Part shown: positions 1 through 64,000 of the stretch, piece by piece | Layout of the letters: the number at the start of each line of letters is the position of its first letter | How positions within the stretch are numbered: position 1 is the stretch's first letter | Assembly: GCF_003967355.1 (NCBI RefSeq) | Contig: NZ_BIFH01000017.1 | Span: forward strand, 333,065 to 397,064 | Length of the DNA stretch: 64,000 nucleotides | From: Embleya hyalina | GTDB taxonomy: Bacteria > Actinomycetota > Actinomycetes > Streptomycetales > Streptomycetaceae | Direction of reading: 5' to 3' | Notes under the pieces: generated by a model | Database searches by the model: none | Seen by the model: the letters and a program-made list of their open reading frames with translations, nothing else | Told to the model about the DNA's origin: nothing | Translations under genes and position numbers: made by a program

Positions 1-418
1 CCAGGATCCCGGCCAGCTTGCGCTCGCCCACCAGCAGGTCGTTCGGCCACTTCAACCGCACCTCGACCCCGGCCACCCGGGACACCGCCGACGCCGCGGC
101 CACCCCGGCCAGCAGCGGCAGCCAGCCCCAGCGCGCGACCGGGACCTCGTTCGGCGCCAGCGTCATCGACACCGCCAGGCCCGAGCGCGGCGGCGCGGTC
201 CACCGCCGGTCCAGCCGGCCCCGGCCCGCCACCTGCGATTCGGCGATCAGTACCAGCCCCTCGGCCTCGTCGGCCCGATTGGCCAGGTCGGCGTTGGTCG
301 AGCCGGTCTCGGGCAGTACGTCCAGCTCGCGCCACAGGCCGCCCGGTACCAACAGCGCCCGACGCAGGGCCGCCTCGCTCAGCGGAGGGCGGTCGAGATC
401 CTTGTAAGGAGAGTCCAT
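1..418 (-). CDS. birA: Biotin-[acetyl-CoA-carboxylase] ligase, C-terminus outside window
   Basis: This is the first 139 codons of a biotin protein ligase; the rest lies beyond the window edge. The enzyme activates biotin as biotinyl-AMP and attaches it to the lysine of biotin carboxyl carrier domains. Visible motifs are ETGSTN near residue 38, the biotinyl-AMP loop GRGRLDRRW near residue 66, and KWPND followed by KLAGIL near the truncated end. There is no N-terminal DNA-binding helix-turn-helix, so it is a monofunctional ligase, as usual in actinobacteria. A TAGGGT -10 box sits 6 nt before the ATG, suggesting a leaderless mRNA. It is divergent from pccB, and its likely substrate is the biotin domain encoded at 7987-9753. 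Confidence 0.93.
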   Translation of the reverse strand, partial: MDSPYKDLDRPPLSEAALRRALLVPGGLWRELDVLPETGSTNADLANRADEAEGLVLIAESQVAGRGRLDRRWTAPPRSGLAVSMTLAPNEVPVARWGWLPLLAGVAAASAVSRVAGVEVRLKWPNDLLVGERKLAGIL

Positions 419-521
419 TCGATCACCCTAGAAGGCACTGCGGGGCAGGGCGGTGATGGTCGCCGGCGTGGCGCGGCTACGCTACCGATCGCCGCCGTTC
501 GACGTGACAGGAGTCAGCACG

Positions 522-2108
522 ATGGACCCAGTACAGGGCGATCCCGACATCCACACCACCGCCGGAAAGCTGGCCGATCTCGAGCGCCGGATCGACGAGG
601 CGGTGCACGCGGGAAGCGCCCGAGCGGTCGAGAAGCAGCACGCCAAGGGCAAGATGACCGCCCGCGAGCGGATCGAATACCTGCTCGACGAGGGCTCCTT
701 CGTCGAACTCGACGAATTCGCGCGGCACCGCTCCACCAACTTCGGCCTGGAGGCCAACCGCCCCTACGGCGACGGCGTGGTGACCGGCTCCGGCACCGTC
801 GACGGCCGCCAGGTGTGCGTGTTCTCCCAGGACGTCACCGTCTTCGGCGGCAGCCTCGGCGAGGTGTACGGCGAGAAGATCGTCAAGGTCCAGGACCTCG
901 CGATCAAGACCGGCGTCCCGCTGGTGGGCATCAACGAGGGCGGCGGCGCGCGCATCCAGGAGGGTGTGGTCTCGCTCGGTCTGTACGGCGAGATCTTCCG
1001 GCGCAACGTGATCGCCTCCGGGGTGATCCCGCAGATCTCGCTGATCATGGGCGCCGCCGCGGGCGGCCACGTCTACTCCCCCGCGCTCACCGACTTCGTG
1101 GTGATGGTCGACCAGACCTCGCAGATGTTCATCACCGGCCCCGACGTGATCAAGACGGTCACCGGCGAGGACGTCACGATGGAGGACCTGGGCGGCGCGC
1201 GCACGCACAACAGCAAGTCGGGCAACGCGCACTACATGGGCGCCGACGAGAAGGACGCGCTCGACTACGTCAAGGGCCTGCTGTCCTACCTGCCGAGCAA
1301 CAACCTGGAGCCGGCCCCGTCCTTCGACGAGGAGGCCGACCTCGAGACCACGGACTACGACCGTGACCTCGACACCCTGATCCCGGACTCGGCGAATCAG
1401 CCGTACGACATCCACACGGTGATCGAGCACGTCCTGGACGACGCGGACTTCCTGGAGGTCCAGCCGCTGTTCGCGCCCAACATCGTGGTCGGCTTCGGCC
1501 GGGTCGAGGGCCGCTCCGTGGGCATCGTGGCCAACCAGCCGATGCAGTTCGCCGGCACGCTCGACATCGACGCGTCGGAGAAGGCCGCCCGGTTCGTGCG
1601 CACCTGCGACGCGTTCAACGTCCCGGTGCTCACCTTCGTCGACGTCCCGGGCTTCCTGCCGGGCACCGACCAGGAGTGGAACGGCATCATCCGCCGCGGC
1701 GCGAAGCTGATCTACGCCTACGCCGAGGCCACCGTGCCGCTGGTCACGATCATCACCCGCAAGGCGTACGGCGGCGCGTACGACGTGATGGGCTCCAAGC
1801 ACCTGGGCGCCGACGTCAACCTGGCCTGGCCGACCGCGCAGATCGCGGTGATGGGCGCGCAGGGCGCGGCCAACATCCTGCACCGGCGCACGATCGCCGC
1901 CTCGGACGACCCCGAGGCGACCCGCGCGCGGCTGATCCAGGAGTACGAGGACACGCTGTGCAACCCGTACGTGGCCGCCGAACGCGGCTACGTGGACGCG
2001 GTCATCCGCCCGTCGTCCACCCGGGCCCACGTGGTCAAGGCACTGCGGGCGCTGCGCGGCAAGCGCGAGACGCTGCCGCCGAAGAAGCACGGCAACATCC
2101 CGCTCTAG
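522..2108 (+). CDS. pccB: Acyl-CoA (propionyl-CoA) carboxylase beta subunit
   Basis: This is the 528-aa carboxyltransferase subunit, which moves CO2 from carboxybiotin to propionyl-CoA (often also acetyl-CoA) to make methylmalonyl-CoA. The protein shows the two crotonase-like halves of the family. The N half has [20 protein letters not shown] and [13 protein letters not shown], and the C half has [13 protein letters not shown] and [12 protein letters not shown]. An in-frame start exists upstream, but the ATG at 522 is preferred because a GACAGGAG ribosome site precedes it and the protein then begins at the usual family N-terminus. A TACGCT -10 box lies at 478-483. accE follows 24 nt downstream and the alpha subunit is about 6 kb away, so a three-subunit complex with the biotinylated protein is expected. 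Confidence 0.95.
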
Positions 2109-2132
2109 CCCGGCCAGGACCCGGAGGTCCCC

Positions 2133-2333
2133 ATGATCAAGGTGGTGCGGGGTGAACCCACCCCGGAGGAGTTGGCGGTGATCGTCACCGTCGTGGCGGC
2201 CAAGGCGAGCGGCGGCGGCGCATCCGCGCCGGCGCCGGCGGCCCCGTCGCGGTGGAACGACCCGGCGCGCCTGGTGCGCCGACCGCTGCGGCCGGGCCCG
2301 GGTGCCTGGCAGGCGAGTGCCTGGCCGTCCTGA
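2133..2333 (+). CDS. accE: Acyl-CoA carboxylase epsilon subunit
   Basis: A 66-aa protein of the actinobacterial acyl-CoA carboxylase epsilon family. These small subunits bridge the alpha and beta subunits and raise activity. The diagnostic N-terminus is a hydrophobic block following KVVRGEPTPEELAV, then an Ala/Gly/Pro-rich linker, then a basic and tryptophan-containing tail (RWNDPARL). It has a strong GGAGG ribosome site and lies 24 nt after pccB, so the two genes are almost certainly co-transcribed. Confidence 0.92.
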   Translation: MIKVVRGEPTPEELAVIVTVVAAKASGGGASAPAPAAPSRWNDPARLVRRPLRPGPGAWQASAWPS

Positions 2334-2408
2334 CCGACCGAACGCCCGGATCGATCGCCGCCGCGGGCGCGCCGGCGGTCGACCGTCGGTAAATCGCACG
2401 ACCCGACT

Positions 2409-2424
2409 TGAGTACTCGTACTCA
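2409..2424. promoter_or_regulatory. Palindrome TGAGTAC-TC-GTACTCA
   Basis: Perfect 7-bp inverted repeat with a 2-bp centre, 35 nt upstream of the small membrane peptide gene at 2459. The position and symmetry suggest an operator or a site overlapping the promoter of that gene. No regulator is identified. Confidence 0.5.
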
Positions 2425-2458
2425 GGATCGGACCGGGGCGGCGCCCCACGATGGACGA

Positions 2459-2575
2459 ATGCGCGACCGTGACGAGTTCTCCGAGGAAACCCGGCGCGCC
2501 GTGGCCCAGCTGCGGCGCGCCGTGTGGATCCTGCCCGTGGTGCTGATCCTCGGCCTGGCCCTGCTCGCACTGTGA
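2459..2575 (+). CDS. 38-aa single-span membrane peptide
   Basis: A short open frame giving a charged N-terminal half (MRDRDEFSEETRRAVAQLRR) followed by one hydrophobic segment of about 16 residues (WILPVVLILGLALLAL) that ends at the stop codon. The layout is that of a tail-anchored membrane peptide. It lies between accE and maf on the same strand with its own upstream palindrome. There is no strong Shine-Dalgarno sequence. An overlapping ATG at 2451 is out of frame and gives an unconvincing product. Function is unknown. The charged-then-hydrophobic organisation and high GC3 support a real gene, but its size limits certainty. Confidence 0.6.
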   Translation: MRDRDEFSEETRRAVAQLRRAVWILPVVLILGLALLAL

Positions 2576-2644
2576 TCGGGCGGCGGTGGGTACCGCTCGG
2601 AATCCGCCGCCGCCCGACACCTCGGCGCCCGGTACGTTGGCGCC

Positions 2645-3253
2645 ATGACCGACCGCTCCCCCTCCCGCTCCCTCGTGCTCGCCTCGGCCTCCCCCGCGCG
2701 CCTGAAGCTGCTGCGCGACGCCGGGCTCGACCCCGAGGTCGTGGTCAGCGGCGTCGACGAGGACGCCCTCGCCGCCGGATCCCCGCGCGAACTCGCGCTG
2801 CTGCTCGCCGAGGCCAAGGCCGACGCGGTCGCCACCGGGCTTACCGGCGACGAACTGGTCGTCGGCTGCGACTCGGTGCTCGAACTCGACGGCGAGGCGC
2901 TGGGCAAGCCCGTCGACGCCGCCGAGGCGCTGGTGCGCTGGCGGTCCATGCGCGGACGCGCGGGTGTGCTGCTCACCGGACACTGCGTGATCGACCGCCG
3001 CACCGGCCTGCGGGTGTCCGAGGTGGCGGCCACCACGGTGCGCTTCGGCACCCCCTCCGACGCGGAGGTGGCCGCCTACATCGCGACCGGCGAACCGCTG
3101 CATGTCGCGGGCGCGTTCACCCTCGACGGCTACGCGTCGCCGTTCGTGGACGGGATCGACGGCGACCCGGGCAACGTGATCGGCCTCTCGCTGCCGCTGC
3201 TGCGCCGCCTCCTGGACGACGTGGGCGTACGGATCGTCGACCTCTGGACCTGA
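2645..3253 (+). CDS. maf: Maf-family nucleoside triphosphate pyrophosphatase
   Basis: A 202-aa Maf/YhdE-type house-cleaning pyrophosphatase that hydrolyses non-canonical or modified NTPs to monophosphates. The signature [12 protein letters not shown] is at residues 11-22, where Maf proteins carry S-x-S-P-R-R-x-x-L. The conserved [10 protein letters not shown] with KP and the later [18 protein letters not shown] are also present. Length is normal for the family. A TACGTT -10 box ends 6 nt before the ATG, indicating a leaderless transcript. In Streptomyces, Maf is commonly found next to the acyl-CoA carboxylase genes, as here. Confidence 0.93.
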
Positions 3254-3395
3254 CCCCCGAGGCACACGGGACGACCCGACCGCGGTCACCGCGTCGGGCA
3301 CCACCCGCCGAGCCGGCCACCGCACGTGCCCGGCCGCCGGGCCGGCCCGTGCGCGACCGCCCGGCGCGACCCGTAGGCGCCCGGCCCCGGCTTCG

Positions 3396-5174
3396 TCAGG
3401 CGTCCGGCCCGTCGGCGCGGTTCAGGTCGCGGCGGACCGGGCCCGGGCCCAGGTTCGGCAGGCCCGGCGATCGCGGGTGGTGCGGGGTGTCGGCGCCGGG
3501 CTGCCGCGGGAGATTCGCGTCGGGACCCGGCTGCGGCGACGGCCCGGCCGGTCGGCCGTAGCCACCCGGCTGCTGCGGCACGTGCGGTGAGCCGTAGCCG
3601 CCCGGCTGTTGCGGCGGATAGGGCTGCGGGGCCGACTCGGCATACGCGTTCGGCGCCCACGGTCCGCCGCCGCCCACCGGCGCGCCCACCGGGCCGGGTC
3701 CGGGACCGGGTCCGCGCGGCGGAGGCGGCACGGGCGTGCCGCGCATCCCGGCGAACATCGCGAGCGGCAGCGCGATCGCCGCCAGCACCAGGAGCGGCAG
3801 CGGTACCCCGCCGGGCTTCTTCGTCAGCCACTCCACCCAGCCGTAGTCCGCCGACGCGGCCTGGAGATCCGGCCACACCGGCCCGCACGCGGCGCCGAGC
3901 CCGAACGCCGCGATCGCCGCCTCCGGCCGCAGACCGCCGATCACCACGCCGATCGCCGCCGCACCCGCGCAGCGCACCGCCAGCTGGTGTCCGGATCCGG
4001 CCGCCGGGCCGATGAACTCGGCGAGGACGAGGGCCAGTGCCGCGAGGCCGATCGCGTACGCCCCGAGCAACCGCGCCGCCGCCGCCCCCACGACACCGGC
4101 GACCACGAGGCCGAGCAGCCACGGCACGTATTCGCCGGGTCCGTCCAGGCCCAGGCCCGGGTTGGCCTGTGTGCGGTCCCAGGCGAACAGCGCGGCCGGG
4201 AAGGCGGCGAGGCCGACCGCCATCGCGAGCAGCGCGCCCGCCACCGAGCGCACGCCGTCCACGCGATGGGTCAGCACCGCCGCGACCAGGCAGCCGGCCA
4301 GCGCCACCACCGGCCACAGGCCGAGCACCCTGGGCTTGTCGTCACCCATCACCACGGTCGCCGCGGCCACCCCGACCCCGACCAGGCCGAGCAGGAACAC
4401 CCCGCCCTGGGCCCCGGCCTCGGACTCCTGCCAGCCGCGCCCCGGCGGCACCAGGATCCGGCCGGTGGGCAGCAGGATCAGCAACCAGCCGAACGCGGCG
4501 AGCGGCAGCCAGGTCTGGAGGCCGGCCCCCGACTCCCACATCGGCTCCAGCACGTCGTGCCCGCCGAGCACGAACAGCAGCGGCACCGCCGCCGCGAGGG
4601 TCCCCGCGAACGCCGCGTTCAGCGGCGCCTGATGGCGCGGGACCGCGAGATGGATCCACAACACCACCCCGACCAGCACCTGGACCGCGAAGCCGAACCG
4701 CAGCAGATAGACGAAGCCCAGCCAGCGCGCCTGCGAACCGTCGTAGTGGGCTGCGATCGGGTCGAGCGCGGTGGTCAACGCGGCGCCGGCCAGGCCGATC
4801 GTCAACACGCCGCCGACCGCGCCCCGGCGGTGGGTGAACACACTGTCGGTGAGCCCGATACCGCCGATCACCAGCGGTACGGCCCACGGCAACAACACCG
4901 CGACCAGGTCCCACACCGACCACGACCCGCCGCCGGCGTCCATGGGCGTCGGCGCCGCCCCGTAGGCGGCCGGATCCGCCGCGGGCCCGGCGGGCGTCGC
5001 CGGATCCAGCCCGGCCCGGAGCAGCACCAGCGCGCCGGCGGTGGCGAGCACCACGAGCAGCGCGCCCGGCACCCACTCCAGCGACAGTCGACCCACCGGT
5101 TCCGGGCGCCGCGCGCGGCCCTCCGCGAATCCGGCGCCGGCCTCGTATGCCTTGCGTACCACCCCGCCGGCCAT
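3396..5174 (-). CDS. Polytopic membrane protein with Pro/Gly/Gln-rich C-terminal tail
   Basis: About 592 aa. The first roughly 470 residues contain about twelve hydrophobic segments. The last roughly 120 residues are low-complexity and cytoplasm-like, rich in Pro, Gly, Gln and Tyr, with near-repeats PQQPGGYGSPHV and PQQPGGYGRPAG. The ATG at 5174 is preferred to upstream in-frame codons because the basic cytoplasmic segment and first membrane helix follow it directly. Streptomyces encode many such uncharacterised membrane proteins with PGGYG tails, which may contact cell-division or envelope partners. No enzymatic motif is recognised. It is convergent with maf. Confidence 0.8.
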   Translation of the reverse strand: MAGGVVRKAYEAGAGFAEGRARRPEPVGRLSLEWVPGALLVVLATAGALVLLRAGLDPATPAGPAADPAAYGAAPTPMDAGGGSWSVWDLVAVLLPWAVPLVIGGIGLTDSVFTHRRGAVGGVLTIGLAGAALTTALDPIAAHYDGSQARWLGFVYLLRFGFAVQVLVGVVLWIHLAVPRHQAPLNAAFAGTLAAAVPLLFVLGGHDVLEPMWESGAGLQTWLPLAAFGWLLILLPTGRILVPPGRGWQESEAGAQGGVFLLGLVGVGVAAATVVMGDDKPRVLGLWPVVALAGCLVAAVLTHRVDGVRSVAGALLAMAVGLAAFPAALFAWDRTQANPGLGLDGPGEYVPWLLGLVVAGVVGAAAARLLGAYAIGLAALALVLAEFIGPAAGSGHQLAVRCAGAAAIGVVIGGLRPEAAIAAFGLGAACGPVWPDLQAASADYGWVEWLTKKPGGVPLPLLVLAAIALPLAMFAGMRGTPVPPPPRGPGPGPGPVGAPVGGGGPWAPNAYAESAPQPYPPQQPGGYGSPHVPQQPGGYGRPAGPSPQPGPDANLPRQPGADTPHHPRSPGLPNLGPGPVRRDLNRADGPDA

Positions 5175-5407
5175 GGCCGTCTCCCCCTGGTCGTGTGGGT
5201 GCAGCTTAGGGAAGAAGCGGCCCCGCGCGCTCCCTGAGCGGCCACCCCGAACCCGCCTTTTCGAATCCTCCGGAAATCCCTCGGAGCACCCGTCCCACGA
5301 CCCGCGCCGCGCCCGTCGACCCTCCGCCATTACCTCCGAGGGAATCGACCGCCCTCCCCCGCCCCCGGCACAGTCGTCGGTGTCGGCAAACGACCCTGGA
5401 GGACCCG

Positions 5408-5857
5408 ATGAGCACCCAGTCCCTGAACCCCACGTTCGCGACCGGCGGGCCCGGCGACCGTGTCCGCGGCGACACCGGCCTGTTGCGGCTCGCGCTGCGG
5501 CTCGACGCGATCGCCACCGGCGCGGTCGGACTGGCCGCCCTGGCCGGCTGCGCCGCCGTCGACGGTGCCCTCGGCCTGCCCACCGCGTTCCTGGCCGGCC
5601 TCGGCGCCTTCCTGGTCCTGTACGCGGTGGGCGTGTGGCGGATCGGCGGCTCCGACACGCCGCGTCGCACCGCCGTACGCGCGGTGATCGGCCTCAACCT
5701 GGTGTGGTTCGCGGACAGCGTGGCGATGGCGATCGCCGGCCTGCTCGACCCGACCGACCTCGGCACCACGCTGATCGTGCTCCAGGCCGTCGCGGTCCTG
5801 GGCTTCGCCGACGTGCAGATCCTCGGCCTGCGCAAGGCCCGCACGTCCCTCCGGTGA
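5408..5857 (+). CDS. Small four-span membrane protein
   Basis: A 149-aa protein with a polar N-terminus of about 24 residues and four hydrophobic segments, roughly residues 29-50, 54-74, 90-112 and 118-138. The connecting loops are short and a basic residue cluster follows helix 2. A GGAGGA ribosome site precedes the ATG. It lies 77 nt upstream of the XRE regulator on the same strand. In actinobacteria such membrane proteins are often targets of a neighbouring MmyB-type regulator. No family function is known to me. Confidence 0.8.
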   Translation: MSTQSLNPTFATGGPGDRVRGDTGLLRLALRLDAIATGAVGLAALAGCAAVDGALGLPTAFLAGLGAFLVLYAVGVWRIGGSDTPRRTAVRAVIGLNLVWFADSVAMAIAGLLDPTDLGTTLIVLQAVAVLGFADVQILGLRKARTSLR

Positions 5858-5934
5858 GGGAGCCGCGCGGGGCCGGCGGACCGAACCGGACGCGTCGCGC
5901 CGAACTCGCGGCGCACCGCGTACGGTCGGGTCCC

Positions 5935-6771
5935 ATGAGTTCGGGATCCACGACCGTCGCCGGCGATCGGTCCGCCGGCCCCGCCGCCCGGCGCACCGGC
6001 GGCGAACTGATCCGGCACTGGCGCCGGCACCGGCGCCTGAGCCAGCTGGAGTTGTCCGTGGAGGTCGCGGTGTCCACCCGCCACCTGAGCTTCATCGAGA
6101 CCGGTCGCGCGGTGCCCAGCCGGGACATGGTGCTGCGGCTGGCCGAGCATCTGGACGTGCCGCTGCGCGAGCGCAACCGCATGCTGCTGGCCGCGGGGCA
6201 CGCGCCGGAGTACCACGAGAGCCGCCTGGACGCGCCGGAGCTGGACCCGATGCCGGCCGTGTTGCGGCAGATCCTGGTCGGGCACGGCCCGTACCCGGCG
6301 GTGATCGTGGACCGGGCGTGGAACATCGTCGACGCGACGCCGAGTATCGCGATGTTCGTCGAGGGTGTCGCCCCCGAACTGCTCACCGAGCCGCTCAACG
6401 CCTATCGCGTCAGCCTGCACCCGCGGGGGCTGGCACCGCGGATCGTCAACCTGCCGCAGTGGCGCGCGCACCTGCTGCACCGACTGCGGCGCCAGGTCGC
6501 GATCACCGGCGATCCGCTGACCCGGGAGCTGTACGACGAGGTGAGCGGCTATCCCGGCGGCGTCGACGACGAGCCGGCGCCCGGCGCCGGTCCGGGCGCG
6601 CCGGCCATCGCGATGGGCATCCGCCACCGCGGGGAGGTGTTGTCCTTCGTCAGCACGGTGGCCACGTTCGGCACCGCGGTGGACATCACCGTCGCGGAGT
6701 TGTCGATCGAGTCGTTCTATCCGGCGGACCGGCGCACCGGCCGGCTCCTGCGCGAGTGGTTCGGCGACTGA
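5935..6771 (+). CDS. XRE-family regulator with MmyB-like ligand-binding domain
   Basis: A 278-aa transcription factor. Residues about 20-80 form an XRE helix-turn-helix (LSQLELSVEVAVSTRHLSFI and then ETGRAVPSRDMVLRLAEHL). The remainder, from about residue 95, matches the MmyB-like PAS-related ligand pocket (VIVDRAWNIVDATPSI, NLPQWRAHLL, YPADRRTGRLLREW). In this family the C-terminal pocket binds a lipid or metabolite and controls DNA binding, often for a linked oxidoreductase or membrane gene. TACGGT ends 8 nt before the ATG, consistent with leaderless expression. The likely target is the membrane protein at 5408-5857. Confidence 0.9.
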   Translation: MSSGSTTVAGDRSAGPAARRTGGELIRHWRRHRRLSQLELSVEVAVSTRHLSFIETGRAVPSRDMVLRLAEHLDVPLRERNRMLLAAGHAPEYHESRLDAPELDPMPAVLRQILVGHGPYPAVIVDRAWNIVDATPSIAMFVEGVAPELLTEPLNAYRVSLHPRGLAPRIVNLPQWRAHLLHRLRRQVAITGDPLTRELYDEVSGYPGGVDDEPAPGAGPGAPAIAMGIRHRGEVLSFVSTVATFGTAVDITVAELSIESFYPADRRTGRLLREWFGD

Positions 6772-6811
6772 CGCCGCCCCGCCGGGCCCGGCCGGGTCCG
6801 CGCGGCGCGCC

Positions 6812-7345
6812 TCACGAACGGAGCCGGCAGCCCCAGACGTCGGCGGGCGAAGTCGCCGGATCCGGTCGCCACTCGCCGAGCATCGACCAGTCCCAGGAGC
6901 GGAACGCGGCCAGCGCGGCGTGGTTGTCCCGCGGCACCCGGACCGCGGCGAAGCCGGCGTCGGTGCCGGCGAGCAACCTCTCCCGCATCCGCCCGGCCAG
7001 GCCCTGCCGGCGGTGCTGCGGGAGGACCATCAGGTCGACGATCACGAACACCTTCCCGGCCGCGGCCGATTCCGCGACCTCCACGGGCAGTTCGCCGTGC
7101 AACCCGGTCCACCAGCCACTCGCCGCACGCGGCGGGAACCCGTAGGCGCAACCGGCCGCGTCGCCTCCGCCGTTCGCGACGACCATCTCGAAGCCCGGTT
7201 GTTGGATGTGGTCGGCGAAACGCCGCAGGAATTCGGGGCGGCCCGACGGATCCCCGCCGTAGGTCTTCACATATGTATCCGCGACGGTTTCCCGTTGCTG
7301 ATCGGCCTGCCAACGGGTCAGCCGGCGCAAGAACACCTCTGCCAC
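6812..7345 (-). CDS. GNAT-family N-acetyltransferase
   Basis: About 177 aa. The acetyl-CoA-binding core is visible at roughly residues 105-135: VFVIVDLMVLPQHRRQGLAG fits GNAT motif A (V-x-x-x-x-R/Q-x-x-G-x-G/A). It is followed by RMRERLLA and the C-terminal AALAAFRSWDW. GTG at 7345 is chosen because a GGGAGG ribosome site lies 5 nt upstream; an in-frame ATG at 7366 has none. The substrate cannot be told from sequence. The gene is convergent with the XRE regulator. Confidence 0.88.
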   Translation of the reverse strand: MAEVFLRRLTRWQADQQRETVADTYVKTYGGDPSGRPEFLRRFADHIQQPGFEMVVANGGGDAAGCAYGFPPRAASGWWTGLHGELPVEVAESAAAGKVFVIVDLMVLPQHRRQGLAGRMRERLLAGTDAGFAAVRVPRDNHAALAAFRSWDWSMLGEWRPDPATSPADVWGCRLRS

Positions 7346-7559
7346 CACAACCTCCCGTCCAGGCATCGGATGCCTCGGACCTTCACATCGTGGCAGCCCG
7401 CCCCGCTCGGGGAAACACCGTGCGGCAAAACCCGCTCGTCCGGGTCGCTCGCACATCCTCGGCCCACCCCCGGACGGTGCGCCCCTTTTCCCCGGTTTCG
7501 CCCGCCCCGAGCCGGCCGGGCTCGTAGCCTGCGCACGACGGACGGCGAGGAGAGGGCGG

Positions 7560-7772
7560 ATGAGCCGAGACGCAGGGGAACCGGGCAACGCGTGGGACAT
7601 GTGTGCCGAGGGTCACGACGACCACGAATGGGTGTACCAGTACGGCCCCGACGGGCCGGCCGGCAATCCGTGGGCCAAGGCGTGCAAGCACTGCGGAAAA
7701 ATGGCGGGGGCAAACGTACCCGAAAGCGGACTCCTCGGGCGATCCACGGGCGGTGACTGTCTGGGCGGCTGA
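7560..7772 (+). CDS. 70-aa CxxC zinc-ribbon-like protein
   Basis: A small acidic protein with a Cys/His set typical of a single zinc ribbon: MCAEGHDDHEW near residue 14 and CKHCGK near residue 42. The rest is polar and there is no signal peptide or membrane segment. A GAGGAGAGGG ribosome site just upstream and a TAGCCT-like -10 box support expression. It is divergent from the GNAT gene and upstream of accA2. No function is recognised. Confidence 0.65.
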   Translation: MSRDAGEPGNAWDMCAEGHDDHEWVYQYGPDGPAGNPWAKACKHCGKMAGANVPESGLLGRSTGGDCLGG

Positions 7773-7790
7773 CCCGCCCGACCCCTAAAC

Positions 7791-7804
7791 TGAAACACGT
7801 TCCA
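7791..7804. promoter_or_regulatory. TGAAACACGTTCCA, KstR-type palindrome
   Basis: The sequence fits TNNAACNNGTTNNA exactly, the consensus of KstR-type TetR regulators of lipid catabolism in mycobacteria. It lies about 185 nt before the accA2 start and just after the 70-aa gene. A chance match is possible. Confidence 0.35.
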
Positions 7805-7986
7805 GGTACACCCGGGCACGGGCGCCGGCCTCGTCGGGAGTACGTTGACCCCACCGGCAACGTGGCCGGCAGCTCCATCGCAGGCCATGAAGCCGGCGGG
7901 TTGCCGTACCCATGAGGATGTGGGGCGGCGGATCGTGCCCGCCCCCGAATCCCTAGACTCTCCGCAGTTGAGGAGGGAGCCAGATC

Positions 7987-9753
7987 GTGCGCAAGGTACT
8001 CATCGCCAACCGTGGGGAAATCGCGGTCCGCGTCGCCCGAGCATGCCGGGATGCCGGTATCGCCAGTGTGGCCGTCTATGCCGAGCCGGACCGGGATGCT
8101 CTGCACGTGCGGGTGGCCGACGAGGCCCACGCGCTCGGCGGGAACACTCCGGCCGAGAGCTACCTGGACGTGGCCAAGGTGTTGGGGGCCGCCCGGGACT
8201 CCGGCGCGGACGCCATCCACCCCGGGTACGGATTCCTGTCGGAGAACGCGGAATTCGCCCAGGCCGTGCTGGACGCGGGCCTGACCTGGATCGGGCCGCC
8301 GCCGCAGGCGATCCGCGATCTCGGCGACAAGGTGGCCGCCCGGCACATCGCCCAGCGGGCCGGCGCGCCCCTGGTCGCCGGCACCCCGGACCCGGTCTCC
8401 GGCTCCGCCGAGGTCGTCGAGTTCGCGAAGGCCAACGGCCTGCCGATCGCCATCAAGGCCGCGTTCGGCGGTGGCGGGCGCGGGCTCAAGGTGGCCCGCA
8501 CCCTCGAAGAGGTCCCGGAGCTGTACGACTCGGCGGTGCGCGAGGCGGTGGCCGCGTTCGGCCGCGGCGAGTGCTTCGTCGAGCGCTACCTGGACCAGCC
8601 GCGGCACGTCGAGACCCAGTGCCTGGCCGACACCCACGGCAACGTCGTGGTCGTGTCGACCCGCGACTGCTCGCTCCAGCGCCGGCACCAGAAGCTGGTC
8701 GAGGAGGCGCCCGCGCCGTTCCTGACCGACGAGCAGAACGCCGAGCTGTACCGCGCGTCCAAGGCGATCCTCAAGGAGGCCGGCTACGTCGGCGCCGGGA
8801 CCTGCGAGTTCCTGGTCGGCAAGGACGGCACGATCTCCTTCCTGGAGGTCAACACCCGGCTCCAGGTCGAGCACCCGGTCACCGAGGAGGTGACCGGCAT
8901 CGACCTGGTCCGCGAGATGTTCCGGATCGCCGACGGCGAGGAGCTGGGCTACGACGACCCGCCGCTGCGCGGGCACTCGTTCGAGTTCCGGATCAACGGC
9001 GAGGACCCGGGTCGCGGCTTCCTGCCCGCCCCCGGCGAGGTCACCACGTGGCTGCCGCCGTCCGGCCCGGGCGTACGGCTGGACTCGGGCGTCGAGCAGG
9101 GTTCGGTGATCGGCCCCGCGTGGGACTCGCTCCTGGCCAAGCTGATCGTCACCGGTCGCGACCGCGCGCAGGCGCTCCAGCGGGCCAAGCGCGCGTTGGA
9201 CGAGTTCGTCGTCGACGGCATGGCGACCGCGCTCACCTTCCACCGCGAGGTGGTGGTGGACCCGGCGTTCGCGCCCGAGCTGGGCGGGTCGACCGAGCCG
9301 TTCACCGTACACACCCGGTGGATCGAGACCGGCTTCGAGAACACCATCGCCCCGTTCGGCGGCGGCGCGGACGCGGCCGAGGAGGCCGCCGAGCGCGAGA
9401 CCGTGGTGGTCGAGGTCAACGGTCGACGGTTCGAGGTCACCCTCCCGGCGGGTCTGGGCGCGTCCGGCGCGGCCCCGGCGGCGGCGAAGAAGGCGCCCAA
9501 GCGCGGCGGCGCCAAGAAGGCCGGCGCCGCGGCGAGCGGCGACGCGCTGGCCAGCCCGATGCAGGGCACCATCGTCAAGGTCGCGGTGGAGGAGGGTCAG
9601 CAGGTCGCCGAGGGCGAGCTGATCGTGGTCCTGGAGGCCATGAAGATGGAACAGCCGCTCAACGCGCACCGCGCGGGCACGGTCAAGGGCCTGGTCGCGG
9701 AGGTCGGCGCGACGGTCACCTCCGGCGCGGTGCTCTGCGAGATCAAGGACTGA
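7987..9753 (+). CDS. accA2: Acetyl/propionyl-CoA carboxylase alpha subunit (biotin carboxylase + BCCP)
   Basis: A 588-aa fused subunit. Residues 1 to about 450 are the biotin carboxylase ATP-grasp module ([13 protein letters not shown] at the N-terminus, [10 protein letters not shown] for [17 protein letters not shown] near residue 290). A long Ala/Lys-rich linker (about 490-520) joins it to the C-terminal carrier domain, where the biotinylated lysine lies in VLEAMKMEQ near residue 552. It carboxylates biotin for several carboxyltransferase subunits, with PccB-AccE nearby as an obvious partner. The GTG start has a GAGGAGGGA ribosome site. It is transcribed alone and is convergent with the DeoR gene. 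Confidence 0.96.
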
Positions 9754-9872
9754 CCCGGATCGAGGACCGAACCGGGTCGGGCCCGAGCCGCGTCGAGTCC
9801 GAGCCCGGGTCGAGCGGGACCGAACACCGAGCACCATCGAAAACCCGGCGGGATCCCATCGGTCCCGCGCGT

Positions 9873-9917
9873 CGCGATCGCCCCCGTGTCGAAACCCTCG
9901 GCGCGGGGGCGATCGCG
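9873..9917. terminator. Stem-loop between convergent accA2 and DeoR gene
   Basis: A perfect 14-bp stem (CGCGATCGCCCCCG and its complement) with a 17-nt loop, lying in the 286-bp gap between convergent genes. It is well placed as a bidirectional terminator and has no T-tract, as is common at this GC content. Confidence 0.7.
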
Positions 9918-10039
9918 TCCGTGGGGCGGACGGGCCGTCGGCCCGCGTGCTGCGCGCCGTGCCGCCGGCGCGGGCTCGGCCCGCGGTGTGCTGCCCGGGG
10001 GGCGCCGGGCGAGGCGGCACGTGGTCTTCGATCGGTCGC

Positions 10040-10894
10040 TCACTGGTCGGGCATCACCCCCGGGACACGCATGTCGCGCATCCGCTCCCCGTTGAACTCC
10101 GCGCGGGCGCCGGGAACGGCCCGTTGCGGAAGGGGGGCGATGTGCACCTGCGCGCCCAACTCGGCCAGCGCCTCGCTCTCCGGACCGGGGGCGTCCTCGT
10201 CGGTGACGAGGTGCGTGATCCGCTCCGGGGCCACCGTCTGGAACATGGTGTCCACACCGATCTTGGTGTGGTCGACCATGACGACGACCTCGTGCGCGGC
10301 CTGGATCAGGGCCCGGTCCACGCTCGCGGACAACATGTTGGGGGTGGACAGGCCACGCTCGGCGGTGAGCCCGTTGCCGGACACGAACGCGCGTCGCACG
10401 CGCAGACCCGCGAGGGCCTGTTCGGCACCGCTGCCGACCAGCGCGTAGGACGACCCGCGCAGCGTGCCGCCGGTCATCACGACCTCGACCCGATTGGCGT
10501 GGGCGAGTACCTGCGCGACCAGGAGGGAGTTGGTGACCACGGTCAGCCCGGGGATCCGGGCCAGCCTGCGGGCGAGCTCCTGCGTGGTGGTGCCGGCGCC
10601 CACGACGATCGCGTCCCCCTCGTCGACGAGGGAGACCGCGAGGTCGGCCATGGCCGCCTTCTCCGCCGCCGCGAGGTGGGTCTTCTGCGAATAGCTCGGC
10701 TCACGGGACAGCCCACCGGGCAGCACCGCTCCACCGTGCCGACGGTCGAGCAGCCCTTCGGCTTCCAGGGCCCGCACGTCCCGCCGAACCGTCACCTCGG
10801 ACGTCTGGACCACCCGGGCGAGTTCCCGTAGGGACACCGCTCCGTTGGCCCGCACCATTTCAAGAATCAGTTGACGACGCTCTGCTGCGAACAC
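10040..10894 (-). CDS. DeoR-family transcriptional regulator
   Basis: A 284-aa repressor. The N-terminal DeoR helix-turn-helix is FAAERRQLILEMV, then SLRELARVVQTSEVTVRRD, and EAEGLLDRRHGGA at residues 45-58. The C-terminal DeoRC sugar-phosphate sensor domain contains DEGDAIVVGAGTTTQELA, VVTNSL and VVMVDHTKIG. DeoR proteins typically bind a phosphosugar and repress sugar or nucleoside catabolism genes. The GTG start is preceded by a TACCTT -10 box 6 nt upstream, so the mRNA looks leaderless. Upstream repeats at 10921-10975 look like an autoregulatory site. Nearby deo genes make nucleoside control attractive, but the palindrome at those promoters differs from the repeats here. Confidence 0.9.
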   Translation of the reverse strand: MFAAERRQLILEMVRANGAVSLRELARVVQTSEVTVRRDVRALEAEGLLDRRHGGAVLPGGLSREPSYSQKTHLAAAEKAAMADLAVSLVDEGDAIVVGAGTTTQELARRLARIPGLTVVTNSLLVAQVLAHANRVEVVMTGGTLRGSSYALVGSGAEQALAGLRVRRAFVSGNGLTAERGLSTPNMLSASVDRALIQAAHEVVVMVDHTKIGVDTMFQTVAPERITHLVTDEDAPGPESEALAELGAQVHIAPLPQRAVPGARAEFNGERMRDMRVPGVMPDQ

Positions 10895-10920
10895 GTGACG
10901 AAGGTAACGCGAACGACCGG

Positions 10921-10975
10921 CTCTTATCAGCCGGTTGCGACTCTTACCCGAACTTGTTCATCGAAGTGATAAGAG
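10921..10975. promoter_or_regulatory. CTCTTA repeat array, candidate DeoR operator
   Basis: CTCTTA occurs at 10921 and again exactly 20 bp later at 10941, and its inverse TAAGAG occurs at 10970-10975. The outer copies extend to a perfect inverted pair, CTCTTATCA (10921-10929) and TGATAAGAG (10967-10975). The array covers the -35 region and upstream of the DeoR gene promoter. Confidence 0.65.
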
Positions 10976-11402
10976 TGCTTCGGTTTCCGGGCGCAGCGAA
11001 GCCACAGCGTTCGGGAGGGCCAACCATAACGCTGTTCACCGGGCGTCGGATAGCGCTGATGTACAGAGATTTTGCTGCTCCATACAGGTTTTGACGGCGC
11101 GTCAGCCGGACTCGACGCATGGCGGACACACCGCGAAGCGGCGATCACACCCGGTCCGATTCGAGTATGCGCGGCGATCACGACGCACATCGGATGTTCG
11201 AGAAAAGCCACCCGTAAGTGGAGTACACGGGAGCGTGGAATCCGAATTCCGCGCGCCCCCCGTGCGCCGGAGGCCACGCCCCCGAGTTACCGATCTTGAA
11301 CTCGGGGGCCACCCGAGGTGTACCGCGCCGATAGTGATCGGCCCGACCTCTCGGGACGGTTCGACAGATTTCGCGAGTTCTGCGGATTCGGCGCGGACCG
11401 GG
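10976..11402. other. Noncoding gap of about 430 bp
   Basis: This stretch, relatively AT-rich for the window, lies between the DeoR operator array and the end of the LpdA-like gene. An open frame across it on the minus strand has an unremarkable composition and no ribosome site. I see no gene, RNA or clear terminator. Confidence 0.5.
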
Positions 11403-12821
11403 TCAGGAGCGCTCGCGCCGGTGCAATTGCCGGGCGGCCTCGGCGATCGAACCCGAAAGCGACGGGTAGACGGTGAATGCGCTGGCGATCTGGTCGACGG
11501 TCAGGTGCAGGTCCACGGCGAGCGCGACGGTGTGGATCAACTCGCTCGCGCGCGGCGCCACGATCACGCCGCCGACCACGATCCCGGTACCGGGGCGGCA
11601 GAACAGCTTCACGAAACCGTCGTGGATGCCCTGCATCTTCGCGCGCGGGTTGCGCGACAGCGGCAGCTTCACCCCGCGCGCGTCCATCTCGCCCGCGTCG
11701 ATCGCGGCCTGGGTGTAGCCGACCGTGGCGATCTCGGGGTCGGTGAACACGTTCGAGGACACGGCCTTGAGGTTCAGCGGCGCCACCGCGTCGCCGAGCA
11801 TGTGGTACATCGCGATCCGACCCTGCATCGCGGCCACCGAGGCGAGCGCGAACACACCGGTGCAGTCGCCCGCCGAGTAGACCCCGTTGGCCGTGGTCCG
11901 CGAGACCCGGTCGACCCGCACGTGTCCGGTGTCCTTGAGGAAGACGCCGGCCTCCTCCAGGCCGATGCCCGCGGTGTTCGGGATCGCGCCGACCGCGACC
12001 AGGCAGTGGCTGCCCTCGATGATCTGCCCGTCGGTCAGGGTGACGATGACGCTGTCCCCGTCCCGCTTGACGCTCTCCGCGCGCGAGCGGGACATCACCC
12101 GCATGCCGCGCCGGCGGAACACGCCCTCCAGCACCTCGGCCGCGTCCGGGTCCTCGCCCGGGAGCACCCGGTCGCGGCTGGAGACGAGGGTCACCTTGGA
12201 GCCCAGCGCCTGGTACGCGCCGGCGAACTCGGCGCCGGTGACGCCGGAGCCCACCACGATCAGCTCGCGCGGCAGCTCCGACAGACCGTACATCTGCTTC
12301 CAGTTCAGGATCCGCTCGCCGTCCGGCTCGGCGCCCGGGATCTCGCGCGGGTGGGCGCCGGTGGCGATCAGGATCGCGTCCGCCTCCAGCGTGCGCTCGC
12401 CGCCGTCGGCCAGGTCGGCCACCACGCGGCGCGGCCCGTCGAGCCGGGCGGTGCCGCGCAGCACCCGCACGCCGGCACGCGTGACGCCCTGCGCGATGTC
12501 GTTCGACTGCGCCTTGGCCAGCTGCAACACGCGCCGGTTGACCACGCCCAGGTCCACGCCCACGATCGGGCGGTCCAGCGTGCCGGGGGTGCCGTCGTCG
12601 ACGTAGATGCCGAGCTCGTGATGCGAGTCGGCGAAGTTCGTCATGACCTCGGCCGTGGCGATCAGGGTCTTGGACGGGACACAGTCCGTCAGTACCGCCG
12701 CACCACCCACGCCTTCCCGCTCTACCACCGTCACCTCGGCTCCGAGCTGTGCCGCGACCAAAGCCGCCTCGTATCCGCCGGGTCCTCCGCCTACGATCAC
12801 AATCCGAGTCACGGGTGTCAT
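11403..12821 (-). CDS. lpdA: NAD(P)H-quinone dehydrogenase, LpdA-like flavoprotein
   Basis: A 472-aa class I flavoprotein reductase fold: FAD-binding IVIVGGGPGGYEAAL at residues 6-20, a second nucleotide fold VVGSGVTGAEFAGAY, the FAD motif VYSAGDCTG, and a dimerisation domain with FTDPEIATVGYT. The normal redox pair CxxxxC of lipoamide dehydrogenases is altered. The segment reads GVGGAAVLTDCVPSKTLI, so only the second cysteine remains, as I recall for mycobacterial LpdA (Rv3303c), which acts as an NAD(P)H:quinone reductase rather than a disulfide reductase. The ATG at 12821 has a GGGAGA ribosome site. It is divergent from the GGCT gene. Confidence 0.88.
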   Translation of the reverse strand: MTPVTRIVIVGGGPGGYEAALVAAQLGAEVTVVEREGVGGAAVLTDCVPSKTLIATAEVMTNFADSHHELGIYVDDGTPGTLDRPIVGVDLGVVNRRVLQLAKAQSNDIAQGVTRAGVRVLRGTARLDGPRRVVADLADGGERTLEADAILIATGAHPREIPGAEPDGERILNWKQMYGLSELPRELIVVGSGVTGAEFAGAYQALGSKVTLVSSRDRVLPGEDPDAAEVLEGVFRRRGMRVMSRSRAESVKRDGDSVIVTLTDGQIIEGSHCLVAVGAIPNTAGIGLEEAGVFLKDTGHVRVDRVSRTTANGVYSAGDCTGVFALASVAAMQGRIAMYHMLGDAVAPLNLKAVSSNVFTDPEIATVGYTQAAIDAGEMDARGVKLPLSRNPRAKMQGIHDGFVKLFCRPGTGIVVGGVIVAPRASELIHTVALAVDLHLTVDQIASAFTVYPSLSGSIAEAARQLHRRERS

Positions 12822-12857
12822 TCTCTCCCATGACCGCGCGTCGCGTAGGCTGCGGCC

Positions 12858-13298
12858 ATGCCCCTCTACGCCGCGTACGCAAGCAACCTCGACGCGCGGC
12901 AGATGGCCCGGCGTGCCCCGCACTCACCTCTGCGCCACACCGGTTGGCTGCCCGGCTGGCGGCTGACCTTCGGCGGCGAGCAGTTGGGGTGGGACGGATC
13001 GCTGGCCACGGTCGTCGAGGACGAGATGTCCCAGGTGTTCGTCGCGCTCTACGACCTGGCCGAGATGGACGAGCCCGACCTCGACCGCTGGGAGGGCATG
13101 CCGCTCGGCCTGTACCGCAAGGTCCGGGTCCGGGTGGAGTCGCTGTTCGGCGAACAGCTCGCCTGGCTGTACGTGCTCAACGACTACGAGGGCGGCCTGC
13201 CCTCGGCGCGCTACCTCGGCATGGTCGCCGAGTCCGCGGAGTCGGCCGGCGCCCCCGACGACTACGTCAAGGAACTTCGCAACCGCCCCTGCTCGTAG
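12858..13298 (+). CDS. Gamma-glutamylcyclotransferase-like protein
   Basis: A 146-aa GGCT/AIG2-fold protein. The substrate loop LYAAYASNLD at residues 3-12 matches the Y-G-S-N loop of the family. The acidic EMDEPDLDRWEG near residue 70 lies where the family has its catalytic glutamate, followed by YRKVRVRV. Family members release 5-oxoproline from gamma-glutamyl compounds; the specific substrate here is unknown. TAGGCT ends 6 nt before the ATG, so expression is probably leaderless. It shares a 36-bp divergent promoter region with lpdA. Confidence 0.85.
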   Translation: MPLYAAYASNLDARQMARRAPHSPLRHTGWLPGWRLTFGGEQLGWDGSLATVVEDEMSQVFVALYDLAEMDEPDLDRWEGMPLGLYRKVRVRVESLFGEQLAWLYVLNDYEGGLPSARYLGMVAESAESAGAPDDYVKELRNRPCS

Positions 13299-13497
13299 TC
13301 CGCGGCGCGACCCGTTCCGAACGTCGCCCGCCGCCTCCGGCCGGGGCGCGCCCCGGTGCCGAGCCGGACCGGGGCGCCGGGCGCGAGGCGGTTCGCCGGG
13401 CTCGCCGATCGGGTGTTCCGCGCGTCGCCTGAACGGACGTATCACCCCGTATCCGTACGAGTCTTCCCCCGCTGTCATTGCGGTCGTATCACAGTCT

Positions 13498-13511
13498 TCT
13501 ACGCGCATAGA
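13498..13511. promoter_or_regulatory. Nucleoside-regulon palindrome upstream of pnp
   Basis: TCTACGCGCATAGA, a near-perfect 14-bp palindrome 44 nt before the purine nucleoside phosphorylase start and upstream of its TACGCT -10 box (13543-13548). Very similar sites precede add, deoC and the nucleoside importer operon. Confidence 0.75.
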
Positions 13512-13555
13512 CCCCGGCCGCGCCGTTCACAGGTGCAGCATTTACGCTCATCGAT

Positions 13556-14365
13556 GTGAACGTACTGGATAGCCACGACCCGTATACGGCCGCCGCCGAG
13601 GCCGCCGAAAGCCTGCAGCGGATCACCGGTGCCGCGACGCACGACATCGCGCTCGTCATGGGCTCTGGCTGGGTGCCCGCCGCCGACATGCTCGGTGACC
13701 CGGAACACGAGTTCCCGGTCACCGCGCTGCCCGGCTTCCCGCCGCCCGCCGTCGAGGGCCACGCCGGCACGGTCCGCTCGCTGGTCATCGGCGACCGCCG
13801 CGCGCTGGTGTTCCTCGGCCGCACCCACCTCTACGAGGGCCGGGGCGTCGCCTCGGTCGCCCACGGCGTGCGCACCGCGGTCGCCGCCGGTTGCAAGGCC
13901 GTCGTGCTGACCAACGGCTGCGGCGGCCTGCGCCCGTCGTTCGTGCCCGGTCAGCCCGTACTGATCAGCGACCACATCAACCTCACCGCCGCGTCGCCCA
14001 TCGTCGGCGCCAACTTCGTCGATCTGACCGACCTCTACTCGCCGCGGCTACGCGCGTTGTGTCGCGAGGTCGAGCCCGCCCTCGAAGAGGGCGTGTACGT
14101 ACAGTTCCCCGGCCCGCACTACGAGACCCCGGCCGAGATCGGCATGGTCCGCGCGATCGGCGGGCACCTCGTCGGCATGTCCACCACGATCGAGGCGATC
14201 GCCGCGCGCGAGGCCGGCGCCGAGGTCCTGGGCATCTCCCTGGTCACCAACCTGGCCGCCGGCATGACCGGCGAACCGCTCAACCACGAAGAGGTCCTGG
14301 CCGCCGGACGCGCGTCCGCGGAGCGTATGGGCCGACTGCTCACCCAGGTCCTGCCACGCATCTGA
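13556..14365 (+). CDS. punA: Purine nucleoside phosphorylase
   Basis: A 269-aa class I (trimeric-type) PNP that cleaves (deoxy)inosine and (deoxy)guanosine with phosphate to base plus (deoxy)ribose-1-phosphate. Motifs are the phosphate loop [44 protein letters not shown] and the base-binding end [20 protein letters not shown] followed by VTNLAAG. The GTG start lies 7 nt after the TACGCT -10 box, so the mRNA is probably leaderless. The phosphosugar mutase follows after 70 nt on the same strand, a pairing that suggests joint use of the pentose-1-phosphate product. Confidence 0.93.
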
Positions 14366-14435
14366 GCGGGTGGGTCCGCCGGCCCGTGCGGACCCTTCCC
14401 GATCCCCTCCCGATCCCTTCCGCACCGAGGAGTCC

Positions 14436-16130
14436 GTGTTGAGCGACGTCATCGAGATCGCGCGCGCCTGGCTGGCCGAGGACCCGGACCCGGAGACCCG
14501 GGCCGAGCTCGAAGCGTTGCTCGATTCGGACGACCGGGAGGCTCTCGCCGACCGCTTCGCCGGCCTGCTCCAGTTCGGCACCGCCGGGCTGCGCGGCGAA
14601 TTGGGCGCCGGGCCCAACCGGATGAACCGCGCCGTGGTCATCCGCGCCGCGGCCGGTCTGGCCGGTTACCTCAAGAGCGTGTACGTCACCGACACCGTCG
14701 CGCCCGCCGCGACCCGCAACGCGGTGGTGATCGGGTTCGACGCGCGGCACAAGTCCGACGTGTTCGCCCGGGACACCGCCGCCGTCATGGAGGCCGCCGG
14801 GCTGCACGCGCTGGTGTTGCCCCGACCGCTGCCCACGCCGGTACTCGCCTACGCGATCCGGCATCTGGGCTGCGTCGCCGGCGTGATGGTCACCGCGAGC
14901 CACAACCCGCCGCGCGACAACGGCTACAAGGTCTATCTCGGCGACGGGTCGCAGATCGTGCCGCCCGCCGACGCGGAGATCGCCGCGCACATCGCCGCGG
15001 TGCGCTCCCTGGCCGACGTACCCCTCGCCGAGGACGGGTGGGAGACGCTGAGCGAGGCGGTGATCGACTCCTACCTCGACCGCGCGGTGTCCGTGGTCGA
15101 CCCGGCCGGGCCGCGCGACGTGCGGATCGTGCACACCGCGATGCACGGCGTGGGCACCACCGTGATGCTCGGCGCGTTCGACCGCGCGGGCTTCGCCGAC
15201 GTCCGACCGGTGCCCGAACAGGCGGACCCGGACCCGGACTTCCCGACCGTGGCGTTCCCCAACCCGGAGGAGCCCGGGGCGATGGACCTGGCGTTTCGCA
15301 CCGCGCTGGCCGAGGACGCCGATCTGGTGATCGCCAACGACCCGGACGCCGACCGGTGCGCGGTGGCGGTCCCGGACCCGGCCGCGGCGGGCGGCTGGCG
15401 GATGTTGCGCGGCGACGAGGTCGGCGCGCTGCTCGGCGCCGAGGTGGCCCGCCGGGGTACCGACGGTGTGCTGGCCACGACCATCGTGTCCTCCTCGCTG
15501 CTCGGCGCGATCGCCCGGGACAACGGCATCTTGTACACCGAGACGCTGACCGGCTTCAAGTGGCTGGCGCGGGTGCCGAACCTGGCGTTCGCGTACGAGG
15601 AGGCGCTGGGCTACTGCGTCGACCCGGCCGGGGTGTGCGACAAGGACGGCGTCACCGCCGCGCTGATGCTGGCCGAACTCGCGGCCGGCGCCAAGCGGGA
15701 CGGCCGCACGCTGCCCGCGCTGCTCGACGAGATCGCGACCCGGTACGGCCTGTACGCGACCGACCAGTATTCGGTGCGGGTGGACCGCCTCGACCTGATC
15801 GCCGACGCGATGCGACGCCTGCGTACCGAGCCGCCGCACACGCTCGGCGGCCTCGCCGTGACCGGCGTCGACGACCTGCTCAACCCGCCGGCCGCCGACC
15901 TGCCGCCGACCGACGGCCTGCGCTACACGCTGGCCGGGGACGGCACGGACCTGTTCGCGGGTCGGGTGGTGGTTCGCCCGTCCGGGACCGAGCCCAAGCT
16001 CAAGGCGTATCTCGAGGTCGTGGTCGACCCGAAGCGGATCGCCGCGATCGGCGTGGCCGCCGCCCGCGCGGCGGCGGACGCGGCGACGGCGGCCCTGAAG
16101 CGGGACCTGGCCACGACGCTGGGCATCTGA
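14436..16130 (+). CDS. Phosphosugar mutase (PMM/PGM family), probable phosphopentomutase
   Basis: A 564-aa alpha-D-phosphohexomutase-family protein. The catalytic phosphoserine loop is TASHNPPRDNGYKV near residue 155, the Mg site DPDADRCAVAV near residue 304, the sugar-specificity loop EEALGY near residue 388, and the phosphate-binding RPSGTEPKLKAY near the C-terminus. At this length, and next to PNP, it resembles the PGM2/phosphopentomutase type more than a classical phosphomannomutase. It would convert (deoxy)ribose-1-phosphate to the 5-phosphate used by DeoC. GTG 14436 or TTG 14439 is the start; a GAGGA ribosome site lies just upstream. A strong palindrome follows the stop. Confidence 0.9.
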   Translation: MLSDVIEIARAWLAEDPDPETRAELEALLDSDDREALADRFAGLLQFGTAGLRGELGAGPNRMNRAVVIRAAAGLAGYLKSVYVTDTVAPAATRNAVVIGFDARHKSDVFARDTAAVMEAAGLHALVLPRPLPTPVLAYAIRHLGCVAGVMVTASHNPPRDNGYKVYLGDGSQIVPPADAEIAAHIAAVRSLADVPLAEDGWETLSEAVIDSYLDRAVSVVDPAGPRDVRIVHTAMHGVGTTVMLGAFDRAGFADVRPVPEQADPDPDFPTVAFPNPEEPGAMDLAFRTALAEDADLVIANDPDADRCAVAVPDPAAAGGWRMLRGDEVGALLGAEVARRGTDGVLATTIVSSSLLGAIARDNGILYTETLTGFKWLARVPNLAFAYEEALGYCVDPAGVCDKDGVTAALMLAELAAGAKRDGRTLPALLDEIATRYGLYATDQYSVRVDRLDLIADAMRRLRTEPPHTLGGLAVTGVDDLLNPPAADLPPTDGLRYTLAGDGTDLFAGRVVVRPSGTEPKLKAYLEVVVDPKRIAAIGVAAARAAADAATAALKRDLATTLGI

Positions 16131-16169
16131 GCACGAGCGATCGAAGCACCGGCCGAACGGGCCGGTGGT

Positions 16170-16213
16170 ACGCGTGGGGCGGGGCGGCCGATCGGCCGCC
16201 CCGCCCCACGCGT
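16170..16213. terminator. 44-bp perfect palindrome after the mutase gene
   Basis: Two 22-nt arms (starting ACGCGTGGGGCGGGGCGGCC) with no loop bases between them, 40 nt after the stop codon. It would form an extremely stable hairpin and acts most plausibly as a terminator; there is no T-tract. Confidence 0.8.
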
Positions 16214-16352
16214 GTCCACCTCGATCCGGACCCGCCCGGGGGTCGAGTGGTACTTGCGTACGGGTTCGGTCTGGCCCTCGGGACGGATGTGCCCGAGGGG
16301 TCCGCCGGCGGATGGTGGACAGGTCGGCAGAACCCGATCCCGAGAGGTCGTC

Positions 16353-16688
16353 ATGAGCACCCCGTTCCGCTTTCCCACACCCGGCACGCACCGCCCGCGG
16401 CACGTCCTGCGGTGGGCGATGGCCGGGCGGTCGATCCCCGCGCTGACGAGCTTCGTGGGCGGCGTCCTGCTGCTGCCGGTGCTCGTCGCGGGCCTGGCCT
16501 ACGCGTTCGGCTCGGATGTCGCGAGCACCCTCATGCACACCCTCACGCCCGACGCCGGTGTCGGCGGCGGCCCGGATCTCGGCGGCTCGTGGTCCGCTCC
16601 GATCGCGGGCGCGGCCCTGCTCGTGGTCGGTGGCCTGCTCACGCTGTACGGCACCGGCCTGCTGGTCCGGCGGCGCCGCGACCGCTGA
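16353..16688 (+). CDS. Small two-span membrane protein
   Basis: A 111-aa protein with a basic N-terminus (FRFPTPGTHRPRHVLRWAM) and two hydrophobic segments at about residues 32-53 and 84-104. They are separated by a Gly/Asp-rich loop, and the protein ends in an RRRRDR-type basic tail. A GAGAGG ribosome site precedes the ATG. No homologous family is recognised. It is convergent with the nitroreductase. Confidence 0.7.
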   Translation: MSTPFRFPTPGTHRPRHVLRWAMAGRSIPALTSFVGGVLLLPVLVAGLAYAFGSDVASTLMHTLTPDAGVGGGPDLGGSWSAPIAGAALLVVGGLLTLYGTGLLVRRRRDR

Positions 16689-16699
16689 CCCGGTCACCG

Positions 16700-17413
16700 T
16701 CACCGGGCGCCGTAGCGGCCCCGAAACACGTTGCGCTCGATCGGGCGCCGCCCCGGATGGCGCCGCTCCTCGGTCGGGTAGCCGACCGCGACGACCAACG
16801 CGACGGCCAGGTCGTCGCGGTCGCCGACGCCGATCGCCCGCTTGACCGAATCCTCGTCCCAGCCGTTCATCGGCGAGGTGGCCAGCCCCAGTTCGGTCGC
16901 GGCGAGCAGCACGTAGGTGGCGGCGATCATCGCGTCCTTGACCGCGTACTCGCGCAACATCCCGCGCGCGGCCAGATCCCGCTGGAACCTCTCGGACTCG
17001 GCCGCGAACATCGCCACGAACTCGTCGTTCCACGCGCCGTTGCGGTGCGCCCGCTCGTAGACGTCGGCGCGGTCCTCGCGCCAGGCCTGCGGCTCGGCGA
17101 CGAAGACGAGCAGGACCGGGGCCTCGTGCGCCTGCGGTTGGCCGCCGGTGGCCGCGATCAGACCCGCGCGCGCGTCGGCGTCGTCGGACACCACCACGAT
17201 CGAGCGGTCCTGGAGATTCCAGCTCGTCGGCGCCTCGACGGCCAGTTCGAGCAGGGTGTCGAGCAGGTCGGCCGGGACCGGCTCGGGGCGGTAGTGCCGG
17301 ATGGTGCGGCGGGCGCGGATGGCCTCGGCGACCGAGGTCGCGGGGGTCGGCACGGGAGTGTCCACGGCGTTGTCGTCGCCGTCGACCCGGTCGTCGATCG
17401 TGTGGGTGCTCAT
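16700..17413 (-). CDS. Nitroreductase-family oxidoreductase
   Basis: A 237-aa FMN-dependent nitroreductase-like protein. After a polar N-terminus, IRARRTIRHYRPEPVPADLLD (about residues 31-52) is the canonical FMN/phosphate-binding start. EAPTSWNLQDRS supplies further flavin contacts, and YVLLAATELGLATSPMNGWD is the conserved central helix. The substrate (nitro compound, quinone or other) is not predictable. The ATG at 17413 faces the divergent HxlR gene, and a repeated 14-bp element lies between them, so induction through that regulator is likely. Confidence 0.9.
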   Translation of the reverse strand: MSTHTIDDRVDGDDNAVDTPVPTPATSVAEAIRARRTIRHYRPEPVPADLLDTLLELAVEAPTSWNLQDRSIVVVSDDADARAGLIAATGGQPQAHEAPVLLVFVAEPQAWREDRADVYERAHRNGAWNDEFVAMFAAESERFQRDLAARGMLREYAVKDAMIAATYVLLAATELGLATSPMNGWDEDSVKRAIGVGDRDDLAVALVVAVGYPTEERRHPGRRPIERNVFRGRYGAR

Positions 17414-17427
17414 GGACACGATTTTGG

Positions 17428-17477
17428 GTGCGCCACTCTCCAACGGGAAGCAGGCACTAATTGGTGCGCTACTCTCC
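17428..17477. promoter_or_regulatory. Direct repeat GTGCGCYACTCTCC between nitroreductase and HxlR genes
   Basis: Two copies, 17428-17441 (C variant) and 17464-17477 (T variant), 36 bp apart. The second copy contains the TACTCT -10 box of the HxlR gene. The arrangement suggests the binding site of the HxlR protein on the shared promoter. Confidence 0.65.
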
Positions 17478-17481
17478 GGCC

Positions 17482-17880
17482 ATGGTGACCATCGTCGAAT
17501 CGGTCGGCCTCCCCGCCGACGTCTACAGCGCCAAGTGCGCCACACGTCAGGTCCTGGACCACATCGCCGGCAAGTGGACGGTGCTGATCGTGGACGTCCT
17601 GCGCGACGGACCCATGCGCTACACGGAGTTGAGCCGCCGGATCGAGGGGGTGTCGCAGAAGATGCTCACCCAGACCCTGCGCGGCCTGGAGACGGACGGT
17701 TTCGTCCTGCGCACGGTGACCCCGACCATCCCGCCCCGGGTGGACTACGCGTTGACCGACCTCGGCCGCAGCCTGGGCGAGCCGATCCGCGCGCTGCGCG
17801 AGTGGACCGAGACGCACATCAACGAGATCGAACGGGCCAGGATCGAGGTCGCCGAACGCAAGGCGGCCCAGGGTTACTGA
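17482..17880 (+). CDS. HxlR-family transcriptional regulator
   Basis: A 132-aa winged-helix regulator. It shows the family's conserved cysteine and core CATRQVLDHIAGKWTVLIVD near residue 19, then LRDGPMRYTELSRRIEG, KMLTQTLRGLETDGFV and the wing DYALTDLGRSL. HxlR proteins commonly sense redox state or reactive aldehydes and quinones and control an adjacent oxidoreductase. ATG 17482 is chosen because TACTCT ends 6 nt before it (leaderless pattern). Upstream TTG/GTG codons would put the start inside the promoter. Confidence 0.9.
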   Translation: MVTIVESVGLPADVYSAKCATRQVLDHIAGKWTVLIVDVLRDGPMRYTELSRRIEGVSQKMLTQTLRGLETDGFVLRTVTPTIPPRVDYALTDLGRSLGEPIRALREWTETHINEIERARIEVAERKAAQGY

Positions 17881-17917
17881 TCCACCGGGCCGGCGGGTCA
17901 CCCGCGGGTCGGATCAG
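17877..17917. terminator. Stem-loop overlapping both convergent stop codons
   Basis: CTGATCC (17877-17883) pairs with GGATCAG (17911-17917) around an inner GCGGG/CCCGC hairpin. The structure includes the HxlR stop codon and the MFS gene stop codon and probably ends both transcripts. Confidence 0.55.
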
Positions 17918-19203
17918 GCCGTCGAGCGGGCGTGGGCGCGGTGCACCCGTGCCGGGGCCGGGCTCGGGGTCTTCGCCGGTCGCCCGCTCAGCCCCGTCGC
18001 CACCACGCCCGCGGCGGCCATCAGCACCAGTACGAGCAGCACCGCGCCGGTCCAGCCCTGCCCGTGGAAGGCGACCCCGCCGACCGGCCCGCCCACGCTC
18101 GCGCCGAGGTAGTAGGCCGCCAGATAGAGCGCGGACGCCTGCGCGCGGCCCTCGCGGGCCCGCAGCCCGACCGCCGAACCGGCCGCCGAGTGGCCCGCGA
18201 AGAAGCCCGCCGTGAGCACGATGAGACCGACCACGACCAGCGCCAGGTTGTCCGGCAGGGTCAGCAGCGCCCCCGTCGCAGTGATCGCCGCCGCCGTCCA
18301 CAACGTGACCCGGTGCCCGAGCCGACCGACCAGCCGACCCGACGCGGCCGAACTGAACGTGCCCGCCAGGTAGATCACGAAGATCGCGCCGACCACCGTC
18401 TGCGGCAGCGCGAACGGCTCGGCGAGGAGCCGGTACCCGAGGTAGTTGTAGACCGTGCCGAAGGCGGCCATGAAGATCATGCCGAGCAGGTACAACCGGC
18501 GCAGCACCGGATCCGCCAGGTGCGACCGCAACACGCCGGTGAGCCGAGCCGCGGACATCGTCGACGGGGTGAAGTTGCGCGACGCCGGGAGCAGCACCCG
18601 GAAGGCGATCGCCGAGCCGAGCGCCAACAGGCCCACCGCCACCAGCGCGACCCGCCAGCCGCCCAGATCCGAGGCCAGGCCGGTGACCAACCGGCCGCCC
18701 ATGCCGCCGATGCTGTTGCCCGCGACGTACAACCCCATGGCCGAGCCGAGCGAGGGCCGGTCGACCTCCTCGGCGAGGTACGCCATCGCGGTCGCGGGCA
18801 GCCCCGCGAGCGCCACGCCCTGCACCGCGCGCAGCACGACCAGGGTGGCGAAGTCCGGGGCGAACGCGGCCAGTACGCCCAGCAGTGCGGCGGTGAACAC
18901 CGAAACGGTCATCACCCGCGAGCGGCCCCACCGCTCGGAGACCATGCTCACCGGGATCACCGCGAGCGCGAGCGCACCGGTGGTCACCGAGACCGACAGG
19001 CTCGCCGTGGCCGGGTCCAGGTCGAAGCGGGCCGACAACTCCGGCAGCAGCGTCTGCGTCGCGTACAACATCGCGAAGGTGGAGAAGCCTGCGGCGAACA
19101 GCGCCAGGTTGACCCTGCGGTATCCGCGCGAACCGCGCGCGTACCCGGTGGGTTCGGGGGTTGGGGCGGGGTCCGAAGCGGTGTTCGAGGCAGGCATGTC
19201 CAT
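17914..19203 (-). CDS. MFS transporter, YnfM-like
   Basis: A 429-aa 12-span major facilitator. Loop 2-3 carries SERWGRSRVMTVS (the family G-R-R/K motif) and there is a second-half equivalent, SGRLVGRLGHRVTL. The protein resembles YnfM-type drug/arabinose-like efflux proteins. ATG 19203 or 19197 is the start. It is divergent from a LysR gene, and a perfect inverted repeat overlaps its start, so LysR control is likely. The substrate is unknown. Confidence 0.9.
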   Translation of the reverse strand: MDMPASNTASDPAPTPEPTGYARGSRGYRRVNLALFAAGFSTFAMLYATQTLLPELSARFDLDPATASLSVSVTTGALALAVIPVSMVSERWGRSRVMTVSVFTAALLGVLAAFAPDFATLVVLRAVQGVALAGLPATAMAYLAEEVDRPSLGSAMGLYVAGNSIGGMGGRLVTGLASDLGGWRVALVAVGLLALGSAIAFRVLLPASRNFTPSTMSAARLTGVLRSHLADPVLRRLYLLGMIFMAAFGTVYNYLGYRLLAEPFALPQTVVGAIFVIYLAGTFSSAASGRLVGRLGHRVTLWTAAAITATGALLTLPDNLALVVVGLIVLTAGFFAGHSAAGSAVGLRAREGRAQASALYLAAYYLGASVGGPVGGVAFHGQGWTGAVLLVLVLMAAAGVVATGLSGRPAKTPSPAPARVHRAHARSTA

Positions 19204-19227
19204 GAAACTAGACCGCGTCGTTTCATG
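19201..19227. promoter_or_regulatory. CATGAAAC-N11-GTTTCATG, LysR-type operator
   Basis: Perfect 8-bp arms separated by 11 bp, the spacing typical of LysR activator sites. It lies between the divergent MFS and LysR genes and overlaps the MFS start codon. Confidence 0.75.
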
Positions 19228-19260
19228 CGTCCAATGCATGTTTCGGCCATAATCCATGCC

Positions 19261-20208
19261 ATGTCGTATGACAGCAGGTCGGCGGAGGTTTCCGAGGTCT
19301 CCGCGGCCATCGCGCCGCTCCTGACCCAGTTCGCGGCGGTCGCGCGGGAGGAGCACATCACCCGGGCGGCGGCCGGGTTGGGCATCCCGCAGCCCACCCT
19401 CAGCCGCACGATGGCCCGGCTGGAGGCCGACGTGGGCGTACCGCTGCTGGCCCGGACCGGGCGCGGCGTGGCGCTCACCCGGCAGGGGCACACCCTGCTC
19501 GGGTACGTGGAACAGGCACTGGCGCTGCTCGAACGCGGCCTCGACGAGGTGATCGAGGACGCGGGCGAGGCGCGCGGCAAGGTCGCCTTCGGGTTCCTGC
19601 ACACGATGGGGCCCGAGGCGGTGCCCGGACTGCTGCGCGCGTTCCGGGTGGACCACCCCGGCATCCGCTTCCAACTGGTCCAGGCGTCGGCGTCGGTGAT
19701 GCTGGAGCGGATGCGGGCGGGCGAACTCGACCTGTGCCTGACCGCGCCGCTGCCGGACGCGCCCGACCTGGCCGTGCGCGCGCTGGACGACCAGCGGCTC
19801 TACCTCGTGGTGCCGGCCGACCACCGGCTCGCCGGCCGACGGCGGGTGCGGTTGGCCGAGGCGGCCGAGGACGTATTCGTCTGCATGGAACCGGGCTACG
19901 GCCTGCGCCGGATCACCGACGCGCTGTTCGCCGAGGCGGGGTTCGTTCCCAAGGTCGCGTTCGAGGGCGAGGAGACCGACACCCTGCGCGGCCTGGTCGC
20001 GGCGGGACTCGGTGTCGCCCTGTTGCCCGCGCCCGACACCCCGCGCCCGGGCACGGTGGATCTGACCGTCACCGCGCCGCGCGCCTTCCGCACCATCGGG
20101 CTCGCCTGGATACCGAGCCGTCCGGAGACCGCGCCGGTACGGCTGTTCCGCGAATTCGTGCTCGGCCGCCGGGGTCGGCTGCTGCATCCGGATCCGGCCA
20201 ACGACTGA
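19261..20208 (+). CDS. LysR-family transcriptional regulator
   Basis: A 315-aa LysR regulator. The N-terminal helix-turn-helix (HITRAAAGLGIPQPTLSRTM, then LEADVGVPLLARTGRGVALT) occupies residues 30-72. The periplasmic-binding-protein-like sensor follows (FGFLHTMGPEAVPGLLRAF, then GELDLCLTAPLPD and EGEETDTLRGLVAAGLGVAL). It is divergently paired with an MFS exporter, the classical arrangement for ligand-induced efflux. CATAAT ends 7 nt before the ATG, indicating a leaderless mRNA. Confidence 0.92.
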   Translation: MSYDSRSAEVSEVSAAIAPLLTQFAAVAREEHITRAAAGLGIPQPTLSRTMARLEADVGVPLLARTGRGVALTRQGHTLLGYVEQALALLERGLDEVIEDAGEARGKVAFGFLHTMGPEAVPGLLRAFRVDHPGIRFQLVQASASVMLERMRAGELDLCLTAPLPDAPDLAVRALDDQRLYLVVPADHRLAGRRRVRLAEAAEDVFVCMEPGYGLRRITDALFAEAGFVPKVAFEGEETDTLRGLVAAGLGVALLPAPDTPRPGTVDLTVTAPRAFRTIGLAWIPSRPETAPVRLFREFVLGRRGRLLHPDPAND

Positions 20209-20339
20209 GTCCCGCGCGGGAGTTCGCGTCCGGTGCGCGGCCTCTGCGCAGGCCGTCATGGGAAGTGGATCGGGTCGCGGGCGCCGATCGGGCATCGCTC
20301 GCGCGCAGATGGCCGAATCTTCACGCGGTCGACACATGA

Positions 20340-20353
20340 TCTACGCGCGTAGG
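20340..20353. promoter_or_regulatory. Nucleoside-regulon palindrome in the add promoter
   Basis: TCTACGCGCGTAGG, containing the perfect core CTACGCGCGTAG. It ends 3 bp before the TAAAGT -10 box (20357-20362), which is 6 nt before the add ATG. A protein bound here would block the promoter. Confidence 0.82.
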
Positions 20354-20368
20354 CAGTAAAGTCCTTTC

Positions 20369-21502
20369 ATGTCCAGCAGTCACCCGAACACGCCCGCTGT
20401 CTCACCCACGGTCGAACAGATCCGGCGTGCCCCCAAAGTCCTGCTCCACGACCACCTAGACGGTGGGCTGCGTCCCGCCACGATCATCGAACTCGCGGCG
20501 GCCATCGGCTACGACCGCCTGCCCTCCACCGACCCCGACGCGCTCGGCACCTGGTTCCGCGAGGCGGCCGACTCCGGTTCGCTGGAGCGCTACCTGGAGA
20601 CCTTCGACCACACCGTGGCGGTGATGCAGACCCGCGAGGGCCTGTTCCGGGTCGCCGCCGAGTGCGCCGAGGACCTGGCCGCCGACGGCGTGGTCTACGC
20701 CGAGATCCGCTACGCCCCCGAGCAGCACCTGGAGGCGGGCCTGACCCTGGACCAGGTCGTCGAGGCGGTCGACGAGGGTTTCCGCGAGGGCGAGCGCCGC
20801 GCGGCGGCGGCCGGCGACCGGATCAGGGTCGGCGCGCTGCTCACCGCGATGCGGCACGCGGCCCGCTCGCTGGAGATCGCCGAACTCGCCAACCGGCACC
20901 GTGACCTGGGCGTGGTCGGCTTCGACATCGCCGGGGCCGAGGCGGGCTTCCCGCCCACGCGCCACCTGGACGCGTTCGAATACCTCAAGCGCGAGAACAA
21001 CCACTTCACCATCCATGCCGGCGAGGCGTTCGGCCTGCCGTCGATCTGGCAGGCGCTCCAGTGGTGCGGCGCGGACCGGCTCGGCCACGGCGTGCGGATC
21101 ATCGACGACATCACGGTCAAGGACGACGGCGGCGTCGAGTTGGGCCGGCTCGCGGCGTACGTGCGCGACAAGCGCATCCCGCTGGAAATGTGCCCGACCT
21201 CGAACCTGCAGACCGGCGCCGCCTCCTCGTACGCGGAACACCCGATCGGCCTACTCCGCCGGTTGTATTTCCGGGTCACGGTCAACACCGACAACCGCCT
21301 CATGAGCGGCACCTCGACAACCCGGGAGTTCGAGCACCTGGTCGAGGCGTTCGGCTACGGCCTGGACGACCTGCAATGGTTCACGGTCAACGCGATGAAG
21401 AGCGCGTTCCTGCCCTTCGACGAACGCCTCGCCATGATCAACGAGGTGATCAAGCCGGGCTACGCCGCGCTCCGGTCGGAATGGCTGTTCGGCCGGAGCT
21501 GA
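20369..21502 (+). CDS. add: Adenosine deaminase
   Basis: A 377-aa metal-dependent deaminase converting (deoxy)adenosine to (deoxy)inosine. Zinc and catalytic motifs are [10 protein letters not shown] near residue 30, IHAGEAFG near residue 215 (zinc His and catalytic Glu), RLGHGVRI near residue 240, and [11 protein letters not shown] near residue 307 (where the family has S-L-N-T-D-D/N). Its product feeds the PNP encoded about 6 kb upstream. The start follows a leaderless-type promoter carrying the shared nucleoside palindrome. Confidence 0.95.
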
Positions 21503-21682
21503 CCCGCCCGGGCGCGCCCGCCCGACCCGCCTCGCGGGCGCGCCCCGGACCCGCCGCCTCGGGACGAACGGCTCGGCCCGTCGCGAAGGGGGTGTTTTGC
21601 GCATTCCGCATCCGGTTCGCTACCTTGCGGTCTCACTTCGTTACGGGGTGTATCCAGCCCCGCCCGAATCGAGAAACCGAGG

Positions 21683-22102
21683 ATGCACATGCGATCGGTA
21701 ACGCGTAAGGCGGCCATCACGGCCGGGCTCGGTGCGGCAATCGCCGCGGGCGCGGCGGGTTCCGCGAGCGCCACGCCCGTGACCGACCTGGTCGACGAGC
21801 TGGCCCCCGCCGCCTCCACCGCGCAGGCGGCCATGCCGGACGCCGCCGCGCCGTTCCCGCTGACCCAGGTCACCGACAAGCTTCCCGTCGGCCAGGCGCT
21901 CACCCCGGGCCAGGGCCCCCTCGACGGCTTGGCGACCGGCGTGGCGCACGGCATGGCCCGCGACATGGAGCAGAACATGGGCGACATGGCGGCACAGAGC
22001 GGCCCGGCCAAGGGCGGCCTGGGTTCGCCGCTCAACGCCCTGCCCACCGACAAGCTGACCGGCGCGGGCGGCACGTCGCCGCTGTCGGGTCTGCCGCTGT
22101 AG
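21683..22102 (+). CDS. Small secreted protein
   Basis: A 139-aa protein with a Sec signal peptide: a basic start (MRSVTRKAA), a hydrophobic Ala/Gly core and a probable cleavage after SASA near residue 33. The mature part is Ala/Gly/Pro-rich with a Met-rich segment (GMARDMEQNMGDMA) and repeats of a T-D-K-L motif (VTDKLPVG, PTDKLTGAG). Start is ATG 21683 or 21689. It resembles the small secreted protein at 27899-28231 in overall design. Function is unknown; such proteins are frequent in Streptomyces envelopes. Confidence 0.75.
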   Translation: MHMRSVTRKAAITAGLGAAIAAGAAGSASATPVTDLVDELAPAASTAQAAMPDAAAPFPLTQVTDKLPVGQALTPGQGPLDGLATGVAHGMARDMEQNMGDMAAQSGPAKGGLGSPLNALPTDKLTGAGGTSPLSGLPL

Positions 22103-22171
22103 GTCACCTCACCGGGTTCCGCCTTCGCCGCCGAGCCGGGTCGTCGCCGGGGAACCCGTTCGATCCCGCCG

Positions 22172-22230
22172 TCGTACGAGCCGTGTCCATCGCGTATCGA
22201 TCCTGCGCGAGGACACGGCCTCGTCGTACG
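22172..22230. terminator. Stem-loop between convergent secreted-protein and protease genes
   Basis: GTCGTACGA and GCCGTGTCC on the left pair with GGACACGGC and TCGTCGTAC on the right, with a bulge and a loop of about 22 nt. It lies in the 188-bp convergent gap. Confidence 0.55.
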
Positions 22231-22290
22231 CCGGGATCGCCGGGATCGCCGAAAGCCCGGAGTGCGCCGACCGGCCCGGCCGCGCCGCCG

Positions 22291-23325
22291 CTACAGCGAG
22301 TCGTACATGTCCTTGGCCACATCGCCCAGATAGGGCCCGGTCATGGTGCGCGACCCGGGGGTGGTCACCCCGAGCGAGACGTTGCTGACCAGTCGCAACT
22401 GCCCGTCCACCTCGGTGAACCAGCCGCCGCCGGAGGACCCCCCGGTCATCGTGCAGCCCATCCACAACATGTCCGGCTGCGGCCAGCCGTCTTCGCGAAA
22501 GTCCGTGGTGGGCGACGCGCACGTGTACAGCGCGGTGCCGTCGTAGGGGGTGTCACCCGGATAGCCGAACGACTGCACGCGAAGATGCCGGGGGGCGTTC
22601 CAGTACACGTCCGCCCCGGGCCCCACCGCGTCCTCGAGCGTCCTGCCCCCGCGCGAGTCGACGACGAAGGCGCCGTAGTCGTACGGCGACGCGCTCGCGT
22701 CCTTGCCGTTCGGATCCGCGTTCTGCGCCCACTGGTTGCTCACCGTGGTGCGCCGCGCCGGCCACCGCCCGTACGGTTCGCGCTCGGCCAGGGTGCGGCC
22801 CGCGCCGTTGTACCCGGGGACGAAGGTGACCCGGTCGTAGAAGTCCCCGTTGCGCCCGCCGTGCAGGCAGTGCGCCGCCGTCCACACCATGTTGCCGCTC
22901 GGGTGGTGCACCACGGTGCCGCTGCACTCGGCGACGCCCTCGGGCATCCGGAAGAAGATCTTGCCGCGTATCGCCACCTCGGGGCGGGTGTACGGCGAGG
23001 ACACCCGGCGCGCCTCGATGGTCGGCGGTTGCCGGTAGTCCGCGGTGGGGCGCTGCTGGTCCTGGTCGGGCAGTTGCGGTGCCGGCTGGCCCGGGGTGAT
23101 CTCCGCGCCGCGCGGCTTGGCCTCGTCCTGCCGGTCCTGGTCCCAGAAGCCCCGCGTGTCCTCGACGTCGCTGTCGCTGTACTGCCTGGAGTTCATCGCC
23201 TGCGTGCGCCCGGCCTCGACCGCCAGGGTGCCGCTCAGCACCAGTCCCACCAGCGTGACCAGCACGCCGGCGAACACCGACACGGTAACGATGAGGTTCT
23301 TGTTGTGTGTAGTACCCGGTTGCAT
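22291..23325 (-). CDS. Membrane-anchored trypsin-like serine protease
   Basis: A 344-aa protein with a short cytoplasmic start, one hydrophobic anchor at about residues 11-33, and a Gln/Asp/Pro-rich stalk to about residue 100. The extracytoplasmic peptidase domain follows. The catalytic triad is readable: His in VWTAAHCLHGG near residue 150, Asp probably in YDYGAFVVD, and Ser in TGGSSGGGWF near residue 300. The fold type is chymotrypsin/V8-like (S1). ATG 23325 is the start. The short distance to the afsQ2 lipoprotein region may reflect shared envelope functions, but there is no direct evidence. Confidence 0.87.
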   Translation of the reverse strand: MQPGTTHNKNLIVTVSVFAGVLVTLVGLVLSGTLAVEAGRTQAMNSRQYSDSDVEDTRGFWDQDRQDEAKPRGAEITPGQPAPQLPDQDQQRPTADYRQPPTIEARRVSSPYTRPEVAIRGKIFFRMPEGVAECSGTVVHHPSGNMVWTAAHCLHGGRNGDFYDRVTFVPGYNGAGRTLAEREPYGRWPARRTTVSNQWAQNADPNGKDASASPYDYGAFVVDSRGGRTLEDAVGPGADVYWNAPRHLRVQSFGYPGDTPYDGTALYTCASPTTDFREDGWPQPDMLWMGCTMTGGSSGGGWFTEVDGQLRLVSNVSLGVTTPGSRTMTGPYLGDVAKDMYDSL

Positions 23326-23457
23326 GTCCCCGCCCCCCGACCGAGCACCCGGCCCGGAGCCTCTCGGTCCCATCGGACCGCCCGATCGACCTGCCCGACC
23401 ATCCGTTGATCGGATGATAGGCGCCGGGACGATCGGGGGGGCGGCGTCCCGGGGGGC

Positions 23458-23652
23458 TCAGTCCTCGGGCAGCAGGATCCACAGCGCGACGTAGAGCAGG
23501 AACTGCGGGCCCGGCAGCAGGCAGGAGAGCAGGAATACCACCCGCACGGTGGTGGGCGACCAGCCCCAGCGACGGGCGATGCCGGCGCAGACGCCGGCGA
23601 TCCGGCGGCCGTGGCGCGGGCGACTGAGCCTGGGAGCGGTGACGGTGCTCAT
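23458..23652 (-). CDS. PspC-domain membrane peptide
   Basis: A 64-aa protein consisting of almost only a PspC domain: a basic N-terminus, then RRIAGVCAGIARRWGW and STTVRVVF-type spacing leading to one hydrophobic stretch (about residues 38-60) ending in LPED. PspC proteins act in membrane stress responses; here the domain stands alone. ATG 23652 has a GGAGG ribosome site. Confidence 0.85.
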   Translation of the reverse strand: MSTVTAPRLSRPRHGRRIAGVCAGIARRWGWSPTTVRVVFLLSCLLPGPQFLLYVALWILLPED

Positions 23653-23748
23653 GACGGTCCTCCTCGATCCGACGGCGTCGGGAACGTCGCCGTCCTTCGA
23701 AGGTAGGCCGGTACCCGCCGGGGCACATCCGCCGCAGGACCGGGTCGG

Positions 23749-24429
23749 TCATCCGCCCTGGGAAGTAAGGGTCTTCCCGGAGGGGCGGGCGGCCTGCGGC
23801 CAGTCCTTCTCGAACGCCGACGGCGGGCCGCTGGGCCTGGTGCCGGTCGTCGGGGTCGCGGTGGTCTTGCGGCTGATGTCGAGATAGCTCTCGCACCGGT
23901 ACTGCTCGGGCGCGGTGCGGCGGCCCGCGAGCAGCACCGTATTGCCCCCCGACGCGCTCTGCAGCGTGCAGACCACCTGGCCGAGGGCGATGGTGGCCAG
24001 CGCGGCCAGCGGCGCGTCCAGGCGGAACAGGGTCGGCGGATCGCCCTCGCGTCGATCCGCCGCGACCAGGCCGCCGGCCGGCAGCGCGGTGGTGTACCCG
24101 TCCAGCGCCTCGGCGTCGTTCGGACCCAGGTGCAGCTCCTCCAGGAGCTGGTTGAGCTGATCGGTGCGCGGCCGGTCCGGGACCGCCTCGCTCGGTCGCA
24201 GCTGGAGCCGGCCGGCCCTGGGCAGGGCCTGGAGCCGGTTGTCCTTCACCAGATACACGATGTGCCGCTCCGAGCCCGGCAGCTGGCTCTGTACGGACGG
24301 CGCGGTCCGGTTGGCCGGCTTGCCGGCGCCGACCGGCCCCTCGGTCGGTCGGATCCCGCAGGAGGTGAGCGCGGCGAGCACGCCGGTGGTCGCGAGGATC
24401 GCGATCGGAAGCCGCCGCCTGGGTCTCAA
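23749..24429 (-). CDS. AfsQ3-like lipoprotein (GerMN-type)
   Basis: A 226-aa lipoprotein: a basic start, a hydrophobic core and the lipobox LTSC with the acylated Cys near residue 23. The remaining domain (IVYLVKDNRLQALPRAGR, LLEELHLGPNDAEALDGYTT, TIALGQVVCTL) resembles GerMN-type lipoproteins. The start TTG overlaps the afsQ2 stop as TTGA, so translation is coupled. In S. coelicolor a lipoprotein gene follows afsQ1-afsQ2 in the same place, probably modulating sensor activity at the membrane surface. Confidence 0.85.
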   Translation of the reverse strand: MRPRRRLPIAILATTGVLAALTSCGIRPTEGPVGAGKPANRTAPSVQSQLPGSERHIVYLVKDNRLQALPRAGRLQLRPSEAVPDRPRTDQLNQLLEELHLGPNDAEALDGYTTALPAGGLVAADRREGDPPTLFRLDAPLAALATIALGQVVCTLQSASGGNTVLLAGRRTAPEQYRCESYLDISRKTTATPTTGTRPSGPPSAFEKDWPQAARPSGKTLTSQGG

Positions 24430-26099
24430 CGCACGTCTCCTCGCTCGTCCCTGCCACCGGACGAGACGTCACCGAGATCCGCGTCGGCCCGGTCGGCCCG
24501 AGCGGTACGACCGCTGTGTTCGGCGTCCTCGGCTTCGAGGTCGGCATGCACCCCGTCGTCCTCGACACCCTCGTCCGGGTCGATTATCTCTTCGAGCTGC
24601 GGCGGCACCAGCGGCAGGCGCAGTGTGAACTTCGCCCCACCACCGGGCATGTTCGACGCGAACGCGGTCCCGCCGTGGATGCGCGCGTTCTCCATCACGA
24701 TGGACAGACCCAGACCGCTGCCCTCGGAGCGGGCCCGCGAGCTGTCCGCCTTGTAGAAGCGGTCGAACACGTGTGGCAGTACGTCCTCGGGGATGCCGGG
24801 CCCGGTGTCGGAGACGTCGATCACCAGGTCCTCCTCGATCGGCGAGTCGATCAGGCCGGGCAGCGCCGGACGCGGCTCGCGGTGGATCTCCACGGTCACC
24901 GGGGACCCGCCGTGTCGCAGCGCGTTGCCGACCAGGTTGGAGACCATCACGTCCAGTCGGCGCGGGTCCACCCGGGCCAGGATGCCGCGCGGGGCCCGCA
25001 GGTCCACCGCGTCCATCCAGGCCCGCGCGTCCAGGCACGCGGTGACCAGGTCGGTGATGTCCACCTCGTCGGCCACCAGCGCGGCGGTGCCCGCGTCGAA
25101 GCGGGAGACCTCCATCAGGTCCTCGACCAGCGTGGCGAGGCGTTCGATCTCGGCGACCACCAGGCGCGCGGCCGGCGCGCCCTGCTCGCCGAGGCTGTCC
25201 GCCTCCTCCTCGAGCAGTTCGCTGACCGCGGTCATCGCCGCGAGCGGGGTGCGCAGTTCGTGCGACACGTCGGCGACGAAGCGGCGCGAGGAGGACTCCA
25301 GGGCGCGCAGCTCGGCGACGCTGCGCTCCAGCTTCTCCGCGGCGTCGTTGAAGGTCCGGGACAGGTCGGCGAGTTCGTCCGAGCCGCGCACGTCGAGCCG
25401 GGTGTCCAGGCGACCGGCGCCCAACTCGCGTGCGGCGAAGCCGAGTCGGCGCACCGGGCGCAGGATGTGCCGGGCGGCGAAGAGCGCGACCACCGCCGCC
25501 GCGCCGAGCGCGAGCAGGGTGCCGACGATCAGGTAGCGGGCCAGCGAGTTGAGGTCGGCCTGTTCGTCCTTGAGCGACTTGAACATGTAGCCGGTGGGAC
25601 CGTTGGGCACCACCCGGGTGCCGCCGACCAGGTAGGGCTGCCCGTCGATGTCGATGCGCTGGAAGTACATGTGGAAGCCGCCGTTGTTGTCGGCGGTCTG
25701 CACGATGCGCTGGAGCTTGGCGGGCACGCGCTCCAGCGGGAAGCGGGAGGGGTTGGAGGCGACCGGGCGACCGTCGGCGCCGACCAGGACCACCGAGTAG
25801 CCGAAGCTGCTCTCCCGCATCTGGTCCACGGCGGGACCCAGATCGGCCTGGTCCGGGTTCTCCCGCAGTCCGGCCGAGACCCGGCCGAGGTTGTCCCGGA
25901 ACTCGGTCAGCACCGAGTCCTGCGCGCGCTCCAGCACGGCGGTGCGGGTCAGCCAGTAGGCGATGCCCGAGGCGGCCACCGCCGCGATCAGCGCGACCAG
26001 CGCGAACGCGACGAGCACCCGAAATCGCAACGAACGCAGCTTCAGGGTCGGGGCGACCCGTCGGACGAACCTGCGGACGAGGGGCGGACGGGCCGTCAC
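24426..26099 (-). CDS. afsQ2: Sensor histidine kinase AfsQ2
   Basis: A 557-aa sensor kinase: TM1 about residues 27-50, an extracytoplasmic domain to about 186, TM2 about 187-208, then HAMP. The HisKA phosphoacceptor is DVSHELRTPLAAM near residue 280. HATPase boxes are LVGNALRHGG (N), DTGPGIPEDV (G1) and GSGLGLSIV (G2). The GTG start overlaps the afsQ1 stop as GTGA, so kinase and regulator are translationally coupled. With AfsQ1 it is known in S. coelicolor to control antibiotic production and nitrogen/glutamate responses, and to activate sigQ. Confidence 0.93.
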   Translation of the reverse strand: MTARPPLVRRFVRRVAPTLKLRSLRFRVLVAFALVALIAAVAASGIAYWLTRTAVLERAQDSVLTEFRDNLGRVSAGLRENPDQADLGPAVDQMRESSFGYSVVLVGADGRPVASNPSRFPLERVPAKLQRIVQTADNNGGFHMYFQRIDIDGQPYLVGGTRVVPNGPTGYMFKSLKDEQADLNSLARYLIVGTLLALGAAAVVALFAARHILRPVRRLGFAARELGAGRLDTRLDVRGSDELADLSRTFNDAAEKLERSVAELRALESSSRRFVADVSHELRTPLAAMTAVSELLEEEADSLGEQGAPAARLVVAEIERLATLVEDLMEVSRFDAGTAALVADEVDITDLVTACLDARAWMDAVDLRAPRGILARVDPRRLDVMVSNLVGNALRHGGSPVTVEIHREPRPALPGLIDSPIEEDLVIDVSDTGPGIPEDVLPHVFDRFYKADSSRARSEGSGLGLSIVMENARIHGGTAFASNMPGGGAKFTLRLPLVPPQLEEIIDPDEGVEDDGVHADLEAEDAEHSGRTARADRADADLGDVSSGGRDERGDVR

Positions 26100-26782
26100 T
26101 GGGGCGGATCGAGGCGGTAACCGACGCCTCGGACAGTGCGGATGAGCGTCGGCGCGGACGGGGTCTGCTCCACCTTGGCGCGCAGCCGCTGCACGCACGC
26201 GTCGACCAGGCGCGAGTCACCGAGGTAGTCGTGCTCCCACACCAGGCGAAGCAGCTGCTGGCGCGACAGTGCCTGGCCCGGGCGCCGACTCAGCTCGACC
26301 AGCAGGCGCAGCTCGGTCGGGGTGAGCTGAAGCTCCTCGCCGGCCTTGGTCACCGTCATCGCGTTGCGATCGACCACCAGGTCGCCGAACACCGACGCGT
26401 CGGACACCTCGCGTTCGCCGCGGCGCAGCACCGCGCGGATCCGGGCGTCCAGCACCCGCGGCTGCACCGGCTTGACGACGTAGTCGTCGGCACCGGACTC
26501 CAGGCCGACCACCACGTCGATGTCGTCGTTGCGCGCGGTCAACAGGATGATCGGCAGCGAGTCGGTGCGGCGGATCCGCCGGCACACCTCGAACCCGTCG
26601 ATGCCCGGGAGCATCACGTCGAGCACGATCAGGTCGGGACGCTGCTCGCGCCACCGCTCCAGACCGGCCTCACCGGTGGCCGCGGTGACCACGCGATGGC
26701 CCTGGCGCCCCAGGGCGAGTTCGAGTCCGGTGCGTACGGACTCGTCATCCTCGATAAGCAGCAGGTAGGGCACGCAGGCCAT
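26096..26782 (-). CDS. afsQ1: Response regulator AfsQ1 (OmpR/PhoB type)
   Basis: A 225-228-aa regulator. The receiver domain has the acidic pair IEDDES, phospho-Asp in IVLDVMLPGIDGFEVCRR near residue 54, Thr in LLTARNDD and Lys in YVVKPVQ. The C-terminal winged helix carries LTPTELRLLVELSRRPGQAL and RLRAKVEQ. GTG 26773 would give 225 aa, the length I recall for S. coelicolor AfsQ1; ATG 26782 is also possible. It is divergent from a sigma factor, exactly the sigQ-afsQ1 arrangement, and a candidate AfsQ1 box lies between them. Confidence 0.94.
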   Translation of the reverse strand: MACVPYLLLIEDDESVRTGLELALGRQGHRVVTAATGEAGLERWREQRPDLIVLDVMLPGIDGFEVCRRIRRTDSLPIILLTARNDDIDVVVGLESGADDYVVKPVQPRVLDARIRAVLRRGEREVSDASVFGDLVVDRNAMTVTKAGEELQLTPTELRLLVELSRRPGQALSRQQLLRLVWEHDYLGDSRLVDACVQRLRAKVEQTPSAPTLIRTVRGVGYRLDPPQ

Positions 26783-26859
26783 TGTGTCTGACGTCACGGC
26801 TGGGAAGAACACGGGGAGCCCCCTTCCGGTTCGCCGCCCGAGGTCGCTGTTGCATACCT

Positions 26860-26875
26860 GTGACAGCTCGCCGAC
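26860..26875. promoter_or_regulatory. Candidate AfsQ1 binding site
   Basis: On the minus strand the sequence reads GTCGG-N6-GTCAC, preceded by another GTCAG. It matches the published AfsQ1 consensus GTnAC-N6-GTnAC apart from two bases in one half. It sits in the sigQ-afsQ1 intergenic region, which AfsQ1 is known to bind in S. coelicolor. Confidence 0.6.
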
Positions 26876-26939
26876 CTGACGATGAAGCCCGCCCAGCAGG
26901 CTGTACATCGTGAACGAGCGCCGAGCCGGGGGAGAAGTC

Positions 26940-27563
26940 ATGCAGACCAGGACGCAGTCGCAGGTCATCCGCAAGGACAACCGTCGTACCGTCGTCGCCC
27001 TCGCCCCGCTGCCCGGGAACGCGCGTAGCGCCGCGTGCACGGAGAGTGTCGACGACGAATTCACGGCGTACGTCAGGGAGCGCCGGTCGGCGCTGTTCGC
27101 CACCGCGTACCACCTCACCGGTGACCGCAACGAGGCCGAGGACCTGTTGCAGAGCGCGCTGATGAGCACGTACCAGGCGTGGGGTCGGATCCAGGACAAG
27201 GCCGCGCTCGGCGGCTACCTGCGGCGGACGATGACCAACCTGCACATATCCGCCTGGCGGCGGCGCCGGATCAACGAGTACCCCTCGGAGGAGTTGCCCG
27301 AGCGTCCGGACGGTTCGGACTCGATGGGCGACACCGAGCTGCGCGCGGTGTTGTGGCGGGCGCTGGCCAAGCTGCCCGAGCCGCAGCGCACGATGTTGGT
27401 GCTGCGCTACTACGAGGGTCGGACCGACCCCGAGGTGGCCGAGGTGCTGGGATGCAGCGTCGGCACGGTCAAGTCGAGCATCTGGCGCGCGTTGCGCCGG
27501 CTGCGCGAGGACGACGCGCTGAGCTTCGGCGCGGACGAGGCCTTCGCCGAACTGGTCGCCTGA
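26940..27563 (+). CDS. sigQ: RNA polymerase sigma factor SigQ-like (SigE-type ECF)
   Basis: A 207-aa ECF sigma factor. Region 2 is YVRERRSALFATAYHLTGD with AEDLLQSALMSTYQAW (about residues 40-80). Region 4 is LPEPQRTMLVLRYYEGRTD and VAEVLGCSVGTVKSSIWRAL (about 145-185). An N-terminal extension of about 35 residues precedes region 2. ATG 26940 is chosen over GTG 26910 because a GGGGGAGAA ribosome site lies in front of it. The position opposite afsQ1 identifies it as the SigQ counterpart, which in S. coelicolor is activated by AfsQ1 and influences antibiotic production. Confidence 0.9.
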   Translation: MQTRTQSQVIRKDNRRTVVALAPLPGNARSAACTESVDDEFTAYVRERRSALFATAYHLTGDRNEAEDLLQSALMSTYQAWGRIQDKAALGGYLRRTMTNLHISAWRRRRINEYPSEELPERPDGSDSMGDTELRAVLWRALAKLPEPQRTMLVLRYYEGRTDPEVAEVLGCSVGTVKSSIWRALRRLREDDALSFGADEAFAELVA

Positions 27564-27898
27564 GCGCGTCTCGTGGCGCCCGACCGGGTGCGGTCGTTCG
27601 CCCACCCGCGGTCCGCCGGTCCCGCGTCGTTCTTCCCCTGTGCAGTTGTTCCGCGTCCGTGCGGTTGTCCGTGTCGTCGTCCACTCCGGCCGACGACCGC
27701 GTCGATCCCGTTCGCTCCCCCGGTCGTGTCGGTCTCATCGGCAGGGACGGCGGATGGGGCCGTGACGGTTCCGTCGAATTTCCGTCGGATTCGATGCGGA
27801 TTCGGGACATCGGTGCGCGGGGTGCCGAATTGCGTTCGTCGTAGTCGACTGGCTACGTTGCGTGGTCAAGCCCCCAGTCGACCGGGAAGGGCCACCCC
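27564..27898. other. Intergenic region, 335 bp
   Basis: I see no gene or strong hairpin here. The last 60 bp carry a TACGTT-type -10 element (near 27855) for the secreted-protein gene that follows. Confidence 0.5.
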
Positions 27899-28231
27899 AT
27901 GTCCTCCGTTCTCCGCACCGTGATCGCCGCGACCTCCCTCGGCACCGCCGCCGCGTTCGCCCTCGCCGGGAGCGCCACGGCCTCGCCCCTCGCGCCCCGG
28001 ACGCTGTCCCGACCCGACGTGGCCGCGACCGGCACCGGTGCCGCCGCCGCGACCGAGGCGGTGCTCGGCGTCGTACAGCGCACGCAACTCAATCCGATGA
28101 ACGGCGGTGGGCTGAACCCGCTGTCCAACAGCGTCGGCACCGACGTCGGCGACATGCCGGTCGGCTCCGACATGGTCACCGGTGACCTCGCCCGGGGCAT
28201 GACCGTGCAGCAGGCCCTCGACAAGCTCTGA
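27899..28231 (+). CDS. Small secreted protein
   Basis: A 110-aa protein with a Sec-type signal: MSSVLRTVIAATSLG, then an Ala-rich core and likely cleavage after TAS/SATA near residue 29. The mature part contains an Ala/Thr-rich segment and a Gly/Asn/Asp/Met-rich tail (GTDVGDMPVGSDMVTGDLARG). A GGGAAGG ribosome site precedes the ATG. It resembles the 139-aa secreted protein at 21683 in length, signal and Met/Asp/Gly-rich end. Function is unknown. Confidence 0.75.
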   Translation: MSSVLRTVIAATSLGTAAAFALAGSATASPLAPRTLSRPDVAATGTGAAAATEAVLGVVQRTQLNPMNGGGLNPLSNSVGTDVGDMPVGSDMVTGDLARGMTVQQALDKL

Positions 28232-28337
28232 GTCGTCCGAGTCGGGTACCGAGCGCCGCGCTCGGGGCCGCTTTCCCGCCGCGGCGCCGAGGCCCGTCTA
28301 CCCTGAGCCGCGAACGTGGCCACGGGGAGGCATTCGG

Positions 28338-29030
28338 ATGCGGCAGGAAACGGATCGTCTGCGGGAGCCGGCGGCATGGGCGCTGGTCGGTTTTCTGGCA
28401 CTGCGGTTGGCGGTGGACGCTCTGCGCGTCCTGTTCGGCGTCGGATCGGGCGTGGACGGCTTCCGGGCGCGCGCCTACGGCGGGCAGTCGACGCTGCTCG
28501 ACGCCCTCGCTCCGGTGCTGCTCGCCGCCGCGGTGCTCCTGGTGACCCATGCCGGACGGCCCACGCCGCGCGCCCGGGCGATCACCCGGACGGCGCTCGG
28601 GGTGCTCGCCGTACAGGGGATCGTGGGGCTCACCGCGGCCCTGGGCGCGCTCGCCTACGACGGCGGCGGCTTCGCCCACATCCCGGCCGGGGCACGGGTG
28701 GAACAGAGCGCGCTGAACGTGGGCGTGCTGGTGTTGTTCGCGCTGTGCGCCTACTTCCTGATCGTGGTGCTCGGCGCGCCGAGCCCGCCGACGGTCACCC
28801 GCGGTCGCTCGCTGCCGCCGCAGGAGTGGCCCTCGTACGGACGTGACACGACCGCCGCGGGGCAGCCTGCCGCGACCCACCCCGCGCCGACCGGGCAGTA
28901 TCCGGCGACCGGGACGCACACCGCCGCGACGGCCGCCGGCGACGCCGGTTCGACCGGCGAGGCGGGTGTGGTGCCGCCGCGACCGACGGCCCCGCCGCCC
29001 GCGCGGGCTCCCGGGCGGACCGAAGCATGA
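28338..29030 (+). CDS. Four-span membrane protein with Pro/Ala/Thr-rich tail
   Basis: A 230-aa protein. Hydrophobic segments lie at about residues 13-33, 52-71, 84-107 and 125-146. The rest is a low-complexity Ala/Pro/Thr/Gly tail. The stop codon overlaps the start of the next gene (ATGA), so the two are translationally coupled, and this protein probably works with the downstream EEP phosphatase-like membrane protein. A GGGGAGG ribosome site is present. No known family is recognised. Confidence 0.8.
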   Translation: MRQETDRLREPAAWALVGFLALRLAVDALRVLFGVGSGVDGFRARAYGGQSTLLDALAPVLLAAAVLLVTHAGRPTPRARAITRTALGVLAVQGIVGLTAALGALAYDGGGFAHIPAGARVEQSALNVGVLVLFALCAYFLIVVLGAPSPPTVTRGRSLPPQEWPSYGRDTTAAGQPAATHPAPTGQYPATGTHTAATAAGDAGSTGEAGVVPPRPTAPPPARAPGRTEA

Positions 29031-30049
29031 CGGCCGAGGTCGAGTCGGAGCCGGCCGAGGGCGTTCCGGCGCCGCCTCGACTGTGGCGGCTGCGTCGCCG
29101 GTCGCGCGCCCTCGGGCGCGGTGTGGTCGGGCTGCTCTTCGCCGGCGCCGTGCTGGTGACCGGTGCCCGGCTGCTCGTCTTCGACGCGATGTGGCCGATC
29201 GCGATCATGACGGTGTTCGCCCCCTACGCGGCGGCGGCCTCGGTGGTCGTGCTGCTCGGGGCGGCCGTGTTGCGGATGCGGATCACCCTGCTCGTCGCGC
29301 TGGGCCTGGTGGTCGTCCACACCCTGTGGATGTTGCCGCGCCTGACCCCGGCCGGTGCGCCCGCTCCGGGCGGCACCCGGGTGCGGGTGATGACCGCCAA
29401 CGCCTACTTCGGCACCGCCGACGCGGCGCGGATCACCGCGCTGGTGGTGCGCGAGCGGGTGGACGTACTGGCCGTGCAGGAGTTGACCCCCGAGTTGGCG
29501 GCGGGCCTGGACCGGGCCGGGTTGTCCCGGGAACTGCCGTACAGCGCCGGTCACGGCGAACCGGGCGCGAGCGGGCTGGCGATCTACGCGCGCCGGCCGC
29601 TGACCGACGCGCGACTGTTGCCGGAGCGCACCACGATGCCGATGCCCGGCGCCACCGTGGAGATCGACGGGCGCCGGATCCGGCTCCAGGGTGTGCACAC
29701 CATCCCGCCGATGCGCGGGCAGGCCGGGAAGTGGGCGCACGACATGGACGCGCTGCGCCGCGAGGCGGAGCACCGCACACTGCCGACGGTCTTCCTGGGC
29801 GACTTCAACGCGACGCTCGACAACGCCTCGTTCCGCGCGCTGACCGACACCGGGCTGCGGGACGCGCACAAGGAGCGCGGGCGGGGCTTGGCCCGCACCT
29901 GGCCGATGGCCCACTTCCACGGGCTGCCGCCGCTGTTCGGGATCGACCACGTGCTCGTGACGGGCGGCATCGACGTGGTGTCGGTGTCCGAGCACCGGGT
30001 GACACGCACCGATCACGCCGCGGTGATCGCCGAGTTGGCGCTGCGCTGA
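29027..30049 (+). CDS. VanJ-like membrane endonuclease/exonuclease/phosphatase family protein
   Basis: A 340-aa protein: a polar N-terminus, three hydrophobic spans (about residues 36-57, 62-83, 86-105), then an EEP-fold domain. Catalytic motifs are VRVMTANAYF, DVLAVQELTPEL (metal Glu), LQGVHTIPP (in place of the usual nucleophile-region His), FLGDFNATLDNASF (Asp/Asn) and IDHVLVTGG with TDHAAVIAEL (C-terminal His). The three-span plus EEP layout matches VanJ/StaP-type proteins, which act on lipid-linked cell-wall carriers and can confer teicoplanin tolerance in Streptomyces. That role is inferred here. The start overlaps the upstream membrane gene. Confidence 0.85.
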   Translation: MTAEVESEPAEGVPAPPRLWRLRRRSRALGRGVVGLLFAGAVLVTGARLLVFDAMWPIAIMTVFAPYAAAASVVVLLGAAVLRMRITLLVALGLVVVHTLWMLPRLTPAGAPAPGGTRVRVMTANAYFGTADAARITALVVRERVDVLAVQELTPELAAGLDRAGLSRELPYSAGHGEPGASGLAIYARRPLTDARLLPERTTMPMPGATVEIDGRRIRLQGVHTIPPMRGQAGKWAHDMDALRREAEHRTLPTVFLGDFNATLDNASFRALTDTGLRDAHKERGRGLARTWPMAHFHGLPPLFGIDHVLVTGGIDVVSVSEHRVTRTDHAAVIAELALR

Positions 30050-30203
30050 GCGGCGCCGAGCGTTCGTCAAGATCCCGTCAGGAACGCCCCCACCCGCGTC
30101 GATGCCGCGTCAAGAGGGCCGGGCGGGCGGCTTCGGGGGCCTAGCGTCGGGTGTCGGGGGCACCGTGCTCGACGTGCCCCACGCACCTTCGAGGATTGAT
30201 CAC

Positions 30204-30368
30204 ATGTCCGCTCTGCTCGCCCTCTTCGCCGTCGTCGTGATCGCCCGCGTCCTGGCCACGTGGAAGTTGTCCCGGTTGTTCGCCCGGCGTCCGGCCGGCT
30301 CGGCCGACCCGGCGACGGACAGCGGCACCGGCGGCGGCACCCGCGCCGACAGCGTGCTCGCCGCCTGA
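30204..30368 (+). CDS. 54-aa single-span membrane peptide
   Basis: One hydrophobic segment at residues 2-19 (SALLALFAVVVIARVLATW), then a basic patch (KLSRLFARR) and a Gly/Asp/Ala-rich tail. There is a weak GAGG ribosome site. The N-in-membrane, basic-after-helix layout and strong third-position GC support a real small gene. Function is unknown. Confidence 0.55.
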   Translation: MSALLALFAVVVIARVLATWKLSRLFARRPAGSADPATDSGTGGGTRADSVLAA

Positions 30369-30432
30369 GGCCCGATCACCGATCCGCACTCGCACGGGGG
30401 AAGCGCGCACGGACGGACCCCGGGAGGACACG

Positions 30433-30698
30433 ATCGCCCCGAACCTGCCGGTCGACCGGCTCACCTCGGGTACCGAGTCGATGGACGAGGCGCTGAACGC
30501 GCTGGAGGACGCCGGTCCCCGGAGCCTGGGCACCAAGGGGCCCGACGACGCCTGTGACGACTTCCACGACGAGTGGCGGCACGGGCTCGGATCATCCGCG
30601 AGGACACCGGCAAGGGCGTCGACGCGCTCCGGCGGAACGTCGTGAACCACGACGACATGGAGGGGCGGATCGCGGCCGGGTCGAGGGTGCCCGCGTGA
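30433..30698 (+). pseudogene. Frameshifted small helical protein gene (WXG100-like), abnormal start codon
   Basis: A GGGAGG ribosome site (30422-30427) is followed after 5 nt by ATC, not ATG/GTG. The frame from there reads continuously (PNLPVDRLTSGTESMDEALN, then LGTKGPDDACDDFHDEWRHG) to about 30588. The sense then continues in another frame as RIIREDTGKGVDALRRN, then DDMEGRIAAGSR, to a TGA at 30696. One missing base near 30588-30592 (GGGCTCGG where GGGCT-N-CGG is expected) restores a protein of about 88 aa. The D-F-x-D-x-W-x-x-G core resembles small helical ESX/WXG100-like proteins of Streptomyces. ATG 30481 is an internal alternative start. A sequencing error cannot be excluded. Confidence 0.55.
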
Positions 30699-31295
30699 GC
30701 GGCCGGGGGTCCGTGGGGCGGTCCGTGGAATCGGCCGCCGCCCTCCGCCGAGTTCCCGGGGTCGGCTGCGACCCGGCCCCGGGCAGGCCGGCGACGGGCG
30801 AGCCGCTGGTGGCGAATCCGACCGGGGCCGCGAACGAGATGGTCACCGCCGGGGACGACCGACCGGGCAGCTTCTCCATCACCCGGGGTTCCGTTCGCCG
30901 ACCGGGTGTTGCGCCCGATCGGGCCGCCGACGGCGGATCGCGGCATCGGGGTCGCGTCGTCGGCGCCGGGCCGGATACCGGTGGAGGCGGCCGACTCCAC
31001 GCCGCGCGTCCCGGGCGAACCGCTCGGCGCCGCCGAGGACTTCGGGGTCACCACCCGCTCCGTCCGGGCCTTCTTCCCGGTTCCGGGGCAGCCGCGCACG
31101 GCGGTCTCCGCCCTGTCCGCCGAGGACCCGGACGCGTGGCCGTACCACGTGGATGTGATGGCGGCGATCCGCACGTCGGTGACCTTCACCCCGCCGGGGG
31201 TGGCCGCCCGGGTCGCGGACGCGTTGGCCGGCGGGCCGGCGGCAGAATCGGCGCCGGCCCGGTCGGGCAGTCGGATCGCGGACCTGTGCGGCTGA
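30695..31295 (+). pseudogene. Frameshifted gene of unknown function following the WXG100-like remnant
   Basis: GTG 30695 overlaps the preceding stop (GTGA). The frame keeps high third-position GC through SAAALRRVPGVGCDPAPG and NEMVTAGDDRPGSFSITRG to about 30885. Coding character then passes to a second frame (VPFADRVLRPIGPP, then TTRSVRAFFPVPGQ, DPDAWPYHVDVMAAIRT) ending at the TGA at 31293-31295. A single indel in the CCCGGGGTT run near 30881-30890 would join them into one protein of about 200 aa. I do not recognise the family. Together with the preceding remnant it looks like a decayed, formerly coupled gene pair. Confidence 0.45.
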
Positions 31296-31314
31296 GCCCG
31301 ACACCGAAACGACC

Positions 31315-31350
31315 GGCGGGCCCGTCCCCCACGTGGGGGACGGGCCCGCC
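31315..31350. terminator. 36-bp perfect palindrome between convergent units
   Basis: Two 18-nt arms (GGCGGGCCCGTCCCCCAC and its complement) with no loop, located between the decayed module and the end of the ALDH-like gene. Probable bidirectional terminator. Confidence 0.8.
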
Positions 31351-31415
31351 GCCGCGCACACCTCCGGGGCACGGGCCGCGGTCGGCGCGGAATCCGTCCG
31401 CTCGCGGTGCTCCCG

Positions 31416-32294
31416 TCAGTGTCCGGTCGGGTGCCAGACCGTGCGGGTCTCGGTGAACGCCAGCATGCGCGCGGTGCCCGGGTCCGCCGTCCAGTCCGGC
31501 TCCTTGGGCCCGGGGCGCAACACGCGCTTGAGGTTGTCCGCCGCCGCGATCTCCAGGTCGCGCGCCGACGCCACGCCCGCGTCCGGCGCGACGCCGGTCA
31601 GGTCGATCGCGTTGACGTCCTGGTGCGACGCGAGCGTCGGGGCGATCTCCGCCGGGTGCCCGGTGAGGATGTTGACCACCCCGCCCGGCAGGTCGGAGAC
31701 GGCCAGGACCTCGGCGAAGGACAGCGCGGGCAGCGCCGAGGCGCCGGCCGCGAGCACGACGGCGGTGTTGCCGGTGGCGATCACCGGTGCGACCGCGCCC
31801 GTCAGGCCCAGCAGCGAGGAGCGCTGGGAGGCGATCACCGCGACCACGCCGGTGGGCTCGGGCGTCGACCAGTTGGCGAACGGCCCGGCGACCGGGTTGG
31901 CGCCGCCGGCGACCTGGGCGAGCTTGTCGGTCCACCCGGCGTACCAGACCCAGCGGTCCACGGCCGCGTCCACGGCCGCGAGCGCCCTCGTGCGGTTGAC
32001 CCCCTCGGCGGCGGCGACCTCGGTCGCGAACTGCTCGCGCCGACCCTCCAGCATCTCGGCGATCCGGTAGAGGATCTGGCCCCGGTTGTACGCGGTGGCG
32101 CCCGACCAGCCCGGGAACGCCTTGCGCGCGGCGACCACCGCGTCGCGGGCGTCCTTGCGGCTGCCGCGCGGGGCGTTGGCCAGGGTCCGGCCCTTGCTGT
32201 CGGTCACCGCGTACACCCGCCCGCTCTCGGACCGGGGGAACTTGCCCCCGACGTACAGCTTGTAGGTCTTGAGTACCTCAAGGCGCTCAGACAT
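31416..32294 (-). CDS. Truncated ALDH-like protein lacking catalytic residues
   Basis: A 292-aa protein homologous to the N-terminal, cofactor-binding half of aldehyde dehydrogenases: KLYVGGKFPRSESGR at the start, ARKAFPGWSGATAYNRGQIL, then the coenzyme-fold region GVVAVIASQRSSLLGL and TGNTAVVLAAGASALP. The E-L-G-G-K segment is replaced by ADNLKRVLRPGP and there is no G-Q-x-C active-site cysteine. It therefore cannot catalyse as a normal ALDH. The ATG overlaps the stop of the full-length ALDH by 8 nt (ATGTCTGA), so it is translated with it and is probably a structural or regulatory partner. Confidence 0.85.
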   Translation of the reverse strand: MSERLEVLKTYKLYVGGKFPRSESGRVYAVTDSKGRTLANAPRGSRKDARDAVVAARKAFPGWSGATAYNRGQILYRIAEMLEGRREQFATEVAAAEGVNRTRALAAVDAAVDRWVWYAGWTDKLAQVAGGANPVAGPFANWSTPEPTGVVAVIASQRSSLLGLTGAVAPVIATGNTAVVLAAGASALPALSFAEVLAVSDLPGGVVNILTGHPAEIAPTLASHQDVNAIDLTGVAPDAGVASARDLEIAAADNLKRVLRPGPKEPDWTADPGTARMLAFTETRTVWHPTGH

Positions 32295-33750
32295 CGAGGT
32301 AGGCCTCCAGCCCGTGGCGGCCACCCTCGCGGCCGAAGCCCGACTCCTTGAACCCGCCGAACGGCGAGGCCGGGTCGAACTTGTTGAACGTGTTGGTCCA
32401 CACGACGCCCGCCCGCAGCCGCTGCGCGGTCCACAGGGCCTTGGCGCCCTTCTCCGTCCACACCCCGGCGGACAGGCCGTACGCGGTGTTGTTGGCCTTC
32501 TCCACGGCCTCGGCGGGAGTGCGGAAGGTCTGTACGGTCAGCACCGGGCCGAAGATCTCGTCCCGGGCGATCCGGTGCGCCTGGGTGACGCCGGTGAACA
32601 CCGTCGGCGGGAACCAGAAGCCCTTGCCCGGCAGCTCGCCGGCCAGGGACCAGCGCTCGGCGCCCTCGGCCTCGCCCGCCGCGACCAACTCCTGGATCCG
32701 GGAGAGCTGCGCGGCCGAGTTGATCGCGCCGACGTCGGTGTTCTTGTCCAGCGGGTCGCCCACGCGCAGCGTCTTGATCCGCCGGGTCAGGCTCGCGAGC
32801 AGTTCGTCGGCCACCGACTCCTGCACGAGCAGTCGGGAGCCGGCGCAGCAGACCTGGCCGCCGTTGAAGAAGATGCCCTCGACGATGCCGTCGACGGCGG
32901 AGTCGATCGCCGCGTCGTCGTAGACGATGTTCGCGGCCTTGCCGCCCAGTTCGAGGGTGACCCGCTTGCGGGTGCCCGCGATGGTGCGGGCGATCTCCTT
33001 GCCCACGGCGGTCGAGCCGGTGAACGCGACCTTGTCCACGTCGGGGTGGGCGATCAGCGCGCGCCCGGTCTCCCCGGCGCCGGTGACGATGTTCACCACA
33101 CCGTTCGGCAGCCCGGCCTCGACGCAGATCTCGGCGAAGCGCAGCGCGGTCAGCGGGGTGGTCTCGGCCGGCTTGAGCACCACGGTGTTGCCGCACGCGA
33201 GGGCCGGCGCCACCTTCCAGGCCAGCATCAGCAGCGGGAAGTTCCACGGGATGACCTGACCGGCCACGCCGATCGGCTTCGGGTCCGCGCCACTGTGCTC
33301 GTTGGTGCGGCTCCGCCACAACCCCGCGTGGGCCAGCTTGTCGGCCCAGCCCGCGTAGTGGAAGAAGTGCGCCGCGACCAGCGGGATGTCCACGTCGCGC
33401 GACTCGCGGATCGGCTTGCCGTTGTCGATCGACTCCAGCACGGCCAGCTCGCGCGCGTGCTCCTGGATCAGCCGGGCGATCCGGAACAGGTACTTGGCGC
33501 GCTGCGCGCCGGGCAGCGCCGACCAGGACTTGAACGCCTTGCGCGCGGCCTTGACCGCGCGGTCCACGTCCGCCTCGCCGCCGACCGCGATCTCGGCCAG
33601 CACCTCCTCGGTGGCCGGGTTCACCGTCTTCAGCCGGCCGCCGTCCGCCGCCTCGGCGAAGGTGCCGTCGATGAACAGCCCGTACGCCGGGGCGATGTCG
33701 ACGATCGCGCGCGACTCGGGCGCGGGCGCGTACTCGAATGGGTTGCCCAT
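32287..33750 (-). CDS. Aldehyde dehydrogenase, linked to deoC
   Basis: A 487-aa NAD(P)-dependent ALDH. Motifs are [20 protein letters not shown] (coenzyme), [12 protein letters not shown], catalytic Glu in [12 protein letters not shown] near residue 262, catalytic Cys in [10 protein letters not shown] near residue 295, and EIFGPVLTV. It follows deoC by 5 nt, so the likely physiological substrate is acetaldehyde released by deoxyribose-phosphate aldolase, giving acetate. A second, shortened ALDH-like protein is translated from an overlapping start downstream. Confidence 0.92.
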
Positions 33751-33755
33751 GGCTG

Positions 33756-34736
33756 TCAGTCCACCGTCACGTAGTCGGGGCCGGAGTAGCGGCCCGTGGC
33801 CAGCTTCTGGCGCTGCATCAGGAGGTCGTTGAGCAGGCTGGAGGCGCCGAGCCGGAACCAGTCGGGGTCCAGCCAGTCGGAGCCGACCGTCTCGTTGACC
33901 AGGACGAGATACTTCATCGCGTCCTTGGTGGTGCGGATCCCGCCGGCGGGCTTGACGCCGACCTGGCGGCCGGTCGCCTCGCGGAAGTCGCGGACCGCCT
34001 GGAGCATCACCAGCGTCACCGGCAGAGTCGCGTTGACCGCGACCTTGCCCGTGGACGTCTTGATGAAATCGGCCCCCGCGAGCATCGCCAGCCACGACGC
34101 ACGACGAACGTTGTCGTACGTCGACAGTTCACCGGTCTCCAGAATCACCTTGAGGTGGGCACTGCCGCCGCCCGCGGCCTCGCCGCGCGCGCAGGCGGCC
34201 TTGACCGCGACGATCTCGTCGAAGACGTCGCGGTAGCGGCCGGCCAGGAACGCGCCCCGGTCGATGACCATGTCGATCTCGTCCGCGCCGGCGGCGACCG
34301 CGTAGGCCACGTCGGCGAGCTTGACGTCGAGCGAGGCGCGCCCGGACGGGAACGCGGTGGCGACCGCGGCGACGTGTACGCCGAAGTCGCCGAGCGCCGC
34401 CTTGGCCTCGGCGACCAGGTCGCCGTAGACGCAGATCGCGGCGGGTCGGGGGGTGTCGGGGGCGCCCGGGTCCGGATGCAGCGCCTTGGCGCACAGGGAC
34501 CGGACCTTGCCCGGGGTGTCGGCACCTTCCAATGTGGTCAGGTCGATCATCCGGATGGCGAGGTCGATCGCGGCGACCTTCGCGTCCGTCTTGATCGAGC
34601 GCGTGGCGAGCATCGCTGCCCGCGCTTCGGTTCCGACCCTGTCGACGCCGGGAAGCCCGTGCAGGAAGCGTCGAAGGGCCGCTTCGGACGAGGTGACCTC
34701 GGCCGGGTCGGCGAGAATTGCAGACGGCATACTCAC
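33756..34736 (-). CDS. deoC: Deoxyribose-phosphate aldolase
   Basis: A 326-aa class I aldolase that splits 2-deoxyribose-5-phosphate into glyceraldehyde-3-phosphate and acetaldehyde. Catalytic elements are DEIDMVIDRGAFLAG (Asp proton relay), the Schiff-base lysine in ADFIKTSTGK near residue 212, and the second lysine in VGVKPAGGIR. GTG 34736 is preferred because TATGCT ends 6 nt before it; an ATG two codons later is the alternative. The operator of the shared nucleoside palindrome directly abuts this -10 box. It leads the deoC-aldh-aldh operon. Confidence 0.94.
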   Translation of the reverse strand: MSMPSAILADPAEVTSSEAALRRFLHGLPGVDRVGTEARAAMLATRSIKTDAKVAAIDLAIRMIDLTTLEGADTPGKVRSLCAKALHPDPGAPDTPRPAAICVYGDLVAEAKAALGDFGVHVAAVATAFPSGRASLDVKLADVAYAVAAGADEIDMVIDRGAFLAGRYRDVFDEIVAVKAACARGEAAGGGSAHLKVILETGELSTYDNVRRASWLAMLAGADFIKTSTGKVAVNATLPVTLVMLQAVRDFREATGRQVGVKPAGGIRTTKDAMKYLVLVNETVGSDWLDPDWFRLGASSLLNDLLMQRQKLATGRYSGPDYVTVD

Positions 34737-34748
34737 AAGACGAGCATA

Positions 34749-34762
34749 TCTACTCGCGTAGC
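34749..34762. promoter_or_regulatory. Nucleoside-regulon palindrome in the deoC promoter
   Basis: TCTACTCGCGTAGC on the plus strand, one mismatch from the palindrome at add. On the coding strand it ends immediately at the TATGCT -10 element (34748-34743), so binding would occlude RNA polymerase. Confidence 0.8.
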
Positions 34763-34856
34763 GTCCGGGCCGGCGGTCCGGTCGAGGCAAAGTGCCGCGG
34801 CGATCCATACCCGGGCATCGACACCCGCGCGCCGTCGTGCGGCACAATCACCGGTC

Positions 34857-35444
34857 ATGAGCAGCGACGAGGACATCACCACGTACCGCTCCCGACCGGC
34901 GATGGCCGTCGGGGTGCTTCTGATCGCCGTCGGGCTGTGGATGGTGATCGACACGTTGATCCGCGGCGACGGGGACACCAAGTGGCTCGCGATCGCCGTC
35001 GTGGTCTTCTTCGCGATCCTGGTGGTCGCGCTCACGCTGCGCTCGGCGGTGCTGGTCGGGCCGGAGCGGTTGGTGATCCGCAACCCGTTCCGGACCATCG
35101 TGGTGCCGTGGGGCGCGGTGGAGCGGGTGCGCGCCGAATACTCGATCGAGGTGCGCGCGGACGACAGGTCGTTCCACATCTGGGCGATCCCGGTCTCGCT
35201 GCGCGAACGCAAGCGCGCGCTGCGGCAGCAGGGCCGCGCCGCCGCCGAGGACCCGTACGGCCGCGGCGCCGCGCACGACCTGCCCCAGCTCTCGCAGGCC
35301 GACCAGGTGGTGGACGACCTGCGCGGGATGAGCGAGCAGTTCGCCAAGGCGTCCACCGGCCCGGTGCGGGTGCACTGGTCGCCGGAGATCCTCGGCGGCC
35401 TGGCCGTCTCCGGCGTCGCCTCGGTGATCCTGGGTCTGCTCTAG
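34857..35444 (+). CDS. PH-domain membrane protein
   Basis: A 195-aa protein with two N-terminal membrane spans (about residues 15-34 and 43-62) followed by a bacterial PH-like domain (LVGPERLVIRNPFRTIVVPW, EYSIEVRADDRSFHIWAIP). A charged segment follows, and a last hydrophobic stretch (about 177-195) ends the protein. Such proteins are widespread in actinobacteria and uncharacterised. It is divergent from the deoC operon. Confidence 0.85.
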   Translation: MSSDEDITTYRSRPAMAVGVLLIAVGLWMVIDTLIRGDGDTKWLAIAVVVFFAILVVALTLRSAVLVGPERLVIRNPFRTIVVPWGAVERVRAEYSIEVRADDRSFHIWAIPVSLRERKRALRQQGRAAAEDPYGRGAAHDLPQLSQADQVVDDLRGMSEQFAKASTGPVRVHWSPEILGGLAVSGVASVILGLL

Positions 35445-35559
35445 GTACGCGAACGCCCCGACACGCGAGCGGTGCGCTCCGGTCGGGGCGTGGGCGAGGT
35501 CGAGGGATGCCCGCCCACGGCGGTACCGGGGGCGACCCCGCGGATCGAGCCGACGAGAC

Positions 35560-35605
35560 ACACCGAAACGCCCGGCCGGGATGTCCCGGTCGGGCGTTTC
35601 GGTGT
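35560..35605. terminator. Long stem-loop between convergent PH-protein gene and deoA
   Basis: ACACCGAAACGCCCG and its complement form a 15-bp stem that continues through a further six pairs (one G-T) to an ATGT tetraloop, 21 pairs in total. Strong bidirectional terminator. Confidence 0.85.
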
Positions 35606-35629
35606 ACTCCCGGCCGTGGCCGGTCGGCG

Positions 35630-36916
35630 TCAGGCCGTCGGGCCGATCCGGTCGATCAGGATCGGGGTCGGCTCGAACGCCGTGCCCCTCGGGGCGATCG
35701 TGACCGCGTCGGACAGGATCTCGGTCGCGTAGTCGAAGCGCTCCGGAGTGTCGGTGTGCAGGGTCAGCAGGGGCTGACCGGCGACCACCGTGTCGCCCGG
35801 CTTGGCGTGCAGTTCGACGCCCGCGCCCGCCTGGACCCGCTCCTCCTTGCGGGCCCGGCCCGCGCCCAGGCGCCAGGCCGAGACGCCGACCGCGTAGGCG
35901 TCGAGCCGGGTCAGCACGCCGGAGGAGGACGCGGTGACCACCCGCGTCTCGCGCGCCACCGGCAGCTTGGCGTCCGGATCGCCGCCCTGGGCCCGGATCA
36001 TCCGCCGCCACACGTCCATCGCCGAGCCGTCGCGCAGCGCGTCGGCCGGGTCGATCCGGGTCTGCCCGGCCGCCGCCAGCATCTCCCGGGCCAGCGCCAC
36101 GGTCAGCTCGACCACGTCCGCCGGACCGCCGCCGGCCAGCACCTCGACCGACTCGCGGACTTCGAGGGCGTTGCCCGCGGTCAGGCCGAGCGGGGTGGAC
36201 ATGTCGGTCAGCAGCGCGACCGTCCCGACCCCGTGGTCCACGCCCAGCCGGACCATGGTGCGGGCCAGTTCGCGCGCGCTGTCCAGGTCCTTCATGAACG
36301 CGCCCGAGCCGACCTTGACGTCGAGCACCAGCGCGCCGGTGCCCTCGGCGATCTTCTTGCTCATGATCGAGCTGGCGATCAGCGGGATCGCCTCGACCGT
36401 GCCGGTCACGTCGCGCAGCGCGTACAGCTTCTTGTCCGCCGGCGCCAGTCCGTCGCCCGCCGCGCAGATCACCGCGCCGACGTCCTCCAGCACCCGCAAC
36501 ATCGCGTCGTTGGACAGCGCCGCCCGCCACCCGGGGACGGCCTCCAGCTTGTCCAGCGTGCCGCCGGTGTGGCCGAGGCCACGACCGGACAGCTGCGGCA
36601 CGGCCACACCGCACGCGGCGACCAGCGGGGCCAGCGGCAGGGTGATCTTGTCGCCCACCCCGCCGGTGGAGTGCTTGTCGGCCGTCGGCCGGGACAGCGT
36701 CGAGAAGTCCATCCGCTCGCCCGAGGCGATCATCGCGTCGGTCCAGCGGTTGATCTCGGTCGCGTTCATCCCGTTGAGCAGGATCGCCATCGCGAGCGCC
36801 GACATCTGCTCGTCCGCGACCTCGCCGCGGGTGTACGCATCGACCACCCAGTCGATCTGAGCCGCCGTCAGTTCACCGCGGTCCCGCTTCGTACGGATGA
36901 CCGAAATCGCGTCCAT
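35630..36916 (-). CDS. deoA: Thymidine phosphorylase
   Basis: A 428-aa pyrimidine nucleoside phosphorylase releasing thymine/uracil and (deoxy)ribose-1-phosphate. Motifs are ISVIRTKRDRGELT at the N-terminus, the phosphate site DKHSTGGVGDKITLPLAP, GRGLGHTGGTLDKLE (family signature) and SSIMSKKIAEGTGALVLDVK. ATG 36916 fits the family N-terminus; ATG 36925 lies too near the AGAGGG ribosome site. It is last in the importer-cdd-deoA operon and is followed by the convergent terminator. Confidence 0.94.
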   Translation of the reverse strand: MDAISVIRTKRDRGELTAAQIDWVVDAYTRGEVADEQMSALAMAILLNGMNATEINRWTDAMIASGERMDFSTLSRPTADKHSTGGVGDKITLPLAPLVAACGVAVPQLSGRGLGHTGGTLDKLEAVPGWRAALSNDAMLRVLEDVGAVICAAGDGLAPADKKLYALRDVTGTVEAIPLIASSIMSKKIAEGTGALVLDVKVGSGAFMKDLDSARELARTMVRLGVDHGVGTVALLTDMSTPLGLTAGNALEVRESVEVLAGGGPADVVELTVALAREMLAAAGQTRIDPADALRDGSAMDVWRRMIRAQGGDPDAKLPVARETRVVTASSSGVLTRLDAYAVGVSAWRLGAGRARKEERVQAGAGVELHAKPGDTVVAGQPLLTLHTDTPERFDYATEILSDAVTIAPRGTAFEPTPILIDRIGPTA

Positions 36917-36973
36917 GCCGTCCATTCCCTCTCGGCCGCCCAGGCGGCCCGTTCGACTCACGAACACACGGCG

Positions 36974-37363
36974 CTACGCGAGGTCCTCGGGCCCGAAGGC
37001 ATCCGGCAGGATCTCCCGCAGCGGCCGTATCCCGTGCTTGGTTTCCAGCAACATCCCGGGGCCGCCGTGCTCCCACAGCAGCTGCCGGCAGCGCCCACAG
37101 GGCATCAGTACCGCGCCCTCGCCGTCCACGCAGCAGAACGCCACGAGCCGGCCGCCCCCGCTCGCGTGCAGCGCGGACACCAGGCCGCACTCCGCGCACA
37201 ACGTCAGGCCGTACGACGCGTTCTCCACGTTGCACCCGGACACGATCCGGCCGTCGTCCACCAGCGCCGAGGCGCCGACCGGATACTTCGAGTACGGCGC
37301 GTAGGCACCGCGCATCGCCGCCGTCGCCGCGTCCCGCAGCGCCGGCCAATCGATCTCCGACAC
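36974..37363 (-). CDS. cdd: Cytidine deaminase
   Basis: A 129-aa zinc deaminase for (deoxy)cytidine. Motifs are AYAPYSKYPVGASALVDDG, GCNVENASYGLTLCAECGLV (zinc Cys with catalytic Glu, C-A-E) and PCGRCRQLLWE (two zinc Cys). GTG 37363 starts 6 nt after the permease stop, within the operon, so imported cytidine is deaminated to uridine for DeoA. Confidence 0.94.
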   Translation of the reverse strand: MSEIDWPALRDAATAAMRGAYAPYSKYPVGASALVDDGRIVSGCNVENASYGLTLCAECGLVSALHASGGGRLVAFCCVDGEGAVLMPCGRCRQLLWEHGGPGMLLETKHGIRPLREILPDAFGPEDLA

Positions 37364-37368
37364 GCCCG

Positions 37369-38718
37369 TCAGCCCTTCGTGTAGGGCTTGTTCGCCGCCG
37401 CCGGAGCGCGCACCTTGCCGACCAGGCCGGCCACCGCGAAGATCGTCACCACGTACGGCATCATCTGCAGGAACTGGCTCGGGATCGACGTGTTCAGCGG
37501 CTGCAACGAGGTCGCGAGCGCGCTGGTGAAGCCGAACAGCAGCGCCGCGGCCACCGCGCCCAGCGGACGCCAGCGGCCGAAGATGACCGCCGCGAGCGCG
37601 ATGTAGCCCGCGCCGGAGGTCATGTCCTTCGAGAAGGTGCCCACCGTGCCGATGGTCAGGAACGCGCCGCCGACACCGGCGATCGCGCCCGCCATGATCA
37701 CGTTGCGGTAGCGGGTCGCGTTGACCTTGATGCCGACCGTGTCCGCCGCCGTCGGGTGCTCGCCCACCGCGCGGGCGCGCAGCCCCCAGCGGGTGTGGAA
37801 CAGGCCCAGGTGCACGATCACGATCAGCGCGTACATCAGGTACACGATCACGTTCACGTCGAACAGGACCGGGCCGATCACCGGGATGTCGGCGAAGCCC
37901 GGGATCCGGATGTTGTCGAACACGCCCGGGTTGTTGTACTGCTCGGGGTCCTTTTGCAGCAGCTGTGTGTAGAGGAAGCCGGTGATGCCGGTGACCAGCA
38001 GGTTGATCACCACACCGAGGACGACCTGCTCGACCAGGTAGCGCACCGCGAAGACCGCGAGCAGTGCGCCGATCAGCGCGCCCGCGACCGCGCCGGCGGC
38101 CAGCCCGGCCCACAACGACCCGGTCACCGAGCCGGTCAGCGCGGCGGCGAACGCGCCGAACAGGAACTGACCGTCGATGGCGATGTTGACCACGCCGGAG
38201 CGCTCGCCGATCACGCCCGCGAGCGCGCCGAGCACCAGGGGCACCGCGGCCAGCAGGGTGTTCTGCAGCGCGCCCGCGAAGGACATCTGCTTGCCCGCGA
38301 CCGCCCACACCAGGAACGCGATCACGAACGCGATCAGGAACAGCGCGATGCTCAGCCGGGTGGCCAGGCGCGAGCGGTCGAAGGCGATCCGCAGCCCGCC
38401 CGCGATCATGCACACCACGGACATCGCGATCGCCACCCCGCGCGCGGGCAGCGACAGGTCGCCCACGTGGGTGGTGTCGCGGTTGGGCACGGTCATCCCG
38501 AAGACCGCGTCCTCACCGCCCGAGGTGCCGAAGCCGAACGCCCACAGCGCGTACAGCCCGACCAGGATGAAACCGATGCCCGTGATCAGGGCCTTCTTTC
38601 GGGCCGCGGCCCGCACCGCGTCGGCGGCCTCGCCGGTGGGGTTCACCGGAGCCTCCACGTGGGGGGCGATCACGGTGTCCGCCACCTGCGTGCCTCCTTC
38701 GGGATTCCGCTCGGTCAT
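37369..38718 (-). CDS. Nucleoside ABC importer permease, second subunit
   Basis: A 449-aa branched-chain/BMP-type permease with a cytoplasmic N-terminal extension of about 45 residues and about ten spans. The core GVIGERSGVVNIAIDGQFLFGA is the conserved permease motif of the RbsC/YufQ class, and VGIKVNATRYRNVIMAGAIAG is the ATPase-contact region. The ATG overlaps the stop of permease 1 (ATGA). It corresponds to NupQ/YufQ of Bacillus nucleoside importers. Confidence 0.92.
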   Translation of the reverse strand: MTERNPEGGTQVADTVIAPHVEAPVNPTGEAADAVRAAARKKALITGIGFILVGLYALWAFGFGTSGGEDAVFGMTVPNRDTTHVGDLSLPARGVAIAMSVVCMIAGGLRIAFDRSRLATRLSIALFLIAFVIAFLVWAVAGKQMSFAGALQNTLLAAVPLVLGALAGVIGERSGVVNIAIDGQFLFGAFAAALTGSVTGSLWAGLAAGAVAGALIGALLAVFAVRYLVEQVVLGVVINLLVTGITGFLYTQLLQKDPEQYNNPGVFDNIRIPGFADIPVIGPVLFDVNVIVYLMYALIVIVHLGLFHTRWGLRARAVGEHPTAADTVGIKVNATRYRNVIMAGAIAGVGGAFLTIGTVGTFSKDMTSGAGYIALAAVIFGRWRPLGAVAAALLFGFTSALATSLQPLNTSIPSQFLQMMPYVVTIFAVAGLVGKVRAPAAANKPYTKG

Positions 38719-40037
38719 GCCTGGACCCCCACGGTCTCCTTGGCGGCCAGCGGCCCGCCCTCGGCGCCCTCGCGGGCACCGCGCAGCCGGAAGATCGAGC
38801 GCACCAGCGGCGGCGCCGCGACGAACAGCACGATCACGGCCTGGATGACGATGACGATGTCGACGGACACGTTGGCGGACGCCTGCATGACCGAACCGCC
38901 CGCGCGCAGCGCGCCGAACAGCAGCGCGGCCAGCACCGTGCCCAGCGGCTTGGTGCGACCGAGCAGGGCCACGGTGATCGCGTCGAAGCCGATGCCGGCG
39001 TCGATGCTCGGGGTCAGCGTGTGTGCCGGGTTGGTCGAGCTCATCACCTGCGAGACACCGGCGAGACCGGCCATCGCACCGGCGATCACCATCGCCAGGA
39101 TCTGCGCCCGGGCCACGCTCATCCCCGCCGTACGGGCCGCGTCCGGGTTGGAGCCCACCGCGCGCAGCTCGAAGCCGAGTGTGGAGCGGTTGAGCAGCCA
39201 CCAGTAGATCCCGGCCGCCAGCAGGGCCAGGATGATGCCGAAGTGGATCCGCAGGTTGTCGCCGAACAGGTTCGGCAACACCGCGTTGTCGTTCGCGTCC
39301 TTGCCGATCGGCTGCGATTGCCCGCCGCGCCGGAAGGTGTCGGTGGTCAGCAGCCAGCCGAGCAGCAGCACCGCGATGTGGTTGAGCATGATCGTGACGA
39401 TCACCTCGTGCGCGCCGTAGCGGGCCTTGAGGAAACCGGCGATGCCCGCGTACAGACCGCCGCCGATGACGCCGGCGAGGATCACGAACACCAGGTGGAT
39501 CACCGGCGGCAGGTCGACGACGAACCCTATCCACGACGCGAACACCGCGCCGGCGATGATCTGCCCCTGCGCACCGATGTTGAACAGCCCGGTGCGGAAC
39601 GCGATCGAGACCGCGAGACCGCCGAAGATCAGCGGTGTGGCCTGGGTGATCGTCTCGGAGATCGGCCGGAAGTTGTCCTCGAGCGAGCCGTCGGCGAACA
39701 GGTCCGGGTTCATGATCGAACCCTTGAACATCGCGCTGTAGGCGTCGGAGACCAGGCTCCACGAGGCGGAGAGCGCATCGCCCGGAGCGGCGGTGAAGTA
39801 CTTGTACTGGTCGAGCACGTCCTGGTCCGCGAGGATCATCAGGACGCCGCCGACCACCAGGGCGAGCAGGATGGCCAGGAAGGTCACCACGGCCGAGTTG
39901 CCGGTGATGATCCCGTCGAGCATCGCTCGGCCCAGGGACGGCTTGGGCGGCGCGCTCGCGCTCGCCCCGGCCGGCCGGGTCGCCGCCGGCTTCGCCTCGC
40001 TCGGCTCGCCGGGCGTGCTCTTGTTGTCCTCGGTCAC
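38715..40037 (-). CDS. Nucleoside ABC importer permease, first subunit
   Basis: A 440-aa permease with a polar, Pro/Ala-rich N-terminus of about 45 residues and about ten spans. It has the conserved FRTGLFNIGAQGQIIAGAVF loop and the VGSNPDAARTAGMSVARAQ coupling segment. The GTG start overlaps the ATPase stop (GTGA). It corresponds to NupP/YufP. The extracellular loop between the first spans is enlarged, as in this class. Confidence 0.92.
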   Translation of the reverse strand: MTEDNKSTPGEPSEAKPAATRPAGASASAPPKPSLGRAMLDGIITGNSAVVTFLAILLALVVGGVLMILADQDVLDQYKYFTAAPGDALSASWSLVSDAYSAMFKGSIMNPDLFADGSLEDNFRPISETITQATPLIFGGLAVSIAFRTGLFNIGAQGQIIAGAVFASWIGFVVDLPPVIHLVFVILAGVIGGGLYAGIAGFLKARYGAHEVIVTIMLNHIAVLLLGWLLTTDTFRRGGQSQPIGKDANDNAVLPNLFGDNLRIHFGIILALLAAGIYWWLLNRSTLGFELRAVGSNPDAARTAGMSVARAQILAMVIAGAMAGLAGVSQVMSSTNPAHTLTPSIDAGIGFDAITVALLGRTKPLGTVLAALLFGALRAGGSVMQASANVSVDIVIVIQAVIVLFVAAPPLVRSIFRLRGAREGAEGGPLAAKETVGVQA

Positions 40038-41647
40038 GCTGGGTCCTCCTCCCCCGGGGTTGCGTCGCTCTCGTTCGTCTTCGCCTCGACCGGCCCGGCC
40101 GGGGCCGTGTCCGCACGGGTCGCCCCGGCGCCGTCGGCGTGCTCCGCGCCGGGCAGCACGCCGGCCATCAGCAGACCCAGGTCGCCGCGCGAGGTGGTCG
40201 GCGGGACGATGTCCACGATCCGGCCCCGGTACATCACCGCGATCCGGTCGGCCAGCGCGACCACCTCGTCCAACTCGGTGGACACGATGATCACCGGGGT
40301 GCCCACGTCGCGCTCGGCCACGATCCGCTTGTGGATGAACTCCATCGCCCCCACGTCCACCCCTCGGGTGGGCTGCGAGGCGATGAACAGCCGCAGCGGG
40401 CGCGAGAGTTCGCGCGCGACCACGACCTTTTGCTGGTTGCCGCCCGACAAGGTGCCGGCCGGCGACTCGATGGTCTGGGTGCGGATGTCGAACTCCTCGA
40501 CCCGCTCGCGCGCGTTGTCGCGCACCGCGCTCGGCACGATCGACCCGCGCTTGCCGAACGGCGCCTGGGTGACCATGTCCAGGACCAGGTTCTCGGCCAC
40601 CGTGAAGTCGCTCACGATGCCGTCGTGCTGCCGGTCCTCGGGGACGAAGCCGACCCCGGAGCCGAGGATCTGCCGCGGGCTCATGCCCGCCAGGTCCTTG
40701 CCGTCCAGGCTGATCGACCCGGCCGCAGGGGCGCGCAGCCCCAGGATCGCCTGGGTCAACTCGCTCTGGCCGTTGCCGTCCACGCCCGCGATGCCCAGGA
40801 TCTCGCCCTCGCGCAGCCGCAGGTCGACCCGGTCCACCACGGCCTGCCCGTTGCCGTCGAGCACGGTCAGGTCGTTGATCTCCAGGCGCACCGCGCCCGG
40901 CTCGGCCTCGGTCTTGTCGACCACCAGCTTGACCGGCCGGCCGACCATCAGCGACGCGAGTTCCTTCTCCGAGGAGGCCGGGTCGGCGGTGCCGACGACC
41001 TTGCCGCGACGGATCACGGTGATCCGGTCGGCGACGGCCTTGACCTCCTTGAGCTTGTGCGTGATGAACACGATGGAGTGGCCGGACTCGCGCAGCGCGC
41101 GCATCACCCGGAACAACTCCTCGGTCTCCTGGGGGGTGAGCACCGCGGTGGGCTCGTCCAGGATCAGCACCTTGGCGTCGCGCACCAGGGCCTTGAGGAT
41201 CTCCACCCGCTGTTGCAGACCGACGGGAAGATCCTCGACCAGCATGTCCGGGTCGACCTTGAGGCCGTACTCGTCGACGAGGTCGAGCACCTTCTTGCGG
41301 GCCCGACGGCGGTCCAGCCAGCCCATCGGCTTGGTTTCCTCGTGGCCGAGCATGACGTTCTCGGCGACGGTGAAGACCGGGACCAGCATGAAGTGTTGGT
41401 GGACCATGCCGATGCCCGCGTCGATCGCGTCACCGGCGGTGCGGAACTTGCGGGGGGTCCCGTCGACGACGATCTCGCCCTCGGTGGGCTCGTAGAGCCC
41501 GTAGAGCACGTTCATCAGGGTCGACTTGCCGGCACCGTTCTCACCGAGAAGGCAGTGGATCTCCCCCGGCTCGACGGTCAGGTCGATGTGGTCGTTGGCG
41601 ACCAGCGACCCGAACCGTTTCGTGATTCCGCGCAGTTCGAGCTTCAA
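40034..41647 (-). CDS. Nucleoside ABC importer ATPase (two NBDs)
   Basis: A 537-aa sugar/nucleoside-type ATPase with two nucleotide-binding domains. The first has Walker A LLGENGAGKST, a DLPVGLQQRVEILKAL signature region and Walker B VLILDEPTAVL. The second has the degenerate Walker A GVDGNGQSELTQ, the signature TLSGGNQQKVVVARELS and a Walker B region reading RLFIASQPTRGVD. This asymmetry is normal for RbsA/NupO-type proteins. The TTG start is preceded by a GGAGG ribosome site. A strong hairpin separates it from the binding-protein gene. Confidence 0.93.
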   Translation of the reverse strand: MKLELRGITKRFGSLVANDHIDLTVEPGEIHCLLGENGAGKSTLMNVLYGLYEPTEGEIVVDGTPRKFRTAGDAIDAGIGMVHQHFMLVPVFTVAENVMLGHEETKPMGWLDRRRARKKVLDLVDEYGLKVDPDMLVEDLPVGLQQRVEILKALVRDAKVLILDEPTAVLTPQETEELFRVMRALRESGHSIVFITHKLKEVKAVADRITVIRRGKVVGTADPASSEKELASLMVGRPVKLVVDKTEAEPGAVRLEINDLTVLDGNGQAVVDRVDLRLREGEILGIAGVDGNGQSELTQAILGLRAPAAGSISLDGKDLAGMSPRQILGSGVGFVPEDRQHDGIVSDFTVAENLVLDMVTQAPFGKRGSIVPSAVRDNARERVEEFDIRTQTIESPAGTLSGGNQQKVVVARELSRPLRLFIASQPTRGVDVGAMEFIHKRIVAERDVGTPVIIVSTELDEVVALADRIAVMYRGRIVDIVPPTTSRGDLGLLMAGVLPGAEHADGAGATRADTAPAGPVEAKTNESDATPGEEDPA

Positions 41648-41732
41648 CGCGGAGACCTCCTCGGCTACGCCCCCCGCGAGGGGCCGCTACGGGTTCGACC
41701 CGGGTCCCCTCGGGGCCCGGGCGGTACGGACA

Positions 41733-41764
41733 CGGGCGCCGCGGAAATGCTTCCGCGGCGCCCG
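41733..41764 (-). terminator. Stem-loop between binding-protein gene and importer genes
   Basis: A perfect 14-bp stem (CGGGCGCCGCGGAA with its complement) and an ATGC tetraloop, right after the binding-protein stop. As the downstream genes share the promoter, it probably acts as a partial terminator or 3' stabiliser keeping the binding protein in excess. Confidence 0.75.
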
Positions 41765-41773
41765 ATCGCTGAG

Positions 41774-42883
41774 TCAGCTCTTCGGCTGGTTCTTCGAGGT
41801 GATCTTGATCTTGCCGCTGACGATGTCGCCCTTGACCGCGGTCAGCTCGGACTTCAGGTCGGCGGGGACCTTCGATTCGAAGTCGTGGAACGGGGCGAGG
41901 CCGACGCCGTCGTTGGCGAGGGTGCCGATGGTGGCCTTGGTGGTGAACTGGTTGTTCGCCGCGGCCTTGACCGCGTTGAACACCTGGTCCTTGATGTCCT
42001 TGGTCACCGTGGACAGGAACACCGACTTGTACTGCGAGGCGCTCTCGTAGCCGTCCTGGTCGACCCAGATGACGCTCGCCTTGCCACCGCTCTTCTGCAC
42101 GGCGGAGGCCGCGCCGAGACCGGTCTGGCCGGCGACCGGCATGATCACGTCGGCGCCCTGGGCGATGAAGTCGTTGGCGATGCGCTCACCGTCGGCCGGC
42201 GAGTCGAACTTGCCCGCGAGCGAGCCGTCGCCCTTGACGTCGTCCCAACCGATGACCTGGACGTTCTTGCCCTTGGTCTGGTTGTAGTACTTGACGCCCT
42301 GGACGTAGCCGTCCATGAACACGGTGACCGGCGGGATCGGCAGCGCGCCGAAGGTGGCGACCTTGCCGGACTTCGAGTAGCCCGCGGCGAGGTAGCCGCC
42401 GAGGAAGCCGGCCTCGGCCGTGTTGAACTCCAGACCCTGGACGTTCGGCTCGATGCTCGCCGAGTCGACGATCGCGAACTTCTGGTCCTTGTGCGTGGAC
42501 GCGGCGGCCTTCGTCGCGTCGGCCATCAGGCCGCCGACCGCGACGATCAGCCCGCACTTGTCGTTCACGAGACTGTTGAGGTTCGGCACGTAGTCGTTCT
42601 CGGTCTTCGAGGTGATGTACTTCACGTCGACGCCGAGCTGCTGCTTGGCCTGCTGAAGACCCGCCCACGACGAGGCGTTGAACGAACGGTCGTCGATGCC
42701 GCCGGTGTCCGTCACCATGCATGCCTTGAAGTCGATCTTCGTCGCCTGCGTACCACCGGGGGTGGCGCTGGTGCCCGAGTCCGACTTCTTGTCGTCCTTG
42801 GGCTTGCTACCGCACGCGGCGGTGGCGGTGAGGGCGAGAGTGACGCCGACCGCAGCCGCGGTCACCTTGGATACCCGGCGCAC
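41774..42883 (-). CDS. BMP-family nucleoside-binding lipoprotein
   Basis: A 369-aa solute-binding lipoprotein: signal MRRVSKVTAAAVGVTLALTA, then a lipobox ending at ATAAC (acylated Cys near residue 24) and a Lys/Asp/Ser/Gly linker. The BMP (Med/PnrA-like) domain follows: MVTDTGGIDDRSFNASSWAG, VGGLMADATKAAA, NTAEAGFLGGYLAAGY, FMDGYVQGVKYYN. PnrA-type proteins bind purine and pyrimidine nucleosides. GTG 42883 has a GGAAGGAG ribosome site. It is the first gene of the operon; the shared palindrome lies in the leader. Confidence 0.93.
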   Translation of the reverse strand: MRRVSKVTAAAVGVTLALTATAACGSKPKDDKKSDSGTSATPGGTQATKIDFKACMVTDTGGIDDRSFNASSWAGLQQAKQQLGVDVKYITSKTENDYVPNLNSLVNDKCGLIVAVGGLMADATKAAASTHKDQKFAIVDSASIEPNVQGLEFNTAEAGFLGGYLAAGYSKSGKVATFGALPIPPVTVFMDGYVQGVKYYNQTKGKNVQVIGWDDVKGDGSLAGKFDSPADGERIANDFIAQGADVIMPVAGQTGLGAASAVQKSGGKASVIWVDQDGYESASQYKSVFLSTVTKDIKDQVFNAVKAAANNQFTTKATIGTLANDGVGLAPFHDFESKVPADLKSELTAVKGDIVSGKIKITSKNQPKS

Positions 42884-42901
42884 GGGTGTCTCCTTCCGAT
42901 G

Positions 42902-42919
42902 AGCGCCCCTTCGGGCGCT
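42902..42919 (-). promoter_or_regulatory. Leader hairpin ahead of the binding-protein ribosome site
   Basis: AGCGCCC pairs with GGGCGCT across a 4-nt loop, about 10 nt upstream of the GGAAGGAG ribosome site. It may influence translation or mRNA stability. Confidence 0.45.
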
Positions 42920-42957
42920 GCTCCCAGATGCAGACTCTGACGCGCTTGGATCCCTGG

Positions 42958-42971
42958 TAAACGCGCGTAGA
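42958..42971. promoter_or_regulatory. Nucleoside-regulon palindrome in the importer operon leader
   Basis: On the coding strand TCTACGCGCGTTTA: the left ten bases match the add site exactly and the right end is weaker. It lies about 17 bp downstream of a TATGCT -10 box (42994-42989), so binding would act as a roadblock. Confidence 0.7.
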
Positions 42972-43132
42972 CCTGCTAGCCGTCGGAGAGCATACCTAGT
43001 AAAAGAATATGAGCGACAAAAACCGTGAATCGCCACCGCAACACGCCCCGTTAGCCCGGCCGAGTTGGCGAGGCCGAGACGGGTCGGCGCGGAACCGGGC
43101 AGTCCGCGACATGACAAGACGTGACAGGACGG

Positions 43133-43172
43133 AAAAGACCCGGTGCCGCACGACGTCGAACGGCACCGGGTC
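43133..43172 (-). terminator. Rho-independent terminator after the amidohydrolase gene
   Basis: A 12-bp stem (GACCCGGTGCCG and complement) with a 12-nt loop. Read on the minus strand it is followed by TTTTCC, a rare T-run in this genome. It ends the amidohydrolase transcript before the importer operon promoter. Confidence 0.8.
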
Positions 43173-43293
43173 GGAACATTACAGACTCACGAACGCGACA
43201 GGAACGGGGACCGGAGTCGCGATGGTTAACAGTTCCGCATACGTCCGTTCCCGACCCGGCCGGCCGCGCGGACGGCGCCGGGTCGGGTCGGGG

Positions 43294-44499
43294 TCAGCGG
43301 AAGGGGCGCAGCGCGAGGCCGGCGAAGAGCTCGACGCCGATCCCGATCGCCCGCTCGTCGACGTCGAACTGCCCCTGGTGCAAGTCGTATACGGGATCTC
43401 CGACCGGTCGCACGCCGAGCCGGGTCAGCTCGCCGGGAACCCGTTCGAGGAACCACGAGAAGTCCTCGCCGCCGAGGCTCTGCTCGGTGCCCTCGACCGC
43501 GCTCGCGCCCAGCACGCCGGTGGCGATGGTGCGCATCGCGGCGACCGCGTCGGGATCGTTGACCACCGGCGGCACGCCGCGGTGGTGCTCCAGCTCCCAC
43601 TTCGCGCCGTAGGTCGAGGCGATCACGTCCACCAGTTCGTGCATCAGGTCCGGCGCCTGCCGCCACGCCTCCAGGTCCAGGCAGCGCAGGGTGCCCTCCA
43701 GCTCGCCGTACTGCGGGATCACGTTCGGCGCGGAGCCGGACTCGATCCGGCCCCACACCAGGCTCGCGCCCGAGCGCGGGTCGATCCGGCGCGAGAACGC
43801 CGAGGGCAGCTCCGCGGCGAGCTTGGCCAGCGCGGTGACCAGGTCGGTGGTGCGGTGCGGGCGGGCGGTGTGACCACCGGCACCCGTGAGCGTGATCACC
43901 ACCCGGTCGCAGGCCGAGGTGATCGCCCCGGAACGCAGCCCGACCCGGCCGACCTCCACCTTGGGGTCGCAGTGGATCGCGTGGATCTCCGAGACGCCGG
44001 CCAGGCCGCCGGCCTTGATCACGTCGAGCGCGCCGCCCGGCAGCTTCTCCTCGGCCGGCTGGAAGATCAGGCGGACCGGGCGCGGCAGCAGTCCCTCGCG
44101 GGCGAACTCGGCCAGCACCAGAGCGGTGCCGAGCACGATCGAGGTGTGCACGTCGTGTCCGCAGGCGTGCGCGCGACCGGGCACGGTCGAGCGGTACGGC
44201 ACTTCCTTGACGTCGTCGACCGGCAGCGCGTCGATGTCGCCGCGGAACGCGATCAGACCCTCGTCGGTCCGATCGCCGGGCGAGGCACGGTCGGGTCTGA
44301 TGTCGCACACCAGGCCCGTCCCGGGCAGCAGTCGCGGGCGCAGGCCCGCGCGCACCAGCCGTTCCCGGATGAGCCCGGTGGTACGGAACTCCTCCCGACC
44401 CAGCTCTGGGTGCATGTGCAGATCGCGCCGAAACGCGACCAGCTCGTCGGCGAAAGCCGCGGCCTTGCCGGCGGCCTGGGCGTGGAGGGAGTCGCTCAC
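43294..44499 (-). CDS. M20-family amidohydrolase
   Basis: A 401-aa metallo-amidohydrolase of the aminoacylase/hippurate hydrolase class. Motifs are FRRDLHMHPELGREEF near the N-terminus, FRGDIDALPVDD (metal Asp), HACGHDVHTSIVLG (metal His), FQPAEEKLPGGALDV (catalytic Glu pair) and the lid domain GAGGHTARPHRTTD. It cleaves an N-acyl amino acid or similar amide; the substrate is unknown. GTG 44499 is chosen because TACCCT ends 7 nt before it; ATG 44520 would overlap that -10 box. Confidence 0.9.
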   Translation of the reverse strand: MSDSLHAQAAGKAAAFADELVAFRRDLHMHPELGREEFRTTGLIRERLVRAGLRPRLLPGTGLVCDIRPDRASPGDRTDEGLIAFRGDIDALPVDDVKEVPYRSTVPGRAHACGHDVHTSIVLGTALVLAEFAREGLLPRPVRLIFQPAEEKLPGGALDVIKAGGLAGVSEIHAIHCDPKVEVGRVGLRSGAITSACDRVVITLTGAGGHTARPHRTTDLVTALAKLAAELPSAFSRRIDPRSGASLVWGRIESGSAPNVIPQYGELEGTLRCLDLEAWRQAPDLMHELVDVIASTYGAKWELEHHRGVPPVVNDPDAVAAMRTIATGVLGASAVEGTEQSLGGEDFSWFLERVPGELTRLGVRPVGDPVYDLHQGQFDVDERAIGIGVELFAGLALRPFR

Positions 44500-44683
44500 C
44501 CACGCAAGGGTACGTTGCATCGGTCTTCCCGACGTGGTAGGGAGCGAATTACCCCCGTTCGGGTGAGAAAAAAGCCTCCCGCCGGCGCATGCGCTACGGC
44601 CGGTAGGGGTATGCATTACCGCTCGTTCCCGCATTGGCCGGCTTCGGCCCACTCGGACCGGTATCAACCAAGCGCCCGATTGC

Positions 44684-45682
44684 TCAGGACTCCCCTTGCC
44701 GCCCATGGAACGCGTCCAGGATGCGAGACGCGGCAAGGGTCGCGGTGAGATTGCCGGCCCGGACGTCGCGTTCGAGGTCGGGCACGATAGCCCGTACCGA
44801 AGGGTGCTCGCGCAACTCGGCGAGGAGCGCGTCGTGCACCGTCGCCCAGGTCCAGTCGACCTGCTGGCGGCGGCGCAGTTCGGCCGACTCGCCGGTGGCT
44901 TCCAGGGTCCGCCGGTGCTTGAGGACGGTTTCCCAGACCTCGTCCAGCCCCTCCCCGGACAACCCGGAACAGGTCAGCACCGGCGTCGTCCACGACTCCC
45001 CGGCCCGACGCATCAGCCGCAGCGCGCCCGCGAGTTCGCGGGCGGCCCGGCGCGCGGCGAGGGCGTACTCGCCGTCCGCCTTGTTCACCGCGACCACGTC
45101 GGCCAGCTCCAGGACGCCCTTCTTGATGCCCTGGAGCTGGTCGCCGGTGCGGGCCAGGGTCAGGAACAGGAAGCAGTCGACCATGTTCGCCACGGTCGTC
45201 TCGGACTGGCCCACGCCGACCGTCTCGACCAGGACCACGTCGTAGCCGGCCGCCTCCATCAGCACGATCGACTCGCGGGTGGCCCGGGCCACCCCGCCGA
45301 GCGTGCCGGCGGTCGGCGAGGGCCGGACGAACGCGCGGTCGTCCACCGCGAGCCGGCCCATCCGGGTCTTGTCGCCCAGGATGCTGCCGCCGTGCCGGGA
45401 GGAGGACGGGTCGACGGCGAGCACCGCGACCCGATGGCCCGCGCCGGTCAGCCGGGTGCCCAGCGTCTCGATGAAGGTGGACTTGCCCACGCCCGGCACG
45501 CCGGTGATGCCCACCCGGTGGGCACCGCCGGCGTGCGGCAGCAACTTGACCAGCAACTCCTGCGCCAGGTCGCGGTGGTCGGCCCGGGTGGACTCGACCA
45601 GCGTGACCGCCCGGGCCAGGATCGTGCGATTGCCCGCGAGCACGCCCTCGGCGTACGCGCCGACGTCGATCACCCGTGCCAT
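44684..45682 (-). CDS. meaB: Methylmalonyl-CoA mutase-associated GTPase MeaB
   Basis: A 332-aa G3E P-loop GTPase that protects and reloads methylmalonyl-CoA mutase with adenosylcobalamin. Motifs are Walker A GITGVPGVGKSTFIETLG near residue 60, switch regions VLAVDPSSSRHGGSILGDK and VLVETVGVGQSE, and NKAD for guanine specificity. The ATG shares one base with the mutB stop (TGATG), so it is translated with the enzyme it serves. Confidence 0.94.
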   Translation of the reverse strand: MARVIDVGAYAEGVLAGNRTILARAVTLVESTRADHRDLAQELLVKLLPHAGGAHRVGITGVPGVGKSTFIETLGTRLTGAGHRVAVLAVDPSSSRHGGSILGDKTRMGRLAVDDRAFVRPSPTAGTLGGVARATRESIVLMEAAGYDVVLVETVGVGQSETTVANMVDCFLFLTLARTGDQLQGIKKGVLELADVVAVNKADGEYALAARRAARELAGALRLMRRAGESWTTPVLTCSGLSGEGLDEVWETVLKHRRTLEATGESAELRRRQQVDWTWATVHDALLAELREHPSVRAIVPDLERDVRAGNLTATLAASRILDAFHGRQGES

Positions 45683-47898
45683 CAGTCGACCGGCAGCTCG
45701 TGGTCCAACTGCTTGTACAGGCCCCGGAGCAGGTCCACCGCGGCGTCCGCGATCACCGTGCCGGGCGGGAAGACGGCGGTGGCGCCCATGTCGAGCAGTG
45801 GTCGCACGTCGGCGGGCGGGATCACCCCGCCGACCACGACCATGATCTCCTCGGCGTCCAACGCGGCCAGTTCCCGGCGCAGGGCCGGCACCAGGGTGAG
45901 GTGACCGGCCGCGAGCGAGGACACGCCGACCACGTGCACGTCCGCCTCGACCGCCTGTCGGGCCACCTCGCCCGGCGTCTGGAAGAGCGCGCCCACGTCC
46001 ACGTCGAAGCCGAGGTCGGCGAACGCGGTGGCGATCACCTTCTGCCCCCGGTCGTGCCCGTCCTGGCCCATCTTGGCCACCAGGATGCGCGGCCGGCGGC
46101 CCTCCAGCTCCTCGAACCGGGCGACCAGCCCGCGGGCCGTCTCCACGTTGGCCGACATGCCCACCTCTTCCCGGTACACCCCGGTCAGCGTGCGGATCTG
46201 CGCCTGGTGTCGGCCGTACGCCGACTCCAGCGCGTCGGAGATCTCGCCGACGGTGGCCTTGGCCCGGGCCGCGTCCACCGCGAGCGCGAGCAGGTTGTGT
46301 TCGAGATCACGCGGCCGGGTGCCCTCGACGTCCGCCTGCGCGGCGCCGGACAGCGCGGCCAGCGCCCGGCGCACCGCGTCGTCGTCGCGCTCCTCGCGCA
46401 GCCGGCGCAACTTCTCCAGCTGGCCCTCGCGCACCGCGTTGTTGTCGATCTTGAGCACGTCGATCGCCTCGTCGCTGGCGACCAGATACTTGTTGACGCC
46501 GATCACCGACTGCCGGCCCGAGTCGATCCGGGCCTGGGTGCGCGCCGCCGCCTCCTCGATCCGCAGCTTGGGCAGACCCTCGGCGATCGCCGACGCCATG
46601 CCGCCCGCCCGCTCGGCCTCGGCGATGTGCTCCCGGGCGCGCACCGCGAGGTCGTGGGTGAGGCGTTCGATGTAGGCCGAGCCGCCCCACGGGTCGATCA
46701 CGTCGCAGGTGCCCGACTCCTGCTGGAGCAGCAGCTGGGTGTTGCGCGCGATCCGGGCGGAGAAGTCGGTCGGCAACGCCAGCGCCTCGTCCAGCGCGTT
46801 GGTGTGCAGCGACTGGGTGTGGCCCTGGGTCGAGGCCATCGCCTCCAGGCAGGTGCGCACCACGTTGTTGAACACGTCCTGCGCGGTCAGCGACCAGCCC
46901 GACGTCTGCGAGTGGGTGCGCAGCGAGAAGGACTTGGGGTTCTTCGCGCCGAACGACTTGACGATGTCGGCCCACAGCAGGCGCGCCGCGCGCAGCTTGG
47001 CGACCTCCATGAAGAAGTTCATCCCGATCGCCCAGAAGAACGACAGGCGCGGCGCGAACGCGTCGATGTCCAGGCCCGCCTCGACGCCCGCGCGCAGGTA
47101 CTCGATGCCGTCCGCGAGCGTGTAGGCCAGCTCCAGGTCGGCCGTGGCCCCGGCCTCCTGGATGTGGTAGCCGGAGATGGAGATCGAGTTGAACTTCGGC
47201 ATCTTCTGCGAGGTGTACGCGAAGATGTCGGAGATGATCGACATCGAGGGCTTGGGCGGATAGATGTAGGTGTTGCGGACCATGAACTCCTTGAGGACGT
47301 CGTTCTGGATCGTCCCCGTGAGCTGTTCCGGTGCCACCCCCTGCTCCTCCGCCGCGACGATGTAGAGCGCGAGCACGGGCAGCACCGCGCCGTTCATCGT
47401 CATCGACACCGACATCCGGTCCAGCGGGATGCCGTCGAAGAGTTGGCGCATGTCGTAGATCGAGTCGATCGCCACGCCCGCCATGCCGACGTCGCCGGTC
47501 ACGCGCGGGTGGTCCGAGTCGTAACCCCGGTGGGTGGCCAGGTCGAACGCGATCGACAGGCCCTTCTGGCCGGCCGCCAGGTTGCGCCGGTAGAAGGCGT
47601 TGGACTCCTCGGCGGTGGAGAAGCCCGCGTACTGGCGGATCGTCCACGGCTGGTTGACGTACATCGTCGGGTACGGCCCGCGCAGGAACGGCGTGATGCC
47701 CGGGTAGGTGCCCAGGAAGTCGAGCCCTTCCAGGTCCTCGTCGGTGTACAGCGCCTTGAGCGGGATGCCCTCGGGAGTGTCGTGGGTCAGCGCGTCGGCG
47801 TCCTTGCCGGTCTCCTCGCGCACCGCGTCGCGCCACGCGTCGAGGTCGCCGGACGCGGGCGCGTCGAGCTCGACCTGGGTGAAGTCGGGAATGCTCAT
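45682..47898 (-). CDS. mutB: Methylmalonyl-CoA mutase large (catalytic) subunit
   Basis: A 738-aa adenosylcobalamin-dependent mutase interconverting methylmalonyl-CoA and succinyl-CoA. The N-terminal TIM barrel shows [20 protein letters not shown] (CoA and Tyr/Arg active site), [19 protein letters not shown] and [20 protein letters not shown]. The C-terminal cobalamin domain has the base-off motif [17 protein letters not shown] near residue 620. The ATG overlaps the mutA stop (ATGA) and has a GGAGGGGG ribosome site. Confidence 0.95.
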
Positions 47899-49802
47899 TT
47901 CGCCCCCTCCGGGGTCGACGAGAGGTTGTCGTACGTGGTGTGCAGCACGTCGAGCGCGTCGCATCCGCTGTATACGTACCCGTCCACGTCGGCTCCGTGC
48001 GCCTTCTGCCCCGCGAGCAGGATCCGGCCCGCTCCGGCGGCGCGCAGCGCGGCGGCGACCGGGGCCGCGAGCGTGGCGTAGAGCTTCTCCGAGGAGGTCA
48101 GCACCACGGTCGCCGGGCGGCCCGCCTCGATCCAGCGCGCGACGATCGCCTCGGCGGCGCTCTCGTCACCCTCGGTGGTACCCGCCTCCACGGTGGCGAC
48201 GCCGCCCGCCGCGAACAGGTTGGCGGCGAAGCCGGCCCGCGCGGTGTACTGCGCGAGCGGTCCCAGGGTGGCGAGGAAGACGGTCGGCCGGGAGCCGGTC
48301 GCGGCGAGCCGCGCGTCGGAGCGGTCGCGCAGCGACTCGTACGCCTCGGCGTAGCGCACCCGGGGCAGTCCGGCGGCGGAGACCGGGACCTCGGGCGCGG
48401 GCTCGCGCACGACGGGGGCCTCGGTCAGGTTCGGGAACTCGCTGACCCCGGTGATCGGGTCGGTCCGGGTCGCGATGGCCCGGTCCCGCTCGGCGCGCAC
48501 CTCGGCGAGGCGGTCGGCGAGCCACCCCGAGTCGAGCGCCGCGACGATGCCGCCCCGCCGCTCGATCTCCCGGAAGAACTCCCATCCGGCCCGGGCGAGG
48601 TCGTCGGTGAGTTGTTCGACGAACCACGAGCCGCCCGCCGGGTCGATCACCTGTGCGAGGTGCGACTCCTCCAGGAGCAGTGCCTGGGTGTTGCGGGCGA
48701 TCCGCCGGGAGAACGCGTCGGGCAGCCCGATCGCGGCGTCGAAGGAGCGCACGGTGACCGCGTCGGCGCCGCCGACGCCGGCCGCGAAGGAGGCGACCGT
48801 GGTACGCAGCATGTTGACCCAGGGGTCGCGCCGGGTGGTCATCGCCCACGAGGTCAGCGCGTGCTGGCGCTGGGCGCCGGCCGCGGGGGACGCGCCGGAC
48901 GCCTGGGCCACCCGGGCCCAGAGCCGGCGCGCGGCGCGCAGCTTGGCGATGGTGGGGAACTGTTCGGCGGTGGCGGCGAAGCGGAACTCGATCAGCCCGA
49001 GGGCGGTGTCCACGTCGAGTCCGGCGGCGGTGAGCGCGCGCAGGTAGGCGACGCCGGCGGCGGTGGCCGCGCCGAGTTCCTGTCCGTCCGAGCCGCCCGC
49101 CTCGTGATACGGCTGTCCGTCGGCGACGATCGCCTGGATCCCGGCGAACTCCGCGTGGGCGCGCGCCGCGAGCTCCGCGGCGGCGCTCGGGTCGGCGCCC
49201 GAGCCGGTGCGCGCGTGCGAGGAGATCGGGTCGGCGCCGAGGTTGCCGCGCAATTCGGCGGGCGCCACGCCGCTCTCCCGGAACACCGCGAGCAGCGCGT
49301 CGGCGGCCGGAACGAAGTCGGCGCCGGTGGCCAGGGCGACCGGCGCCAGGTCGAGCAGCACGCCGTCGAGCGCGCGGGCCAGGGCGTCGGGGGCGAGGGC
49401 GTCGGCACCGACGTACAGGAAGACGGAGGTGACCCCGTTCTCCAGGTCCGCGAGCACGCTCTCGTTGACCCGCCCCGGATCGGTGTCCGCGTGCGCCTGG
49501 CGCACGTCCCAGCCGTCGGCCGCGTGACCGGCCGCGCGCGAGCCCCGGACGAACGGGCTCAGCCCGGGCAGGCCCGGCCGCGCCGCGGCCTCGGTGTAGA
49601 GCGGGGACAGCGTGACGCCGTCGTAGGTGGTGGTCGCGAGCAGGTCTTCGGGGCGCTCGGGCGTGTCGTTCTCGCCCAGCACCTTCGATTTGCGGAGCAC
49701 GCCGGCCACGAGGCGCTGCCATTGGTCCCGCGTGGGTTGCGGGAACTGGCTCGCGAAGGTGGATCCGGTAGACGTGCCGCCATCGACAGTAGCCTCCGTC
49801 AT
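47895..49802 (-). CDS. mutA: Methylmalonyl-CoA mutase small subunit
   Basis: A 635-aa non-catalytic partner of MutB. The TIM-barrel-like part retains family sequence ([47 protein letters not shown]). The C-terminal Rossmann domain lacks the D-x-H-x-x-G cobalamin motif, as expected for the small subunit. TACGAT ends 7 nt before ATG 49802, so the operon mutA-mutB-meaB probably begins with a leaderless start; ATG 49811 overlaps that box. Confidence 0.93.
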
Positions 49803-50197
49803 GCGTCGCATCGTAGGGACCGGGGCGGCGGATGAATACGCACGACTGATGTGATGTCAGCCCTACCGGCGGGTCACCTCACCGACCTGCGCGTTCGCGC
49901 TTGCGGTGATCTTTCGTCCGGGCGTGGCCCGCTTTCCCCCATACGAGTGCTGACGGGGCGTCAGGAAATGGTGACCCGCTACGCGCACGTCACCCGGATG
50001 GTTCCACTCCGCCGTGCGGAATGGATCACATCGCGCGCCCTGCCACAAGAGGGCCCCCGATCGGTGGCTACCATGGCCGGGGCCGGGCGACCGATACCCG
50101 GCCGGGCCGACCGACAACCAGAGGGTCCGACACCGAACGCGGACACCCTCCCAGCCGGCCGTGTCCCCTCATGTACCGCACCCGGAGGGTAGTTTCC
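49803..50197. other. Divergent promoter region of mutA and sdhC, 395 bp
   Basis: Contains the mutA promoter at its left end and, at about 50074-50079, a TACCAT that could be the -10 box of the sdh operon, leaving a leader of about 110 nt. I find no open frame with coding composition and no clear operator. Confidence 0.45.
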
Positions 50198-50578
50198 GTG
50201 CCGGCTGGAACGCTCTACCGCGGCCGGGAAGGCATGTGGTCCTGGGTGGCTCATCGAGTCACCGGCGTCCTCATCTTCTTCTTCCTGTTCGCGCACGTCC
50301 TCGACACCGCACTCGTTCGCGTATCCCCCGAGGCGTACGACGAGACGATCGACATCTACAAGAACCCGTTCGTCAACCTGCTCGAATACGGGCTCGTCGC
50401 GGCCATCCTGTTCCACGCGCTCAATGGTCTGCGGATCATCGCGGTGGACTTCTGGGAGAAGGGCCCGCGCTACCAGAAGCAGATGCTCTGGACGGTCGTC
50501 GGCGTCTGGGTCGTGTTGATGGCCGGCAGCGCCTACCCGATCCTGCAGCACTCGATCAAGACCATCTTCGGGAGCTGA
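50198..50578 (+). CDS. sdhC: Succinate dehydrogenase cytochrome b subunit
   Basis: A 126-aa membrane anchor with three spans (about residues 23-43, 67-87, 103-120). It has the conserved WSWVAHRVTGVLIFFFLFAHV (quinone/heme region, His ligands) and HALNGLRIIAVDFW. GTG 50198 follows a GGAGG ribosome site at a 9-nt spacing and gives the family N-terminus GTLYRGREGMWSW. First gene of sdhCDAB. Confidence 0.93.
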   Translation: MPAGTLYRGREGMWSWVAHRVTGVLIFFFLFAHVLDTALVRVSPEAYDETIDIYKNPFVNLLEYGLVAAILFHALNGLRIIAVDFWEKGPRYQKQMLWTVVGVWVVLMAGSAYPILQHSIKTIFGS

Positions 50579-50579
50579 A

Positions 50580-51026
50580 GTGTCCGCCACCATCGAAAAC
50601 GCACCCAAGATCCACGGCGGCGGACCGTCGATCGAGTCGCCGCGCAGCAAGCGTTCGCCGCGCTCGACCAAGACCAACTTCGAGCTGTACGGCTGGCTGT
50701 TCATGCGGCTGTCCGGCGTGCTCCTGGTCGTCCTGGTCCTGGGCCACCTGCTCATCCAGCTCGTCCTGGACGGTGGCGTGTCCAAGATCGGCTTCGCGTT
50801 CGTCGCGGGCCGCTGGGCGTCGCCGTTCTGGCAGTCGTGGGACCTCATCATGCTGTGGCTCGCCGAGCTGCACGGTGTCAACGGTCTGCGCACGATCATC
50901 AACGACTACGCGGAGCGGGACCAGACCCGGTTCTGGCTCAAGGCGCTGCTGTACACGTCCGCGCTGATCGTGCTTTTCCTGGGGACGCTGGTGATCTTCA
51001 CCTTCGACCCCAACATCGGCAACTGA
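50580..51026 (+). CDS. sdhD: Succinate dehydrogenase membrane anchor subunit
   Basis: A 148-aa protein with a polar N-terminus of about 34 residues, then three spans. Conserved elements are FMRLSGVLLVVLVLGHLLIQ with a candidate heme His, and ELHGVNGLRTIINDYAERD. It starts with GTG one base after the sdhC stop, so the anchors are made together. Confidence 0.92.
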   Translation: MSATIENAPKIHGGGPSIESPRSKRSPRSTKTNFELYGWLFMRLSGVLLVVLVLGHLLIQLVLDGGVSKIGFAFVAGRWASPFWQSWDLIMLWLAELHGVNGLRTIINDYAERDQTRFWLKALLYTSALIVLFLGTLVIFTFDPNIGN

Positions 51027-51065
51027 CCGCGGCCGATCCCAGCACCCGAGGACTGAACGAGCATC

Positions 51066-52822
<1,757 letters not shown>

Positions 52823-52823
<1 letters not shown>

Positions 52824-53602
52824 TGACTGCCGTAGTGGAAGAGACCGCGCCCGGCACCGGGCACGGCAGCACGGCCGCCGAGCGCGACCACACGCCGATC
52901 GTGATCACGCTGCGGATCCGCCGGTTCAACCCGGAGACCGACGCGGAGCCGTACTGGCAGGACTTCAAGGTCGAGGCCGACCCGACCGAGCGCATCCTGA
53001 CCGCCATGATGAAGATCAAGGCGGAGCAGGACGGCTCGCTCACCTTCCGCCGCTCCTGCGCGCACGGCATCTGCGGCTCGGACGCGATGCGGATCAACGG
53101 GCGCAACCGGCTGGCCTGCAAGACCCTGGTCAAGGACCTGGACATGGCCAAGCCGATCACGGTCGAGGCGATCAAGGGTCTGAAGCTGGAGAAGGACCTC
53201 GTCGTCGACATGGACCCGTTCATGCAGGCGTACAAGGACGTGATGCCGTTCCTGATCACGTCGGGCAACGAGCCGACGCGCGAGCGTCTGCAGTCGCCCG
53301 AGGACCGCGAGCGTTTCGACGACACCACCAAGTGCATCCTGTGCGCGGCGTGCACCACGTCGTGCCCGGTGTTCTGGAGTGACGGGCAGTACTTCGGCCC
53401 GGCCGCGATCGTCAACGCGCACCGGTTCATCTTCGACTCGCGGGACGAGGGCGCCGAGGAGCGTCTGGAGATCCTGAACGAGAAGGAGGGCGTGTGGCGC
53501 TGCCGCACGACCTTCAACTGCACCGAGGCGTGCCCGCGTGGCATCGAGGTCACCAAGGCGATCCAGGAAGTGAAGCGCGCGCTGATCTTCCGCCGCGTGT
53601 GA
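52823..53602 (+). CDS. sdhB: Succinate dehydrogenase iron-sulfur subunit
   Basis: A 259-aa electron-transfer subunit. The [2Fe-2S] ligands are in FRRSCAHGICGSDAMRING near residue 72, the [4Fe-4S] ligands in CILCAACTTSCPVFW near residue 172, and the [3Fe-4S]/third-cluster ligands in CRTTFNCTEACPRGI near residue 230. The ATG shares a base with the sdhA stop (TGATG). Last gene of the operon, followed by a strong hairpin. Confidence 0.96.
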
Positions 53603-53616
53603 TCGATTCGTACCGA

Positions 53617-53653
53617 CGAGGGCCCGGAACCGTGCTTCGGTTCCGGGCCCTCG
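53617..53653. terminator. Terminator of the sdh operon (bidirectional with mazG)
   Basis: A perfect 16-bp stem (CGAGGGCCCGGAACCG with complement) and a 5-nt loop, 15 nt after the sdhB stop, between convergent genes. Confidence 0.85.
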
Positions 53654-53674
53654 GGCGTCGGCGGTCGGCGTCCG

Positions 53675-54727
53675 TCAGCCCGCTTCGGCCGCGCGGACCC
53701 GCTCTCCGTGGCGCAGGGTCGCGGCGCGCAGCGCGGTCTCGGCGTCGACGCCCCGGCGGGCGGCCAGTTCGGTGACGGCCAGCAGCAGGTCGCCGATCGC
53801 CTCGGGGCCGGCGTAGTCGTCGGCGTCGACGGCGGTCGGGAGCGTGGGGGTGGGTACGGTCAGGCCGGCCTTGCCGGTCCGGGACAGGAACTTCGCCGCC
53901 AGCGCCAGGGCCGGCTGGCTCATCGCGACGCCGTCGAGGGCCGATGCGCGATGCGACTTCTCCGCGGCCTTGAGCGCGTCCCAGTTGGCCTCGACCGCCT
54001 CCGGGGTGTCGGCCTCCACGTCGGCGAACACGTGCGGATGGCGGCTGATCAGCTTGTCCACGATGCCGCCGGCCACGTCGTCGATGCCGAACGGGTCGGC
54101 CTCGTCCTCCTCGGCGACCCGGGCGTGGAAGAACACCTGCATCAGCACGTCGCCCAGTTCCTCGCGCAGGTGGTCCCGGTCCCCCGAATCGATCGCGTCG
54201 ACCAGCTCGTAGGTCTCCTCGACCAGGTAGCGGGCCAGCGACTCGTGGGTCTGCTTCGCGTCCCACGGGCAGCCGCCGGGCGAGCGCAGCCGGTCCATCA
54301 CCGCGACCAGGTCGAGCAGGCGCGCGCCCGGCAGGTCCCAGGCGCCGGGCAGCAGTTCGATCTCCGGGACCGGCTCGCCGCCCTCGTCGCCCGCCGCGAC
54401 CCGGGCCAGCGCCGGGCCCAGGCCGGGGTCGTCGTCGGTCGCCGCGAGCCAGACGACCAGGCCCGCGCGGGCCCGGTCGAGCAGTTGCCGGGCGAGCGCG
54501 AGCGGGCCCGCGTCGAGGTCGGCGATGTCGACCTCGACGCCCGCCTCGCGCAGATAGGGCAGCTGGGGGTGGTCGGCGTCGGCGGTCAGCACGCACCCGG
54601 TCGGCGTGCCGGCCGCCTCGCGCAGCGTGCGCCACGCGGGCCAGCTCAGCAGGCCGGGGGCGACCCGGTGGGTGCCGGCGAGCAGGACGAGGCGGGCGGG
54701 CGGCGCGGCGGTAGGCGTGTCACTCAC
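53675..54727 (-). CDS. mazG: MazG nucleoside triphosphate pyrophosphohydrolase
   Basis: A 350-aa protein. The N-terminal roughly 125 residues look like a degenerate extra domain (LVLLAGTHRVAPGLLSWPAW). The MazG core follows: RSPGGCPWDAKQTHESLARY, then EETYELVDAID (E-E-x-x-E metal site), LREELGDVLMQVFFHARV and the second half ISRHPHVFADV with NWDALKAAEK. MazG removes aberrant NTPs and can lower ppGpp signals. GTG 54727 is the start. Confidence 0.9.
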   Translation of the reverse strand: MSDTPTAAPPARLVLLAGTHRVAPGLLSWPAWRTLREAAGTPTGCVLTADADHPQLPYLREAGVEVDIADLDAGPLALARQLLDRARAGLVVWLAATDDDPGLGPALARVAAGDEGGEPVPEIELLPGAWDLPGARLLDLVAVMDRLRSPGGCPWDAKQTHESLARYLVEETYELVDAIDSGDRDHLREELGDVLMQVFFHARVAEEDEADPFGIDDVAGGIVDKLISRHPHVFADVEADTPEAVEANWDALKAAEKSHRASALDGVAMSQPALALAAKFLSRTGKAGLTVPTPTLPTAVDADDYAGPEAIGDLLLAVTELAARRGVDAETALRAATLRHGERVRAAEAG

Positions 54728-54748
54728 CCGGCCAGCCTACGGTCCGGC

Positions 54749-55465
54749 TCAGGTGCCGCTCGCCGCCCCGGGCGGGGTGTCCACGGAACCGGTCGCCGGC
54801 TGGGTGCCCGGGGCCAGCCACGAATAGGTCGCGGCGGTGGTGGTCATCTTCGCCGAGTCCCAGGCGCCGTACCTCGGGTTCACCTTGATCTTCATCGAGG
54901 CCGCCACGTCGCCCAGGTAGGCGTCCAGCTGCGCCTGGCCGTCGGCGGTGCCCAGGTCGATCCCGCGAGCCCGGGCGATCTCCGCCTTCAGCGACTCGGT
55001 CCGGACGAAGTCGTCCACCTCGGCGGGCAGCACGCCGATCCGCACCAGGCGGGCCTCCAGGTTCTGCGCGCCGCCGAGCCGGGCCTCCAGCGTGCGGCGG
55101 GCCTGGAGCACCTGGGTCGCGTTCAGGGCGACGTGGTTGCGCTCGGCCGCCTCGGCGATCACCCGACGCGAGATCAGCTGGACCAACTCGGCCTGGTTGG
55201 CCTCCAGTTGGGCGCCGGTGCCGTTGAGCGGCAGGTTCTGCCGGGAGAACGCCTGCTCCAGCTTGTCGACCTTGGCGTTGAGGGTCGAGATCTCGATGCG
55301 CTCCCCGCCGACCATGGCGGCCGCGCCCGCCTTGGAATCCGAGCAGCCGGAGAGCGCGAAGCCGGTGACCAGCACCAGCCCCACCGCGGCCACCCGGGCC
55401 CGGGACGCGGCCCGCCGCCGGCGGTGCGCGGAATCGACAGGGACGGAACGCGACGTGCGACTCAC
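54749..55465 (-). CDS. SurA-N-like lipoprotein
   Basis: A 238-aa exported lipoprotein: a basic N-terminus (HRRRRAASRAR), a hydrophobic core and the lipobox LSGC with the lipidated Cys near residue 39. The domain following resembles the helical SurA N-terminal chaperone fold: AAAMVGGERIEISTLNAKVD (start typical of SurA/PrsA chaperones), then LISRRVIAEAAERN. No PpiC isomerase domain is seen. It probably assists exported protein folding. GTG 55465 has a GGGAG ribosome site. Confidence 0.82.
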   Translation of the reverse strand: MSRTSRSVPVDSAHRRRRAASRARVAAVGLVLVTGFALSGCSDSKAGAAAMVGGERIEISTLNAKVDKLEQAFSRQNLPLNGTGAQLEANQAELVQLISRRVIAEAAERNHVALNATQVLQARRTLEARLGGAQNLEARLVRIGVLPAEVDDFVRTESLKAEIARARGIDLGTADGQAQLDAYLGDVAASMKIKVNPRYGAWDSAKMTTTAATYSWLAPGTQPATGSVDTPPGAASGT

Positions 55466-55673
55466 ACGAACTCCCGATGCTCGATGGCGCTGTACGGCGG
55501 TACGACTGTCGGCCACGGCGGACGTGCGACCCATGACCAACGATCAAAGATACGGGTGGGCACGCCCGAAGTCCGCACATTCGCCAAGATCATCCTCGGC
55601 GGCCGAGCACCCGCCGCGGCTCCCGAATCGGCGACCACGCGCCGGTCCGGGAGCCGGAGAGCCGGGCCGCGGC

Positions 55674-59231
<3,558 letters not shown>

Positions 59232-59497
59232 GGGCCGGTTGGATCCTCCGCAACGCGAACGGCCCCGACCTTGGAAAAGGACCGGGGTTCCCCGACAACC
59301 CTACGCCCGAAGGGGTCGGTGCCGCCCGCGATGACAACGTGTGACTGTGACCAGTACCGCCCACCCCTCCCCCTTGGCAATGTGACTGATAGGGGGTCCA
59401 ATGGCCTCCGAACAGGAATCTGACGGGTCGTCGGATTTCCGGCGGGCGGCCGTCGGCAGTCCGGGCGGCGGCTGGACCAGGGGAGACGACGGACACG

Positions 59498-60964
59498 ATG
59501 AGCAGCGCGCAGCAGAAGCTCTACATCGGCGGCGAATGGGTCGAGCCGGAGCGCGGTCACTACGAGGTGATCAACCCGGCCACCGAGGAGGTCGTGGGCC
59601 TGGCGCCCGAGGCGTCGGTGGAGCAGGCGAACGCGGCGACCGCGGCGGCGGCCGAGGCGTTCGGCACCTGGTCGCGGACCACCCCCGAGGAGCGCTCCCG
59701 GATCCTGGACCGGGCCGCGGACCTGTTCCTGAAGATGGGCGGCGAGGTGGTCCCGCTGGCCTCCGCCGAGACCGGCGCCACACTCTCGGTCACGGGCATG
59801 ATGCAGCTGGGCACCACCTACTCGCGGTTCAAGCGCTACGCCAAGGGCGCGCTGGAGCCGACCGAGTTCGCGCTCGCCCCGCAGCCGACCCCCGAGACCG
59901 CGCTGAGCCGGGCGGGCATCTTCGGCGCCGTGGAGGTGCGCCAGCCGGTCGGCGTGGTCACCTGCATCACCTCGTACAACAACCCGCTGGCGAACACCGC
60001 GGGCAAGGTCGCGCCGGCGCTGGCGATGGGCAACACGGTCGTGGTCAAGCCCGCGCCGCAGGACCCGCTGGCGGTGTACCGGATGGCCGAGGCGCTGGCC
60101 GAGGCCGGGCTGCCGGCGGGTGTGCTGAACGTGGTCACCGGCTCGGGCGTGGACGTGTCCGAGGCGACGGTGGCCTCGCCGCACGTGGACATGATCAGCT
60201 TCACCGGCTCGACCGCGATCGGCGCGCGGATCGCCGAGGTGGCCGGCCGTACCTTCAAGCGCCAGCTGATGGAGCTGGGCGGCAAGGGCGCGTGCATCGT
60301 GCTCGACGACGCCGACCTGGACGCGGCGGTGCACGGCATCGGCACGGTGTGGAGCTTCTACGCGGGCCAGATCTGCACCGCGCCGACCCGGGTGATCGCC
60401 CAGCGCGGCATCTACGACCGGCTCGTGGAGCGGCTCGCCGAGCACGCGAACGGGCTGAAGGTGGGCAGCCCGCTGGATCCCGCGACGCAGGTCACCCCGG
60501 TCATCTCCGCGGTGCAGCGCGGCCGGGTGGAGGCGCTGATCGCCAAGGGCCGCGAGGAGGGCGCCCGCCTGGTGGTCGGCGGCGAGCGGCCCGACTTCGC
60601 GAAGGGCTTCTACGTGGCGCCGACGCTGTTCGCGGACGCGACCAACGAGATGACCATCGCGCGTGAGGAGTTCTTCGGCCCGGTGGTCACGGTGATCCCG
60701 TTCGACGGGGACGAGGAGGAGGCGATCCGGATCGCCAACGACTCGGACTACGGCCTGATCTCCTACGTCTTCGCGGGGGACACCACGCGCGCCTACGGCG
60801 TCGCCCGCCGGCTGCGCTCCGGCGGCGTCGGGGTGAACACCGTCGGGCGCAACATGGAGGCCCCGTTCGGCGGCTTCAAGCAGTCGGGCGTCGGCCGCGA
60901 CGGCGGCTCCTACGGCCTGGCCGCCTACAGCGAGATCCAGAGCATCGTCTGGCCCAGCGCCTGA
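59498..60964 (+). CDS. Aldehyde dehydrogenase
   Basis: A 488-aa ALDH: LYIGGEWVEPERGHYEVINP at the start, coenzyme segment GVVTCITSYNNPLANTAGKV, FTGSTAIGARIAEV, catalytic Glu in LMELGGKGACIV and catalytic Cys in FYAGQICTAPTRV near residue 290. The motif GVNTVGRNMEAPFGGFKQSG is at the C-terminus. All active-site residues are intact. It is monocistronic, divergent from mfd across 266 bp, and ends in a terminator with T-run. The aldehyde substrate is not predictable. Confidence 0.92.
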   Translation: MSSAQQKLYIGGEWVEPERGHYEVINPATEEVVGLAPEASVEQANAATAAAAEAFGTWSRTTPEERSRILDRAADLFLKMGGEVVPLASAETGATLSVTGMMQLGTTYSRFKRYAKGALEPTEFALAPQPTPETALSRAGIFGAVEVRQPVGVVTCITSYNNPLANTAGKVAPALAMGNTVVVKPAPQDPLAVYRMAEALAEAGLPAGVLNVVTGSGVDVSEATVASPHVDMISFTGSTAIGARIAEVAGRTFKRQLMELGGKGACIVLDDADLDAAVHGIGTVWSFYAGQICTAPTRVIAQRGIYDRLVERLAEHANGLKVGSPLDPATQVTPVISAVQRGRVEALIAKGREEGARLVVGGERPDFAKGFYVAPTLFADATNEMTIAREEFFGPVVTVIPFDGDEEEAIRIANDSDYGLISYVFAGDTTRAYGVARRLRSGGVGVNTVGRNMEAPFGGFKQSGVGRDGGSYGLAAYSEIQSIVWPSA

Positions 60965-60981
60965 CCGGCGCGACACGATCC

Positions 60982-61025
60982 GCGAGCGGCCCCGGGATCC
61001 TTCCCCGGGGCCGCTCGCCCGTTTT
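60982..61025 (+). terminator. Rho-independent terminator of the aldehyde dehydrogenase gene
   Basis: A 15-bp stem (GCGAGCGGCCCCGGG and complement) with a short loop, followed by CCGTTTTCG. One of the few hairpins here with a T-run. Confidence 0.85.
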
Positions 61026-61159
61026 CGACCGCCCCTTCGTGTTCGGATTCGGGACACTTCGGGTTCGCCGGTTTCCCGCGTGGGGACGAGGTCGTGGCCA
61101 TAACCTGAGGGGCGGTTCGCGGCGCTCGGTCGTGGGCCCGTCAGGGGGGATCTCTCGCA

Positions 61160-61789
61160 ATGTCGCAACCGCAACGTCTGGTCCGGGCCTGGTCGGTGCG
61201 CGCGGGGGCCGCGCGCACCCAGGTGGAAGCCGGGGTGCGGGCGCGACGGTGGTTGTGGTTCCGCGAGGCGTTCCCGGACATCGAGCGGTTGCGCGTGGTG
61301 GACCTGGGCGGCTCCACCGAGTTCTGGTGGCACGCCCCGGTACGACCCGCGCACGTGCGGGTGATCACGACGGCCGAGCGGGCCGCCGAACCGGCTCCGT
61401 GGCTGGCCGTCGAGGCCGGCGATCCGCTGGCCTGGAACGGCGGTTGCGACCTGGTGGTGAGCGACGGCCTGCTGGACCGGCTGGCCGCGCCGACCGACCG
61501 GGCCCGGCTCGCCGACGTCGTGCACGCCTCGGCCGAGCGCTATTGGCTGCGCACCGCCGCCCGCGAGCACCCGCTCGATCCGCAGACCTCGCTGCCCGCC
61601 GTGCACCTGCTGCCCGGTCGGGTCCGGACCCGGATCGACGGCTTCGCGCCGAGGGTGTTTCCGGCCCGACGCGCGGAGTTGGCCTCGCGCTTTCCCGGGT
61701 CGGTGGTCCGCGGCGAGCGGGTGGCCGGGCTCGTGTCGTCCTGGGTGGTGGCCAAGCCGCGTGCCGATCACGTGCCGGGCCGCTCCTGA
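61160..61789 (+). CDS. Methyltransferase-like protein next to an NDP-sugar dehydrogenase
   Basis: A 209-aa protein with a class I methyltransferase-like Rossmann start, RLRVVDLGGSTEFWWHAPV near residue 45 (motif I D-L-G-G). A later region, WNGGCDLVVSDGLLDRL near residue 98, fits motif II/III spacing. The SAM-binding Gly motif is only partly conserved, so activity is uncertain. AGGGGGGAT ribosome site precedes ATG 61160. The NDP-sugar dehydrogenase follows after 56 nt, suggesting a joint role in a polysaccharide or glycan. Confidence 0.7.
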   Translation: MSQPQRLVRAWSVRAGAARTQVEAGVRARRWLWFREAFPDIERLRVVDLGGSTEFWWHAPVRPAHVRVITTAERAAEPAPWLAVEAGDPLAWNGGCDLVVSDGLLDRLAAPTDRARLADVVHASAERYWLRTAAREHPLDPQTSLPAVHLLPGRVRTRIDGFAPRVFPARRAELASRFPGSVVRGERVAGLVSSWVVAKPRADHVPGRS

Positions 61790-61845
61790 CGTTGCATCAC
61801 CAGCCGCTCGGGGGTGGGCGGTTGCGCGAGGAGGGGGATTCTCGG

Positions 61846-63102
61846 ATGCGTGTTGTCATCGCCGGTCAGGGATATGTGGGACTGCCGCTGGCGGTTCGGG
61901 CCGCGCAGGTGGGCCACGAGGTGGTCGGCTACGACGTCGACCAGGGGCGGGTCAAGCGGCTGGCGGCGGGTGAGTCCTACGTCGAGGACATCCCCGCCGC
62001 CGAGGTGCGCGCGATCCTGGACGCGGGCCGCTACCGCGCCACGAGCGAGCCGAGGGATCTGGGCGGCTACGACATCGCGGTGATCACCGTGCCCACGCCG
62101 CTGCGCGAGGGCGTACCGGACCTGAGCTACATCGAGGAGTGCGCCCGCACGCTCGCGCGGTATCTGCGCCCGGGCGCGTGCGTGGTGCTCGAATCGACCA
62201 CCTACCCGGGCACCACCGAGGAGTTGGTCGGCCCGATCCTGGAGGAGGGCTCGGGGCTGACCGCGGGCCGCGACTTCCACCTGGGCTACAGCCCGGAGCG
62301 GATCGACCCGGGCAATCCGACCTGGAACCTGGTCAACACCCCGAAGGTGGTGTCGGGGGTGGACGCCGCCTCGCTCGCGGTGGTGGAGGGCTTCTACGGC
62401 TCGCTGGTCGAGCGGGTGGTGCCGGTGTCCTCGCCCAAGGAGGCCGAACTGGTCAAGCTGATCGAGAACACCTTCCGGCACGTGAACATCGCGCTCGTCA
62501 ACGAGGTCGCGATGTTCGCCCACGACCTGGGCATCGACGTGTGGGAGGCGATCGACGCCTGCTCCACCAAGCCGTTCGGGTTCCTGCGCTTCACGCCGGG
62601 TCCCGGGGTCGGCGGGCACTGCCTGCCGATCGACCCGTCGTACCTGTCCTGGCGGGTGCAGCGCGCGCTCGGACAGAGCTTTCGTTTCGTGGAGTTGGCC
62701 AACGACGTCAACAACCACATGCCCGACTACGTGATCCGCCGACTCACCGCCGCGTTCAACACCCGGCGGCGCTCGGTCAACGGCTCGCACGTGTTGCTGG
62801 TGGGGCTCGCGTACAAGAAGAACACCGGCGACGCCCGGGAGTCGCCGTCGACGCACGTGGCCCGACTGCTGCTGAACCTGGGTGCCGAGGTCACCGCCGC
62901 GGATCCGCACGTGGAGCAGTCCCAGGTGGTGGACGCGCGGTTGCGGCGGGTGGAGTTGACGCCGGAGACGGTCGCCGCGGCCGACGCGGTCGTCCTGCTC
63001 GTCGACCACGACGACATGGACCTGGAGTTGCTGCGCACCGCCGACTACGTGCTCGACTGTCGTCGGGTGCTCGGCGCGGGGCCCAACATCGAGGTGTTGT
63101 AG
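61846..63102 (+). CDS. Nucleotide-sugar dehydrogenase (UDP-HexNAc 6-dehydrogenase type)
   Basis: A 418-aa NAD-dependent sugar dehydrogenase oxidising C6 of a UDP-sugar to a uronate. The N-terminal NAD fold is VVIAGQGYVGLPLAVRA, with VPTPLREGVPDLS and VLESTTYPGTTEEL. The catalytic Cys lies in PGVGGHCLPIDPSYLSW near residue 265, and the C-terminal fold has GLAYKKNTGDARESPS. The GHC-x-P-I-D-P form and ENTFRHVNIAL point to the WbpA/UDP-N-acetyl sugar branch rather than plain UDP-glucose. A GAGGAGGGGG ribosome site precedes the ATG. Confidence 0.9.
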   Translation: MRVVIAGQGYVGLPLAVRAAQVGHEVVGYDVDQGRVKRLAAGESYVEDIPAAEVRAILDAGRYRATSEPRDLGGYDIAVITVPTPLREGVPDLSYIEECARTLARYLRPGACVVLESTTYPGTTEELVGPILEEGSGLTAGRDFHLGYSPERIDPGNPTWNLVNTPKVVSGVDAASLAVVEGFYGSLVERVVPVSSPKEAELVKLIENTFRHVNIALVNEVAMFAHDLGIDVWEAIDACSTKPFGFLRFTPGPGVGGHCLPIDPSYLSWRVQRALGQSFRFVELANDVNNHMPDYVIRRLTAAFNTRRRSVNGSHVLLVGLAYKKNTGDARESPSTHVARLLLNLGAEVTAADPHVEQSQVVDARLRRVELTPETVAAADAVVLLVDHDDMDLELLRTADYVLDCRRVLGAGPNIEVL

Positions 63103-63200
63103 GCCGATCGCGGCCGGCGCGCGGTGGTCGGGGGTGTCGACCACCGTGCGCCGCTCCGGCCCGTCCCGGGCCCCTGCGGCCCGTTCCCGTCGGTCCCGCC

Positions 63201-63356
63201 CTACCTGTATTCGATGATCTTCGTCTTGTGCCCGGTGGCCTTGGTGTGCGCCTTGGCCGCCACCTGTGCCGCGTCCTTCGACCGGTACCGCTGGCGCGCG
63301 CCGTCCGACTTCGACGGACAACCGCCTTCTTGGCAAAGCCATCCCCAGGTACTCAT
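63201..63356 (-). CDS. 51-aa Cys-containing basic protein
   Basis: Starts at ATG 63356 with a GGAGG ribosome site 6 nt upstream. The sequence opens MSTWGWLCQEGGCPSKSDGA, with two Cys five residues apart, and continues with a Lys/Arg/Ala-rich helix (RYRSKDAAQVAAKAHTKATG) ending KTKIIEYR. I see it as a real conserved-type small actinobacterial protein; its function is unknown. It has lower GC and a longer promoter region than its neighbours. Confidence 0.7.
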   Translation of the reverse strand: MSTWGWLCQEGGCPSKSDGARQRYRSKDAAQVAAKAHTKATGHKTKIIEYR

Positions 63357-63727
63357 GGACAACCTCCAGACATCACGGGCGCCATTCCCGTCCCGACGCA
63401 GGACACGAATGACTTGGACGGCCACACCGCAGCACCTGCGGCCGCCGTGCGACCGACACTCGACACGTCATGACACGCTCGTGACGGAACCCGGACGTTC
63501 CGGAGAAAAACGTTTTCCTTTTGAATGCTTACCGCTTCGCTATCGACATACAAAGGATGCAATACCGCGATCAATGATCTTTTCTGCCTATTACGACGAA
63601 AGAGTGGTACCGGGTAGCTCGCCGGGGTGACGGCACACAAGGCGCGGCGGTCGATTGCCGATAGGCGCGACACGTTATGTCAACCGGATCGCCTCGAACG
63701 CGCGCCCTCGCCGCCCGGCGGCGAATG
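63357..63727. other. AT-richer intergenic region, 371 bp
   Basis: The segment 63500-63610 is clearly less GC-rich than the rest of the window, with runs such as AAAAACGTTTTCC. It holds no frame with coding composition. It probably contains the promoter of the 51-aa gene and the end of the Rieske transcript. I find no tRNA fold or attachment site. Confidence 0.5.
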
Positions 63728-64000
63728 TCACGGATCCGGGACATCCGGACCGGCACGATCGACGCCGCCGGCCGGGCCGACACGCAGCGGCACCGTCCCG
63801 CCCGAGACGCACTCCCCGGTGTCCAGCCGCCACTTCCAGTGGTGTCGAGGGCACTCCAGCACGCCCGCCTCGATGTCCGCGTGCGACAGGTCCTCGCCGG
63901 CGTGCGGACAAAAGCGCTGCATCCGCACCCCGCACCGCTCGATCGACTCGCCGCGCGCGGCCGATTCGCGTTCCCTGACCATCTGCATGGTCTGCGCCGG
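63728..64000 (-). CDS. Rieske [2Fe-2S] domain protein, N-terminus outside window
   Basis: The C-terminal part of a gene that continues beyond the window end: the frame is open through position 64000. The Rieske cluster motifs are RFCPHAGEDLSHAD (Cys-x-His) and VLECPRHHWKWRLDTGEC (Cys-x-x-His). The tail then reads SGGTVPLRVGP and ends in a short Gly/Pro/Asp stretch. In this class the Rieske domain usually follows another catalytic domain; its identity cannot be seen here. Confidence 0.85.
   Translation of the reverse strand, partial: PAQTMQMVRERESAARGESIERCGVRMQRFCPHAGEDLSHADIEAGVLECPRHHWKWRLDTGECVSGGTVPLRVGPAGGVDRAGPDVPDP

Follow-up and report, generated by a model that had tools for sequence, protein, structure and literature searches.

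Are the nucleoside salvage units of Embleya hyalina controlled by one transcription factor and, if so, where is its gene? The question arises from a 64,000-nucleotide stretch of the genome (the window), in which the initial annotation placed four near-identical 14-bp sites at the promoters of nucleoside salvage genes. All four are present, each with one or two mismatches to the consensus palindrome TCTACG-CG-CGTAGA (1, 1, 2 and 2 for the sites starting at 13498, 20340, 34749 and 42958), and they do lie at the promoters of pnp, add, deoC and an importer operon. The relevant features are listed below.

10040 to 10894, minus strand: DeoR-family regulator (Pfam HTH_DeoR and DeoRC).
13498 to 13511, plus strand: operator-like palindrome before pnp, TCTACGCGCATAGA.
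13556 to 14365, plus strand: pnp, purine nucleoside phosphorylase, GTG start (TIGR01698 above cut-off; Pfam PNP_UDP_1).
14370 to 16130, plus strand: phosphohexomutase-family gene 3' of pnp (Pfam PGM_PMM).
20340 to 20353, plus strand: operator-like palindrome before add, TCTACGCGCGTAGG.
20369 to 21502, plus strand: add, adenosine deaminase (NF006847 above cut-off).
24426 to 27199, minus strand: two-component sensor kinase and OmpR-type response regulator (Pfam).
31416 to 34095, minus strand: two aldehyde dehydrogenase-family genes 3' of deoC (Pfam Aldedh).
33756 to 34730, minus strand: deoC, deoxyribose-phosphate aldolase (TIGR00126 above cut-off; ATG at 34730 placed by eye).
34749 to 34762, minus strand: operator-like palindrome before deoC, plus-strand TCTACTCGCGTAGC, minus-strand GCTACGCGAGTAGA.
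35630 to 37345, minus strand: cytidine deaminase-type gene (start approximate) and pyrimidine nucleoside phosphorylase gene at the end of the importer operon (dCMP_cyt_deam_1, PYNP_C; NF004490 above cut-off).
37369 to 42883, minus strand: importer with Bmp/PnrA-type binding protein, ATPase and two permeases (Pfam Bmp, ABC_tran, BPD_transp_2 twice).
42958 to 42971, minus strand: operator-like palindrome before the nucleoside importer operon, plus-strand TAAACGCGCGTAGA, minus-strand TCTACGCGCGTTTA.

The phosphohexomutase-family gene possibly has the role of a phosphopentomutase. No LacI-family gene was seen among the window proteins scanned, which were a subset of the ORFs.

At up to two mismatches the window holds exactly four places, the pnp, add, deoC and importer sites. 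At up to three there are six, which is not unusual (shuffled sequences average 3.45, and 13 of 100 reach six). A scoring matrix trained on other genera and run across the 64 kb ranks the four sites first to fourth, with scores of 22.95, 21.77, 19.85 and 16.11; the next-best match (13.03) is inside the pnp coding sequence. Thirty simulated 64-kb sequences gave a mean of 0.07 matches reaching the score of the fourth site; their best match averaged 11.6, with one at 21.9.

How do the sites sit relative to the promoters? With -10 boxes assigned by eye, the palindrome directly abuts TATGCT (34748-34743, minus strand) at deoC and is separated by 3 bp from TAAAGT (20357-20362) at add, which bears out the earlier remark that these two sites touch or nearly touch the -10 element. 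At pnp the palindrome is 31 bp upstream of the -10-like TACGCT (13543-13548), and at the importer operon, before the bmp gene, it is 17 bp downstream of TATGCT (42994-42989). The pnp and add transcripts would probably be leaderless.

In the whole Embleya genome the perfect consensus is absent. There are 20 places at up to two mismatches, all carrying one or two, versus 11 for a reversed-pattern control, and three at up to one mismatch versus none for the control. Two of these three are in the window; the third (C16:584434) precedes an MFS transporter gene. Four of the 20 fall within 29.5 kb (P about 2e-7, a post hoc value because the interval was picked in the initial annotation). The same palindrome at several functionally linked units, above chance, is the pattern of a shared operator.

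A site with at most one mismatch is found in all 37 sampled Streptomycetaceae genomes (212 sites, versus four for the reversed pattern) as against one of 24 other genomes. The exact 12-mer is present in 28 of 28 Streptomycetaceae genomes, with 106 sites versus 15 for the reversed pattern; among genomes of the same class outside the family, 10 of 268 have it. We also fetched 80 family loci through the DeoR-family gene, that is, independently of the palindrome. The initial annotation had named lack of conservation upstream of orthologous genes as grounds for dropping the idea; in these loci a site with at most one mismatch precedes pnp in 75 of 75, and a site with at most two precedes deoC in 44 of 44 (37 with at most one). 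Upstream of six neighbouring genes together there was one site in 410 promoters (pgm 0/66, ggct 0/76, deoR 0/80, lpd 1/76, accBC 0/57, maf 0/55). An unprompted count of 10-mers upstream of pnp returned words of the palindrome as the most shared (96%), and no clear conservation was seen outside its 14 bp. Beyond the family, 24 pnp loci from 23 genomes had no site at up to two mismatches. One genome of another family in the same order (G037) keeps the gene cluster yet lacks both the palindromes there and a DeoR orthologue; in the fetched parts of two further outgroup genomes (G058 and G067) neither was found, with neighbouring genes kept.

In relatives the palindrome is also found elsewhere in the genome, before purS, a nucleobase permease gene and a beta-ureidopropionase-type gene, and further before a dihydropyrimidinase-type gene, a second adenosine deaminase gene and a lamin-tail nuclease gene. 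The proposal of a local nucleoside regulon accordingly stands in part. The salvage units do share an operator-like site that is conserved in the family, but "local" is wrong for the family, given the conserved copies before the nucleobase permease, purS and beta-ureidopropionase genes.

Judged from sequence, we put at about 0.78 the probability that the palindrome is the operator through which one Streptomycetaceae transcription factor, with a dimeric repressor as the likeliest type, controls four Embleya units: pnp-phosphomutase; add; deoC-aldehyde dehydrogenases; and the nucleoside importer-cdd-deoA operon. The predicted repressor would occupy the -10/spacer region at add and deoC, and would sit upstream of the core promoter at pnp and just downstream of the start at the importer. 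From there it is predicted to keep RNA polymerase out until a signal derived from nucleosides or purines frees the site. The pnp site is centred at about -51 from the presumed start, so an activator would also be compatible there. It is possible, though a bolder proposal, that one Streptomycetaceae-specific master regulator joins all the targets through this single palindrome. In filamentous actinomycetes it would then be a switch for "nucleic-acid recycling", acting on the import and degradation of nucleosides, the uptake of nucleobases, purine synthesis (purS-purQ, next to lsr2), the breakdown of pyrimidine bases and nucleases that the cell secretes. The DeoR-family protein may be that regulator.

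Which protein would read the palindrome? The initial annotation held that no gene for the factor is evident in the window. This is doubtful: a DeoR-family protein with HTH_DeoR and DeoRC domains is encoded alongside the targets at 10040-10894, 2.6 kb separating the start of its gene from the pnp site that follows, and it is the best candidate, if a tentative one. Its helix-turn-helix region is invariant at 58 of 61 alignment columns, the gene is found in 392 of 394 Streptomycetaceae genomes at E 1e-70, and gene and operator co-occur in 37 of 37 family genomes, a draft genome (G495, below) being a possible exception; neither was found in the G037, G058 and G067 clusters. Joint absence of the orthologue and the sites there counts as one or a few evolutionary events. 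Among solved structures the protein has a single match at E 0.001, to a repressor of a deoxyribose operon (7l6l, E 7e-5). In E. coli, too, deo genes are under the control of DeoR. The best NCBIfam matches of the protein are the AgaR and GlpR models, below cut-off, and against the DeoR equivalog model it scores 64 bits (cut-off 244). Its presumed orthologue in Streptomyces is SCO4920, described as being of deoR type and as occupying the centre of a network obtained by inference; the accessible part of the first paper on it is silent on nucleosides. Among family genomes checked for a missing DeoR-family gene, one (G377) shows it in two frames, and in another (G625) the pnp side of the locus lies past the contig end seen.

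The DeoR-family gene could instead be a bystander, with the same operator read by a factor encoded elsewhere, for example of TetR, MarR, LacI or GntR type. We give this something close to an even chance and regard it and the DeoR-family candidate as about equally likely. The promoter of the DeoR-family gene has no palindrome in any of 80 loci, even at up to three mismatches, and carries a different conserved sequence of its own, so that autoregulation through the palindrome is ruled out. The wider range of sites in relatives, before purS, the nucleobase permease gene and genes of pyrimidine catabolism, would fit a purine or base sensor better than a deoxyribose-phosphate sensor. One genome (G495) keeps six sites with no DeoR-family gene detected at E 1e-70; it is a draft, 96% complete with 7% contamination, and on its contig the gene order deviates from the usual beyond pnp. 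A genome from another family (G136) has no DeoR homologue at E 1e-10; we rejected it as a decisive case against DeoR, its three exact 12-mers having none of the window's target genes beside them. Against a factor encoded elsewhere, our searches, which were narrower than whole-genome scans, found no gene for one. The TetR-type purine regulator of S. coelicolor, XdhR, is reported to act on xdhABC and act genes (PMC6627660). Two MarR genes were considered and rejected. The one 3' of the nucleobase permease gene, seen in 7 of the 12 permease loci of six kb, was dropped as an autoregulated factor, since the conserved element of its promoter (TTAG...CTAA) is not the palindrome. The one beside the beta-ureidopropionase gene is found in 6 of 16 loci that hold the latter gene, some of them short.

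That the OmpR-type response regulator and sensor kinase at 24426-27199 read the palindrome is very unlikely: the pair does separate add from deoC in those family loci that were examined, the outgroup cluster has no close match (a 42% response regulator is some 35 kb off), and an alignment of 14 sequences shows the DNA-binding domain conserved at 67 of 77 columns, but a perfect palindrome is atypical for OmpR-type regulators, which usually bind direct repeats. An RNA-level explanation was set aside, no Rfam family reaching its gathering score in the window. Finally, chance or a structural feature devoid of regulatory meaning (restriction site, hairpin, coding constraint) can be dismissed almost entirely, despite the ordinary window count at three mismatches and the modest genome excess at two, because the pnp and deoC promoters all carry the site and the neighbouring controls almost never do, and in view of the clustering and the absence from the syntenic G037 cluster.

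Development in Streptomyces involves recycling of the organism's own DNA and RNA, and these bacteria make many nucleoside-derived and GTP-dependent signals. Because the 14-bp operator is strong and its list of target promoters short, the factor should be directly findable, and a ready reporter is at hand. In the open-access literature we found no description of the operator (searching the core CTACGCGCGTAG, CTACGCG, TACGCGCGTA with Streptomyces, and regulator terms); by title the core returned only DNA structures and GapR. Nor did the literature searched yield a factor coordinating nucleoside salvage in Streptomyces.

How does the predicted system compare with known ones? Enterobacterial DeoR is a DeoR-family repressor of deo genes, and its regulon resembles this one in its targets (deoxyribose-phosphate aldolase, nucleoside phosphorylase and nucleoside uptake); here, too, a DeoR-family gene adjoins the cluster. 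The enterobacterial operator sequence is different, however, the window protein is nearer to the AgaR and GlpR models than to the DeoR model, and the sites in relatives extend to purine synthesis and base uptake. These last are reminiscent of bacterial PurR regulons, since purS and nucleobase permease genes, both preceded by the palindrome in relatives, are classical PurR-type targets, but the core here is nucleoside breakdown. XdhR is a purine regulator from the same bacterial family; it is TetR-type, with xdhABC and act genes as its reported targets (PMC6627660). None of the sites seen here had a recognisable xdh gene. The CytR regulon of gamma-proteobacteria likewise places several nucleoside uptake and breakdown units, deoC and cdd among them, under one repressor, but CytR is LacI-type and uses weak sites that mostly lie between two CRP sites (PMC3454398), whereas the Embleya units have a strong 14-bp palindrome.

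The 14-bp palindrome upstream of the nucleoside genes in the Embleya window is real, conserved and regulatory in appearance, and we regard it with good confidence as a putative repressor operator. All four sites reported in the initial annotation were found; they differ from the palindrome at 1, 1, 2 and 2 positions. They precede these transcription units:

Unit 1: pnp and a phosphomutase-family gene
Unit 2: add
Unit 3: deoC and two aldehyde dehydrogenase-family genes
Unit 4 (operon): genes for a Bmp-type binding protein, an ATPase, two permeases, a cytidine deaminase-type protein and a pyrimidine nucleoside phosphorylase

Could such sites be chance matches? A plain count of the window at up to three mismatches is unremarkable (6 versus 3.45 expected). 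The window was scanned with a matrix that drew on sites from other genera within two mismatches of the consensus, weighted once per target class, a training set independent of the Embleya genome but not of the pattern. Exactly the same four sites ranked at the top, and 30 simulated windows averaged 0.07 matches at or above the score of the fourth. The whole 12.05-Mb genome, in which the window lies on contig C17, has 20 places with up to two mismatches versus 11 for the reversed control, so that most of the places other than the window's four may be chance. An interval of 29.5 kb, picked after the fact, contains four of the 20 (P about 2e-7). The sole further one-mismatch site in this genome (G000:C16:584434, on contig C16; L295:4435-4448 in the fetched locus) is upstream of a major facilitator transporter.

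The initial annotation placed the add and deoC sites at or next to the -10 box; at deoC the site is directly adjoined by the -10-like TATGCT, and at add the -10-like TAAAGT follows it by 3 bp. At pnp, TACGCT comes 31 bp after the site, and at bmp the site itself lies 17 bp after TATGCT. Six pnp promoters from other genera (loci L026, L036, L038, L040, L066 and L067) have, by eye, a gap of about 11 bp between site and -10-like box, which makes the Embleya spacer (window 13512-13542) some 20 bp longer, close to two helical turns. In one relative, G004, two tandem sites with 1 and 2 mismatches stand 22 bp apart upstream of the importer operon (L366:694-729).

The cleanest test of placement comes from 80 named loci fetched through a DeoR-family gene, independently of the site; a gene was counted if its match reached 50% identity and 300 bases upstream of it were present. 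The site was upstream of pnp in 75 of 75 loci and of deoC in 44 of 44 (37 with at most one mismatch), and nearly absent from neighboring genes: pgm 0/66, ggct 0/76, deoR 0/80, accBC 0/57, maf 0/55 and lpd 1/76. Loci whose start could not be placed or whose upstream region was too short were dropped (5 pgm, 4 lpd, 4 accBC, 1 maf), and the aldh1 row (0/9), having lost 32 loci, was left out. Within the family the site is conserved upstream of the orthologous genes. A wider pooled count of distinct upstream sequences at up to two mismatches gave pnp 99/100, deoC 55/55, add 19/20, nupO 12/15, bmp 5/9 and deoA 6/13, the last four figures being biased upwards since many of these loci were fetched via sites in or near them. 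Because the bmp and deoA fractions are lower, site position within the importer operon is seen to vary.

The site is also largely confined to one family, Streptomycetaceae, to which Embleya belongs. With at most one mismatch it occurs in all 37 family genomes searched (212 sites versus 4 for the reversed pattern) and in one of 24 genomes outside, which has two. All 28 family genomes searched for it contain the exact core CTACGCGCGTAG (106 sites versus 15 reversed), as do 10 of 268 other genomes of the same class. The reversed pattern has its limits as a control: in several other families it outnumbers the forward one. Among 24 pnp loci from 23 genomes outside the family none has a site within two mismatches; the nearest has three. 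Of the 80 named loci one is labeled Saccharothrix; the other genera named presumably all belong to Streptomycetaceae.

The regulon had been described as local, a view that does not hold for the relatives. There the palindrome is also found upstream of an NCS2-type permease (Xan_ur_permease; 17/17 distinct upstream sequences, with identity of at least 68%), a beta-ureidopropionase-like carbon-nitrogen hydrolase (14/14) and purS (12/12, with lsr2 on the opposite side in 8 loci), fractions that, the loci having been found via the site, are uninformative on how often these genes lack it. Further genes preceded by it are of dihydropyrimidinase type (2 loci) and purN type (1), or encode a lamin-tail nuclease or a protein of unknown family (3 clustered loci each); in two loci (L246:5000, L249:5000) it overlaps the first codons of a second adenosine deaminase gene. 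That the same few nucleotide genes recur across genera speaks for these genes as candidate further targets; other places, such as that at a phage-type protein in L082 and the intragenic ones, look like chance. The L175 permease, about 60% identical and reached by another route, was excluded by the identity cut, and the only site of that locus with at most one mismatch is about 3 kb away from it. In Embleya no purS, permease or hydrolase was recognized beside its places with up to two mismatches, its own copies of these genes being unplaced. In L248, L053, L265 and L285, lsr2 and purS-purQ are divergent with the palindrome between them, so lsr2 expression might also be touched. In L046, L054, L264, L270, L272, L284 and L289 the nucleobase permease is followed, after about 350 bp, by a MarR-family gene with its own conserved TTAG...CTAA-type promoter element.

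Which protein reads the palindrome? The initial annotation saw no factor gene in the window, but a possible one lies there:

10040-10894, minus strand: DeoR-family regulator with both domains of its family

As the reader it is a tentative candidate. It occurs in 392 of 394 family genomes (E 1e-70), and no homolog above 45% identity was seen outside the family in the genomes searched. Among 98 distinct sequences, most of them from a search seeded partly with the first eight DeoR residues, 58 of 61 columns are invariant in the DNA-binding part and 97 of 189 in the sensor part; without the seed-derived sequences (32 remaining) the figures are 58 and 110. In G037, a genome of another family in the same order, the neighborhood still includes accA2, maf, accBC, lpd, ggct, pnp, pgm, deoC, two aldehyde dehydrogenases, add, deoA and cdd, all with about 60-85% identity; the importer genes there show 29-46%. 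This genome lacks a DeoR ortholog (best match 31%, elsewhere), and the 80 kb fetched around its cluster has no site within two mismatches; genome-wide there are four such places, equal to the reversed control, one of them having the exact core outside the nucleoside cluster. The parts of G058 and G067 that were fetched show the same picture, with pnp and its neighbors present but neither DeoR nor site. Three other genes of the window cluster, for a response regulator, a kinase and a sigma factor, also lack a close match in the G037 cluster, so the comparison is not specific to DeoR. Against DeoR, its own promoter has no palindrome site; the region upstream of position 10894 and of its orthologs (L115-L194) is strongly conserved and unlike the palindrome, many genera having a sequence of the CTGAAAGCAGACGGTC type; and in G495, a draft genome with six sites kept, DeoR was not found and the gene order past pnp is altered. 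In view of these points and the unspecific G037 test, we put the chance that the DeoR product reads the palindrome somewhat below even. In G377 the DeoR ortholog (L349:6202-6973) is in two reading frames, from either sequencing error or decay, which are indistinguishable, and nine sites are kept.

In passages of a review of Streptomyces purine metabolism, XdhR is described for xdhABC and a general nucleoside regulator is not mentioned (PMC6627660), and the open-access literature, in the portions available, yielded no description of the operator. This instance thus appears undescribed in the literature searched; the kind of system is known, CytR (PMC3454398) being one comparison.
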